Shown here piece after piece: positions 1-64,000 of a stretch of DNA of 64,000 bases (the first letter of the stretch is position 1; every line of letters starts with the position of its first letter). The translations under genes and the position numbers were made by a program. Source of the DNA: Daucus carota subsp. sativus (lineage: Eukaryota > Streptophyta > Magnoliopsida > Apiales > Apiaceae); NCBI RefSeq assembly GCF_001625215.2, contig NC_030387.2:5236501-5300500 (forward strand). The letters run 5' to 3'. Below the pieces are notes generated by a model. The model was not told where the DNA came from. It searched no databases and worked only from the letters and a program-made list of their open reading frames with translations.

Positions 1-940
1 TGTTTGGAAGTACGAGGGTTTGTTTATTTTTTGTTGATGGAGCAGAGTAGCTTGGTGGGCTATATATAGAGGACTGCGAGAGGAGAGGGTTTGTATTAGT
101 TTTATTTGGCGTGGAGAAATCAGAAAGCGATACATGCATTGAGAGGTTTGGTATTAGTTGTGATGACGTGAGGCATGACTTGTTTGCGGTGTGCAACATA
201 TAAGCGCTTTCTCCAGTCATTTATCCATAATCAAGTCATCTGTCAACTCGGGCCGAGCTGAGGATATCTTCCATGAAATTGAGAATCAAGAATTTCATGA
301 CAGGAGGCACTAATATCAAACCTTGGAGTGTCACTTAAATTATGTCTGCTTAAACCTCTGCTTCAAATTATTAAGATTCAAATTATTAAGATGAGCATTT
401 TCGTGGAATATAAATTGGAGGAGTAACGCTGGAAATTACTTAAATTATGGGCTGCATAAACCTCTGCTCAAGTACCTCTCTGGGGATGGTATTCTGGTAT
501 AGTTTAATTTTTCAGTTACCATCTTGAGTAATATGCCAATTGCCAGTTAGCATCTTGTCTTGAGTAATATGTCAATTTGCCATCCAACTATTTTTTATTT
601 TTTTTTGAAACTAATTTGCCATCCAACTATTTAATTCTATTTTAAAATATAGGCCATTTAACTTTGACACATAATTTTAGGTACTTTAATCGCATAATTA
701 AAATAGTAATTAAGTATTCTTTGATAAATATTAGTTAGATGTATTAACTTTTAATTAATAGCTTTGTCTTTATAGTGTTAAATCTTCTAACAATATAAAT
801 ATTTCTGATGAAAGTTTAGTAGAGCAAAAACCAATGTAATTCCAACCATTATATATACATTTTCATGCCATTTAAGATTCAGACATGCATGTCCAAATCA
901 ACTGACATACATTGATATTCACTAGTGTTTTGCAGTTCAT
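1..940. other. Intergenic DNA left of PG1
   Basis: No convincing gene is visible on either strand. The stretch is AT-rich and includes the 3' flank of the minus-strand polygalacturonase that ends at 941. The one structured item is a 20-bp direct repeat at 574-593 and 613-632, which flanks a short poly-T tract; it is listed separately as a possible retroposition scar. Confidence 0.6.
574..632 (-). mobile_element. Minimal poly(A) retroposition scar with 20-bp target duplication
   Basis: An exact 20-bp direct repeat (574-593 and 613-632) flanks 19 nt that are mostly T and end in GAAACT. Read on the minus strand this is a short tail, TTTC followed by poly(A). Long target duplications next to a poly(A) tract are typical of LINE-driven insertion of SINEs, here with virtually all of the body missing. 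Similar, longer scars occur at 13882-13937 and 58499-58594. A replication-slippage duplication is the alternative explanation. Confidence 0.45.
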
Positions 941-2703
941 TTATCTGTACAAACAACTTGGAGGCTTCATGACACCAGAAGCAGTTCCTCTGGCATAGGC
1001 ACAAGACGCATTTGCTGCTCGATTTTTGTAAGTGAGTGCAACATCTTTTAGTCTTATTCCAGTGCAAGGATATTTCTTACTACATTCGAACTGCACTGCA
1101 ACAGGTGTTGCTGATGATCCCCGGATGTCTTCATACCTTACATTGCTGATCTGAACACCAGAGACCTGTATAAAATATAAGTTGAAAGATCAGACATTCA
1201 GATTGTGCGTGATTTAATAGAACAATTATTGAAGCAATTATAATTAATTTACTTTTCCCGGGCAATTCTTGACGTCGGGACAGTAGTTTTGGTCTATGAT
1301 GATAGGATTCGCGACATTATTCATAAAAATGTGCTGAAACAGAACATTTCTGACAAATCCTTTGCTAGGCCTCGCCCATGTTTTTATTCTGACACCGTTG
1401 TCAGTGTTTCGGAATGTAACGGATTTCACTGTCAGGTTTTGGACACCAGGTTCTTGCAAATCCCAGCCGAGGCTTCCAATGCTGTAACCAAAATTAAAAA
1501 TCCCCTCATCAACAATAAATTTAGATTGCGGTGCAAAATTTGATTAACTGATTTATGTATACTACGTACCTGATGCCGTGACCAGGACCGCATGAAACAT
1601 TCTCTATCCATGTGTTATTTGTGCCAGGTCCAATGGAGACACAGTCATCCCCGGTGCTAATTCGAGAGCGAAGAATGCTCACCCCTGAGGAGTATTGGAT
1701 GTGAATACCGTCGGTGTTGGGGCTTCTACCGAGTGCAGAGATTTTGATTCCCCGAAAAACGAGATTTTTGCATTTATACACGATCATGTGGAACATCTGA
1801 CTGTTTATTGATGTCAATCTACTCACCACAACGTTGGTGGAGCTGTAGAACCCTATGCTCTGCATGATCATATATAAGTAACGTTAAGGCATCTATAACG
1901 GGGTTGGCTAAAATCAGTTGGCTAAATTGAACTTGTAGAACAACATGTGAAATTTGTTGAACTTGTAAGATATTGTGTTTCAATAGTATTAGCTATATTG
2001 GTTGACTATAATTTAAAAATAACATGTTATTAATATTTTAGATTGTTATAAATAGAATATATATCACTTCAATATGAGAATTAATTATGTGTAATCATCT
2101 AATAGCTTGACTATAATTATAGACAGAAGAAGAATATAGCGTGATATTTTCAAGAGATTATCTATAATTTTTTATTTTTGGTATGCCAACTTAGCTAAGG
2201 GTTATAATATAGCGATCTATCCACAGTGAATTTTAGTGTTTTAATTGACATACCGTTGCGCCTATAGGACAGTTCTTGCCAGATTTTTTACAATCCCACA
2301 GAGCAGCACCTTTAGCATCCACAGTTCCCCCGGAAATGAAGAGTCCATTAATCCTCTCAAACTTGATCCAGGTTTCGCCACTGCCGATCAGATTGTAATC
2401 CCTGGAAGCTACAATAGTACCCTCAATACGCATGAACATGCTACGTTTACATCTTCGTCCATTGAATACTATAGGACTCCGAATCAAGTATCTTCCCTGG
2501 GGCACGTAAATTCGGACTTCCTTTCTAGAGGCACAAGCTGAATTCCATGCCCTCAGGAGAACCTTGGAAACATCCGTCTTGCCATCAGCTTTGGCTCCCA
2601 ACCTTTTCACATTGATCGAAAGTCTTGATGCCGACGATGAATTCATTAGAAACATGATGGAAAAGGTTAGTAGAAGATAATAAACCATTGCAGTCCTGGC
2701 CAT
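941..2703 (-). CDS. Polygalacturonase PG1 (GH28), four exons, intact
   Basis: Glycoside hydrolase family 28 enzyme expected to hydrolyse alpha-1,4-galacturonan (pectin) in the cell wall. Exons on the minus strand are 2703-2254, 1859-1570, 1481-1253 and 1165-941, with GT-AG junctions and phases 0/2/0, giving 397 residues. The start is the ATG at 2703, followed by a hydrophobic stretch that looks like a secretion signal. The family motifs are complete: SPNTDGI (Asp200), GDDC (Asp221/222), GPGHG (His244) and RIK (Arg278/Lys280). Intron phases match the three plus-strand polygalacturonases further right, so this is an inverted member of the same tandem family. Intron 1 carries a MITE-like insert. 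Whether it acts endo or exo, and in which tissue, cannot be told from sequence alone. Confidence 0.93.
1886..2228. mobile_element. MITE-like insert in PG1 intron 1
   Basis: Most of PG1 intron 1 resembles, in inverted orientation, the block at about 3030-3385 upstream of the same gene. Shared blocks include the stretch around GTTGGTTATAATTTAAAAATAACATGT and its surroundings, read here in reverse. The ends recall Tourist-type elements (GCATCT...). Boundaries are approximate and no clean target duplication was found, so this is an old copy. Confidence 0.45.
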
Positions 2704-2740
2704 CTTAAGGCTGAAAAACAATAATCTGGGACAGGAGAGA

Positions 2741-2750
2741 TTTATATACA
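2741..2750 (-). promoter_or_regulatory. Candidate TATA box of PG1
   Basis: On the minus strand the sequence TGTATATAAATC lies about 40-45 bp upstream of the chosen PG1 start codon. This implies a very short 5' leader. A second AT-rich TATAAAA-like site lies near 2800 and would give a longer leader, so the assignment is tentative. Confidence 0.4.
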
Positions 2751-3029
2751 GAGAGAGGGAGAATGTTTGATGATGGGAATTGTGACAATTTAATGCACCA
2801 TTTTATAGGCAAATGTGTTCCTAATTTTCTATGCAAGTACATGCAGAAGTACAGATTAATTATCCAGGCCTAATAGGCAAGTAATGTAACGTGTAGGTGA
2901 AGCCTGTGCATCTTTAAGTGCATTTCAATTCTCAGGTAATTAAGTCCTTTACTTTCTTCTCAGATCATTGGCTACTTTCTTAATTCTGAAATCATTGGAT
3001 GACACACTATTTAAATTAAAATAATATAA

Positions 3030-3385
3030 CAGCATCTCCAACCATACAAATCTCTTAGCTAAAATGTGAGTTAGCATATATATCAAAAATAAAAAATATT
3101 GCCAACTTATGGAAAAACTCACACTCCAACAATAATATGTTGTTTATAATTTTAGTCAACCTCATATGGATGACTAAATTTGTCAAACCTCTACAGGGCT
3201 GTAAGAAATCTGTAGGAAGATTGCACATCATTTATTATCATATTGAACTAATATATTTTAAAATATTAATAACATATTATTTTTAAATTATAACCAACTA
3301 ATATAGCTAATACCATTGAAGAACAATATGTTACACATTCAACAAATTGTACATAATGTCTTACAGATCCAATTTAGCCGACAAT
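3030..3385. mobile_element. Tourist-like MITE remnant upstream of PG1
   Basis: Starts near AGCATCTCCAACCA, a terminal motif common in Tourist/Harbinger MITEs, and ends near AATTTAGCCGAC. It shares long blocks with the insert in PG1 intron 1 in opposite orientation. Boundaries are approximate. It lies 0.3-0.7 kb upstream of PG1 and could affect its promoter. Confidence 0.45.
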
Positions 3386-3980
3386 TATAAACAAGGAAAT
3401 TTAAGATTAACAAGTTTTATGTCCATGCAAAGCGCCAGTTCAAAAATATAAATGATATTGTAATATTAAAATGTGTTTATATACCGATATACAAATTTAA
3501 ACGTATGTGAATATGTACATGTGTTTATCTAAATTACAAATAAATTGTTTAAACTTTAACAAATATAAATTTATTATATTACACAATCACGAAATTTATT
3601 TATTATTACCAGTTGCTCTAATAAAAAACTAAGGAATTTATTTATTATTATCAAAGTTACACATAAAATAAGTTTATATATTATGAGAAAACCCCTATAT
3701 TTAATCAGCTGGCACACGTCAAATAAGTTTATATATTATAGGGACATAAACATAGACGTATATAACTTTATTACGTGCATAACTCTATTGGAAATAAATA
3801 TGAATCCTTGTCATTACAACATATAGCTGATTCATAACTCTTTCATCTTAAACGCTTGCTATAACAATGCAGACTCTTCACTCAAAACAAAAGCAAATGG
3901 TAATACTAAAACCAAGCCAAGATATGTTGCCAGGAGATAGATCAACTAAGCAAACATTTCGAACATTGCTTGCAAAAATT
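3386..3980. other. AT-rich intergenic DNA between PG1 and PNO1
   Basis: No gene, RNA gene or bounded repeat could be recognised here. A short imperfect direct repeat (AAATAAGTTTATATATTAT near 3665 and 3720) is present, in simple AT-rich sequence. Confidence 0.5.
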
Positions 3981-3983
3981 TCG

Positions 3984-4079
3984 AAAATTGCTTATTCATG
4001 AGATTAATATCAGGTCAGATAGGTTTGAATGAAAATTGCTTATTCATGAGATTAATATCAGGTCAGATAGGTTTGAATG
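3984..4079. repeat. Two-copy 48-bp tandem repeat
   Basis: Two essentially identical 48-bp units start at 3984 and 4032 (GAAAATTGCTTATTCATGAG and on). The second unit overlaps the end of the short minus-strand reading frame at 4063-4251. Confidence 0.8.
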
Positions 4080-4251
4080 AGGTCATCATCATCTGCAGTT
4101 GAAGATTATACAACTCCACAGCCATATCTTCTGCAGCTAGTTCATTCACCACCGCTCCTGTATTAGATGACGTTCCTGAAGCTGAAGAAGCATCATGATC
4201 CTCTCCTAATGGTTTCACCTCATTAACCACACAGTAATTTTTTCCGACCAA
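4063..4251 (-). other. Possible coding fragment, unknown
   Basis: A minus-strand frame of 62 residues, rich in Ser, Glu and Asp, ends in a helix-like stretch AVELYNLQLQMMMTSF before its stop. It looks more like the tail of a protein than random AT-rich translation. No upstream exon, partner or family is recognisable. It lies in what should be the 3' flank of PNO1. It may be a stranded exon of a lost gene or chance. Confidence 0.2.
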
Positions 4252-4592
4252 ATTGACAATCGTTACAAAAATAAAAATAATACTTCGCGCTCAACAAATT
4301 TGCTGCAGATCTTATAAAACTTGTCAGGGCCTTCACCCTCTAAAAAATTTACTAATTTAAAACGCAAACTAAATATAAAATTGTCGCCAAAAGGTAACTA
4401 CCTTAAAATTCCATCGTCATAACATATAATGTCAAAAGAAACACAGCAGACCAAGCTATATTCTCTGAGAAGGTATTTTGATCGATTTCAAATGAACTAA
4501 CACTTGGACAGGAAAAAAAAATTCTCCACGTTCTTACTACTATAACAAGACTGTATATTAATAGATAAACAAACAAGGGTACAGCTCAAAAA

Positions 4593-5261
4593 TTAGAACC
4601 TTTCCGCCAATCTGGAGGTAACAGCTCTTAGTTTTGAATAAACCTTCCCGGCAGGGGAGCCTAAGATAAGACTGCAGAGGGAGTCTCTTGCAATTTTTAT
4701 GTTAGCAAAAGATCCTAAAATGTGAATTTTTGTGTCAGCAATCACAATACGAGTCTTTGTCGAGTTTTCAATTGCAAACTTAGTTTTACCCCCTTTTCCA
4801 GACAACCTCCCAATTGCACGGGAGAGGTGTTCACCTCGTAGAGTTTTGACATCCTTGATTTCAAAAGATTCAACATAAAGCTCATCCAGCCGCAAAAGGG
4901 CAACAGCATCTATCACGTCAAAGCCAAGCATGAAGGCATGGACAAAGTCAGCTGACTTCTGAAGGTTACTGATATCCGGAGTGTCTGATCGAGTCTTTAG
5001 TTCAACTTTCCTCCCCTTAAGATTCATACGGATATCGACCTTCATCTGGTCATATACAGGACCGTAGATTTCCATCCAAGCTTTCTTGAGAGGTGTGTAC
5101 CGATGTGGCGGAACAGAAACCTTGCGAAACTGCACTTGGCCATCAGATATCTCATGTGCCTTCAATGGCTCAAAATTGGGCTTCAATGCTGATGATACAC
5201 GATTGGCATCGGATTGGACCTTTTCAATTTCCATAGAGGTTGTACCTTTGTCGGATTCCAT
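4593..5261 (-). CDS. PNO1: PNO1 / Dim2-like KH-domain ribosome assembly factor
   Basis: Single coding exon of 222 residues. PNO1 (Dim2) is a nucleolar and pre-40S factor that binds the 3' end of 18S rRNA and partners the nuclease NOB1. The middle section (VPPHRYTPLKKAWMEIYGPV) and the C-terminal KH domain with GKGGKTKFAIEN and ADTKIHILGSF are highly characteristic. The length matches the compact plant form. The ATG at 5261 follows a likely 5' UTR intron (5751-5270) whose acceptor lies 8 nt upstream of the start. The promoter carries telo-box and TGGGCC elements, as expected for a ribosome-biogenesis gene. Neighbours are unrelated in function. No defects are visible. Confidence 0.95.
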   Translation of the reverse strand: MESDKGTTSMEIEKVQSDANRVSSALKPNFEPLKAHEISDGQVQFRKVSVPPHRYTPLKKAWMEIYGPVYDQMKVDIRMNLKGRKVELKTRSDTPDISNLQKSADFVHAFMLGFDVIDAVALLRLDELYVESFEIKDVKTLRGEHLSRAIGRLSGKGGKTKFAIENSTKTRIVIADTKIHILGSFANIKIARDSLCSLILGSPAGKVYSKLRAVTSRLAERF

Positions 5262-5269
5262 ATTAAGTC

Positions 5270-5751
5270 CTGTTAAGGTGTCACACGATAAATAAATTAA
5301 AACAATATTCGTTCATTGTGTATGCTAGACATTGTGGTAAGTACAAACAGATGCAACAATCTAAAAAATGTCCTTGTTGCTCAAAATGACTCATATTAAA
5401 CTGTTACAACTCTTCTGGATGAACCCAAATTCCCAAGGTCATTAATCATATACATTAAGCTAAAAGCATACTTACACTATTCTGCATACTAATCAAGAAA
5501 TCTAGAAAACTAACATCTGATTGAAATATTTTGCTAATAAACAAATCGAAAATTTATCCAGGACTTCCAACCATAAATTCCAGGTAAAAATATCTGAGAG
5601 AGAGAGAGGGGAGGGAGGGAGGGAGGGAGAGAGAGAGAGAGAGAGAGGGAGGGAGGGAGGGAGGGAGAGGGAGAGGGAGAGAGATTTTGTATGAATTGAG
5701 AAGGGGCTCATCACCAATAAAGAGTAATAAGAATATATCAATTATGAATAC
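5270..5751 (-). other. PNO1: Predicted 5' UTR intron of PNO1 with GA/CT microsatellite
   Basis: On the minus strand a donor (CCCAG then GTATTC) at 5751 and an acceptor (TTAACAG) at 5270 bracket 482 bp just before the start codon. An 89-bp GA/GGGA tract at 5595-5684 sits inside; it reads as a CT-rich tract in the transcript. Leader introns are common in plant ribosome-biogenesis genes. The splice sites are inferred, not observed. Confidence 0.6.
5595..5684. repeat. (GA)n/(GGGA)n microsatellite
   Basis: Compound purine tract of GA and GGGA units, about 90 bp, inside the inferred PNO1 leader intron. It is likely to be length-polymorphic. Confidence 0.9.
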
Positions 5752-5866
5752 CTGGGAGATTGAAGCTTACGAAAGGTCTTGCGCTTAATCGCAAAGCTTC
5801 AGTGTCCGCGTCTTCAACAATCGCTCTCTCGCCCGCTCTCTCTGATTCTGTAATGAATCCTGGTAT

Positions 5867-5959
5867 AAACCCTAAACCCTAAAAGGATGCTTATTTGACT
5901 CGATCCGGCCCAATAGGATTTTGCCTGAAGTCTGTTTGTTACGACAACCTCTGGGCCCA
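5867..5959 (-). promoter_or_regulatory. PNO1: Telo-box and site II elements of the PNO1 promoter
   Basis: A double telo-box (AAACCCTAAACCCTAAAA, 5867-5884) is followed by TGGGCC on the minus strand (5907-5912) and the palindrome TGGGCCCA (5952-5959). Telo-boxes combined with TGGGCY site II motifs are known to mark promoters of plant ribosomal-protein and ribosome-assembly genes. Their position just outside the inferred leader exon fits that role for PNO1. Confidence 0.75.
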
Positions 5960-6940
5960 AATCCATTTTCGTCATCAATCAACTTTTATCTCTCTCCTTT
6001 AAAATAACAGTTTTTTCAAGCACTAAAATTTATAAGATTGCTTGATTTTGATTGGCTATTGTCTCTAAATAAAGGTGGACCTCCTTGCATGTACTACAAT
6101 TGCACCAATCAATATGAGTCAAACTTATAAAAATTAGTGCCTAGCATGTGCCATGGGCCCATGTGTCAAAATTTTATTCAGGAAAAAAAAAAATTCAAAA
6201 AAATTTACGAAACTATGTTTTTATAGACGCATTAAAGTGCATGTCAAGCGGTGAAAAAAAATATTAAGATATGAATGAGACATAGAGAGTATCATTGAGG
6301 TACTGTTTGGGGTTGTTGATGCAGACAGTATCAATAGCTTTTTGTCGAAAAGTAGGTGAAAAACTGTTTGGTAAATCTAAAAACGGCTTTTTTGAACAGC
6401 AGTTTTTAGTTGAAAAGTTGCTTTTAGAAAAAGCACGTCTTCCCATGCTTTTAGAAAAAGCTGTTTAATAGACGAGTTGTGTAGATGGACAGAGATTGTT
6501 CAGGCAGAGTCCTCTGAAGTGGCAACTGAAGTCGCTCCGGTAGTCCAATAGAGAATCCTATGTATTATCATAGAGCAATATTATGCATGTTAGCACACTA
6601 AGTACAACTTTAAACATTCTTATTTACCTAATCAAAAAAATTGCAACAGTCATTATTTTATAATGATCACAAGAATGATATACCTTACACATAATTCCAA
6701 CAATCAGTGACACTTTTCTTCTTCTCATGCATACACTCCATTATAATGTCACAATCATCTAGTGCAAACTTAAGTTCCACACGGAGAATGCATTTCAGTT
6801 TCTCTGCTTCACCAACTTTTATAGGCTAAACAAGGAGAAAAACATCTTTCTGCATACGAATTCCATTAGATTTGATACTACAAACATGAAGCAAGAAATT
6901 GATAGTACATAACTTAAGAAGAAAAGTGAACAAAAACTTA
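5960..6940. other. Intergenic DNA with MITE-like remnants
   Basis: No intact gene was seen. Around 6290-6480 lies a block rich in GTTTGG and AAAAGC stretches (TACTGTTTGGGGTTG to AGCTGTTTAATAG) that resembles old hAT-like MITEs of this genome. The rest is AT-rich sequence without recognisable content. Confidence 0.45.
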
Positions 6941-6950
6941 ACCTTGCATA

Positions 6951-8088
6951 TCAAAGAAATTTATATAAAATCAGTCCACATCCATATCCCATCACGATTG
7001 CTTCCCATGTCAATTCATCACCAGCATCATCTTCATCACCATTTTTGACTTCTTGTGGGGGGTGATGCTGTGTTTGCACATTTCTTCGTCAAAGGTAATC
7101 CACATAACGCGGAGTTTTCTAGATAAGAATTATTGTTAAATGTGTTGAACTGTCCTTTCTGAGGAATCTCTCCTCTATATTGGTTTCCCGAGAGGTTCAA
7201 GACCTCTAAAAATATCAATGTAGTTAGCTGAGGTGGAATAGCCCCTGTCAGTTGATTTGAGGACAAATCTAAATATTGGAGTTCTTTCATATTTCTCAGC
7301 AATGATGGGATATGTCCTGTTAGACTATTATGAGATAAGTTGAGCAATGCAATCCATCTATGCTCTCCAGTAACTTTTGGAATTTTTCCTTGAAATTGGT
7401 TGCACGACAGATCAATGGCTATGTAAATATGAAGGTTATTTCTTACTTTATACTCTATTCCCTTCATAGTTAATGAGACTGATGTTCCATAAGAGTATAG
7501 TTGTTGTCCTTGTGTAAAACTGAAATAAGTTTTATACACGTTATTGGTTGCTTTGATATTTCTAAGGTATTGAATTGGCAAATGGCCCGTAAATTGGTTG
7601 TTAGAGAGATCCAAAATCCTCAAGTTGGGGAAGGAATGTTTTGTGATTTTTGCGCTTACTATCCCCTGAAGTCTATTTGATCGCAAAACTAGAACTTCCA
7701 ACTCTCCAAGAGTATAAAGCCATGACGGAAATGTACCAAATGTACCACCTATTTTGTTGTTTCCGATATCAAGAATTTTCAAGTGCTTACAGTTTCCCAA
7801 AGATTGGGGCAACAGTCTGTTGAAGTAATTGTCGTACATATTTAAATATGTTAGCTGACACCTCTTGGAGAAAGTTTTCGGTATCAATCCTCCAAACTGA
7901 TTATTAGCGATATTAACAGAAAGCAACTTATCATCAAAATTTCCCAGACAACGTGGGAGTGAACCGCTTAATTCATTATATGACAAAAAAAGAATTAAAA
8001 GGGAAGTGGCATTGCAAAACATTATTGGTAGCTTACCTGTAAAAATTGTTGAAGCTCTGGTAAAGTGTAATTTTTAGATTACTATCAT
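6951..8088 (-). pseudogene. Receptor-like protein (Cf-type LRR) pseudogene, 3' part
   Basis: The main frame (8022-7036, 328 residues, open a little further upstream to a stop near 8088) encodes roughly ten plant-type leucine-rich repeats, with blocks such as LDLSNNQFTGHLP and LNLSHNSLTGHIP. These are typical of the C-terminal half of receptor-like proteins that sense apoplastic ligands. The signal peptide and N-terminal repeats are missing. The frame stops at 7036, yet the next frame continues the expected acidic juxtamembrane segment and the start of the membrane helix (DELTWEAIVMGYGCGL) down to a stop at 6951. A one-base shift in an A5 run accounts for the break. It is therefore a truncated, frameshifted remnant, although an assembly error in the homopolymer could explain the shift alone. 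Confidence 0.8.
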
Positions 8089-8162
8089 TCAAGCATACAA
8101 ATTAAAGGAAAATATATAGGGAAAAGCTGACTTGTAAAATAGTTTCCACTTAAATTGATGTA

Positions 8163-8590
8163 TTAGTATAAACTTTAATCTCAAATTTGAAATTTGAAAT
8201 TTCAATTGTTAAAGAATGAGAAAGTACAGCTGAGTGATGTACCTGCAGCCGACAGAGAGTTATCTTCTTGAGAAAGCTTGGTTTCAGTTTGAATTCGTAG
8301 TACTGCACATTCATTTGGGAGCAATAGCAGTAATTGTTTGTATTATATTTGTATTGTAATTGTTATTGTATCTATGTATACTTGTGTGTGTAACTTGCCA
8401 GTGCACATGAGTATAAGCTGGTAAAAGTACTACTCATTATGGTTGATAGGCTGAAAAGTGGAGGCAACATACGTGTCAACAGATGGAGACAGAGAAAGTA
8501 GTGGCAAGAACTGTAATATGAAGGAACTTGAAGGGCGGAAGTTAAGCTGTGAAAAGTTACTGTTCCAAAGAGACAACATGAACTATTATA
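8163..8590 (-). repeat. Duplicated segment, copy A (promoter/first-exon-like)
   Basis: About 430 bp that recur, slightly diverged, at 9309-9545 plus 11117-11308. On the minus strand both copies contain a 24-codon open stretch beginning with ATG (8314-8243 here) that ends exactly at a good splice donor (CTGCAG then GTACAT). This could be the first exon of a duplicated gene whose remaining exons are gone. The encoded peptide is not one I recognise. The LRR pseudogene lies immediately downstream on the same strand. Confidence 0.5.
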
Positions 8591-9308
8591 TGTTAAACCT
8601 GGAGGCATCAACGTGAAAGTTGTATATATCTAATATATATTTCTCAAATAACATGAAAAAGGAGTAAGCAAAGAAAGGAATACTACTAAACAATGCTTTA
8701 TGAAAGAAAATTACATTAAAACTCACTTCATCCCTCACTGACTTTGTGACTTGTACCTCATTTCATTTCTAAGCATACACACTCTGGAAATAAATATGTA
8801 ATTTCAAACCAACATACAAATACATGATCAACAAAATATTACATTACAATTAAAATCTACAAATATAGCCACATAAATATAAAACACACATAACCACATT
8901 ATTATATTTGTTAAGAATATAAATGTTTAAATCATAAGAATTAATAAGCTCAATACGACAAAAGTAGCGTACCATATATAAAAGAAAGAGTTAAAAACGA
9001 CCAATTTATCATTTTTCTCTTTTAGACAAATCATCAAACACCTTGCGAACGAAAGTTTAACCTGCAATTAAAAAACAAAGAAGTTTAGGAAAGTAAATTT
9101 TTCTGTCTTAGACAAATCATCAACATTTTATCAACGAAAGTTTAACCTGCAAACTAAAGAAAAAGAAATTGTTAGAAAAGTATTAGTTCAAATACAGATT
9201 ATAGAGAAGAATTATTAGTAATAGAAATGAGAGAAATATAAAAAAGAATTAGAGATTACATGAAAAAAGTGAGAAGTGAATAAGAAGGAGCAGAAAATAT
9301 GGAGAGAG
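8591..9308. other. Intergenic DNA with a short duplicated motif
   Basis: AT-rich, without a recognisable gene. A block of about 65 bp (TTAGACAAATCATCAA ... GAAAGTTTAACCTGCAA) occurs twice, near 9020-9073 and 9108-9152, as a diverged tandem repeat. Confidence 0.45.
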
Positions 9309-9545
9309 CGTTAGTATAAACTTTAATTTCATATTTGAAAATTGAAATTTCAATTGTTAATGAATGAGAAAGTACAGCTGAGTGACGTACCTGCAGCCGA
9401 TAGAGAGTTATCTTCTTGAGAAAGCTTGATTTTAGTTTGAATTCGTTGTACTGTACATTCATTTAGGAGCAACAGCAGTAACTGTTTGTATTATATTTGT
9501 ATTGTAATTGTCATTGTATCTATGTATACTTGTGTGTGTACCTTG

Positions 9546-11116
9546 CACTACAAGAAAAATGGATTTTAGCGACCGACTATCAACGACTAGGCTTTAGCGA
9601 CGGAACCCGATAGCTGAAAACTGTCGCATATAATCTCATCTCTAGCATGCACTCCAGCGACAACCTTCAGCGACGGACTGTTTAGCGACGGCTGTTGACG
9701 ACCGAAGTTGTCGGTAGTCTGAGTCAGAACAGGGCTATCGAATTTCACGTCGCAGCGACCATTTTTGCGACCGATGGTCGCTGCTTTTTGCGAACGACAT
9801 TAGCTACCGCCTGCCGTTGCTATCTGTTGCGACGGATTCGCTACAAAATTTGTCGCAAAAGTTAGCGACCGATTGGCTACGGATTGTCGTAGCTAATACA
9901 GCTACCGGTATTTGCGACTGCTTTTAGTCGCTAAATTTGGGAGCTTTTGCTACCAGCATTGGCTATTGCTTGCGGTCGCTAAATCCATTTTTTTTTATTA
10001 TTTTTTTGTTTTTTGCAGATTTACATATAATTTCAGTTTGTACCTGCTTTTCCCACAAACAATAACAACTTTGTCTCAACAATTTCACGATGACCTGTAT
10101 TTAAATTGATTGCATTGAATAACCCAACAATAGAAGAAATTAATCCTAATTAACATCAAAGTTTACATCAATATCCTTAAAATTTCAGCAACACAACCAT
10201 ATGTTCCAAATATCATCCAAGCAGTACAATATTAACAGCTAAATACTCGAAGATCCTCCAACATCAGCATCCTAATCAACATGATCACCCTGTCAATGTC
10301 ATTTGAAGAAGTGAATCTACGTGGCATATAAACAACAGAATATGAAAAACAGATTTCAGCTGTTAATAACGCAATTGAAGTTTAACTATTAAATAGATAA
10401 TATACCTTACGACCATCACTTTGTTGATACACTAAGATCCTCCAATATCATCATCCTGATCATAATCATCAGCATCCTAGTCATCACGATCACCCTGTCA
10501 TTATCACATTATTTAAAGAAGTGACATCTCAGTTTTATATGAACAACAAAATATGAAAAACAGACTTCAAAAATTAATAACAAAGTTGCAGTTCACTACT
10601 AAAAAATTATATACCTGCCGACCATCACTTTGCTGCGATGCTGCAGCCTCAGCCATAGCACGAGCTAACTCATCAGGATCCATAAGCCCAAGATGTCCTC
10701 TGATCCTAATACACGAAGTAGCGCTCGATCCTGAAATATAGCTCGAACATAGTCAGCAGGAGTATGAACATGTGGATGACTTGGTGACTGTGAAGACTGT
10801 GTGCTACAGGTTGAGCCGTAGATAGATGGGCGTCTTTGTTGTCCCTGACCCTTGACATAGTTCTTCTTCACAACAGAGGTCATCTCCCAAAGCTCCTAAT
10901 CAATATGCGGGGGCTGAGTGCCCTCTGGAAAGCGCTCAGCAAGTAAAGTGCGATACTTTTTCTGTCATCATATTTATGATTAGTTAGTTAAAACTCAATT
11001 TTGTAAAGTCTAGAGGATTATGCTAATATTATATGCTTAATTATATATCATACCTTTATGTTAATAACAACCATACTAATATCACCATAAATTATTTTTT
11101 CTTATATTCTATTATT
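9546..11116 (-). mobile_element. CACTA (En/Spm) transposon fragment
   Basis: The left edge starts with CACTACAAGAAAAATGG, the diagnostic terminal motif of CACTA elements. About 400 bp of closely spaced subterminal motifs follow (TAGCGAC, GCGACGG and their complements, 9568-9990). A minus-strand stretch at about 10965-10665 resembles a plant En/Spm-type transposase-associated domain (Transposase_24-like: ELWEMTSVVKKNYVKGQGQQ), with an in-frame stop just before it. TTG flanks both edges (9543-9545 and 11117-11119), consistent with a 3-bp target duplication. The right edge, however, lacks the expected inverted CACTA terminus, so the element appears truncated. Confidence 0.75.
10665..10965 (-). 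pseudogene. Transposase_24-like gene fragment of the CACTA element
   Basis: On the minus strand QKKYRTLLAERFPEGTQPP is followed by a stop, then by ELWEMTSVVKKNYVKGQGQQ and a Ser/His/Pro-rich stretch. The LWE...VKGxG pattern is typical of Ptta/En/Spm plant transposase-associated proteins. The in-frame stop and missing upstream part show it is defunct. Confidence 0.55.
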
Positions 11117-11308
11117 TTGCCAGTGCATGTAAGTATAGGCCGGTAAAAGTACTACTCATTATGGTTGATAGGCTGAAAAGTGGAGGCAGCATACGTGTCA
11201 ACAGCTGGAGACAAAGAAATAGTGGCAGGAACTGTAATATGAAGGAACTTGAAAGGCGAAAGTTAAGTTGGGAGAAGTTACTGTTCCAAAGAGGTAACAT
11301 GAACTATT

Positions 11309-12254
11309 ATATACATAGATATATAGAAGTATATATAATAATTAAGAAATATTAAAATCTTTACATAAAAATCTTTATGCGTACATTTTTTAATGCGTGT
11401 ACATTTTTTGTTTGATGAGAAAGCAGAGGAAATTTCCTTTGCAAGAGGAGTGGAAACATCTCTATACTCCAGCAATTTCTTCCTAAGAAATTTTTTTTAA
11501 TTAAAACATCATAGACCCTTTTTGTAACGCAAAATATTGTGATATAAAGGAATGTATGTAATATTCTCGCTAATCTCTAACTTTACAAGGGGAGTTCTAT
11601 CTACAATTTTGAATCCGTTATTATAAGATCTAAAACTTCAAATAGAACCTCTAATTATTAGTTCTAGATCGTTCCTTCTTCGTGGACTTTAATCTTCTTG
11701 GGTTGGAAGTCCAAAAAGATGTATTTCCCTTGTTTTTTATTTTTTTTTTCCTATTCTCTGTTTTCACAGAACAACATTTTCATATTTTATGTTTTTTATT
11801 TTTAATAATTGCTTTATAAGGAAGCACAATATTTTTTCCGAAGCCTGTTTTCCTTTAACAGAAATAGAAAATAAATTTTAGTTATGAAATTGAACCTTGA
11901 TTAAATTTTTTGCAGTATAAGGTTGGCCGGTCCGTACGGTTTTAAATTCCAATTTGATGAGTCTTGCAATGTCGGTAGAAACTAGAAAGTGATTCGCTTT
12001 TTATTCCACATTTAATGCAAATCTAAAAACGGCTCCCCATGCATTTGATTATCATAAACGTCGTACATTAAGCATATGCAGCACGGTAGGCACGCCTAGA
12101 ATACATTTCCTTTGTTTCACAACAGATCTCAAGCTTTAATTATCATGCATAAACCTTAATCTTCATTTTTGATTGCAAGTACTTGGTTCTTTTCTCCATC
12201 ATTCACAATTCAACTCCTGAGGTACAAGTGTTTGTTTTGTTTTGTTTTGAAATT
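11309..12254. other. 5' flank of PG2
   Basis: AT-rich DNA without a recognisable gene. The part close to 12254 is the PG2 promoter and leader; no unambiguous TATA box stands out. Confidence 0.45.
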
Positions 12255-15169
12255 ATGCCTAAAGAGCTACACACTTGTCTCCTCTCTATACTATGCTTTG
12301 CATTATGGGCATTTCCATGCGACTCGTATAACGTGGTTCACTTTGGTGCAAAACCAAATGGACGATCTGACTCCTCACTTTCTTTCCTCCGCACGTGGAT
12401 GGCCGCATGCAACTCAGTGCGGCCATCCACGGTGTACGTCCCGCGAGGAACGTATTTATTAAGGCCTGTTACCTTCAGTGGCTCATGCAAGAATAGGGTA
12501 ACGTTCCAGATTGAAGGAACTCTTGTAGCTCCGTATGATTATTGGTCCATGGGAAACTCCGGCTACTGGATTTTGTTTAAAGAGGTTAGTAGAGTGTCAA
12601 TTCTTGGTGGAAAAATAGATGGGAGAGGTGCTGGATTTTGGGGGTGCAGAAGAAAAGGTGGTAATTGCCCCGTTGGTGCAAGGGTAAGTACACTACTACT
12701 CCTGCATAACTCAATAATCAATACACAGTTCATTATACTTTTCCTTTGCCACGTCTACCTTATAACTTAGAGCAAGTCCAATAACTTATCTAAATTAACT
12801 CATAAACTTACATTAACGTAATGTATTAAAAAATATTACTCGAACCAAATTTGCTTGCCATTACCTATTTTTATGTAACCTCTGTTCATTACCTATTCAA
12901 TATTTATGAATAAAAAATTCATCTACCTCCTTCTTTCTTTAACTTTTCTCTCCTTTCCCTCAAATTTATTATTAAAATAATATTTGGGAACAAAAACTTG
13001 GAATTGTTATTGAAATTGACACTAAAAATAGATTCTCTAAATCTGTAGAACATACTATGACTCGCTATTTTATATTATTAATAGACAATGAGATAGTACA
13101 CGCACTAAGACTCATTATTAACAGGTAACCTATCGGACTAGCTATTGACTTTTACAGGCACTTTGTGAGACTTAAGTTACCTTAATTTGTAGTTAAATGC
13201 TAGCTAGTGTAACTAATTAGTTGCTTTGTTAAATCCCATAAATTGAGTGCCAAGAAAGCTGTAGTTGCTGCATGCATGAGATAAATTGAAAGAAAAGACA
13301 GCATAAGAATAATTATTTAAAATGAACGTACAAACTTGCATGATACTCCGTATAGAATATTGACTTGAACGAAATAGTAATATAGTGAATGGGCAATGTG
13401 TGTGTGAATGCAGTCGATATCATTCATGTGGTGTAAAGACATATACGTAAGGGGATTGACCTCAATCAACAGCCAAACCATTCATATGGCGATTGGACAA
13501 AGCAAAAACATGAGAATCGAGTACACGACCATCAGAGCCCCAAGTCGAAGCCCAAATACAGACGGCATTCATGTGCAACACTCTTCAGACATTAGCATCA
13601 GAAGAAGCATTATTAAAACCGGAGATGACTGCGTTTCAATTGGTCCAGGCACCACCAACATGTGGGTCGAACGCATCGGTTGCGGCCCTGGACACGGCAT
13701 CAGGTACTTTTATTCATACTATATTAATGCACAAATACATGACCCTTGATCATCAATCTCCATACAATCATTTTATGATAACTATGTTTGGATATGTAGT
13801 GCTTTTGCTTTTACTTTTTTCAGGTAATTTTAAGAATTTTGAACACACACGTTTGAAAAATATTATATTTAAATTGTTTTTGTGAATAGAAGTTTTTTTT
13901 TTTTTGTTGTTGAGAAATGAGAACAGTGAATAGAAGTATTAGTGTCATATTTTTATTAACAAAAAAAGTTAAGCGACTAAAAGTTCCAAATAGAGGCAGT
14001 AGCAGACCGTAAAAAAAATGTTGTATATTAATGTGTCATTGTAATAATCTTACATAAATTCTTTTTTGTGAGACATTCAGAAAAAAATTGTAGGGGCCGT
14101 TTGGATGAGTTTAAAATAAGTGTTTTTTTCTTAAAATAAAAAAGTGAAGCAAGTTAAGACTTATAAGTGATTAAGGTGTTTGGGAATTCCTAATTTTTTA
14201 TAAGTGCTTCTCGACTTTTTATACAAACGGATAAAAAAATTAAAACCGGATTTATTACGGAAAGAAGCACTTCTTTCCGGTTGTCCAACAGACATGAGAG
14301 CTAGAGTATAAGTTGTTTAATTGGTGATTTGAAGATTAATTTCAACATTTAGCTTATTACAAAACTTGGTGTTTGCAACATTGCAGCATTGGAAGTCTAG
14401 GAAATGGTATCCGGGAAAAAGGGGTGCAGAACGTGACCGTGACATCGTCGGTGTTCACAAAAACTGATAACGGGGTGCGGATAAAGTCATGGGCGAGACC
14501 CAGCAGCGGATACGCAACCGATATTCATTTCAGAAATCTTGTTATGCTAAATGTGATTAACCCTATTATTATTGATCAAACCTATTGCCCCAATTATCAA
14601 TGCCCTCATCAGGTACGTATACTAATAACCCAAAAATATATATCTTTTTTTCCTGATTTAACCGATATTATAATGCACTTGAAAATTACTCCTTCCGTCC
14701 CCCTCATTTGTTTACATTGGGGAAGGGAGACTCGGCACGCATTCTAATCTCTCGTAAAATGTAGTTTGATAATAAAAATTTGATGTTTAAATTTTCAAAT
14801 TTTTATAAAAAAAGAAAATTTTTAAAAATAAATTATAAAACTATGTTTTATATGCGCCTTAAAATGCGTGTTGAGTAGTGTAAAAAAACCGTAAGGAAAT
14901 GAGTAACAGAGGGAGTACTTAACTGAAATGTGTTCGTTATGTAGAGTTCTGGAGTGAAGATAAGCAGAGTAACCTATACAAATATAAGAGGAAGTTCGTC
15001 AAGACCAGAAGCAATAACCCTGGATTGCAGTCCGACTAATCCCTGCACGGGAATAAAGCTGCACAACATTAGGCTTTCAACTCCGAATAGAGCCACCAGA
15101 GCAGTTTGTTTCAATGCAGGTGGGTATACTAGAGGCCTTGTTATCCCCAGGAGTTGCCTTCGAACATGA
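12255..15169 (+). CDS. Polygalacturonase PG2 (GH28), four exons, intact
   Basis: Predicted secreted pectin-degrading GH28 enzyme of 389 residues. Exons are 12255-12683, 13414-13703, 14387-14612 and 14945-15169, all with GT-AG junctions and phases 0/2/0, as in its three relatives here. I start at the ATG at 12255, which directly precedes a hydrophobic secretion-signal-like segment (CLLSILCFALWAFPC). The same frame is open to an earlier ATG at 12183, which would give a longer, less signal-like N-terminus. Catalytic motifs are complete: SPNTDGI (Asp193), GDDC (Asp214/215), GPGHG (His237), RIK (Arg271/Lys273). It is more diverged than PG3/PG4. Introns 1, 2 and 3 each carry transposon remnants, which makes it the longest of the four genes. 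Confidence 0.92.
12770..13147. mobile_element. Tourist-like MITE remnant in PG2 intron 1
   Basis: The left end TTAGAGCAAGTCCAATAAC and a degenerate inverted counterpart near 13125-13147 (ACCTATCGGACTAGCTATTG) suggest an old Tourist-type insertion. The ends are imperfect and a target duplication is not clear. Confidence 0.4.
13882..13937 (-). mobile_element. Short poly(A) retroposition with 12-bp target duplication, PG2 intron 2
   Basis: GTGAATAGAAGT occurs at 13882-13893 and 13926-13937. The 32 nt between are a T run, GTTGTT, then GAGAAATGAGAACA. On the minus strand this reads as TTCTCATTTCTC... followed by a poly(A) tail, much like the tail of the 58499-58594 insertion. It looks like a severely 5'-truncated SINE. 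Confidence 0.55.
14094..14300. mobile_element. hAT-like MITE remnant, PG2 intron 2
   Basis: Begins GGGGCCGTTTGGATGAG, a start shared by many plant non-autonomous hAT elements, and contains AAGCAAGTTAAGACTTATAA, which recurs near 25890. The right boundary is unclear, probably near the GGTTGTCCAACAGAC block. Confidence 0.45.
14689..14915. mobile_element. Stowaway-type MITE in PG2 intron 3
   Basis: Bounded by CTCCTTCCGTCCCCCTCA on the left and its inverted counterpart ending ACAGAGGGAG on the right, with TA on both sides (14687-14688 and 14916-14917). Length is 227 bp. It is the same family as 50258-50507 and 62906-63156. Confidence 0.85.
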
Positions 15170-15880
15170 TACATGGACGGGAATATAGTGTCAAGATAAG
15201 TTGTTGACACAAATTTTTCTTTATATTGGAAGTGGTGCAAGTGTTTGCAGCATATGAAAAAAGAAGTGTCCCCGAATCACTACTTTTCAAAACTTTTAAA
15301 TCAAAAAATACTCGTTTTCCCCGACTCATTTTTTTTGGAATAAAACAGAGCTTGCATTCCTTAAATCATATCAGTGTCTAATACAGGTTTAATAAAATCA
15401 GGAGGGGTATCAAACCATTCTCCTCCGTCACGTACAATAGGCAGCTTTTGCTAAGGACTTATACATAAATCTAACTAGCACTGGATTTATGTGCTTCAAC
15501 AACTGAATACAATCTTTTACAATTGTATCAAAATAAATTTCTCCTGGACCTCCCTTACACGCGTCAACAAGGACTTGTCTCAATAATACAATAGGTCGGC
15601 CTTCGAAATAGCACCCATGATAGGGCTTCCTTCATTCCCCTGGCTTCTACTCATTTATATATATATTTATATTGGCTACATATTTTAAGAAAAGTGCTCA
15701 AAATAGTATGAAGAGTTCTAAAACATTGGGGTTAAATATCAAATTGGCAGAGGTCATGCACTACTTTACTCAAAGGATGTAGGGTATCATTTGATTGACT
15801 TTATATCATTTGAATCACTAAAATCATAATAATTATTAAAATATATAATTTTAAAAATTTATTCGGAGACTAAAATAATA
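15170..15880. other. 3' flank of PG2 and intergenic DNA
   Basis: No gene or bounded repeat could be recognised; AT-rich sequence with weakly coding short frames only. Confidence 0.45.
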
Positions 15881-15892
15881 TAAGGGGTGTAT

Positions 15893-15985
15893 TCTTTTTT
15901 TCTTTTTCTTTTTTGTAGATGAGAATAAATCTCACAAATTTGAATCGGCAATTCACTGTGATAATTCTTTCATTCAAGAAAGCTT
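15893..15985 (-). mobile_element. SINE-like 3' segment
   Basis: A T-rich run followed by GATGAGAATAAATCTCAC and CGGCAATTCACTGTGATAATT. The same order recurs at 58513-58580. Read on the minus strand it ends in a poly(A)-like tail. It may extend further right as a longer SINE copy, but its 5' end and target duplication were not found. Confidence 0.45.
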
Positions 15986-16255
15986 ATTATCTAACCGTCG
16001 GACATGTAAGATGACCGGGGAAATTTAGACAATAAAACTTTAATGTCCGAAAAGAAAAACCTTTCATCTTCCAAGAATCCTGAAAATTAAAACAAGGGAA
16101 ACAAGAATAATATAAGTCGATATATATAATAGATTATATATATTATAAATTAAAATATCCAATAATTAATTATAAATAAAATCACGTGTATGCATGCTGA
16201 TCAAAATATACACACAATTATGACAACTCATAATTGAGACAATTAAACTCTTAAT

Positions 16256-16435
16256 TAAGGCACAATTAATAAAATATTAACGCGCTTAATTAAGACACAA
16301 TTAACGCCCTCAAATAAGGCACAATTAAAGCCCTCAATTAGGAGGCACAATTTACGCCTCAATTATGAGGCAAAATCAACGCCATCAATTATGAGGCACA
16401 ATTAACGCCCTCAATTATGAGGCACAATTAACGAC
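16256..16435. repeat. Degenerate 26-bp tandem repeat
   Basis: About six or seven diverged units of the form GAGGCACAATTAACGCCCTCAATTAT. The last two or three units are nearly identical and the outer ones are decayed. Confidence 0.75.
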
Positions 16436-16439
16436 TTCC

Positions 16440-17600
16440 TTTGTGAGACCGGATCCATCCCGAAACTATCGTCGCTGTAACCCTCGGCCACCATTGCTAC
16501 GCCATCTCTCCCACACACGACCGTGAAGAGGACGATGACCACCCGAAGTATATCCATCAGTAGATTTAACATACACCAAACCTCAAAGCCTCAAACGCAG
16601 ACAACAAAAACCTCGAATCACTACCAAAAGAATCAATATCGAAAAATCAAAATAATCCCTACTTAAACAAAACTCCATCATCAATCTATTCGCATTATCA
16701 TTGGTAACCACCCAACAAATTCGACAAAACCACGCTATGTGAAAATCATCCGCTTCATTAGCAAGCACAAAATCAGCATCAACTTCAACCAAGTAACTCA
16801 AAGAACGGATGTCGCAGCCACATATTGCATCCAGCACTCGAAACTTGTCGTTTATACTCTCTTTTAATAAAAGAGAAAAACTGAATAATAATTAGTTAAT
16901 AAAAAATGGAAGAAAACATAACAAAATTTACCAAAAAAACAGGTTGAATAATAGATCGGGAAGGGGGTGTGTAAGCCAGAAAGAATACAAAATCTGGGAA
17001 AAGAGAACGAGAGAAAGGAGATATTGAGAGAGGGAGAGAAAGAGACTCTAGAGAAAAATTGTAATTTGTGTTTAATATAAGGGGTGTATTTAATTGAGAT
17101 TTTAAAGAATTTTTTCATTCTATACCGCCTGGTTAGGGTCAAAGTGAGATGGAAGGAGCTTGACCTATGTGCATTAAGCTCCCAACCGTATCAATATTGT
17201 TAGTCACCTCCTACCTAATGGCTAACTTAGGGTCGATTGGATGACGACTCGTCCCGGACATCTTTGTCCTTTAAAGACATCAAGAAAGAATATAGAGAAA
17301 CAAGATAGCAAGAAAAAGAAAATAAGAAGAAAGCACGTTACACACTCGCGACGGCACTCGTAGATGGGGGATTTGTGGTGGGGGGTGTTTGACTTAGTGA
17401 ACCTGGGCTAAGGGATCGTGTGAGATAGTATCACTATTTCATAAGCTTGCCTAAAAATAATTATAGGCCTTGCTAAACGTCACTTACATCAACAAATATC
17501 TGAATCAATTATAGGTTGTATGATATAATGTGAGGAACATGCAAGTAATATATGCAAGCATCTCATAAGATCAAATACAATGACGAGATGAAGAGTCATT
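16440..17600. other. Intergenic DNA with fragmentary coding-like stretch
   Basis: The minus-strand frame 16583-16837 is open but shows no recognisable domain. The stretch TAATATAAGGGGTGTATT occurs near 15870 and near 17073; the second copy continues AATTGAGATTTTAAAG, which is found inverted near 27940-27970 and looks like a MITE end. No gene is supported. Confidence 0.4.
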
Positions 17601-17619
17601 TACATCTTGTCATTTACCA

Positions 17620-18394
17620 TGTTGTGATGGCGAGGATGAAGAATATTTTGTGGTTGTTGAATCGTCAGGATCGCGTGGCTTCATCAAACATACCGTGATA
17701 AGATAGAATCCGGATTCACTAAACCGGGGTCCTACACAAGGACTCCTATTCTGGAAAGCTACCAGCCACATCAGACAACTCCCAGTCCTGCCAGGACACA
17801 CAACCCGGATAGAATTATGAACCTGGGTACCGTCTAACCTATCCGTCGCCCGGAGTCCATATAAGGCCAAACCGACACTTGCTGCGCAAGTCTCAGACTG
17901 ACACAATATGGACCACTCGCAACGGTGAACTACTGAGAGATAGAAACAAATGGAGGAACATTTCAAAAGACTATTCTCACGCTGACACCTGGACACGTGT
18001 AGAGGATCGATCCCCTACACGTGTAGGACCAGGATCCAAGGTACATCCCCTTAAACCCTAATCCCTGGCCTATAAATAAACCAAGGAAGAAGGGTTTAGG
18101 GGTTACATTCTCTCTACACATTCATATATTGCACACACCTGAGCACTCAGCAAATACATAAACACAAAGCCACCCAGCCACCATAAACAACCACCATACA
18201 CCACCCTTCCACACACATAGATGACTCATTTTCTAGTCTTGTCTCTTCCAAAGCCAACTCTTATTCTCACGCCGGAGGCGCCGCGGGGCTCAAACCCCCC
18301 TCCGGCGTTGTTTTGTAGGTGCCCTTCCAGCAGCGACACCTCAGAACAACCACCCACGGCGGAGGAAGGTCCAGACCGGGATTTGGCGTTATCA
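17620..18394 (+). mobile_element. Probable solo LTR (775 bp)
   Basis: Starts TGTTGTGATGG and ends GGCGTTATCA, so it has TG...CA ends, flanked by TACCA and TACCG (4 of 5 bases match, a decayed 5-bp target duplication). Inside, in the expected order, are a TATAAATAAA promoter box (18071-18080), a leader-like stretch, and a GC-rich inverted repeat (CGCCGGAGG ... CCTCCGGCG) typical of U5 regions. No primer-binding site or internal retrotransposon genes adjoin it, hence a solo LTR. Superfamily not assigned; the U5 style is gypsy-like. Confidence 0.65.
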
Positions 18395-19380
18395 TACCGT
18401 GTGAAGAATCGAATGTTACTAAATCATTAGGTAAAATACAAGAAAGATTGATGATTTGTTTTGAGAATGTGGACAACTGATTGAGAAATTTTCATATATT
18501 TGTAGATATATGAGAAAAAGTGTGGCTTCAAACACGTGTTGTGGCCTCATTAGCTGCCCATTCATAAATGGGTGGCAGTTTTCAAGCACTAACAGGTATA
18601 TCGGGCTTTCCTCGCTAGGAAGCACAAAACATCGAAGAGTGGGCTCGCTCTAAACAAGCTTCGCTTCGTTCAGATCCACATTCATCGTGCCATCTTGATT
18701 CCACTTCGCACTGCTGATGGCGTCTAGAAATTGGGGATATATAATTGTTATACCTAAAATTGCACCATGACCTAGACAGGCCCCCACTTGAAGAATACAC
18801 TCAAATGATGAATCTATCTACAAGCAATTTTAAATATCGTTTGGGCTTATAGTTATAATGAACCACACCATTTCATGATTGGGCAGCTATCCAGAATAAG
18901 ATCTAGCCCCACTCATGGGATCAGTGACCGCTGCCAACAAGCTCGCTAGTCATTGGTTCGCAAGCCTCGGGCTCGCTTGTCTTGGGTACGGTGAACTCGG
19001 GCTCGTTAGCCTCGGGATTTTTATCCTTGGGCTCATCAGCATGGGGCTTGTTGACGGCGGGCTCATTATGATGGCATTGTTTCCATTTCAAGAAGGTCCT
19101 GACTGAGGGGTAGCATATTTTATACACTCTCCTATAGACTCCTCAAATGTATATTCTCTTTATTATTGGGTTGCTCATGACTAGTCCACCTTGGATCGCA
19201 TGAGTATAACTTGGTCTTTTTGAAGGCATATGTTAGTTATCTCGAGGCCTCTGTCTCCTCTCATTGTATCACCATCCACTCTATTTGACATAATCCAAGG
19301 AACCTTTATAATTACCTAGGCTTGGATCATGTGAGTTGTGGGTTTCTTGATAGCAACTTCACTACATCATAAAATGCCTG
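18395..19380. other. Intergenic DNA with degenerate 30-bp repeat
   Basis: At about 18930-19090 a degenerate tandem repeat of about 30 bp (GGGCTCGTTAGCCTCGGG-like) gives, on the minus strand, a peptide with recurring Glu-Pro every ten residues (NEPAVNKPHA, DEPKDKNPEA, NEPEFTVPKT). This may be a piece of a low-complexity gene or retroelement region. No start, domain or partner exon can be named. Confidence 0.4.
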
Positions 19381-21080
19381 CAAGAACACACAAAAAATGA
19401 TATCATAATCGCAGAATATGTTGCAATAGCCCAAAAAATGGCTATTGCAACGTAAAATTCAAGTTGCCTTTTTCGATGTTGTCTTAGGCGCCCACTGCAA
19501 TATGCTGCCCATCTAGGTTATTTGTTTCCGAAGAACTATGTGATAGCTTGAAACTCTGAAAATATTGAATACGTAAGCCTCTTGTTTCACTTCCATGATT
19601 TCTTGACTAGCAACTAGGGAATACTTATCTTGCTCTCTAAAGGATCAATTACAAGAACAACTACATTCTCCATCATTTTATGTCACGTGTTCTTAATGAT
19701 ATTCTCTTTCGAAGATAGATCCATCAATTGTTGTTAGACACTTTCTTGGTTAACATGTATAATTTTTTTTGATTTATTTGTATATGTGAAATTTAAATTT
19801 TATCTTAAATTAGAAAAAGTAGTTGAATAGTACTCGGTACATATTCATGGATAATACATCATTGACTCTTGAAACAGGGGGAGTACGGTGCAAGGAGAAG
19901 ATGTTAATGATTGGCATGGCAAAAATGCGGTAGCTCCGCCGCTTTATGCTCATCCGCCGGAACCTCTCATGTCATGTGCCGTTGTCAACTCTAACTAGGA
20001 TTTTTTATGCGACTCTATATATATAAGTCTAGTAACAAGTATTTTTTATCAACATCAGAAAAAAGTTAAAAGTCAAATCTGAGCAATAAACTTCAGGACA
20101 AGTGCATGCACTTATCTTTGCTTTCATTCGAAAAGATTAACTGAGATCCATTACTTTTGACGAAAAATCATAACTTTCCGTTTTTTCTGTTGATGAATAT
20201 GATCAAAGTTGCAAGTTACGGTACATTATAGCCGGATATTCCTAAGCTTAAACTTTTTTCTGGAATATCTCCGATTATATGCTTAAAATTTTAGTCAAAT
20301 GCTTAAAGAGTGATTAGTCACCCTAATACTACTTGAGTTAAGAAAAAATTCTGCAAAATGTAGTGCCATATTCTATCTTGTTCTCTTGTAGCAGAATCTA
20401 GCAATCATTTTTCTCTCCAGAATTGAAAATGCTCTGATCTTTCCCTTTTCATTGCTAACTGTTAAATGGGCTTATCGGTATCTTATTATATTTGAATATT
20501 CTTCCCACTTTCCCACTCGAAAACCCATTTTTCAAGGAGTCAAACTCGATTCTCTTGCGAATCTAAGCTTTGATATCATATTAAGTGATCAATTCTCCTA
20601 AAACCTCAAGGCGTAAGGATGGTTTTCCAGGATCACATTGTATTACAAGAATAATCTCGGCCATCATTATAAATGAGGATGTGCATTCTCGATCAAATAA
20701 TAATCTGTGATAAAGTCACAGAAAATCTGAGCACCACATGTACCAATAAATTGAGGACGATTAGAAGCAGATCTTGATAAAGACAAAATAGATGAGCGGA
20801 ATAATTATGCGTGAAGTAATCTCGTAACAATAGAATAAAACGCCTGATCATGGATCCAGAGATATATTATTATTATTGTTATTATTATTTCTTTCGTGAG
20901 GAACTCTGCGTTACTGCATGATATATGCGAACATGCTCTTCGTATTTCTGGGTTTATCACATGCACTCCCGTAGTACTTATCATAACGTGAATATGATAA
21001 GTCGATAACGTGAGAATTAATCATGACTTTATTCCCATTGTTTCATTTTTCAATTCTGTGTAACTGCAGAACAAGTCAGT
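19381..21080. other. Intergenic DNA and PG3 promoter
   Basis: No gene recognised. Near 20560-20680 a stretch with GCTTTGATATCATATTAAG followed by CTCCTAAAACCTCAAGG resembles the primer-binding-site/LTR junction of the TRIM-like element at 25.6 kb, but diverged. An ATT-type microsatellite lies at 20868-20892. From about 20895 the sequence matches the promoter of PG4. Confidence 0.45.
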
Positions 21081-21088
21081 TATAAATA
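21081..21088 (+). promoter_or_regulatory. TATA box of PG3
   Basis: TATAAATA lies 65 bp before the end of the leader, in good context for a start of transcription near 21110 and a leader of about 40 nt. The equivalent position upstream of PG4 has TTATATATAC. Confidence 0.65.
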
Positions 21089-21152
21089 GCCCTGTGAGCT
21101 TCATGAATCTTCACTACAATCCACTAGTACAAGATACAACTAAATTCCAAGA

Positions 21153-22664
21153 ATGGCTAAGCTAATTCTCTCTTGCATTCTGTTTTTTACATTCACAGCC
21201 CTGTTTTCTCTCTCAAATGCAGCTAATACTATTAATGTGATCAAGTATGGAGCCAAGCCTGATGGCAAAACTGATTCTACGCAGGCATTCGTCAAGGCTT
21301 GGGTGGCGGTATGCAACTCGGCCCAGGCGGTGACGATGTATGTCCCACAAGGGCGTTTTGTCATTAGAGCGGTGGAGTTCAGAGGACCATGCAAGAGTAA
21401 AATTAATGTTCAGATAGATGGAACTATAGTTGCTCCTGGTGATTACCGCGCATTAGGCAATACCGGGAACTGGATATTGTTTATTAAAGTTAACAGAGTT
21501 AGTGTCAATGGGGGAACTCTTGATGCCAGAGGAGCTGCATTTTGGAATTGTAGGGAGTCTGGAAAGAATTGTCCTGAAGGAGCCAGGGTATGTTTTAGTA
21601 GATTATTAAATTATTTTGCATGTGGTTAACTAGACTTGCATTTTATAATAAACTTGCAATGAGTATGTGAGCCTGATAAACAGAACAAAAATTTCAGTCA
21701 ATAACCTTCAACTGGGCGAATGACATAAAAATCAGTGGTCTGACATCGATAAACAGTCAGGCGGCTCACGTGGTGATCAATGGATGCAACAATGTGATGG
21801 TTAGTAATCTGCGGCTTAATGCCCCGGACCAAAGCCCAAACACTGATGGAATTCACGTCCAGACTTCAACAGGTGTTACTATTACCGGAACTACCATCAA
21901 AACGGGTGATGATTGTGTGTCAATTGGTCCTGGTACTAGAAATTTGTGGATGGAACGGATACAGTGCGGCCCTGGACACGGTGTCAGGTAATTCCTTCTT
22001 TATTTTTTGATGTTTTAGGCAAATACTTTTTGCTCTGACATAATTTGCAAAAAAAAAAAAATCTTCTAAATTTTAAAGTCCGCTGATGGCAATTCTTACA
22101 ATTACAGCATTGGAAGTTTGGGAAAAGATGCGAATGAAGCTGGTGTCCAGAACATCACGTTGATAAACTCGGCATTTACAGGTTCAGACAATGGCCTGCG
22201 AATTAAATCATGGGCTAGGCCTACCACTTCCTTTGTCAGAAATGTTGTTTATCAAAATATTCAGATGAGAAATGTGGAGAACCCTATCATTATCGACCAG
22301 AACTACTGCCCCAACAATCAGAATTGTCCTCATCAGGTACCAATTTATATTTTTTACAATTCTAATAAATTTGGCTGATCATATAAGTTTCTTTCTATTG
22401 CTGCTTTGTAATAATAATGTCAAATAATTTTTCATTCGGCAGACTTCTGGGGTGAAGATAACTGGAGTGACGTATAAAAATGTTCAAGGCACGTCGGCTA
22501 GCAAAGTTGCAGTGGCTTTTGATTGCAGTCCTACCCAGAAGTGCACGGGGATTAAATTGCAAGACGTGAAACTCAGTTATCAGAATAGAGATGCACGCTC
22601 AACGTGTAAAAATAGTGGAGGAACAACCAGCGGAACTTCAATGCCAAATAGCTGCTTGAAATAG
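21153..22664 (+). CDS. Polygalacturonase PG3 (GH28), four exons, intact
   Basis: Compact GH28 gene coding for 391 residues: exons 21153-21587, 21698-21987, 22108-22336 and 22443-22664, phases 0/2/0. The N-terminus (MAKLILSCILFFTFTALF) is a clear secretion signal, so the product should act on pectin in the cell wall. Catalytic residues are all present: Asp195 in SPNTDGI, Asp216/217 in GDDC, His239 in GPGHG, Arg273 and Lys275 in RIK. Introns are short (about 100-120 bp). It is the closest relative of PG4, and the resemblance includes about 250 bp of promoter and the 3' flank. The two therefore come from one tandem duplication. Confidence 0.95.
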
Positions 22665-23900
22665 TTGTGTAGCACTTTCATAGTTATATATATACTAGTT
22701 AGCTAGGTAAGACTTCTGTTTGAGCTTCCCAAAGATGAGATATCTAACCGGTGAAGATCTGTAAAATTGCTTCCATTTGATGTGTCAGTTTGGCTGTTGA
22801 GACATTTTCTGATTGTGGAATATATGTCAACCTTGAGCCAGAGGCGCCAAGGATTAGTATCTTGTATCTCATGAAACAGTATACTTATAATTTAATCAGT
22901 TCACATTCAAGTGGTATGACTCAAATCAATTAATTAACTTTCAAGCTATTCATTTTGTCGAGTTTTATACCGAAGAGCCGGGAGGCAGAAACTAAAATAT
23001 TTAGGAAGGACTCGACATTTAAAGCGATTCCTATGCCAAGTTTCTACACAGACCCTCTTCCAAAAGTTGAACTTTAACCACCTTCCTCTGAATGCACTAC
23101 TCTAATGTTGTGTTTGTGGGATAAATGGAATGTAATGAGTGAAAATAAAAAGAAATAATAGAGCGTAGAAAGAAGAACTTGATAAAAATTGAGTGAAATG
23201 CAAATTTTATATGATGAGACATGGATTGAAACTAGGTATGATAAGAGTGCAACATTCCTTCATAAAATGAGGTGTTTGAGCTCTAGTTAAGGATCATCAG
23301 GAGCAAAACCAGGATTTGGAATCCACCTGGGCTCGTTAAAAAGAGACCGTAAACAATTGACAACCTAATACTTATGTATAACATATTTTTGCAAACCTGT
23401 ATTAAAATATAAGTATAAAATTAAAACACTAGTTTATAAGCAACTCTAAAATAACATAAAGACATTGTAGACAAACTTCTAAATGCAAGTACTAAATAAA
23501 ACAAAACAATAAGAAAATATTAAAGAAAAACAAATCTCAACAATGCAAAAGTGAGTATAACTGTCTAGTCAAGACAGAAAAGTGACTTCATTCCTGACAA
23601 ACAACACATACAAACAATATAGTATGCAATCAGTTTATTACCTGAAACAAATGTAATCAATTTCTGGTTTTGAATTTTAAAAAACAAGTGTACTCACATT
23701 ATTTAAAGTAAACTGATACTTAACGGTTGTGCTAACGGCAATTACAAAAATGCAAGTTTTTATTAGTTCAGTTTGTGGACTGCAAGTGAAATCTAGTTCA
23801 ATGGTCCGTTTGCAAACTTTTTGAGTTCAGTGACCCAACTGCAAGTTAGCCGTGAGATCAGTGATCTTTTTGCCTATTCACCCCATTCTTTAAGGTGAAC
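22665..23900. other. 3' flank of PG3 and intergenic DNA
   Basis: The first 200 bp resemble the 3' flank of PG4 (AAAGATGAGATATCTAAC). The rest is AT-rich sequence leading into the decayed hAT transposase; no other gene is supported. Confidence 0.5.
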
Positions 23901-23929
23901 TCGTCGACTTTTTTTAGAATAACTCCCTA

Positions 23930-24790
23930 AGGATCAATCTCTTCAGCATACTCTCATTTAAATGTTAAGAACCATAGTGTCTCTCAAATACTCATCTTCC
24001 ATTTTATTTCGAAGAATGGTCTTAACTAGTTTCATCGTTGAAAATGCTCGCTCTGTGGTAGCTGTAGAACCGAGAGAGTCAACACAAGATAGATTAACCT
24101 GTAGATCATACTATAATGTTCCAACTTACTTGTGTCAACTAGCTTGCAGACATAAATCAGTGAGAGTTGATAAATCCTGAAACTTCTCATGTATAATAAC
24201 ATCAATTTTGTAAAACTCAAGTTGTAGCCATAATTGGTGCAACTCTTATTGATCAAAATCAGCAGGACACTCATTCCATTATTGTGTGGGAAAGAACAAC
24301 TTCCAACATGAATCAAAAATGCACATCTTTCACCTTGCAGTATCTTTTTCAAGTAAGAAGCATGGAAAACAAAAGGTTCCATCTTTCGAAACTGAATATT
24401 CCAACACTGAAAATTGATTGAATCAAGTGCATTCGTCGATGTTGAATTCCAAACACATTAGTTCGATACTTTTCTCTGCCCATTATAGATTTAAATTATC
24501 CCAACTTTATGTATGCACACCTAATCTCATCACGAGCATTGTAAGGATATTTTCAAATCGGAAGACGTAATCCCGGATCTCGTTCAAGAGATAATAGCCA
24601 CTTCAATTCATTAAGAATCTGAAGTGTGAACGTGAGTTGGTTGATTATTACTTGCAACATTCCTTATTTTTTGATCATTTGTTGATGATAGAGATGTATC
24701 CGGAGCAACAATACTTGACTGATCATTTTTCAATTTAAAAATGAAAACAACGTTTTTGTTCTCTTTCGATCTTGAATCCTGCATAGATAA
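23930..24790 (-). pseudogene. hAT transposase pseudogene (zinc-finger MYM-type), internally deleted
   Basis: Minus-strand fragments resemble both ends of plant TTF/MYM-type zinc-finger hAT transposases. A GERCAFLIHVGS...PHNN stretch near 24320-24280 matches the N-terminal region. KLVDTSKLEHYSMIYRLIYLVLTLSV continues, after a frameshift, into STATTERAFSTMKLVKTILR and LRDTMVLNI near 24080-23955; this is the C-terminal hAT dimerisation motif. The large catalytic core is missing. The element is dead, and its terminal repeats were not identified. Confidence 0.65.
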
Positions 24791-25121
24791 TAATATTTCA
24801 TAAATATATAACCTGAATCAACATGTATATCAATTCTAGATTTGAAAATTAAACCGAAATAAGTTTACAAATTTATATCAAATTAAACCCGATTGGACGG
24901 AGAGAGTATAAAATTATCAGCCACTTGTATATTTATTATCATTGACTAAACGCATTATATATTTATTGAGGAAAACTAAAAAGTCAAATTCGCGTATAGG
25001 CCATTTGCATGCACGAATTGTTTATTTCACTTGCAATTTTAAACACAGAAAAACTTTTTCCCGTGGAATCAATCAAGGTATCAAAGTGCAAGTTACAGTA
25101 CATATAGTTAAAGCAAAATGT

Positions 25122-25634
25122 CCCAGAAGTTAATTACTCAATCTGAGGGCTAGACGTGTCCCGGAATCTTGTCAAGGAACCAGTTACTCTAAAACCTCAA
25201 AGTGGCGTTCATCTTTGGAGCATTAATTTGCCATTCGTGCCACTATAAATTGTGAGAATATTGGGGGTGGCAGGGGCTCGAACCCGAGACCTCCCAGAAG
25301 TTAATTACTCAATCTGAGGGCTAGACGTGTCCCGGAATCTTGTCAAGGAACCAGTTACTCTAAAACCTCAAGGTGGCGTTCATCTTTGGAGCATTAATTT
25401 GCCATTCGTGCCACTATAAATTGTGAGAATATTGGGGGTGGCAGGGGCTCGAACCCGAGACCTCCCAGAAGTTAATTACTCAATCTGAGGGCTAGACGTG
25501 TCCCGGAATCTTGTCAAGGAACCAGTTACTCTAAAACCTCAAGGTGGCGTTCATCTTTGGAGCATTAATTTGCCATTCGTGCCACTATAAATTGTGAGAA
25601 TATTGGGGGTGGCAGGGGCTCGAACCCGAGACCT
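25122..25634 (-). repeat. Three near-identical 171-bp tandem units (TRIM-like)
   Basis: Units begin at 25122, 25293 and 25464, and a fourth breaks off at 25635. Only one difference between units was noticed (CTCAAAGTGG in the first, CTCAAGGTGG in the others), so the array is young or homogenised. Each unit contains the LTR-end stretch TCAAGGAACCAGTTACTCTA and the tRNA-like B-box stretch GGCTCGAACCCGAGACC (reverse strand GGTTCGAGCC). The array adjoins an LTR/primer-binding site at 25647-25730. Confidence 0.85.
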
Positions 25635-25646
25635 CCCACAAACCTG

Positions 25647-25730
25647 GCTCTGATACCATGTCAAGGAACCAGTTACTCTAAAACCTCAAATGTTAAAGAA
25701 TGGCCCTTTCCGGGATCTTATATTCTAACA
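25647..25730 (-). mobile_element. TRIM-like short LTR with tRNA-Met primer-binding site
   Basis: On the minus strand TGTTAGAATATAAGATCCCG starts a 72-bp LTR-like segment (25730-25659) ending TTGACA. It is followed immediately by TGGTATCAGAGC (25658-25647), the classical primer-binding site complementary to initiator tRNA-Met. TG...CA ends, tiny size and absence of coding sequence fit terminal-repeat retrotransposons in miniature. The second LTR is represented only by fragments inside the 171-bp array. Confidence 0.75.
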
Positions 25731-25734
25731 TGCG

Positions 25735-26278
25735 CCTCCGTATGTCCGTCATAACCTCTGATGCAACTAAGATTCACTGCGCTTTACATATTAAGATTTT
25801 CAAGGTTTTCAGAAATCTTAGTTGCGCTTGCTAGAGCTCAGAACAAAGTGACCGTTTGGATAAGTTTCTTGCTTAAAGTAAAGAACTGAAGTAGAAGTTA
25901 GAAGCAAGTTAAGACTTATCAAACTTATAAATCAAGAAGCCGGACAACATTTTTTAAAATATGATACTAGGTGCCATCAACAATTTGGTCTAAACCAATA
26001 GGTGATTCTTCGAACAGTTAATACTCTGAAGACTACATAAGATTCCAGTTTCTGTCAGATTAATTATGCGTCCAGTGCTGTTGTAAAAATTGGTATAGAA
26101 TGCCCGCTGACAATCCTTTCTTTCTTGAGAGGACCTCTGCACGACATATGCGAACATGCTCTTCGTATTTTCAGGTTCATCACATGCACCCTAGTACTTA
26201 AATAACATGAGCACTAATGATGACCTGTAATTCCCATTGTTTTGTTATTCAATTTAGAGCAACTGCATAACAAAACAG
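25735..26278. other. Intergenic DNA and PG4 promoter
   Basis: Around 25845-25960 lies a hAT-MITE-like block (GTGACCGTTTGGATAAG, AGCAAGTTAAGACTTATCA), related to the one in PG2 intron 2. From about 26130 the sequence is homologous to the PG3 promoter (GCGAACATGCTCTTCGTATT). Confidence 0.5.
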
Positions 26279-26288
26279 TTATATATAC
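26279..26288 (+). promoter_or_regulatory. Candidate TATA box of PG4
   Basis: TTATATATAC in the position that corresponds to TATAAATA of PG3, about 70 bp upstream of the start codon. Confidence 0.55.
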
Positions 26289-26357
26289 ATTTCAGTCAGC
26301 CATGCATCTTCACTGCCATCCCCACTAGTTCAACAACTGCTCTTACATTTCCAAGTA

Positions 26358-28258
26358 ATGAGTAAGTTCCTTCTTTCTTGGATTGTCCTTTTTTCATTCC
26401 TAGACTTCCTTAATCTCTCAGATGCAGCTAGCATTGTCAATGTGATTAAATACGGCGCCAAGCCTGATGGCAAAACCGACTCTACCCAAGCATTCGTCAA
26501 GGCATGGGTCATCGTCTGCAACTCGGCCCAGGCCGTGACAATGTATGTCCCTCAGGGACGTTTTTACATCAGAGCGGTGGTGTTTAGAGGACCATGCAAG
26601 AATAAAATTATTGTTCAAATAGATGGTACAATAGTTGCTCCTGCTGATTATCGCGCACTAGGCAGCACCGGAAGTTGGATACTGTTTACTAGAGTTAACA
26701 GAGTTGCTGTCATTGGGGGAACTCTTGATGCCAGAGGAGCTGCCTTTTGGAAATGTAGAAAATCTGGACAGAATTGTCCCCAAGGAGCTATAGTATGTTT
26801 CAGTACTTATGTGTGCATTATTAACTTTTCTATTATATGCTAATTCCAAATTGAAATGATTATTTGGCTGATAAACAAAAAAATTGCAGTCTATAACATT
26901 CGAGTGGGGGAATGACCTTAAACTCAGTGGTTTGACATCGATAAACAGTCAGGCGGCTCACCTCATGATTAAGAGATGCAACAATGTGATGGTTCGAAAT
27001 GTGAGGCTTAATGCCCCGGATCAAAGTCCAAACACTGACGGAATTCACCTCCATACTGCAACAGGAGTTATCATAACTGGAACTACAATTCAAACTGGCG
27101 ATGATTGTGTATCAATCGGTCCTGGTACTAGAAATTTGTGGATGGAGCGGATTCAGTGCGGCCCTGGACACGGAGTCAGGTAAATTGCTAAATAATCTGC
27201 TTTTATATATTTTTCTGTATAAATTCAGCATGCACAAACATCTACCACAAAAGAATGTATGTAATGTTCTGCACTTGTTCTGCCATATAATGAGCCGGGT
27301 TAGTGGTTTACAAGTTTATCTAATTGGAAAATGCTAGGTACTCCAAAAAGTGTTCTCAAATTTTTTTCCCAAATTTATTTGGCAACATATGATTTATTTA
27401 ACTCACATTAATAATAATGGGATCACCTGTATGCACATCAATCACCCAATTAAAATTAGTCATTTGTCCGTCACGTCATTTGAAAACAAAATTTGGGATA
27501 CGTAGCACTACACTTATCTCATATATCATATAATTTAATTACTTATTAGTATATGGCTTTCCCATGCTATATAAATAAGTCAACTGATGAAATTTCTTAC
27601 AATTACAGCATTGGAAGTTTGGGAAAAAATGCGAATGAAGCTGGCGTTCAAAATATTACATTGATAGACTCTGCATTCACAGGTTCGGACAATGGCCTGC
27701 GAATCAAAACTTGGGCTAGGCCTACTAATTCTTTTGTCAGGAACGTTGTTTATCAGAATATTCAGATGAGAAATGTCAGAAATCCCATCGTCATCGACCA
27801 AAACTACTGCCCCCACCATCAGTGTCCTCATCAGGTACCGATAACTGATACTCCTATTACAAGATGTACCTGCTGGAACTGGAGATATTATCAGTTACCT
27901 CAATATCCCAATTGAATACTCTCAGATTTCATAAATGAAAAAAATACTTTAAAATCTCAATTGAATACACCGCCCTAAGTTTCTATCTGTTGCTGCTTTG
28001 TAATATAATGTCAAATAATTATTCATTCGGCAGACTTCTGGGGTAAAAATAACTGGAGTGACGTATAAAAATGTTCAAGGCACATCGGCTAGCAAAGTTG
28101 CAGTAGCTTTTGATTGCAGTCCTACTCAGCGGTGCACGGGGATCAAATTGCACGACGTGAAACTTAGTTATCTGGATAGAGATGCACGCTCAATGTGTAA
28201 AAATAGTGGAGGAAAAACCACTGGAATTTCTATGCCAAATAGTTGCTTGAAGAACTAG
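26358..28258 (+). CDS. Polygalacturonase PG4 (GH28), four exons, intact
   Basis: GH28 enzyme of 391 residues, exons 26358-26792, 26890-27179, 27609-27834 and 28034-28258, phases 0/2/0. It starts with a secretion signal (FLLSWIVLFSFLDFLNL). Catalytic residues are conserved at the same numbers as in PG3: Asp195, Asp216/217, His239, Arg273, Lys275. At the end of exon 1 PG3 reads GAR and PG4 reads GAI; the donor remains GTATGT. Introns 2 and 3 are longer than in PG3, and intron 3 includes a MITE end near 27940-27976. Likely a pectin hydrolase of the cell wall; expression pattern unknown. Confidence 0.95.
27885..27976. mobile_element. MITE end in PG4 intron 3
   Basis: TTTAAAATCTCAATTGAATACACC near 27950-27973 is the inverse of the stretch beginning at 17079. 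An imperfect inner copy (CCCAATTGAATACTCTCAG) lies near 27907. It is absent from the otherwise similar PG3 intron, so it inserted after the PG3/PG4 duplication or was lost from PG3. Confidence 0.45.
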
Positions 28259-28449
28259 CTGTTTGTGTAGCCATGTAGCAAAAATATGTTCATTTGCGTT
28301 TGCCAAAGATGAGATATCTAACGGCTGAAGATTTGTAAAACTGCTTCCATTTGATATACATCAGTCTGGCTGTTCAAATTATACTGATCAACCTTTTGGC
28401 AAGGCCAAGGATTAGTCTATCTTGCGTGTACACCCTCGCTCCCTTTGAT

Positions 28450-29290
28450 TACATCAGGAAGAAAGCAGATGATACTTATTTTTATATTATAGAGATTTAT
28501 TAATCTTGAAAATTTTTGAATTTAAACAATTAGATGGGACATCATCATAAAAGAAAAGTGTAAATAATTTAATTGGATTGAGAGGATAGTTTTTTTTATA
28601 TATATATTATATCAAGATTGAAAGTTACAATATTCGGATGGACAGAGTTTCTTTCATTCAATAAAGTATGACTAAAAGTAAGTTTTTACTTCAGATATTT
28701 AGATAACATTGCATCTCAAGTTAGAAGAGATAATCCACCAAAAAAGGAGCGAGGGAATAGTTGAAACCACCTCATCTACTTACTTCCTTTCAAATTTTTA
28801 ATTTTTAGTACTAATAATAATTTTAGAGTTCATTCTTTTTTATTAATTTTAAAATTTTCATGTTTACTTTATTATTAGTTATATTAATCAACTCATCCAC
28901 TTTTTAAGAGAAAAATTCTAATATTTTTCAACATGATCTAGACGTGCTTGTTTTAAAATTACCAATGTAATGATAACATTTATTAATTAATCTTGATCCA
29001 GATGTGTCTGTTTTACAATTCACCGGTATGTGATAACAATTGTATAATGATAACTTTTGTACCCCCTCTTTAATTTTCTTAAATATAAAACCTTAATCAG
29101 TGATTTATTAAAATTATAAATATAGTTATTATTTTAACATTATAACATGGATAAGTTCAAGCAAAAATATAACATCGTTTATTTTAAATGTATAAACAAT
29201 ATTATATATTAATGCAATTCAATTAGAAATAAATTAAATATTGTTTGTACTAATAAAATTTAAACAAATTCGTAAAAAATATTCATATTT
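28450..29290. other. AT-rich intergenic DNA downstream of PG4
   Basis: Very AT-rich, with short imperfect repeats (for example around 28920-29040, where GATCTAGACGTG and GATCCAGATGTG blocks recur). No gene or bounded element recognised. Confidence 0.5.
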
Positions 29291-29299
29291 TTAAATTTA

Positions 29300-30464
29300 G
29301 GGAAAATAGATTTTTTTACCACTCAACTTATAGCGTTTTTAGAAACTTACCACCCAACTAATTTATTTTTTCTTTTAGTCACTAATGTTAGGTTTGGTTT
29401 TTTTTTAGCCACTAACTTAGGTTCAGATTTGATTACTAGTATTATGATAATTTTTTTGTCACTAAACTTATTGCGTATTTAGAAACTAACCACTCAACTA
29501 TAATTTTATTTATTTTACTCACTAGTGTTAGATTCAGCTTTTTTTTGTCACTGAAGTTACGTTCGGATTTAATTATTAGCATTACATATTATGTGTAGCA
29601 TTATTAAAATATAGGAGTAGTCTGTAATATTTTGATAATTTGATATATGTTTGTATTTTTATATATAGTACTTTTTATGTCTCCAAGGCCATTTACCTTG
29701 GATGATAAGAATGTTACACGCATTTTATGGCCTTTAAAAGATGTAGTTTCAAATATAACTTTATTTTTTTTTCCGAATGAAAATTCAGCGTTTGAATTTT
29801 TACATACGAAAATAAGTTATGGAACTATGTTTTATAAGAGTCTTAAATACGTGCTAAGCAGTAGAAAAAACTGTAAACTGATGAGAGGGACGGAGGGAGT
29901 AATAATAATATAAAATGATGTATTATATATAGAGGACAATCATTGAAAATTAAGTTTTCCTCTCTATTTATTTATCTTGAAAATTGTAATAAGACAAAAT
30001 TATTAAAATTTTTGAAGATAAATTTAAAAGAGATCTTAGACTGAGCTAGTCGATTGAAACTTTAATAGCGAAAGGTGATAGCGTCATATCACTCAATTAC
30101 ACTTTATCTTTTGAGAGAAGATCAATTGTTTGAAGTCATTAATTTCATATTCATGATTTATTGAATTTTTGGAATCTAATTACGATTTTTCCTGATTTTA
30201 ATTTTCATCGGCTCATTTTATATTATTATTGCTATATATAAAGATATAAACATACGACACTTCATCAAAATATTACATACTATCACTATGTGTAAATGAT
30301 GCTACAAAAAATTATTATAATGCTCGTAATCAAATCCGAACCTAAGTTGGTGGCTAAAAATAAAACCAAACCTAACATTAGTGACTAAAAGCAAAAATAA
30401 ATAAGTTGGGGTGGTAAGTTTCTAAAAACGCTATAAGTTGAGTGGCAAAAAAATCTATTTTCCC
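29300..30464. mobile_element. Mutator-like element (MULE), 1165 bp, 9-bp target duplication
   Basis: Both ends start with GGGAAAATAGATTTTTTT and continue as highly similar inverted repeats for about 165 bp (29300-29465 against 30464-30300). The flanks carry the perfect 9-bp duplication TTAAATTTA (29291-29299 and 30465-30473). Long terminal inverted repeats starting with G and 9-bp duplications are hallmarks of MULEs. A second diverged copy of the end sequence follows at about 29455-29600, and a Stowaway-like insert lies at 29671-29899. No transposase is encoded, so it is non-autonomous. Confidence 0.9.
29671..29899. mobile_element. Degenerate Stowaway-type MITE nested in the MULE
   Basis: The right end GGGACGGAGGGAG followed by TA matches the family at 50258-50507. 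The left end (CTTTTTATGTCTCC after TA) is strongly diverged. Internal sequences (AAGTTATGGAACTATGTTTTATAAGAG) also match the family. Confidence 0.6.
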
Positions 30465-30473
30465 TTAAATTTA

Positions 30474-31989
30474 CTAGTTGAGAAACCGCGCGTTGCGGCG
30501 GCCTATAAAAATTATATTAATTATTCAATATTAATATTTGTAGAATAAAATAATTTTTTGGCTGTCTATAAAAAATATATTAATATTTCAAAATTAATAT
30601 TTGTAGGATAAAATAAATTTTATATTATAAAATTTTTGATGTAGTACCAATACTAATATATAAGATTGCAAAATTGGACTATCATTCATGGTGAAAAATG
30701 AAAATAAATGTATACACGTAATTAACAATTTAAAGCACGACGAATCATAATTTTATTTGTGTTTTTTTTTAAAAGTAATCATGTTCTTACATTGTCACCT
30801 TACTACAATTTTTTTGGATTGATTGCGCACAAAAACATCTAACTTAAATCCGTGAGATAACGGTCTATAAATACCTTTACTTGTAACGATCCTTATATTT
30901 TAATACTATATAAACATCTTACTTAAAAGTTGCTTAAACGGAGCAAACTAGTAATGCATGAATAATTTTTTTTTCCTGTATACAAAATAAATCATAAAAA
31001 AATTAACAACAAACATGTCCGAAGAACAAAATAAATATTATAAAATAATAACCAATAAACATATATCAATAACAGTTAATTTATTGATATCATCCATCAA
31101 TATCATGTCAAGACTATATTCTTTTCCCGTATTTGGATTTGTCGACTCCAACATAGCGGTCTATAACTACCTTTACTTGCAACAATCGTTATTTTTATTA
31201 ATACTGTATAAACAGCCTTCACTTATCGTTGCAGAAGAATGGCACCACCGAGTTAGAAATCGAGCAAGAGAACTATCATCAGAGAGAGGTAGGGTTGTGG
31301 TATTGAGAGAGAGGAGATTGTGTTTGGATGATCCAAAACCGTACAATCTATAGGGGTATTTATAGGTGCGGAGAGACTTGTGTGCTACTCTTTTCCATAA
31401 TTAAATAATCTGAAACAAAATCAGGCTACTCTTTTCCATAACTAAATAATCTGAAATAAAATCAGATTAAAACTTTTAAGCTACTATATTCCATAAATAA
31501 TTTGAAACAAAATCAGATTATGAAATTTGCTTCTAATATATCCGAAATTAAAAAAGGTAGTTCTAATTTTTGATATTTTTCATCTAAAAATTCCAGAAAA
31601 TTAGAAAAATAGAACTGAGCGATTTTAGAGGCGCCACCTACACGCCCCCCTTCTCCTTTATATATAGGGGTATTTATAGGTGCAGAGAGACTTGTGTACT
31701 ACTCTTTTCCATAATTAAATAATCTGAAATAAAATCAGGCTACTCTTTTCCATAATTAAATAATCTGAAACAAAATCAGATTAAAACTTTCAAGCTACTA
31801 TATTCCATAAATAATCTGAAACAAAATCAGATTATGAAACTTACATTCTAATATATCCGAAATTAAAAAAGGTAGTTCTAATTTTTGATTTTTTCATCTA
31901 AAAATTCCAGAAAATTAGAAAAATAGAACTAAGCGATGTGAGAGGCGCCACCTACACGCCCCCACTTCTCCTTTATATAAGTATATTGA
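30474..31989 (-). mobile_element. Non-autonomous Helitron, 1516 bp, with duplicated 5' end
   Basis: Read on the minus strand, the element starts A|TCAATATACTTATATAAAGG at 31989 and ends ...GCAACGCGCGGTTTCTCAACTAG|T at 30474. The 3' CTAG is preceded by a GC-rich short hairpin (CCGC...GCGG), and the insertion lies between A and T; these are diagnostic Helitron traits. The 5' 314 bp are present twice in tandem (31352-31665 and 31666-31980). No Rep/helicase is encoded. The 3' end directly touches the target duplication of the MULE at 29300-30464. Confidence 0.75.
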
Positions 31990-33224
31990 TGATGATTGAT
32001 GATTTTAACAACTAAGATCGAAATTGTAACTGAGGTTGCAACACAGTTGATTTGCAATCAATTGATTTTCAGGTTACTACCATTGCAAACGAAATCACAG
32101 ATGAGATTGCACAAAAATATTTCTCGAATTTGAATATTTTTGAAAAAATCCTAAAATTTAAGAATAATTAGTTGTCATTAATGTTGTGAAAAAACGAGAA
32201 TCACATTTTATCGTTGAGTCACATGATAAGAATTAATTGATGATTAATTGGATTGATCCGGGATTAATCAGAAAATTAATCAAATAATCAAATATTTAAT
32301 CAATTCGTTGATTTACGAGACAAGAATTATTTTGCGATTAATCACGATTCTTAGAACATCATTGTCATTGAATTAATATATTTATTATAGAGAACGAGAA
32401 ACAGAACATATTCTTAATCATCTTCGTTGATTAATCAACTATATCGCTCGAATCTGTTTAAATTAAAAAGGTCAAAATGACATGTGCGAAGCCGCGAAGG
32501 AGTTAGCCAGTCCAATTAGTCCATGTTCTGTACCATGATTTGTTATCTTCCTCAACTTTCTTTCTCTGTGTCGTCTCTCTCTGACCCACTATCTTTTCCT
32601 TACGTAAGAATCCAAAATGTGGGTTCCACCACCCAGCATCCACCAAACGGTAATCATCCACCCCTCTCTCTTAAACAGTATCTGATGTTAACGTTAATGG
32701 CGGCTGCTATTTTATACTCCAATTAATGCATACTCTATCTATATTGTAATTGATAATTGTAAAATACCCAACAATTATATCATACACTTCATGTGTGGTG
32801 TTTTTTGTGCTTAATCATTTCCTGGGTTACTATTTTATATATGTCACTTTAGGAGATGATACTTTTGGTTTTTTGAGGAAAGATTATAGATGGGTTTTTA
32901 GTTTCAGCTTTATTTTATGATTTTGAGCTTTTGGGATTGATCTGGATTGAGATTTTGAGCTCTGAATTATATTCATCAATTTTAAGATTCAGGGGAGAAG
33001 TTGGATTCTTGTGAGTTTGAATTGGATTACAAGGACTATTGATATCTCGATTGGGTGGTTTATTATCATGGGAGTTTTTTTGATCTAGGGATCATAGGCA
33101 AAAGGTAGTGAGTTTGGTGAAGTTTTGTAGTGCTTGATTTTGGAGAAGCATCTTGTTGATTGGGATATCGAGTTGGTTCTGGAAGCAATCGTTGTTTGTA
33201 TTGGTTTCAGATTTGGGAATAGTA
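31990..33224. other. Upstream region and leader of the ankyrin gene
   Basis: No separate gene is supported. Sequence from about 32520 becomes less AT-rich and includes pyrimidine-rich stretches (CTTTCTTTCTCTGTGTCGTCTCTC), typical of plant promoters and leaders. A CT-rich leader would fit transcription starting in this area. Confidence 0.4.
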
Positions 33225-36200
33225 ATGGAGAAGCAGGTTAGTTTTCGGCTTGGGAAATTGGAAAAACAGACTAGTGTTAGAGGAGTGATGGAAAAACATT
33301 CGAGCTTTAGAGGGGAGAGGCATATGGAAAAGCAACAGAGTTTCCGTGGTGGGGGAATGGAGAAGCAGAAGAGTTTTCGAGGATTGATGGAAAAACAGAA
33401 GAGCTTTAGGATAGCTATGGAGAGACAGCTTAGCTTTGGTGGTGAGAGGAAGAAGAGCAAAGAATCACCTGGAAAGAGAGGAGATTCTCCACTTCATCTT
33501 GCTGCTCGAGGTGGGAATTTATTGAAGGTTATTGATATACTTCAGAGGTTTGATGCAAATGCTATAAGAGATTGGCTATCAAAGAAAAATCAAGAGGGTG
33601 AGACTGCTTTGTATGTTGCCGCGGAAAATGGGCATGCACTTGTTGTTGAAGAATTTTTGAAACATCTGGATCTTCAGACTGCCTCTATTGCAGCCAATAA
33701 TGGTTATGATCCTTTCCATGTTGCAGCGAAGCAGGGCCAACTTGGTAAAAAATTTATAAATTAAGCATATCATTATTCTTGTGTGTTATTTTTGAAGAAA
33801 ATGACTGATTTTTCATTGATGTCAACAAAGTTATAATCAACATAGACTTTTTCATTTGAGTTTGCATTTTTATCTTAGGAATGTCATACAGGAGTTCATT
33901 CCCAGGGTATGTACTGACCTGTGTACAAATTTTATTTTTGTGTGTTGCTTCCATGTTTTATTTTGGCCTGTTATAATTTAATATGCTGGAGAGGAAATGT
34001 TTCATATAATTCTACCTCTCCCCTGAAGTTACACTAAAAAACAGTATGCAGACCACTGAAATTACTTGAGAATTTTTCTTAGAGTACACTGTCCCCACGT
34101 GAGCGTGCTACTTGTATTTCTATCAATTGAAGGGAAAACGGCAAGAGGGAGACAAGGGCCCGGGAAGGGATGGTTCATACAAAGATATAGGGTTGTTCCA
34201 ATAAGATATCAAACGATAAATATTAGGCTGCCAGTTCTAACAACCAGAACACGGGATAGTGTGTGCATATTCTTTCTTTAAAATGCAGTACCCAACTACA
34301 TGTCTCCCTTCAGATAATTTATTCAAATGGTACTCATTCTTTGTCATTTGAGCTCCACAATGACCTTCCCAAGCTCGTGCGATGCAAAACATACTTTCTT
34401 TTGAGTATAAGTTGGATATCCAGTTATAAAATTATACACAGGTTTTGGTGGCTGAATGCTTTATGCTTGTCCACCTACTATAAGGGCCCTTGGTGACAAA
34501 GGATAACCTTGTTGGTAAAGGATCTTTGACTTCTTTCTTGACTTCCTCAATGCTAACTTCTGCTCATCACTTAGGGGGATGAAGGAATTCGTTAGATCTT
34601 CAGGAAAGGATATAGGTTTCATAGCTAAGCATACCTTGCCACTCAGAGATACAAATTACCACTCTAACCACCTTGTTTTCAATTTCTTACCCGTTCGCAA
34701 GGGTGTTGGACACCTGTTTGAAAGAACAGTTATCCTAATGGAATGGGAAATTTCAAAATTCTTAAGACTTGATTTCATACTTCAGACCTTTTGGTTTGCC
34801 CAGTAGAAAACGTAGCTTATCCGTAATTTTCATCAAGTTTTGTTTCTATTCAGCTGTATTTCTTGCTTTTTATTGTGAAACAGCTCAGTTGTCTCTTTCG
34901 TAATTATAGGTTGACTGTAAGTATCATCGTCCAAGCATATTATTTTAATCCCTTTTGTACTTGTTGGACACATCTTTTATGGGTACTTGAACTTCCTTAA
35001 TGAATTGAGTGCCAACAGGACATTTTCAGCCGGGGGTTGGTGCATATCTTGACTTCTTGACTTGGATGATAAATAAAAAGAAACTAATTAATAACCTCAT
35101 CACGGACCTTAATGCTCATGATGAGCATCTAATATAATTTTTGTGTTTAATAAAAATTGAGTTGTGCATCTGCTGGATGCTGATCACCCGATTTCAGAGT
35201 AAAAGGCGTCTGTCAGATGCCCAACCCAATTTTTTTTCTGTCGGCCTCTGCATGGCATCATGCATATCTTGTTAAAAAATAATACCATGTATCTAAATTT
35301 CATATATTGGTCTTCTCTTCTTCTTCTTTTTTTTTTTTTTTTGTCAAAATAAGGTATTTAGTGCCTTTGCCAGTAAATAAATGACTTATAGTTAGGGGTT
35401 ATTGGATATATGAAGACTATGATACGGGAATTCAAAGATGAAAACATACCCACATTATATATTAACCCACAATATCTATTTCTAACAGATGCCGAACAAA
35501 ATATGGTACCTTGCGTTTAGCCAAAAGATGCTTTTGGCTTTTAGTAAGGAGTAGTAGATTATTTCTTAAGTAGGAATCTGAAACCATGACACAAGTAGCG
35601 GGATTGCCTTCTCCACTAAGCTATTTCTAATTCCTTTAGTTTGCCTTTTTTTTAATTTACTTTATGTATGTTTTCTGTATCTCTTAGAAATCCTACTTTC
35701 ACCAAATGATTCTGCAGATGTCCTAAAAGTACTTCTGCAATCTTTCCCCAACCTGGTTATGACTACTGATGCATCAAACTCTACTGCCTTGCACACTGCT
35801 GCAGCTCAAGGGCACATTGATGTAGTCAATTTGCTTCTTGATGCTGATTCCAACCTTGCCAAAATAGCTCGGAACAATGGAAAGACTGTGCTCCATACAG
35901 CAGCAAGGATGGGCCACTTGGAAGTTGCAAAATCTCTTTTAAGCAAAGATCCAAGCATTGGGTTCAGGGCTGATTTGAAAGGACAAACTGCACTGCATAT
36001 GGCAGTGAAAGGAAAAAATGTTGAAATTGTGCAAGAACTAATTAAACCTGACCCCTCGGTACTTTGTTTAGAAGATAGCAAGGGAAACACACCGCTGCAC
36101 ATTGCAACAAGGAAGGGTTGTATTCAGGTTGTTTTCTAATTTTCTTCCCCTTGAGTTTTGGTTATTCGTATCTCTTGTCCCTACTTGCTACCTTCTGGCG

Positions 36201-37375
36201 TGCATTTAAAAGCCCGATATACCTTTATATTTCGAAAATACCATTGGAAGTCACTTTAGTAGTGCTATATGTCTGCCCTCTGAATTAATTTCCATGTTTT
36301 CATTTGTCTTGGCTATTTATCAGTTTCCATGTGCACCAATTTTCATCAATTTCAGGTCCTAAAGTATTTTATTATTTACAAAGGTTGCTAGAGCTTGTTA
36401 TTATAACTTAGTTCATGTGAAGTTTTCTCCGGTAGGTAGCGGGTAGCTTGACATCGTAACCTTAGTTTGATTTACTGATAGTGAAGGATACCTAGAGCAT
36501 AAGTGCTAAAAGTTTTGTTTTTGTTTTTATTGCAGATCGTGTCTTGCCTAGTATCCATTGACGGCATAAATGTTAATGCCGTAAACAAGGCAGGAGAAAC
36601 CCCTCTTGATATTGCAGTGAAATTTGGAACACCTGAACTTGTTGCCGTTTTAAAAGAGGCAGGTGCCTGTAATGGAAAACCTCCAACTGCAGCAAAACAA
36701 CTCAAGCAGACTGTCAGTGACATAAAGCATGACGTTGAGTCGCAAATCCAGCAGACTCGTCAAACTGGCTTCAGGGTAAAGAAAATTGTGAAGAGAATAA
36801 AGAAGCTCCACATCAGTGGTCTGAACAATGCCATAAATTCAGCAACTGTTGTTGCTGTCCTTATTGCTACAGTAGCTTTTGCAGCAATCTTTACCGTACC
36901 TGGTCAGTATGTTGAGGTTAACACTCCTGGAAACTCCCTCGGTGAAGCACATATAGCCAAGGATCCTGCTTTTATCATATTCTTTTTGTTTGATAGTTTG
37001 GCATTGTTTATCTCTCTGGCTGTTGTTGTAGTGCAGACTTCTGTGGTTGTGATAGAAGAAAAAGCAAAGAAGCAACTCATGTTTGTCATAAACAAGCTTA
37101 TGTGGTTGGCCTGCGTTTCCATTTCAATTGCTTTTATTTCTCTCACGTATGTGGTTGTGGGTGCCCATGAACGGTGGCTTGCTGTGTATGCAACTGTTAT
37201 TGGTAGCTCAATCATGCTTACTACCATTGGCTCCATGTGTTATTGTGTAGTTCGGCATAGGTTGGAGGAGTCAAAGATGAGGAGTATAAGAAGATCCGAG
37301 ACCCCCCGTTCTGTTTCAATGTCATCAGATCCTGAGCTGTATAATGAAAAATATAAGAGGATGTATGCAGTTTAA
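33225..37375 (+). CDS. Ankyrin-repeat protein with PGG membrane domain
   Basis: Three exons (33225-33744, 35718-36127, 36536-37375; phases 1/0) encode 589 residues. Residues 1-70 contain seven copies of a short basic motif around MEKQxSFRG. Ankyrin repeats follow from about residue 86 (GDSPLHLAARGG, GETALYVAAENGH, STALHTAAAQGH, GKTVLHTAARMGH, GQTALHMAVKGKN, GNTPLHIATRKG, GETPLDIAVKFG). Then comes the plant PGG domain from about residue 406 (LNNAINSATVVAVLIATVAFAAIFTVPG) with roughly four membrane helices and a short Arg/Ser-rich tail. Such proteins sit in plant membranes; related ACD6/ITN1-type members act in defence and stress signalling, but no substrate is known for this subgroup. The ATG at 33225 is preferred to an in-frame ATG at 33153 because the repeat begins there. 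Converges tail-to-tail with the 5-phosphatase gene. Confidence 0.92.
33745..35717 (+). other. Long first intron of the ankyrin gene
   Basis: 1973 bp between the donor G|GTAAAA and acceptor TCTGCAG. Contains short open stretches without recognisable domains and a poly-T run near 35325. No bounded transposon was identified. Confidence 0.7.
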
Positions 37376-38460
37376 GAGATGTTTGACAGCTTGACATCCA
37401 CATATGACTGAAGAAGTGCAAATGAAGTTGAAACGGTCTCCTACTCTTCTAGGACCATATATATATAGATACAGATATATATTATTGAATAAAAGTTGAA
37501 ATGTTCCCGGAAGTAGTTGGAAGACTTGCGTCTAGAGGACTATGATGCAAGATTGCTAACAGATAACGGTTATCATCACCTCATTGATTGTTTATGTTGT
37601 TGGTATACGGGGGAGGATGATATTAGATGGAATTAAGCCGATTCTACATGCTGTGGATCAAGTTGGATCTCCAGAGCAACAAGGTGATAATTTCTGATGT
37701 AGAATATAATTTTGCAAGAGTCTCAACAAGATCGATGGAAAAATGTATGAATGAATCTTTATGTATATATGTAAGTCATTTTCAATGAAATCCTGCTATC
37801 CTGTGGTTTCTCCATTACTGATTTTCAGTTTTTAGCAAGCCTTTTCCGGAATGTGTTGTTTTACAGTCCAATGACCTTGAGATGAGTCTAGAATTTGTAC
37901 CATGTGTGTGTGTGGAGCGAGGGATAGAGTAGGCATAGTGCACTGTTGATTTTATCTTTTTACCATAGTTTACTTCAGCTGTAAACGACTGAGGAAAAGC
38001 CTCAGTCACAGAGTGTATAAAACACTGGAAAAGTTTGCATGTTAGTGTCAAAGTTAAGTGCAAAATTGATGAACAGTGTTGGATCTGCGTTGTGCTGGAA
38101 CTGGAAAATGCATCTTCATTCTTTTTGTTCCAGCAACACATAATTTGCTTTAGGAAACTACCATTTGTTTGTTCTCCACTAAAGAAAGTTACAATGTAGA
38201 AGAATGGACCAATACTTTACAAGAGTGATGCACCAGAATGGATCCATAGATGCATACACCTATCAGATGTTAAGCTTTATAAATGTTATTTACAGTTGAG
38301 AAGTTACTTAGTCTTATCTAGAGAGTAACACAGCGTCATAATAACCTAATGACGCGCAAGTCGCTCTAAACTTATAAATCTTTTTTAAACCATGTACCGG
38401 GGTAGTCCATGCCTGATTCCAGATCGCTGATAAACATTTCCTTGACGATTTCTGGAACCA
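37376..38460. other. Shared 3' flanks of the convergent ankyrin and 5-phosphatase genes
   Basis: Contains the 3' UTR of the ankyrin gene (AATAAA-like signals near 37484 and AATGAAATCC near 37788) and the likely 3' UTR of the minus-strand 5-phosphatase. No additional gene was seen. Confidence 0.5.
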
Positions 38461-41400
38461 CTACCCCTTTCCCTTTGGAGAAGAATCAGTCTGCGTCCCT
38501 TTGCTCGAGTAGCAGTGACGTACATGTACTGTATGGCTTCTTGTGTCCAACGAATAATTGCCTGTCACAATAATCTTCAGCAAAGCTTCCTTGTCACATT
38601 TGTCTTCAGACCACCAGGTCTGAACACCTTCAACCAATTGTTCCGTGGCATTCAAATCTTTATGGCGAACTAAAATATCTGCAACTTGGTCTGGTCCAAT
38701 AACCCCACGCGCTGGGATGACCTAGATCACATAGAGATGGTGTGTTTCAGGTTAGAGATGAATTTGTTAATCTGACGGTGATCAGATAAAAGTTTCTATT
38801 CCGAGGCCACTAATCTGTATCCTAGATAATGACAAAAATGTTGTGTTTGGTTAGGATGAATAAAACTGGAGGGAATGAAATGAAATTTGAACTATAATTT
38901 AGTTGAATGTTCAATAATTTCATTCCTTCCACCTTTACATTCTTATCATCTTTAACTGGAGCTTAAACCCTCCATTTGTGAAGGAATGATCTATTCCTTA
39001 TTATACCTGATTTCTATCCAAATCTCATCATACAAAATTTGCATCCACTCAATTTTTATCAAGTTTTTCCTTATGCCCTCTATTATTTCCCTTTATTTTC
39101 ACTCATTTCATTCATCCCAACTAAACACTAACTTAAGTTTCCCAATTTCTGTCTTCTGTTTCTTTTTGTTGCTAGTATCAACTATCAAGTATAAAGACCA
39201 TCTGTAAATACGAAAAAAGTGAAACCTTGTCCATCGAGTTTAAATACAGTAATAGATACCTCGAGCCAACGAGGAAAACCAGAGGCTCCTCTTGGCCTGT
39301 ATACCAGTTCCTGCTCATCATCCATTTTAATGTTAGCTTGTCCCTCACATATAAACTGAAATATAGCTTTTTCCGTTGCACTTTTGTTTGTAATTTTGAA
39401 GCTGCCTGTTTCTTGGCTTTGGAGGCTTATATGAGTGGTACTAATCTCTGTTTCTGGAATACCACATAGCTCATGGCGCAAAGACTTTATAGTTTCGTGT
39501 GACTTGATGATTTTCCCAGTTTCTTGTCTCCGGATTGATCTATCAACATTCGCGATATTAACATTTAATATGCATCGGACAGGTTTATGATCACTTTCTA
39601 ACACATCCATACAAGCCTCATACCTGCAAGATTAGTGGACCAATTTTTAAAAGGAAAAAAGAAAAGAAGCGAGCTAGAACTAATCGCCCTAAGCACCTAC
39701 TGTAATATTGAAGCCACTACAGGAAACTCTAAACTGCACTCCAGACTTGTAGATGAGCGGCTGTCTCGATATAGTACCCTATCACACCAGGCAGGTATTC
39801 GCTTCTTCTCCCCCGAATCATATCCTAGAAATGGGAAAAATTAAATGAATAATTATAACTTGAGTTTCCAAAATTACATCCAACTCAAGAGGAAATAGCA
39901 GTAACATACCTCCTAATCCAGGTTTCCCTATGTCAAATTTGTAAGTGGGAGGAAATCTGATGATGGCTTCTCTCATTCCTTGAAAAACTTTACCTGCTTT
40001 CATTTCTGCTCTCAGCTGATCCCTTTCCCGTAACCAATCAAAACTTCTCTGAGACACAAGGTCTCTCGCGTCATCATATGATATTCCAAAAAGGCGATAA
40101 TTTAAGTCACCACAAAAGATAACAAGGTCAGCCTCAGCTAAATCTGGTTTCCCTTTGGCAGGATTAATAGTCTCTTCCGTCTGTCAAAACAAAAGCTCTG
40201 TAGTTTAATCCATAATCTGAATTCGGATAAACATAAATATGAGCTCCAGATATGCATACTTCTGTACCACGAACTCCTTGAGCCGTTGATGAGACACCAG
40301 CTGCAAGACAGATGACCCATGGCAAGCCAGAAGTATAAAGCATCCAACATAAATACGTGGACAAGGCAAGAGAGCAAATCAAGAACAGGTATCGCAGCAT
40401 ACCAGAAGCATTGCTGAGGAGGTTAGACGATCTGCTGAAAGCCATCGAACGATATATATGACTGAAATCAGCATTGCGACGACTCACAGCTTCCAGATGC
40501 GCAGCAAAGTGACAGTTCACGAAACACATTATACGATCATACACTCTCAGTCGCAAACCAACACCACCCTGGATACAAAGACAGGGGCGAGATAAATGTT
40601 AAACCTCTTCAAATCAAAGTAATAGAATTGGGATCAAAGAAAAATATTTCTTTGTTGGAACCAAAACAAATATTTACTTCAATGGAGTTTTTCTTTATTG
40701 ATTAAAGCTTAATTACTCGAGGTTCAACTCTAGACAAAGAAAATTGATAGATATGAGGTGATTTTTGTTTCTTTTTCTGCCAGAGAATAATTTGTTGCAA
40801 AGATTTTACGAGACAATATCCTAAAAATATTCTCTACAACATGTATTTACTATTTAATGAAAATATATTGGAATGTGATTTTCAAGATTTTGATTGATTT
40901 CCGAAAAATAAGACTTCCATTCTTCTATCAGTACAATAATAATGAGAAACAACGAGAAATTGTTCATTTTCAATAATGAATTTCGGTTAGATGATAAACT
41001 TTCTTGAAAGAAAGAAATCCAGGATGCAATTTATTATATTTCAATACAATTCATCTGCAAGGTATGGAGACCTTCCAAAAAAATATAAAAATGAATTTCA
41101 TTTTCAACTGAAAGATAATTTTCATTATAATCTCAATATTTTCTTGATTTCCTTCGAAAGATTTAGAGTAATATAGAAAACCTTATATAAAACTAAAAAA
41201 AATACGCTTAAAACCTCAAAATCAAGAAAAAATTCCTGAATATAATATATATCCCAAAAAGATAATATTTTTTTATCAAAGGATTTTCGAAAAACTAATT
41301 AAGATATCATATAATATATTAGATTTAGTTACCACAAACATACCATTAAAATATGACCAAAAAAATTGAAACAAATAAAAATCAAAATTCAGGAATATAG

Positions 41401-44400
41401 TTAAAAGCAAACAAAAATCGAAAGTGAAAAAAATAGAATGGATATTATGGCTTACTTGGAAAAAATCCAACTAAGCCATAATTAACCGAGCTTCTACTTG
41501 TATATGTTTTGAATTATATCATATATACACAATTATATAATGAATAACTTAAAGATGAACAAATTTATTTGGATCCCATACTACCAGAGTTAAGAATTCC
41601 AAACACTTAAGAAAATAAACAGTTCTACCGGTTGCACAATCAAATCTAACATTTATAGTTTGGAAAAAGATATTGATACCTTATTACCAATGGTGCGACC
41701 CAAACCACATGCCACAGCACCAGCATCAAGGTCTCCAACAAATGTTCTAATACTAGTCCTTACCCTGGATCAATGATATGAAGAACACCACAACAGATAA
41801 ATCTTAAAGTTAAGTCCTTGAGAGATATATTACACCTTGCAAAAGGTAGTTAAGGAAAATTATATAAATGCGAAGCTTATGCATATGAGATAAGCATAGT
41901 TTTTATAGATGAAGTACTTACCAGATAGCTATGAGCAAGCCTGCCAGCTGCCTCGAACCTACACGTTCAAAAGTTGATCCTTCATCCAATGCCTTTCCAA
42001 TTGCATCTTGCCACCAGTTCCCAATTGAACTCCCTTCAAGTCCTACCTACAGTTGAGACAATAGCATTCAACTGTAATAGTAATCGGGGTAGAAAGCTTG
42101 CAGGGAGGGTGGTAAAGAAATGACCAGATTGAAAAAGAATTTACCTTTCCTGAACATATAAATTTTATCAAAAAAGAGTCACTGCCCAGGATTATATTAA
42201 CAATTATAATGGTAAACATAATAAGATGATCCCTTGATCAAGCAAGAAAAATAGAAAGAGCTTGCTATAAAATATTACCACAAACAAAAAAGTAAAAAAA
42301 TATAGGACACCTGATAAATAATTAAGGCAAGACCCCAATGCTTGCATAACTAATAGATCATCATAGCTCTTCCATCCCTTAGTCGGTTTAAGTACTTCAA
42401 TATGTGTCAGAAAGCTCTCAAGAAGGAGAACACGCTCCAAATATAACTTGTTGCAAACACGCAAGCAAGGCCTCCTCAAATCGTATTTTAAAATGACTTA
42501 ATAATGTTGGGCTAAAACCTACATTTCGATACATACTAAAAATATGGCAATGCTGCTCCAGTAGCAAATGTCTGACACTTCTTGTTTAGAAAATAATTTA
42601 TAACTACTAAATACTTCATTGATAATAGAGTACTAAATACTTCATTGATACTCAGTTTCACTTCTATAGTTGTTAAAAGCTATCTAAAAAGATTATGTTG
42701 TAGTTTTGTCAAGAAAATGATACTCCTTAATAAATAGTAAAATGTATTTAAGTCCCATCTTTTTGCAAACGATCCAATAACTCCGATAAATGTGTAATTG
42801 CCTTGAGTTCATATTTTGATGGACCTTCTATAGTATCCGATGCGTTTAAACTCACCGTTTCTTTTGCAGCAGACATGGCTAGAAAACCTGCACCCATCTC
42901 CACTTCTTGCAGACCAACTACAATAATGCCAACATCGGATACTGCAGTACCTACCCAAGCTATAAGTGAATCATGTGAAGCTTTTCCCTGACCAACATTC
43001 CATGTCCCAACTAGAATTTTAACATTTTCCTGTCTTGTATAACTTAGTTCCTTCTTTGATAACTCAGGTCTTATAATCTGATCAATAGGTCCAGGAGATA
43101 CAGTGCTCCATCCACGTATACCGCCATGGGTAGCCAAACTAAAAAAATGACCTCTTCCCACAACCAATTTTAATACAGGGCCATTATGAGCAACCCAACC
43201 TGCAATCAGATTTCCATCAAGATCAAGAACTTGAACAATGCCACTCACATATCCAACCCATATGCGCGACCCGTAAGTGCAAAAGCATAGCACAGCACAA
43301 GGACGATGATTAAATTCTTGCAAACGATTTCCATTTCCATCCCACTGAATAATTAAGCCATTTGTACATCCACTATAGATCATTCCATTTGAGGCAAGCA
43401 CTGCAGCTTCAATTTTTAACTTTGACTCTTCCGTTACGCTCTTTGTTGTAGCTTTACGAACAACACCTGCAGCTCCCCTAATAGCATTACGTGACCGTTT
43501 CAAAAATCCATGGGGTTTTTCTTTTTTTGATTTGGAAGCCAACTTCGGATTCGTCTCATCGTCAACTCTTTGATCTTGCCCTAATGGCATATCAGCTCTA
43601 TTCTCAATATTACCATCTACATTGTACACTTTAAGAAGTTCCTTTGTACGAGCATCCCTGCAATGCACTGACTATCAGGCTAATTAGGTCTTAAAAAATC
43701 TTCTAGATTCCATAAGTAACAAACACATAGATCACTCTGTTGTTCAAAGTTTCTATTTAAACTGCTGAATCAGATTTTATGAGGACTATATCATCATTTA
43801 TAGGACCATTTTATAATAAATACATAAAACTTTGCTATCATATATCCGTGGAACACAAAGTAAATATGTACCAGAGCGAAATAGACGAGGTTCCAAATGC
43901 CCAGACTTTAGCTACAACCTTGTCACACAACAAAATCTTAACATCTTGAGAAGATAAATTACAGACACCATTCAGGGTAACTTTACTTCTGAGGCTAATA
44001 CCGGACCTTTCCACTAGTAAAGAAGCCATGTGTCTTTCCTCCATTTTTAGAGACAGAGATTTATCAATAGCTTCCCAAGGCCAGACATGTATGGCACCAC
44101 CTTCAGAACCTGACCATAGATCACCTGAATTCAAAGAATATTAAGTACATATTGGTGAGGATTCACTAATTAGTAGCTAACGACACCTACACAACTATTG
44201 CAGCAATACTGGAAAGCAACATACTTATATAATAAAAACTCACACGGTATGAAATTTCTCTTAATTGATTGATTTGGCAGCACAATTCGTTTAAACCCAA
44301 AAACGCAATACTAGATTATCATGCAATACCATGATAAGAGACAAAACATAAAACCTTACAGTGCAAAATTAAATATGAATCCTAATTAAAAGTCATTGTA

Positions 44401-46553
44401 TAAGAGAAGTGACTTGTTGATCCTTGTATGCCTTTTCTTCAACAACAGTCAAATGTTATCTGATGCATCTACGTTATTGTGTTTTGAAGTTCTGGTATGA
44501 ATCAGGCTACTACATTGTTTCAAGACATTTTGTGTTATCACTATTTCAGATTTCCCTAGTAAGGAACCTTACGATTACATTAAAAGGAGATATACTGTTT
44601 TTGCAATGCAGAACGATAACGATTACCATATGATGAAATGACCAAGGCAAGAACAGGAGCACGATAAGCCTGCCACGAAAAACCTTCTGGAAAAGGATCA
44701 TCATTCAATTCCTCATCCATTTTCCAAGACCTAATTTTTCCATCTTTATGTCCACTCCAAACCAACCTAGTACCGCTATCAATCGCCAAACACATGGCAG
44801 GCGAAGTGCTGACGGACTCATAAAAAGGCGCCGCTTCTTCGTCTCCACGCCTGGCTCTTCCTCCAATCCCAATCCCTGGCTCAAACACATCCGGTAACTT
44901 CCAAACCCTAACTCCACACTCCTGTCCCGCCCATAATTGAGTATCGGTACTCGCAATTGTTCTCAAAAACTTTCCGACCTGAGTCTCGCGCAGCGGATGA
45001 GGCCGGAGCTCCAGAAACGTCGGCCTGTCGGGATGCACTGCGCCGCGCCGCGGCGCTTTCAGGATTCCCGGCGCGTTTTCAGCATTTCCGATAAATTCGG
45101 GGAGAGATTTCCCATCCGGCGGCGTGATGTACTCGTATGACGACTTCACCTGTTCTTCTTCGGAATCGGATTTGCCTTGGTTGTGTTCGTCCAGGCTGTG
45201 ATTGTGTTGGAGCTGCGGACGATTGTGTTTTATTCGAGTCCCTGTGTTTGTGCGGAGCTGATGTGATTGTGTCTTTCTGGTGTTTTTTAATGCTGAATTG
45301 TTTTCGTCGTTTTGTAATTGTTGTTTTGATTGTTCTCCAGGCGTTTGTGATGAGATTGATCGTCCCGGTGGCAGTGGCAGTGGCAGCGAAGATTCTGATG
45401 CGTCGTCGTTGTTGCTGTTGTTCTTGTTGTTTACATTTTCTTCTCCCGTGTTGCCTAGAACGCACATTGATTGAGTATTCTCAATGGATGGCTGTCCACT
45501 TGATTTGTCGAGCACACACATTGATTGTGTATTATCTATGGATGGCTTTCCTGTTGATTTGTTCTGAGATTGTGAAGCATCGGAAGGCGCTGACTTACTG
45601 TCATGATCATCTGACAATTGTGAATTCCTGTTATTCCCTTCCTTCGTTGTTTTACTTTCTGTTCGTGGCGCTTTATCTAATATACACATTGAGGTATTGT
45701 CGCCCTCTGTTGATTTCTTGTCAGGTGGAGACCTATTCTCATTTTTGCCTTTATCGTCTAATTGATCTCTTGTTGTGCTTTTACTTGGTGCGTTGTTATC
45801 CTTGTTTGTAATATGATGTTTGCCTTCAGTTTCGTTCTCATTTTTACTCTGGCGATTGTCACGGTCACCTTCTATTCTCTTGTTACCCATTGTAGGCGCA
45901 TTATCCAACTCACACCTTAGGTTCTTCTCATCCTTTGGGTGATTGTCACGGTCACCTTCTATTTTCTTATTATCCAATGAATGCACATCCTTTGGGTGAT
46001 TGTCACGGTCACCTTCTATTTTCTTATTACCCTTTGAATGCACATTATCCAACTCAGACACCGGCTTCTTCTCATCCTTTGCAAATTGTTGGCGATTGTC
46101 ACGGTCACCTTCTACTTTCTTATTAGCCTTTGAAGGCGCATTATCCAGCTGACACGCCGGGTTCTCACCCTTTGCAGATTGTTGGCTGACAGTATCATTG
46201 CGAGACGCTGGTGCATTGTCCACTGCACGTTCTGATTTATTCTCCTTATCCACGTTTTGCTTTCCCTTCATATTTTCATGTTGTGGTGGTGCATCAGAAA
46301 CCTGTGGCCTATCACCGTCCTTCGCTATTTCTTTCTCAACAGGTCTCTTATTATGCTTATTCACATCATCTTCCACCTGCCCAGCTTTTCTAGCAGGTTG
46401 CACATTATCATTTCCCCTACGCGGCTCCCCAATTTTCTCATTCTGAGTCGAGGTTGTCGGGTTGTTGTCAATGTCCTTGGATCGCTCTCTAGACATATTG
46501 TTGTTAGCGGGTGGCCTGGTATGGTCTTCGTCCCCGCGAGATGACTCTCCCAT
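38461..46553 (-). CDS. WD40-type inositol polyphosphate 5-phosphatase (5PTase12/13/FRA3 family)
   Basis: Eleven exons on the minus strand: 46553-44627, 44124-43872, 43657-42856, 42046-41922, 41764-41680, 40568-40403, 40300-40260, 40180-39910, 39824-39701, 39623-39260, 38721-38461. All junctions are GT-AG with continuous frame, giving 1472 residues. Residues 1 to about 500 are a charged, disordered region with internal repeats. A WD40 propeller spans about 520-930. The phosphatase domain follows from about 940 ([48 protein letters not shown]), with all catalytic motifs present, and then a C-terminal domain. The family removes the 5-phosphate from inositol phosphates and phosphoinositides; the Arabidopsis relative FRA3 affects actin and secondary-wall deposition. 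I start at MGESSRG (46553). Exon 7 is only 41 nt. Confidence 0.93.
45840..46170 (-). repeat. Tandem repeats encoding acidic/basic spacer in the 5-phosphatase
   Basis: Four to five degenerate units of about 60-90 bp encode LDNAPSKxNKKxEGDRDNxxxxxKDEK-like peptides in the disordered N-terminus of the 5-phosphatase. Units keep the reading frame and vary in length. Confidence 0.75.
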
Positions 46554-47618
46554 TATAATTATAATGTACAGAGAGACAGAGCTTGGCAATTACAGTGGCT
46601 AGTAGCAGAAAGAGAAAATGGATGTAGACAGTGGGAGTCGGATTAGATAGGTTGAAAATTAGTGTTAAAAATGTGGCGTGTTCAAAGGCGAGACTTCCTG
46701 ATGATGTGTGGGCAAGAATGTGTTTCTACATGCACAACAATAAGAATTATAAGGTCCACCCACCATTTGGAAAATTATTGTTTTTACACTTGTATATTTG
46801 TAAATTAATCTAGGGACACAGATGAGTTATCTAGATTTAGTATCCAAATCATGATATATTAGTAAAAATAAAAATGATCATAACCCGGTTAAGATGCATT
46901 TTGTTTTATGATTTGCTGTGTTATTTCAAGTGCTGAATACATGCACCACCAGATGATCAACTTTGTTCCAATTTAACCAAATTATTTAGCACCAACAGAT
47001 CATCTACTATGATCCATTTTCACACATCATTGAACATGTTCCGTTGTCTAAAATGGGCTAACAACTTCAGATTGGTAACCATCTTGTTGTTAAGAATGAG
47101 ATGGAGGGTCACTAAGATTGATCAGCAGTCTTTTTCATTTGTAAGAAACCATCACCCGCTGATCCTAACAAGTGATATGAACAGACTAAGGTTTAAAAGT
47201 ACTGATACGATGTTCCACTTTCACAAATACTGCTGAGAACATTATTCTCGGCATCCTGTTCCTCGTGTTTGTGAACAGTCTACTTAACGAAAGGGCCCAA
47301 ATTAGGAATAAAATTTATGAAAGCTTAATTATTTGATCATAAAATATAGAGTTAAATAAAATATAGAGTTATTTTTGTAAAAGAACATTTTAATGTATAT
47401 ATTTTAGGAAATTGCATTCCGCATCTTATTATTATTTTTTGCGGTTCAATATATATCGTTTTCGCCAAAAGTTAATGTGCCTTTAGAAAATTAAGAACAA
47501 TTGAGACATAAAAAAAATTAAAGTATTAACCCACTTTAAAACTTTATTATCTTCTGATTATGAAGATGCCTCTTGATGAGTTACTAGCTATCAAGAGAAT
47601 ATAGGATCATGTGCAATC
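46554..47618. other. 5' flank of the 5-phosphatase and intergenic DNA
   Basis: No gene recognised. The first few hundred bases should hold the promoter of the minus-strand 5-phosphatase; no clear TATA box was identified. Confidence 0.45.
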
Positions 47619-47753
47619 ATGAATACCAGGGACGGATTTAGACCGGGGTAAGTGGGGTACTTACCCCCAGTAGGTTTTCTAGAGTTAATTAGTTTCTGTT
47701 ATAAAAAATTGCCAGGTGATAGGCTTGCCCCCATGGTTAGAGCATCAGTATGT

Positions 47754-47823
47754 CCTGGAAGTAGCCGGAGCTCATCCCAGGCTCCGATCCTGGAAGTAGC
47801 CGGAGCTCATCCCAGGCTCCGAG
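47754..47823. repeat. Two-copy 35-bp tandem repeat inside the hAT element
   Basis: CCTGGAAGTAGCCGGAGCTC and the following 15 bases occur twice in exact tandem. Confidence 0.9.
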
Positions 47824-47916
47824 CTACTTGTAGCAGCCAACAAACCAGAAGCAGTAAACATTGCTCCTGCCCTCCCCGCTTTATTCTCTTTTTACAAACA
47901 AAACAAACCTCCCTGC

Positions 47917-48009
47917 TTTAATCTTTGCCTCCCATGAGTTTGAATTCTTTAATCTTTGCCTCCCATGAGTTTGAATTCTTTAATCTTTGCGCCCCATGAG
48001 TTTGAATTC
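47917..48009. repeat. Three-copy 31-bp tandem repeat inside the hAT element
   Basis: Units TTTAATCTTTGCCTCCCATG plus GAGTTTGAATTC-type ends repeat with a 31-bp period; the third carries GCGCCCC instead of GCCTCCC. Confidence 0.9.
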
Positions 48010-48130
48010 CTGGAGACGTCCCTGATGAATACCATGTGTTTTACCATATATCGTCATCATTTTACTATACTATTTAAAATTAAGTCCTAACATATTTTTA
48101 GTAATCAACCGAAGCTAAGTACATCTAACT

Positions 48131-49283
48131 AAGGCTGATTATTCGATAAAAACCGAACCGAATTACCGAATACCAAAATAACCGAAATACCGAATAAGCT
48201 CCAAAACCATAACCGAATAATGAACCGAATTTAATTTGATTATTTGAACCGAATTTTTTATTTCGGTCAAAACCGAATACCGAAATAAAAAACCGAAATT
48301 TTGTAGCAGTAAACAAAAATCAAAGAAATAAAGAAGAAATTCACAAAATAATGAAGAAAAACATCACATCATTTAAAGTTAGTTTAGTACTACATCAATA
48401 ACATCATATATATCCCGGATTTGAGTTTTTTGGAACTTCCCCTTTCTGAAGGAGCGAACTTAATTACAGCAATTTACACACAGAAGGACACCTAGCAAGA
48501 TCAATTTTAGCATGATATCATAAAGAGGGAACAAAATACAGTGGAGGAGTAATTAAGAGGGACGTAGCTACCTTTTGGATGATATATAGATGGAGCTCTC
48601 CTCTATATAATATAAAATATTAAGCTTTTAGGAAGTTAATACATTACTAAGAGTTTGAACTCCAATAATGCTCTCTGTACACACTCCTAACACTATATTT
48701 TATTATTACTTAAACTCCACTATGACAAAAGTTCAAGGTCACATGAGTGAGAGTGAATATTAAATTATAAAAAACAAGTTAAGCCATGTAGTGGCTCTTA
48801 AAAGAGAGGAGAGAGAAGGGGCTCCTAGTATTTTTAGGAGCTACTAAGAGCCTATTGGAGCTCCATTTTTTCTTATCCTCCTTATTTTTGGTTTTAAGAG
48901 CCAATTTAAGAGGCTATTGGAGATGGTGTTAGAATGTTGTTTGTTTCCTAGCTTAACCAATTGAACACTTACCAGAGATGTTCATCAGCATTCTTTAAAG
49001 GATAGAACCTAGACTTCCCTCTTTAAAGGAGCAAACTCGAGAAAAGTAAGAGAATAAAAACACACATATAAGATATTAAGATATATTAAAAAGTAAACTT
49101 TTATGTATATAATAAAATATATATTTTTTATTTTAAATATTTTGGTTATTCGGTTTTTTTCGATTAACTCGGTAAAAAAACCGAAATACCGAAATAGCCA
49201 GTAAACCATAACCGAATTAAAAATCGAAATATTTCGGTAATTTCGGTTCGGTATTCGGTTAACCGAACCGAATGCTCAGCCCT
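48131..49283. mobile_element. Non-autonomous transposon, 1153 bp, 10-bp target duplication
   Basis: Starts AAGGCTGATTATTCG and ends CGAATGCTCAGCCCT, imperfect inverted repeats, flanked by the exact 10-bp repeat ACATCTAACT (48121-48130 and 49284-49293). Both subterminal regions are packed with ACCGAA/TTCGGT motifs. A 9-10 bp duplication favours a Mutator-like origin, though subterminal TTCGGT-rich elements also occur among hATs. The interior contains unrelated AT-rich DNA with smaller MITE pieces (for example 48840-48930). Confidence 0.75.
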
Positions 49284-49293
49284 ACATCTAACT

Positions 49294-50255
49294 TGGGGGT
49301 CATTTGAAAAATTTGAATGGGTTACATATGATTGATTAATATATTTGAACAATTTGAATTAATAAAATATCTGAATGATGAACAATAAATATTGTTTGGC
49401 ATATAAATTTTAATAGTGTCCGAATGATGTTTTTTTTCATAAATTTGTTATTTAAATAGATAAATTTGTTTGAACTCATCATAAATGTACTTCAATTGTT
49501 TTTTAAGGGGTCCTTCAACTATTATTATTATTATGCTATTATATAGATATGATAATTATTAGATAAATTTTAAGAAATTTTTTTATAAAAAGACTTTATC
49601 AAATATATTAATAAATAATGAAAAATAATTTAATGACTTCATTGCAAATTATATATAAGAAATAGTTAATTCATGAATTATTGAAAAAGTTCACTATAGT
49701 ATACACTGCCCCAAAAGTAGCTGGTTATAGATTTCAGAAACAGCTGAACTGGTAATTCAGGCTCAGCGGTATATGATTCGCTCTGAAATGAATAGCCTGA
49801 ATTAGAAATGTTAAGCTATTTAAGCATTCATCGAGACCAAAACAAATGGGCCCTTAGTATCATCATGTTTCACTATCAATCTCATAAAAATATTATTTTT
49901 TATATTTCAGTTTTAAATATAAAAATATGAAACAATTATTTGATTTTTATAAAATTTTATTAACCAACACAACAATTTTTAACAATGTTCTCAGCCGGAC
50001 GGATGTGGAAAATGGGGTAGTTTACGGTGGATTTTCTCAGAACTGCATAGCTAGCAATATTGGGTCAACGACCCAATGGAAACTCTTTTTCTAGCTTTTT
50101 CGTTGCCAGCTTCTGTCGTTATACTACCACTATCGGGTCCCTTGCCAAAAAGCCAGCACCCACAAATTAACACACCCATATCTATACCAACAAGCTAAAT
50201 TCAGGTTTGCGCGTTTGCAACAAGAAAATTTTAATAGGCATTACTGTTAACATAA
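49294..50255. other. AT-rich intergenic DNA
   Basis: No gene recognised; no bounded element apart from the Stowaway that follows. Confidence 0.5.
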
Positions 50256-50257
50256 TA

Positions 50258-50507
50258 CTCCCTCCGTCCCCCTGAGTTGTATACATTGGGGGACGGGACG
50301 CGGCACGGACTTTAATGCTCCTGTTTTATATAGTTCTATAACTTATTTTTAAGATTTTTCTTTTCTGAATAAAAGTTTGAATGTTATATTTTTATTCAGA
50401 AAAATAAAATTTTAAAAATAAGTTATAGAACTATATTTTACAAGAGCATTGAAGTGCGTGTCGAGCAGTGAAAAAGAAACGTATAGAATTAAATGGGACA
50501 GAGGGAG
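50258..50507. mobile_element. Stowaway-type MITE, 250 bp
   Basis: CTCCCTCCGTCCCC at the left and GGGACAGAGGGAG at the right, each next to TA (50256-50257, 50508-50509). The halves are largely self-complementary. Confidence 0.9.
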
Positions 50508-50509
50508 TA

Positions 50510-52612
50510 AGTGTCAAACATCAAGTTAGAATCCATACACAAAACTTCTAGTTATTGATAGTGTTCTTCGTGGAAAATTACGCATGGAACCAAAATATAA
50601 CACAGCTGGAAGTAAAGTAGCTAAAAAAAATTACTCTCTTCGTCCTATAATACATTTCCTGTTTCATTTTATTACGCTGATCAACACACACTTTTGATCG
50701 TTAATATTTTTAATTTTGTGTTAGTATTAAATATAAAACTTCACCGTATTAAAGTACTCGTAAATACGAATTCAACAATATCACTCGTGAATATATTTAA
50801 TCTTATAAATTAGGCATAAATTAATAATTTATCTCATGAACAGTCCCGACATATTAAACGACAGAAATAACTACCAGGAAGCATCCAATTATGTCAAGCG
50901 TTCACATTATTTGTTCCTCGACAAGTTTGTCCGTGTTACGTGTATTGACCTAACCATACGCTGACCAAGTCAATGCAAAACTTATTTGTTTGGCTTCGGC
51001 TATTCGGGATTTTGCCAATGACGGTATTAATATTATAAAATATTGATTTCGAAAAAAATTAATCAATATCAGAGACAATTATATTTTTTCTTACAAGTTT
51101 TTATGGCAATCAGCGAAGTACCTACATTAACAGTTAGCAAAGAACAAAACTCAACAAATAAATAAATAATCGTTTAAGTGATTCTTTCGAACCAAATAAT
51201 AAAATTTTATTATGGTCGTAAGTGATTGTCTCTTAGCTCTCAACTATTCGCTACTTTATTCGGCTGGGATATTCCATACATTTAAGTTCTATGTGAAATT
51301 ATGGTCGCAAAACCAAGTCACTGGTATTTGGTTTAAAATCGGACTTATTCATCCTTATATTTATCTAATATATCTATCCATTAACAATAAGTGATTATAC
51401 AATTCCGATTTCGTGTTGCCCTGCCGCTAACAGAACAATTCTGATTTGGTTGGTCGTTTATGACTTCTGCCTAATCAAGTTTAGTCGTTAACCAAATCTC
51501 TACTATAATCCGGCTTAAGTTGACTTTATCCATCCAAAAATTATCTATGCATTTATAACGTGAGAATATTAAACATTATTTATAGAGCATTTCGTAACCA
51601 CGAAGCTTAAAATTAGTATTATCTTCATACTTACTGATCTCAAGTTAATATTTTAAAATAATTTTTCAGTCTCATCATATCAAAGATCATATATATATTA
51701 AGTTTTGATAATTGAATAATACTATCAGCACACAATTAAATTATAATATTTTGAGATATATACAAAACTCGCATCTATTTGAGATCGTAGCGATACTGCA
51801 AGAATCCATTTTTCATAATAGAAAATTGTTCATATTTTTAAGATATTTGTTGTTCCAGATGTAACTGATAGTCGATGTTATTATTTTTATATCTTTTTAT
51901 AGACCTTGGGAATAATTTTTTGGTTGTGCAAACAACGGATGTAAGTTGATAATATTTTTTAGACTAAAAAATTTGAAGATTCTATATGACCATCTGAAAA
52001 CAAAATGAATTTGCTTAACTCGTTCGTTATTAAACAATCAATAGTTCAAAAATTTGTCCCATTTGAATTTTTGTATTTATTTTGTTAGCTCCCTCCCTCT
52101 CATCAGATTCTTTACTGTTTTCTTATTTGGACGTCCCACTCATTTTTTTACATTACTGAACATTCCTAAAATAGTTATGGATCCCATCATTTTACCATTT
52201 TTCTTTCTCTTTCGCACTACTTTTACTTCACTGTCTTTGTTTATATATTAAAAACCAATGGATCCACTTTTCTTTCATTTCCTAACCTTTGTGTCCAAAA
52301 TGGTAAATAATTAGTGTGTCCTAATGATATTATTTGTTCCTCAAAAACACATAGTTTTTTGAAATGACACCGTGAAACAAGTATACTTGATAAAATCAAT
52401 CTTTTCCTTCCATGGTGGCATGATAGTAACAGTTGAAAGGAATATATGAATGTGCATCATTCAATGGTTACAATAAAAAAATTAATCAAATCATTCAGCA
52501 CAAACAGTAGTTGAAGGAAACTACAAAAAGAACCTACCAACCCAAAGAAGGGTTGTTCAACAAGTCTTGAGTTTGAGTCTGAGTCTGGAACAGAGGAAGC
52601 AATTCGGGAGAA
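50510..52612. other. Intergenic DNA upstream of the small gene at 52613
   Basis: AT-rich, no recognisable gene. Around 52087-52250 a stretch beginning CTCCCTCCCTCTCATCAG resembles a decayed MITE end. The last few hundred bases should include the promoter of the downstream small gene. Confidence 0.45.
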
Positions 52613-52951
52613 ATGGAAGGGCTGATCCCGAAGATATTCAAGAGCTTGAAGAAGAGCAAGACTCTAAGGCCTCAACAAAATCCTCAGAAATCTCCTATCC
52701 ATAATATACAAGACTTCTATCCTGACGGTTATAACCTCAAGTATGACATTCCAGCTCTGCAGCAGCAGCAGCAGCAAATGGTTGATGGTTTGAGTGCAGA
52801 AAGCACGTTTAGGCCACGACGACAGAAGTCGTTCAGCAACGCTCATTATGTCGATGGAAGGTATTCTTCGGAAGAGGCTAGAGATTCGTCTAAGCAAATT
52901 GTTCGATTTACAAGTCATAGAAGGATGTTTTCATGTATCACTGGTGCCTAA
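52613..52951 (+). CDS. Small basic plant protein of unknown function (112 aa)
   Basis: Single-exon frame of 112 residues, Lys/Arg/Ser-rich with a seven-Gln run from a CAG tract at residues 50-56. It begins MEGLIPKIFKSLKK and ends SHRRMFSCITGA. The combination of an MEGLIP-type start and a C-terminal MxSCITG-like end recalls a small, uncharacterised angiosperm family, but I cannot name a function or domain. There is no signal peptide or membrane segment. The surrounding sequence has a purine-rich leader and stop-rich flanks, consistent with a genuine short gene. Confidence 0.6.
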   Translation: MEGLIPKIFKSLKKSKTLRPQQNPQKSPIHNIQDFYPDGYNLKYDIPALQQQQQQMVDGLSAESTFRPRRQKSFSNAHYVDGRYSSEEARDSSKQIVRFTSHRRMFSCITGA

Positions 52952-53960
52952 AACCAAATATTTTCCGCTGAATTTATGTTACTTGTTTCATCCGCCTTTT
53001 TTGTATTAAGTTGCAGGATTGTCGGGAAATATGATTCTCTGTTCATTTTTATGATTATTTTGCTCTCGAAAGTTGATGTCAGATAATTGTACATGACGTA
53101 TAACAGAAAATTTTCAGGCCAGCATTAGTTCTGCAGATAGATCAATTGGAGCTTGGCCGTGATCCCTAATGAAGGCGATTGAATAAATGCGAAATTCAAA
53201 GTGAAAAACATCTAGAAATGCTTGTGTTGAATAAGTTTAAGGTTTCTGTAGAGTCTGCAGCTCTGATGTCATGATTTGGAAAAATTCTGAGTTCTTTTTA
53301 TTAGTCACGACATATTTGTTTGTTGTTTCTCTTTGGTTTGATGTGTTGTATCTGGGTCAAATTGTTTAGGTATGTTACTTTAGTTGCCAATTGCAAGTTT
53401 TTGAGGTCATGCTTTTCCAGCCAGCCTTTGTTTTTACCTAACTTCAAAACAGACTGCAATTAACTTATTAGTGTAAAAACTAGTATTCCTGAATACACAC
53501 AGAGCCACTAAATCATAATAGGATTTTATACGCTTCTGTTAAAATATAGCACAAGATCCATTTGGATCTTACTCTAACACGACTCTCCTCACCCTAGTAT
53601 TCATAAGATCCAACCTTAAGATTTTAGATAAACTCGTTCTCAACAAATTCAAACCTTCGTTACATATTTCTACTAAAATTACCATTCTCTACGCATACGG
53701 AGAGCCTGGCTCAATTTTGCTTCATGTGCCGTTCCAGGTATTTAACTACTTATTATATTAAGGTTGTATAGATCATGTTTGAGAAAGTGTATCATTTATT
53801 TATTTCATTATGCACAACCTTTAGAATCATCTCCTTCTATAAGGATCTGCTACATTTACTATTTATTTTAAAATTTATCAATCACATGTAGACATTAATG
53901 CCTTATGTTTGTATCCCTGTAAGTTATATGGTGGTGATCCCAACTGGGGTCATTTATGAC
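52952..53960. other. 3' flank of the small gene and intergenic DNA
   Basis: No recognisable gene; ordinary AT-rich sequence. Confidence 0.45.
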
Positions 53961-53966
53961 TTATTA

Positions 53967-54261
53967 GAGCATCTCCAAGGGAACAAAACCCTTAGCTAAA
54001 TTGTCTACATGGCATTTAGATGGCATCTAGGTGTCAATTTTTAAAGAATATGTAAAAGTTTTGGACTCCAACCATATTCCCCTTGGGAAAAATTATAGAT
54101 AATCATATTTTGATCGGCTATATTTGCTGAACCAACAAACCTCTTAGGTATAATTTTAGCTATCATATTATACATACCCTTCTCCTTAGGTAAAAATTTA
54201 CATAATCATTATTTTATTATATTTTAGCTAACAGGTTTGGTTATCACCCTTGGAGATGCTC
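53967..54261. mobile_element. Tourist-type MITE, 295 bp, TTA target duplication
   Basis: Perfect terminal inverted repeats GAGCATCTCCAAGGG...CCCTTGGAGATGCTC, flanked by TTA on both sides (53964-53966 and 54262-54264), as expected for PIF/Harbinger-mobilised elements. Confidence 0.93.
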
Positions 54262-54264
54262 TTA

Positions 54265-56380
54265 TGGGGTGTTTGGCCAATAGCATTTCGAAAAACTAAC
54301 TAAGTATTATTTTTCCAGATTAAATAAGAATTTTTTTTGAGAATAGATCGACTTCCCTGGATGTCTGAACCTATTTTTCCAAAATACTCTTGGCTAACCA
54401 GGCTCAATATATTTTTTCTGATCACTGACGAAGGTGGTCCCTCACAAGTGATTGTTGTCAATAATATATACGTGCTTTTTTTATCACGGAAAGAAGAACA
54501 GTGGTTGTCTAAATCGCGGATAGAGTGATGAGCCCTCTCAAAGCACATAAAAAATCTAAGGTTAATGTTTTTCTGCTGTAAGAAATAGTCCATAGATTGG
54601 TACAACAATCACTTACCAAGGACCCGGACCCGATGAACAAAAGAGAGTAAAGAGAAAATTAATAACACGCCTAGTTTCATCTCTGAAACACAATGCATAA
54701 GTTAAAATTTTAAGCCTGCAATTTATTTTTTCTTATATGTTTCAGTTAACTAGTTGAACAGTTTTCTGAATACTACAAGTTAGGAAAACTGATAACATGA
54801 TATTAGAGCTCGGATTAGGATATGTCTCATATTCTAACAGTCGTATTACTAATACCGTCAAATTTATTGTTTAATTTGGACATCTAAGGTTGATTATCTG
54901 ATCAAGATTCAGTTCATGTGATTTTGCTATCATCTAAATGATCGTGTTATTCAGAATTTCACATCTGATCACCGTTTTCCATGAGGCTGAATTCAGGACT
55001 TAAACAAACTTACTTTTATAAGAGAACAAAAGAAGGCAAACTATACACCAAAATTTCACTTTATAAGAAAGTTCTTTTGCTTTTAAAATTGACTTTTTTT
55101 TAATAATTGGTAAGAATGGTCGATTTTCCCCACTTCAAAACTAAAACTGATATATAAAAATACATCAGTTTTGGTTGTTTTGTTAAAGTGTAAAAAAAAC
55201 TGATAAATAAAAATGAGTAACAATCACAAATGTATTTACCATCTGTTTCATTATATTCACATGTACACAAAACTTCTACATTAATCAACTAACCAACCAG
55301 AAAAAAAGACTTCCTTGATAGCAGAAAACCAAGACATCTTAAAAATATCAAGGAAAGCAGCCAAGTGCTAAAACATCACAAATTAAGTGATTTCTGCTAG
55401 ATCATTAGAAGCAGCAGATCTCAAGTGGATCACTAGATCCAAGTAATGGAAACAAGTTAAGCGGATGGTTGAATATGGATAGATGAACGTGTTTGCTGAT
55501 GATCATCTAACCATAATTCCTACAGGCAGCTTCAAACACGAAAACCCGAAAAAATGTTTAGATGACCATCAACAAACAAATCCATATATGCAAAATATTA
55601 TGCCTCCTGTAAAGAAAAGAGTCTGGGCAAAAAAGCCTTCAGAAGCATAGTCTGCAATGTGAGTATATATTTGAGGATATTTTTACAAGATAAGCATATT
55701 CTCAAGAATAAACCTTTAATCTAGCTGGCTATTGGTGACAAATGAAAGAGTGTTAACTACAACTTCTGACAAATTGCCTCATATACATACTTATCCAGGG
55801 AAAGTGACAGGTAGGAAAGGACTGTTGTGAACTATTATTTGATTCAGAATTCAAAATTCACTACCTGGTCTGATTAAGCACAGTAATTATAAACAAGAAC
55901 CTACTAATAATCTAATATAATCCATACAGATTAGTAAATTACAAGGAACATGTGCAGATTTACCTGAGAGTTTTAGCACAAGCTCTTAGTGATTACGAAG
56001 AAATCTATAATTTCGGTGATTTACCCTTGCTTGAGGTTGCAACCTTATCGCCGCTATCTCCAGAGTTTACAGGAAAAACAGGTCATCCTGAAAAGAATTA
56101 CTTAAGGATTCACACAGATATATGGGGGAAGGAGAATATTGGCACATACGCATATCTCTAATAGAAGCACTCACAATAGTGCCAATTTTTGTCATATGAT
56201 CAGAAAGAGATCTTCTTTATTTTCTGGAAATTCTGTGTATATAGTATCACGTACCAACTGCGTATACAACTCTTGAATTGTAATTCTTACGACATGTGTT
56301 TTGAACAAATGTATATGCTTAAACCATTTGGCGGGTAACAAACATGGGAAACCTTTGTTGGGGATCTTTGAGCTCCTTTG
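54265..56380. other. Intergenic DNA
   Basis: Only short open frames without recognisable domains. The plus frame 55952-56161 (69 residues) contains LRVLAQALSDYEEIYNFGDL, which looks protein-like but matches nothing I know; it may be a gene fragment. Confidence 0.4.
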
Positions 56381-56385
56381 CAACT

Positions 56386-56446
56386 CCAATAGGAAGGCAA
56401 CTTTCTTCTGATTGGAAACTCGAGAAGAAAGTTGCCTTCCTATTGG
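56386..56446. repeat. Perfect 24-bp inverted repeat with 13-nt loop
   Basis: CCAATAGGAAGGCAACTTTC plus TTCT (56386-56409) is exactly reverse-complemented at 56423-56446; the loop is GATTGGAAACTCG. A transcript from either strand would fold into a fully paired 24-bp hairpin. No target duplication or longer element ends were identified around it. Confidence 0.9.
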
Positions 56447-56449
56447 AAA

Positions 56450-58230
56450 AAAACTGCAGACTTAAATCACTAAGATGCATAGTATAATCCTTCACTCTAT
56501 TACATGGATCCATATATTTTTTTCTTTGGCAGAAGGAATAGCCTTATTAGGACATCCTGCAGTTGCTAAACAAGTTTGCTTTAATGCTCCATTTGCCATC
56601 ATTTTCGACACCTCACTAACCTTTCTATTGCTGGACAGCAAAAAATATATAAGATAATCGGCCCTGAGAAAACCCAATTTACATAAATTTTATCTGTAAG
56701 TTTACCTTTTTCTCATAAAATCTTCCTGCTTTCATGTGGATAAGCTCCAAAACTAGAGAAACTTAAAGAGCAGACACTAAATCAAAATCAAGAACAGCAT
56801 CAACAGCTGCTGACTTCATTTTCATACTGGCAAGAAACTGACAAGAAGAAAATAATTATACAGTTCATTTGCAGTTCCACATTCACCAATATATTAAATC
56901 TTTTCATTTTCATTTGGCCGTCATAGTCAAAGCTGCAAGTTATACTTGTAAATATCTCCGTTTCACGCTTTTGCTAGAATGTATTCTTCCTTCGTCGTCT
57001 TTTTATAAAATTCTATTTTAACATTCAGAAAAGTCCTGCATGAGTACCAACTACCATGTTGCGATCTTACAGAAAGCTATATCATTAATCCATGGAATTT
57101 CCCAGTCTATACATATATCAGGTAGCATATCATAAGAGAATCCCTCAACAACATAAATGTTGAGATTCACGTGACATTTTGTCTTAGAGAAAGAGACAAT
57201 AAATGGTGCATCTTGTTGCTACTTAGCAGATCAGTCCTGTGCTAATAATCATAAGTCGCTCTTATTGAAATATAAGAGATAAGGGTTCTCCAATGTGCAA
57301 GCTGATACATTGAAGAGAACACTGTCTAAAGAGGAGATGTGAAGACAATTAGAATGCACACGCGAAGGATGATGAATTCCCCAAAACTTGATTTAGGTAG
57401 CCGTCAGAAGTCAAAAATTTTGATCTTATTCGAACTATGAAAATTGAAATCACAAGGGATTAGGCAGTGGCGGTGCCACAAGGACACCTGGGGCTCGTGC
57501 CATGCAACTTTTAAAATAACAGTTATATTTTTGTGGGTCTCACATGTATTATTAATGCCCCCAGCTGAACTATGTGATTAGGGTTATGGTGTCCCTTTAT
57601 GTATTTGGTCCTGCTCCGCCCATGATTAGGGAGCATCAATATAATAATGTCAGCATCAATATGAGAATCAGTGTCTGATTTCCAAACGAAAAGGCCAGCA
57701 CGAGCGCCATGCGTTGTTAAAGGTTGTTCGGCTCTCCATGTTTACTCTCAAGGTTGACGTTGTCCATATATAGAATCCTCATTAAACACTTTTTGCATTC
57801 TTTTTCGGGTGTCGGTCATGGCTGTGGACCTTTTAGCCGGCCATAATTGTTTGACCATTAAATATCCGTGATTAGGATTATAATATTTTTTTTTAATATA
57901 TCTAATGCTTAAAAAGCGAGATCATATTTCTCATTTAGCTGTCAAAAAACGTAAAATATATTAAAGATGTATTATCTCAGAAAAAATACATAGATATGAA
58001 TCTATTTGTGTAAATAATATTGAGTTATATAAAAAGAAAAGATAATAAACATTTTTTAAACATTTTATTCTGTAATATAGTATGTAAATATAAGAAAAGT
58101 CAAATAAAACCTTACTTTTGTATAATATGTACAAACAAACACCTTTACCGTAAATAGCTTCTATTCTCTTTTTTACATCTGATTTTAGATATACTTGTTA
58201 ACTTATAAACTCCGGTCCATACTATAAAAA
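56450..58230. other. Intergenic DNA
   Basis: No recognisable gene apart from the hAT-like insert at 57465-57623. Confidence 0.45.
57465..57623. mobile_element. Small hAT-like MITE, 159 bp
   Basis: Ends CAGTGGCGGTGCCAC and CTGCTCCGCCCAT are near-inverse. GATTAGG flanks both sides (57458-57464 and 57624-57630), compatible with a 7-8 bp hAT target duplication. Confidence 0.65.
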
Positions 58231-58233
58231 GAA

Positions 58234-58478
58234 GGGTTTTGGTCCCTGACAACTGATTGTCAAGAATGCTTTATCTAACACAGCTCCATTACTATCAGAT
58301 CTGTATTTCAAGGGTCTGGATTGAAATTTGTTTTTTTAAGTATCCGCTATAATGTCCTATCCGCGGAAAATTATAACGGATACTTAAAAAAATGAAGTTT
58401 TAACCTAGACCCTTGAAATATAGATCCGATGTCTCTGGAAGTGTGTGTTAAATAGCATGTCCCTGACAACCATGACCC
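58234..58478. mobile_element. Foldback/Mutator-like MITE, 245 bp, 9-bp target duplication
   Basis: Nearly the whole element is an inverted repeat around a centre near 58356 (for example TTTCAAGGGTCT against AGACCCTTGAAA, and AAGTATCCG against CGGATACTT). The flanks are the exact 9-bp repeat TAAAAAGAA (58225-58233 and 58479-58487). Ends are GGGTTTTGGT and CATGACCC. Confidence 0.8.
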
Positions 58479-58498
58479 TAAAAAGAAATGGGAAAAAG

Positions 58499-58594
58499 CA
58501 TACGTGAATTTTTTTTTTTTTTTTTTTGAAAATGAGAATAAATCTCAACGAGAATCGGCAATTCACGGTGATAATTCTTTCATACGTGAATTTT
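58499..58594 (-). mobile_element. 5'-truncated SINE-like insertion with 14-bp target duplication
   Basis: CATACGTGAATTTT occurs at 58499-58512 and 58581-58594. Between them lie a T run and GAAAATGAGAATAAATCTCA...GGTGATAATTCTTT, that is, on the minus strand, a body of about 52 nt with a poly(A) tail. The body matches 15893-15985. Confidence 0.75.
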
Positions 58595-59157
58595 GTATTA
58601 TATTTGTGTGAATTATATTTTCCAAATTGGTGTTTAAAAAGATACAGCGAGATATTTTATTATTTTTTGACAATTGAAAATTCCATATGAAGAATAAAAA
58701 AACAGAGGTCCGGTCCGACATAAACACGAATATACCTAGTTTTCGAACATAGAATAAAAGATACGGGCGTGCAACAATAAAATTTGGCATTTAGCAAAAA
58801 AAAGTTAAAAATCTTGGCAATCTCCAGCTGTTTTTTCTTCTTAAACCATTCTTTAATCTGCATTTTTAATCAGCGTGATACTCGATCATTTTTAATCTGC
58901 TTTCACCATTGGAGGTAAGCTGTGAGCTGTTAAACCACTGATGATTTTTATGATCACACTTTATTTGACATGTATCATCTTTTATTATTTTTGAATTCAT
59001 TAGTTTCAAGTTTCTTTAGTGTGCATTTCCTTTTTATGTATATATAAATTGTATCTTCATGCTTTCTGCATCCGATTATCACTGTTACTGATTTCATTAT
59101 TATTTCAGAAATGGTCAATCACAGTAAAAGGCGTAACTTTTAATTACTTTTTTTTTT

Positions 59158-59470
59158 TTGTTTCCTCGAAAAGAAGAGAGGTATCTGCTAGGCTAAGCCT
59201 AGTGAATAGCTATTTAGTATCAATGTTTGCAGCTCATAAGATCACATAATTACATGCACATGCAATTGATATCAGTTTCTTATTCTACGAGATGATAAAT
59301 TCTTATGTACAGGACTCTTTTTTTTTTTTTTGGTTTCGGTTGAAGAGGGGGGTATCTGCTAAGCTAATCCTTTTACTTAATGCTTAGTTATTTGGTATTG
59401 ATGTCTGCAGCTCATAAGATCACATAATTACATGCACATTAAATTGATATCAGTTTTTCATTCTCTCGAA
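59158..59470 (+). repeat. Diverged 178-bp tandem duplication upstream of the LEA_2 gene
   Basis: The block GTATCTGCTA(G/A)GCTAA...GCAGCTCATAAGATCACATAATTACATGCACAT...TTGATATCAGTTT occurs twice with a period of 178 bp (GCAGCTCATAAG at 59229 and 59407). Each copy carries a TGCAG that could act as a 3' splice site of a leader intron. Confidence 0.75.
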
Positions 59471-59487
59471 TTTGTTTCCAGTAAGAT

Positions 59488-60465
59488 ATGTCTACATCTG
59501 GTGAGCCTGTGAAAATTGAAAGGGCTGTCAAGGTTGAAGAAGACAAAGAAGGACAGAATGGATTCTTCGGGACTATTAAGGGGTTTATCCATGATATAGG
59601 AGAGAAGTTGGAGGATAAAGTAGGATTCGGGAAACCAACTGCAGATTTTGTAGCGATTCATATCCCTAAAATGAACCTTAAAATGGCTGAAATTGTTGTT
59701 GATGTGCTTGTGAAGAATCCAAATCCTATTCCAATCCCTCTTGTTGACATAAACTACTTGATTGAAAGTGATGGAAGGAAACTGCTTTCTGGCTTAATCC
59801 CTGATGCTGGAACCATCCATTCACATGGTTCAGAGACTATTAAGATCCCAGTGTGTCTTATTTACGATGACATTAAGAGTACGTATGGAGACATACATCC
59901 TGGAAACAGAATTCCTTACAAGGTCAAGATTGACCTCATTATGGATGTGCCTGTCTTTGGCAGGCTAACTTTACCAATGGAGAAAAGTGGAGAGATCCCT
60001 GTGCCATATAAACCTGATATTGATGTTGAGAAAATAAAATTTGAAAGCTTCTCGATGGAAGAAACGGTTGCAAACATCCATTTGAAACTGGAGAACAAGA
60101 ACGATTTTGATTTGGCACTGAATTCATTAGACTATCAGGTTTGGTTGGGTGACATTAATGTTGGTGGTGCAAAATTGTCTAAATCTGCCAAGATCGATAC
60201 ATGTGGTATAACTTACATTGAACTTCCCATCAGCTTTAGGCCTAAGGATTTTGGATCAGCTCTCTGGGATATGATTAGGGGAAGGGGTACTGGTTACACA
60301 ATGAAAGGAAACATTGAAGTGGACACACCCTTCGGACCAATGAAGTTACCTATTAGCAGGGAGGGTGGCACCACACGCCTTAAAAAGAACAAAGAAAACG
60401 GATGCAATGATGAAGATCAAGATGATGATGATGAGGTACACCTGAATTGCTGCTTTTCTTATTAA
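59488..60465 (+). CDS. LEA_2 family protein with two WHy/LEA14 domains
   Basis: Reads 325 residues in one exon. An acidic/basic N-terminus (residues 1-50) precedes two tandem LEA_2 (WHy) beta-sandwich domains at roughly 60-165 and 190-295, with the paired cores NPNPIPIPLVDINYLI and NKNDFDLALNSLDYQVWL. Length and architecture match the plant desiccation-related LEA14-like proteins such as Arabidopsis At2g44060. These are folded, non-classical LEA proteins induced by drought and senescence, probably cytosolic; no signal peptide or membrane helix is seen. The acidic tail runs DEDQDDDDE and then VHLNCCFSY. A splice donor (GAG then GTACAC) at 60435/60436 and an acceptor CTATGCAG before 61329 would replace the last nine residues with Asp-stop, giving 317 residues. 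The acidic ending is the more family-like, so the spliced form may be the real one. Confidence 0.92.
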   Translation: MSTSGEPVKIERAVKVEEDKEGQNGFFGTIKGFIHDIGEKLEDKVGFGKPTADFVAIHIPKMNLKMAEIVVDVLVKNPNPIPIPLVDINYLIESDGRKLLSGLIPDAGTIHSHGSETIKIPVCLIYDDIKSTYGDIHPGNRIPYKVKIDLIMDVPVFGRLTLPMEKSGEIPVPYKPDIDVEKIKFESFSMEETVANIHLKLENKNDFDLALNSLDYQVWLGDINVGGAKLSKSAKIDTCGITYIELPISFRPKDFGSALWDMIRGRGTGYTMKGNIEVDTPFGPMKLPISREGGTTRLKKNKENGCNDEDQDDDDEVHLNCCFSY

Positions 60466-62900
60466 GCCATACTTATATCCTCCTTTATTGTAATTGTGTA
60501 ATTGTTGCAAGTTCTAGTTTAGTTAAATAATTGCTTAAAGACTAAACAACATAGATTTCAAACTATTTACCATAGAAACTGGCGAGCATGCAGTTCAATA
60601 AATCTTTGTGCTTATGTACATGGGCACAACTTTAACCTAGTATCATCTTTTTTACGTCTGACAGACAATTCTTTGGTGACAGTAACTATCACCTTGAGAA
60701 TACAGTACTTTGTTAATTAGAATACTCCCTCACTCCGTCCCATCCCCATTTCCTTGTTTCTTTGTCACAAAAAGGTTGTCCGTGTTAAGTTATCTGGTAG
60801 ATTACATGTTAAATTTTTAAATTTTTCTAAAAAACAATACAAATATTTGGTAACATATAGCATATTTACCATGACTGAATAAAAAGGTGGGTTTATATAG
60901 TAGTACTAGAAAAACGGGACAGAGGTCAGGAGTACTGAAGAACAGTCGAAATTATGAGATCAAAATAGAAATAGTGTTAGGATAGATAGGCTGATCAGGA
61001 TTTGGGTGTATGCAGTATATTATAGGAGTTATTCTGATATCTGGACTTGGTATCGAGCAATTTGGCTTATTATGCACTTTTGAAAATTTATTTGAGAATA
61101 TAGGGTAAATGTGAATGAAAATAACTAGAGGGCCTCCATATGTTTTTATTATCAATATGAATTTTATGCTAATGGGATAACCTTAAAAAAGACCTGGTTA
61201 CACTGGTACAGAGCAAGAGCAAAAACCTACAAACAATATAGCAAGCATTCCTACTTGTGCAATCATATTGATTATGCTATACACCGGATCTTGGTTGTAC
61301 TTAACGTTCTGGTTTCTTTTCTATGCAGGACTGAACTGATTGCAGTCTCGGGACAGTCGCCTTTGTCTTCTGTGGCTGATGAAGGTTTGATATATTTGCA
61401 AAATTGCAAGAATTTGAACTTGAGCCATTATTTCCAGACTATAAATTTTGTCAACTAGCCTTGTTTTGGATTACAATTTTTTAATCTTTTGATGAGTACT
61501 GGGATGTTAAATGTATTGCCATTTGCGGTTTCTTTTTTTATTCAAGACATTCATGTGCTGACAATCTGACATCAGGAGTGAGCATGATGCTTATAATTTT
61601 GTTAAGGTGGCAAGTAGTAATCTGATTTATGTTCTAATGCTCCCGAGTTTTTAAATATAGAAGAGAAAAGAAGTGATATAAAAGTTTGATTAGAATTTGC
61701 AGGGGCTCCGAATCATTAGTTTGGAAGGATAGAAATTTTATTCTTAAAGAAAGATTTATGAAAATATGGAAAATGCTATGTGTGAGGATCCTTTGCGATC
61801 TCTCCAAAATCGATGAGAAACCTTTTGATAGAAAAAAATCAAAATTATCCCGCTTCTCTTCCCTTCCTCCCAGAAAAACTCGGGAGCACTTCTAAAAATT
61901 TCTCTCCTCTTCGTTTAAAAACTTGGGAGCACAACGTAGGAGGAGCATTCTTCAAAAAATTATGAGCAGGATGATATACTTTCCCAGAATCAACAATTTT
62001 CAGGATTGTTTGCAGAATTACAAATGAAAAAATAGTTGTTCTTTGAACTTTGAAGCCATTAATTAAATAATTACAAGATGAAATATCCGTAACATGTTTT
62101 GACAGGGGACATGTAATCTGCCAAAACAACCACCAGATCTGGTCAACCTCAAATCTCTTCTGGGATTTGATTATGCACAGTATTCATTGAACACTATTTA
62201 TCATCCCAGATCCACCCGTCCAATGGATCATCAACTAGTCTTCTTTAGCAATTTCAATTCTTGTTCAGAGCATAAGAACGTATCTTTATCGAATTTACTT
62301 CCACCACTAAAAAGCGAGAGAGATAATTTTGACGTTTGTTCAGAAGAAAATATCAAAACGTAGTAAACACCGTATGTGGCAGATTGGGGGGGAAGAAATT
62401 GAGCTGTAAATGCCCGCATGAGTTGGTTCAAGTTCAACTGATTAAAAAAGAGACTCTTGTCATTGGTTCGACTTCCGAAGGGAGCGAAATTGGTTTACCT
62501 TGCTCACTTGGAAGGTAGCGGCTGCAAAGTACGAGAGTTTCGGACAGGGGCGGTAAGAAGTTAAAAAATGACAAGCGAAAATAATTGACCATCGAAAATA
62601 TTTTGGTCATGAACATGCACGTTGTCACAAATTTGACCACTCGTCGTAACGCATGGTAGAATAAATCCATGTGTTACATGTGCTCAGTATTCCACCTCAC
62701 GCTTTTGTTAGGAAAAAACCAAAGTTATACGAAGTACCATTTAAATGATTGAATTAAAATTAAATATGACGGGCGGTTAAAAAAAAAAAAGCAAAACTTT
62801 GAAAATGGGAAATGCCATACGATATTGGAAATAACACAAGTAACACAATGTATATTTTATACATTCGAAAAGATTTTCGATGGTGTTCACTTTAATATTA
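60466..62900. other. 3' region of the LEA_2 gene and intergenic DNA
   Basis: Contains a Stowaway-like MITE (60725-60932) and, if the alternative splice is used, the last codons of the LEA_2 gene at 61329-61334. Otherwise no recognisable gene. Confidence 0.45.
60725..60932. mobile_element. Diverged Stowaway-like MITE, 208 bp
   Basis: Left end CTCCCTCACTCCGTCCCAT after TA, right end GGGACAGAGGTCAGGAG before TA. The ends carry small insertions relative to the consensus of this window. Confidence 0.65.
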
Positions 62901-62905
62901 AGTTA

Positions 62906-63156
62906 CTCCCTCTGTCCCATTTAATTGTATACGTTTCTTTTTAACTGCTCGATACGCATTTCAATGCTCTTGTGAAACATAGTTCCGTAACTTATTTTTG
63001 AGATTTTCTTTTTTTGAATAAAAATATAACATCTAAACTTTAATTCAAAAAAATAAAATTTTAAAAATAAATTATACAACTACACTTTAGAGGAGCATTA
63101 AAGTCCGTGCCGCGTCCCCGTCCCCCAATGTATACTACTCAGGGGGACGGAGGGAG
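62906..63156. mobile_element. Stowaway-type MITE, 251 bp
   Basis: CTCCCTCTGTCCCATTTAAT at the left and GGGGGACGGAGGGAG at the right with TA on both sides. Very similar, in opposite orientation, to the copy at 50258-50507. Confidence 0.9.
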
Positions 63157-63167
63157 TAATATATATA

Positions 63168-63404
63168 CACTCCCTCTGTCCCATTTTAACTGATGTTTGA
63201 CTTTTTAACACGTATATTGAGATGTAAAAAAATAATATCTACACTCAATAAAAAATTTCAATTCTTATATCAAATAAAAGTTTAGACTCTAAACTTTTAT
63301 TTGATATAAGTTTTATAAAAAATAATCATGTTTAGATGTAATTTTTTTAACATCTTAAAATACGTGTAAAAAAGTCAAAAGCAGTTAAAATGGGACGGAG
63401 GGAG
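63168..63404. mobile_element. Second Stowaway-type MITE, 237 bp, adjacent
   Basis: Ends CACTCCCTCTGTCCCATTTTAACTG and CAGTTAAAATGGGACGGAGGGAG; flanked by TA. The interior differs from the neighbouring element (TTTGACTTTTTAACACGTAT), so it is a separate subfamily. It inserted only 11 bp away and is followed by a TA microsatellite (63405-63425). Confidence 0.85.
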
Positions 63405-64000
63405 TATATATATATATATATATATAATTTATTACATCTATATATGATTGTTATAGTGTAACAATAATATGTTTTTGTTATTTCAAATTATTATAAATAA
63501 ATTATATTTTTTAAATAATATGACTAGATGATTCGAAGAATTGTCTGCTGAAATTAAGAAAGTTTTACATATTTCTTATATATATATTATTTATGATATT
63601 TTGTATATGACACTAATTACACCCTAATTTTGAAACAAATAGTGAGTTTAACATATAATCGTTTCATTCTGAAATCGTTTAACATATAAAATATAAAAAT
63701 TTATAAAATTATTATAATGACATTGACAATTAACACCCTTTTAGTATCATCGATTTTACTCCAAACATATACCCGTCCTCATTATGCACAAAATATTAAG
63801 TAGCCGTTTGTTATAAAATTTAAATAATATAACTTTTAATATAAATAAAACTAATAAGATCGAAAACTATAAAATTTGTTATAGATAATTTATCGATAAT
63901 TAATCCTGTGAGAAACACACCCCCTGTTACGAGGGAGATGGTGGTTGCGGTTTTCGATTTTAAAAACCGAAGATATATGGTTGCGGTTCCGGTTTTATCC
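63405..64000. other. AT-rich right end with start of a further repeat
   Basis: (TA)n tract at 63405-63425, then AT-rich sequence without genes. From about 63950 the sequence GGTTGCGGTTTTCG...AAAACCG...GGTTGCGGTTCCGG looks like the subterminal region of a hAT-like element that continues past the window. Confidence 0.4.

Follow-up and report, generated by a model that had tools for sequence, protein, structure and literature searches.

Four polygalacturonase (PG) genes, an ankyrin-repeat/PGG gene (ANK), a WD40-type inositol polyphosphate 5-phosphatase gene (5PTase) and a LEA_2 gene lie together in a 64,000-nucleotide stretch of the Daucus carota subsp. sativus genome (contig NC_030387.2, positions 5,236,501 to 5,300,500; hereafter the window). 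This window is probably a thinned remnant of a PG/ANK/5PTase neighbourhood that is older than the core eudicots and was kept by descent. The preliminary description had read it as a block predating the asterid-rosid split, and had offered chance linkage or shared regulation as possible causes of its conservation; our analysis partly supports that interpretation.

Results

Gene content and order

All seven genes named in the preliminary description are real and located where it had placed them; their models are complete, none contains an internal stop, and every product matches Pfam. Each PG gene has four exons. PG1 lies on the reverse strand at 941-2703 (exons 2703-2254, 1859-1570, 1481-1253 and 1165-941; 397 aa; GH28 E = 7.3e-85). 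The others are on the forward strand: PG2 at 12255-15169 (exons 12255-12683, 13414-13703, 14387-14612 and 14945-15169; 389 aa; GH28 E = 3.3e-88), PG3 at 21153-22664 (exons 21153-21587, 21698-21987, 22108-22336 and 22443-22664; 391 aa; GH28 E = 4.9e-92) and PG4 at 26358-28258 (exons 26358-26792, 26890-27179, 27609-27834 and 28034-28258; 391 aa; GH28 E = 8.6e-90). ANK follows on the same strand at 33225-37375 with three exons (33225-33744, 35688-36127 and 36536-37375; 599 aa), the 5PTase occupies 38461-46553 on the reverse strand (11 exons, 1472 aa), and the intronless LEA_2 gene is found at 59488-60465 on the forward strand (325 aa). Splice sites were picked on the genomic sequence alone, by consensus scores set by hand and by continuity of the protein; intron 4 of the 5PTase (41922/41764), which this scoring did not return, was placed by eye.

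Three additional gene-like features are interspersed within the block. The first is an intronless PNO1-type KH-domain gene on the reverse strand at 4593-5261 (222 aa, counted from an ATG at 5261; KH_PNO1_2nd E = 4.3e-43). On the same strand, a receptor-like fragment at 7036-8073 has LRR Pfam matches and is probably a partial gene, with no membrane segment evident on inspection ahead of its stop. The last is a small forward-strand ORF at 52613-52951 (112 aa), for which Pfam returned no match. Among 64 unassigned open frames at least 70 aa long, ten that were searched gave no Pfam match at E 0.01, and one more, the LRR fragment, is Pfam-matched. ARAGORN found no tRNA in the window and Rfam no family at gathering scores.

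The block reads PG-PG-PG-ANK-5PTase-(small ORF)-LEA_2, with LEA_2 13 kb past the 5PTase. ANK and the 5PTase stand tail to tail with 1085 bp between them and are the closest pair in the window, and head-to-tail gaps of 3.7-6.0 kb separate PG2-4 and ANK. Among PG2-4, ANK and the 5PTase, no divergent pair sits over a short shared promoter.

The polygalacturonase array

All four PGs carry a GH28 domain (E from 7.3e-85 to 4.9e-92) and the four conserved PG motifs, intact in PG2 as elsewhere, that we took from PMC8509529; in PG1 they read SPNTDGI, DDC, CGPGHGISIGSLG and RIK. The closest solved structure to PG3 is that of ADPG2 (7b8b, E = 5.7e-83). PG3 and PG4 are the youngest tandem pair, with 83.6% identity, a dN of 0.086 and a dS of 0.50. 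A single recent expansion does not account for the array, since only this pair is close and the other five of the six pairs are deeply diverged (50-54% identity; dS >2 or not computable).

With four exons and 389-397 aa, the PGs of the window may belong to one clade with At2g43860-90, At1g05650/60 and At1g65570, although this exon count is shared with most AT3G078xx-like PGs. Exon number and length were rejected as a clade marker: four exons are found in seven of the nine soybean PGs listed as AT2G438xx matches and in most of the AT3G078xx-like ones.

The 5-phosphatase, ankyrin and LEA_2 proteins

The predicted 5PTase comprises, in order, an IP5PC-F beta-propeller (PF23754, E = 1.4e-204), a phosphatase domain (PF22669, 1.9e-65) and an Ig-like domain (PF23755, 6.2e-52), and a polar stretch of ~520 aa with four EGDRDN repeats precedes the beta-propeller. 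GDLNYR at 1157, PAWCDR at 1234 and SDHKP at 1275, which we take to be the catalytic motifs of 5-phosphatases, are intact, and the protein aligns with the type II inositol-1,4,5-trisphosphate 5-phosphatase chain 3mtc. Its predicted architecture, a WD40 propeller fused N-terminally to a 5-phosphatase, places it in the WD40-type IP5P C-F (At5PTase12-15) family.

ANK has the architecture of its family, ankyrin repeats (Ank_2, E = 1.5e-56) followed by a PGG domain (3.1e-29). On inspection, its N-terminus contains repeated MEKQxSFRG-like units. The LEA_2 protein has two stretches matched by PF03168 (E = 1.3e-36) and a single exon, and so fits the At2g44060 type by architecture; the Ipomoea homologue of At2g44060 likewise carries a pair of LEA_2 motifs, and no intron interrupts its coding sequence (PMC6796003).

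PG genes adjoin WD40-5PTases in Arabidopsis

When published locus lists were compared, three of the four Arabidopsis WD40-5PTase loci were found no more than two AGI numbers from one of 67 PGs. None of the other 11 Arabidopsis 5PTases is near a PG, the nearest being 17 loci away. Random placement would give at least three of four WD40-5PTases near a PG with a probability of ~1.4e-6, a value for which AGI numbers only approximate gene order and which derives from the Arabidopsis loci, the window by itself yielding no such statistic. PGs thus adjoin Arabidopsis WD40-5PTases far more often than chance would allow. The adjacency includes FRA3 (At1g65580), which adjoins the PG At1g65570 by number, a pair missing from the preliminary description. 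At2g44060 is 16 loci from 5PTase12, for which the chance is ~0.0045 if one LEA_2 gene is considered and 0.013 if three are. The same gene types are therefore adjacent in the window and, above chance, in Arabidopsis, in a comparison that covers gene types and locus numbers.

Most Arabidopsis genes that the preliminary description had named could be traced in the literature. Published lists agree that At2g43900, At1g05630 and At2g31830 are 5PTase12, 13 and 14, and that At1g05650/At1g05660 and At2g43860-At2g43890 are PGs. We also found in print that At2g31820, next in number to 5PTase14, is an ankyrin repeat protein and that At2g44060 is a LEA_2 gene. At1g05640 may be an ankyrin gene, as that description stated, though our literature search found no paper that names it.

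According to PMC6562803, 5PTase13 and 5PTase14 arose from each other by whole-genome or segmental duplication, and the WD40 5PTase subgroup underwent one duplication in the core-eudicot ancestor. In PMC1794546, the Arabidopsis cluster of four PGs shows collinearity with the region of At3g59850, and, like the array of the window, it contains PGs of ancient divergence (Ks 1.4 and 4.2).

Soybean and other plants

The linkage could not be found in soybean. Its four WD40-5PTases, members of the family shared with the window (PMC6562803), all lie more than 250 loci from any of 111 mapped PGs, with the nearest PG 268 loci from 10G171700, 559 from 20G218600, 291 from 17G000600 and 287 from 07G273800. 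Conservation across eudicots in general is thus not supported, soybean being the one eudicot examined beyond Arabidopsis and the window. A single soybean ANK was found for which AT2G31820 is the listed homologue; it is on chr16, a chromosome that carries none of the four 5PTases, and the locus listed after it, 16G038300, is a methionine synthase. A chr16 QTL that brings together AT2G31820-, AT1G05580- and AT1G65480-like genes was considered as support and dropped, there being no WD40-5PTase on chr16; the table behind it covers only selected members of a set of 135 genes. For At2g44060, one soybean counterpart was found; it maps to chr14, close to the markers at 2.77 and 2.91 Mb, and the PG list holds no AT2G438xx-like PG on that chromosome.

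In maize, taken as a monocot comparison, bv1, the homologue of rice D50, was mapped to a 97-kb interval with five genes called uncharacterized. The names Zm00001d016 and Zm00001d017 each occur zero times in the main text of the maize PG paper, and no name for bv1 was found under that numbering. One keyword search of the literature for PG-5PTase neighbourhoods returned just PMC6562803, in which polygalacturonase occurs once, among the references. Nor did our literature search find mapping studies that list PG, ANK and 5PTase genes together.

Discussion

The combination of PG-5PTase linkage in Arabidopsis and none in soybean suggests that the neighbourhood is old and was passed on by descent, and is not a gene cluster with a joint function. 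In the ancestor, a small array of four-exon PGs, an ANK/PGG gene and a WD40-type 5PTase would have stood side by side. After genome duplications these neighbours would have been thinned, each descendant copy retaining a different subset: PGs at 5PTase13, ANK at 5PTase14, PGs and a nearby LEA_2 at 5PTase12 and one PG at FRA3. The copy in the window would have retained PG, ANK and LEA_2 together. Linkage would then reflect descent and slow rearrangement and not joint action of the products, the PGs cutting wall pectin outside the cell and the 5-phosphatase acting inside it, where it takes the 5-phosphate off inositol phosphates or phosphoinositides. What the data show directly is which genes the window contains, that they are intact and how they are ordered, together with the non-random PG-5PTase adjacency in Arabidopsis. 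One common origin, its age and neutrality are inferences, the more so as the Arabidopsis neighbourhoods hold different subsets.

If only the ANK-5PTase pair were ancestral, the PG array and LEA_2 would have joined later. This fits the 1085 bp that separate the closest pair of the window, the ANK-5PTase adjacency in print for Arabidopsis chromosome 2 and the absence of PGs near the soybean WD40-5PTases, but we consider it unlikely, as PGs adjoin three Arabidopsis WD40-5PTases and a late PG join would need repeating. Independent arrival of large, tandem-expanding PG arrays beside the WD40-5PTases of this plant and of Arabidopsis has a similarly low probability. PGs form large families with many tandem members (in Arabidopsis, 24 of 66 are clustered; PMC1794546), and soybean lacks the linkage; against this stand the value for random placement at three of four Arabidopsis loci and the recurrence of ANK and LEA_2 as well.

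A still less probable explanation is that selection kept PG, ANK and WD40-5PTase together under shared chromatin or regulatory control of wall growth. FRA3, which has a PG neighbour, is described as necessary for strong stems and normal wall development (PMC4762392), and PGs neighbour three Arabidopsis 5PTase loci, yet none of the four soybean loci has kept the arrangement and the window has no short divergent promoter that PG2-4, ANK or the 5PTase could share. Published Arabidopsis tandem PGs also mostly diverge in expression, which speaks against shared regulation as one cause that the preliminary description had offered: in PMC1794546, expression differs in five of seven testable tandem pairs, and At2g43860 could be amplified by RT-PCR from a cell culture but from none of five tissues. 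We see no evidence of shared regulation in the neighbourhood. The boldest version, in which PGs have stood beside WD40-5PTases, FRA3 included, since before the core eudicots as a co-regulated wall-growth module that the soybean lineage lost, seems to us very improbable.

Descent of the whole neighbourhood thus remains our preferred reading. If ancestral, the neighbourhood would be a compact marker with which the paralogous WD40-5PTase regions of eudicots could be told apart, and would account for the PG neighbours of Arabidopsis 5PTase12, 13 and FRA3. As soybean shows, loss of the linkage is possible, and this counts against a functional interpretation. For knockout or mapping work at FRA3 or 5PTase loci, it matters that PG genes adjoin.

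Comparison with the Arabidopsis regions

The 5PTase12 region (At2g43860-At2g44060) resembles the window in its four tandem PGs adjoining a WD40-5PTase and in its LEA_2 gene; unlike the window, it has no confirmed ankyrin/PGG gene, and its LEA_2 is farther off, where in the window a single ORF intervenes. At FRA3 (At1g65570-At1g65580), a PG likewise adjoins the WD40-5PTase, but it is a single one. The 5PTase14 region (At2g31820-At2g31830) shares the ankyrin gene adjoining a WD40-5PTase and differs in that its nearest PG is 133 loci away. In the 5PTase13 region (At1g05630-At1g05660), a PG pair lies two locus numbers from the WD40-5PTase, and the order would be that of the window if At1g05640 is the ankyrin gene that the preliminary description took it for. 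This region differs from the window in having no LEA_2 among the Arabidopsis LEA_2 genes in the available part of the published list, and its two PGs are young (Ks 0.24; PMC1794546), whereas those of the window are mostly old.

Gene content of the window

Within the 64-kb window (GC 35.1%), we modeled seven complete genes, all of the kinds named in the preliminary description, which is thus confirmed on this point. The models rest on the genomic sequence alone: reading frames were delimited by stop codons, splice sites were scored on a scale set by hand and checked for an unbroken protein, and one 5PTase intron was placed by reading the sequence. The four polygalacturonase (PG) genes, PG1 (941–2703) on the minus strand and PG2, PG3 and PG4 (12255–15169, 21153–22664 and 26358–28258) on the plus strand, have four exons each at corresponding intron positions, encode 389–397 residues, and keep the four plant PG motifs given in PMC8509529. 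PG4 is followed after 4,966 bp by the ankyrin/PGG gene ANK (33225–37375, plus), which lies tail to tail with the WD40-type inositol polyphosphate 5-phosphatase gene 5PTase (38461–46553, minus), 1,085 bp away. By Pfam, 5PTase is a member of the IP5P C-F family and comprises a propeller, a phosphatase domain and an Ig-like domain. Its N-terminus is a polar stretch of ∼520 residues holding four EGDRDN repeats, which are due to a coding minisatellite in exon 1 (45851–46186; periods of 57 and 96 bp). The intronless LEA_2 gene (59488–60465, plus; 325 residues) lies ∼13 kb past 5PTase, and the one small open frame in between (52613–52951, plus; 112 aa, no Pfam match) is possibly a small plant-specific gene.

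The window also holds an intact PNO1-type KH gene (4593–5261, minus), whose lack of introns may be usual for such genes or may point to a retrocopy, and an LRR receptor-like fragment (7036–11312 including nearby duplicated DNA, with pieces 8163–8398/9311–9546 and 8395–8591/11117–11312). Between PG3 and PG4, three near-identical (99%) 171-bp tandem copies (25121–25658) are adjoined on the minus strand by TGGTATCAGAGC, the usual plant LTR-element primer-binding sequence; the array resembles a tandemly repeated small LTR element. Two 314-bp tandem copies (31349–31979; 95% matches) lie upstream of ANK, and a 223-bp inverted pair (50288–50510 and 62903–63125; 87% complementary, 12.4 kb apart) is a probable dispersed repeat.

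PG-5PTase linkage in Arabidopsis and soybean

The Arabidopsis loci named in the preliminary description were borne out in print except At1g05640, of which we found no mention in the literature searched. Using 67 PG loci (PMC3467278 Table 1) and 15 5PTases (PMC7037738), we measured the distance of each 5PTase to its nearest PG, taking AGI numbers as positions. This was 1 locus for At2g43900 (5PTase12), 1 for At1g65580 (FRA3; the PG being At1g65570, a case not listed earlier), 2 for At1g05630 (5PTase13) and 133 for At2g31830 (5PTase14), all WD40-type; among the eleven other 5PTases, the smallest was 17 loci. Since a random locus falls ≤2 loci from a PG with p = 0.0071, random placement gives p = 1.4e-6 for at least three of the four WD40-type genes. 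If the 13/14 duplicate pair is represented only by the member with PG neighbors, the value for 3/3 is 3.6e-7; this choice is favorable, and the value approximately doubles if either member may count. PG and WD40-type 5PTase genes are thus clearly not linked at random in Arabidopsis. An ankyrin gene adjoining 5PTase14 is confirmed by name in print, and the LEA_2 gene At2g44060 lies 16 loci from 5PTase12. Separately, linkage of a WD40-type with a non-WD 5PTase occurs twice, 5PTase6 being 16 locus numbers away from 5PTase13 (At1g05470/At1g05630) and 5PTase7 being 18 away from 5PTase14 (At2g31830/At2g32010). The two may be copies of one duplicated block; Table 1 of PMC6562803 pairs 5PTase6 with 5PTase4, not 7.

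PMC6562803 names four soybean WD40-type 5PTases, 10G171700, 20G218600, 17G000600 and 07G273800, which represent two older genes, recently doubled, because both pairs appear in its duplicate table. Since their nearest PGs lie 268, 559, 291 and 287 loci away, respectively, PG linkage was found at 0/4 loci in soybean, the sole further eudicot examined, against 111 of the 112 PGs in PMC5033254 (scaffold gene excluded). The counterparts found for ANK (chromosome 16) and LEA_2 (chromosome 14) are likewise not near any of the four 5PTases, although further copies may exist, and the LEA_2 gene is named after an assembly that predates the one behind the PG list. Soybean shows that PG-5PTase linkage is dispensable. 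The proposal of an old neighborhood shared with Arabidopsis is upheld in part, by the Arabidopsis linkage but not by the soybean loci; the preliminary description would place its origin before the asterid-rosid split, taking the window to be from an asterid.

Function, origin and age of the neighborhood

A working cluster finds little support except FRA3's own wall role. According to PMC1794546, expression differs within five of seven testable Arabidopsis tandem PG pairs, and no At2g43860 product was obtained from five tissues, although one was detected in suspension culture. Most Arabidopsis Group III (WD40) 5PTases are reported to be expressed mainly in reproductive organs (PMC6562803). In the gene layout of the window, no short divergent promoter is common to any of PG2–PG4, ANK and 5PTase.

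Fractionation after polyploidy is an ordinary process of plant genomes. From gene types and positions, we infer a common PG-ANK-5PTase neighborhood older than the core-eudicot duplication, with members differentially lost. This would be the simplest account: by such fractionation each copy would have shed different members, the window's being among the more complete.

PG3/PG4 is the youngest PG pair (83.6% identity, dN 0.086, dS 0.50). The array is mostly old, because the remaining five pairs are 50–54% identical with dS >2 or not computable. Old PG pairs are common to this array and the Arabidopsis tandem At2g43860-90, which also has pairs at Ks 1.4 and 4.2 (PMC1794546 Table 2).
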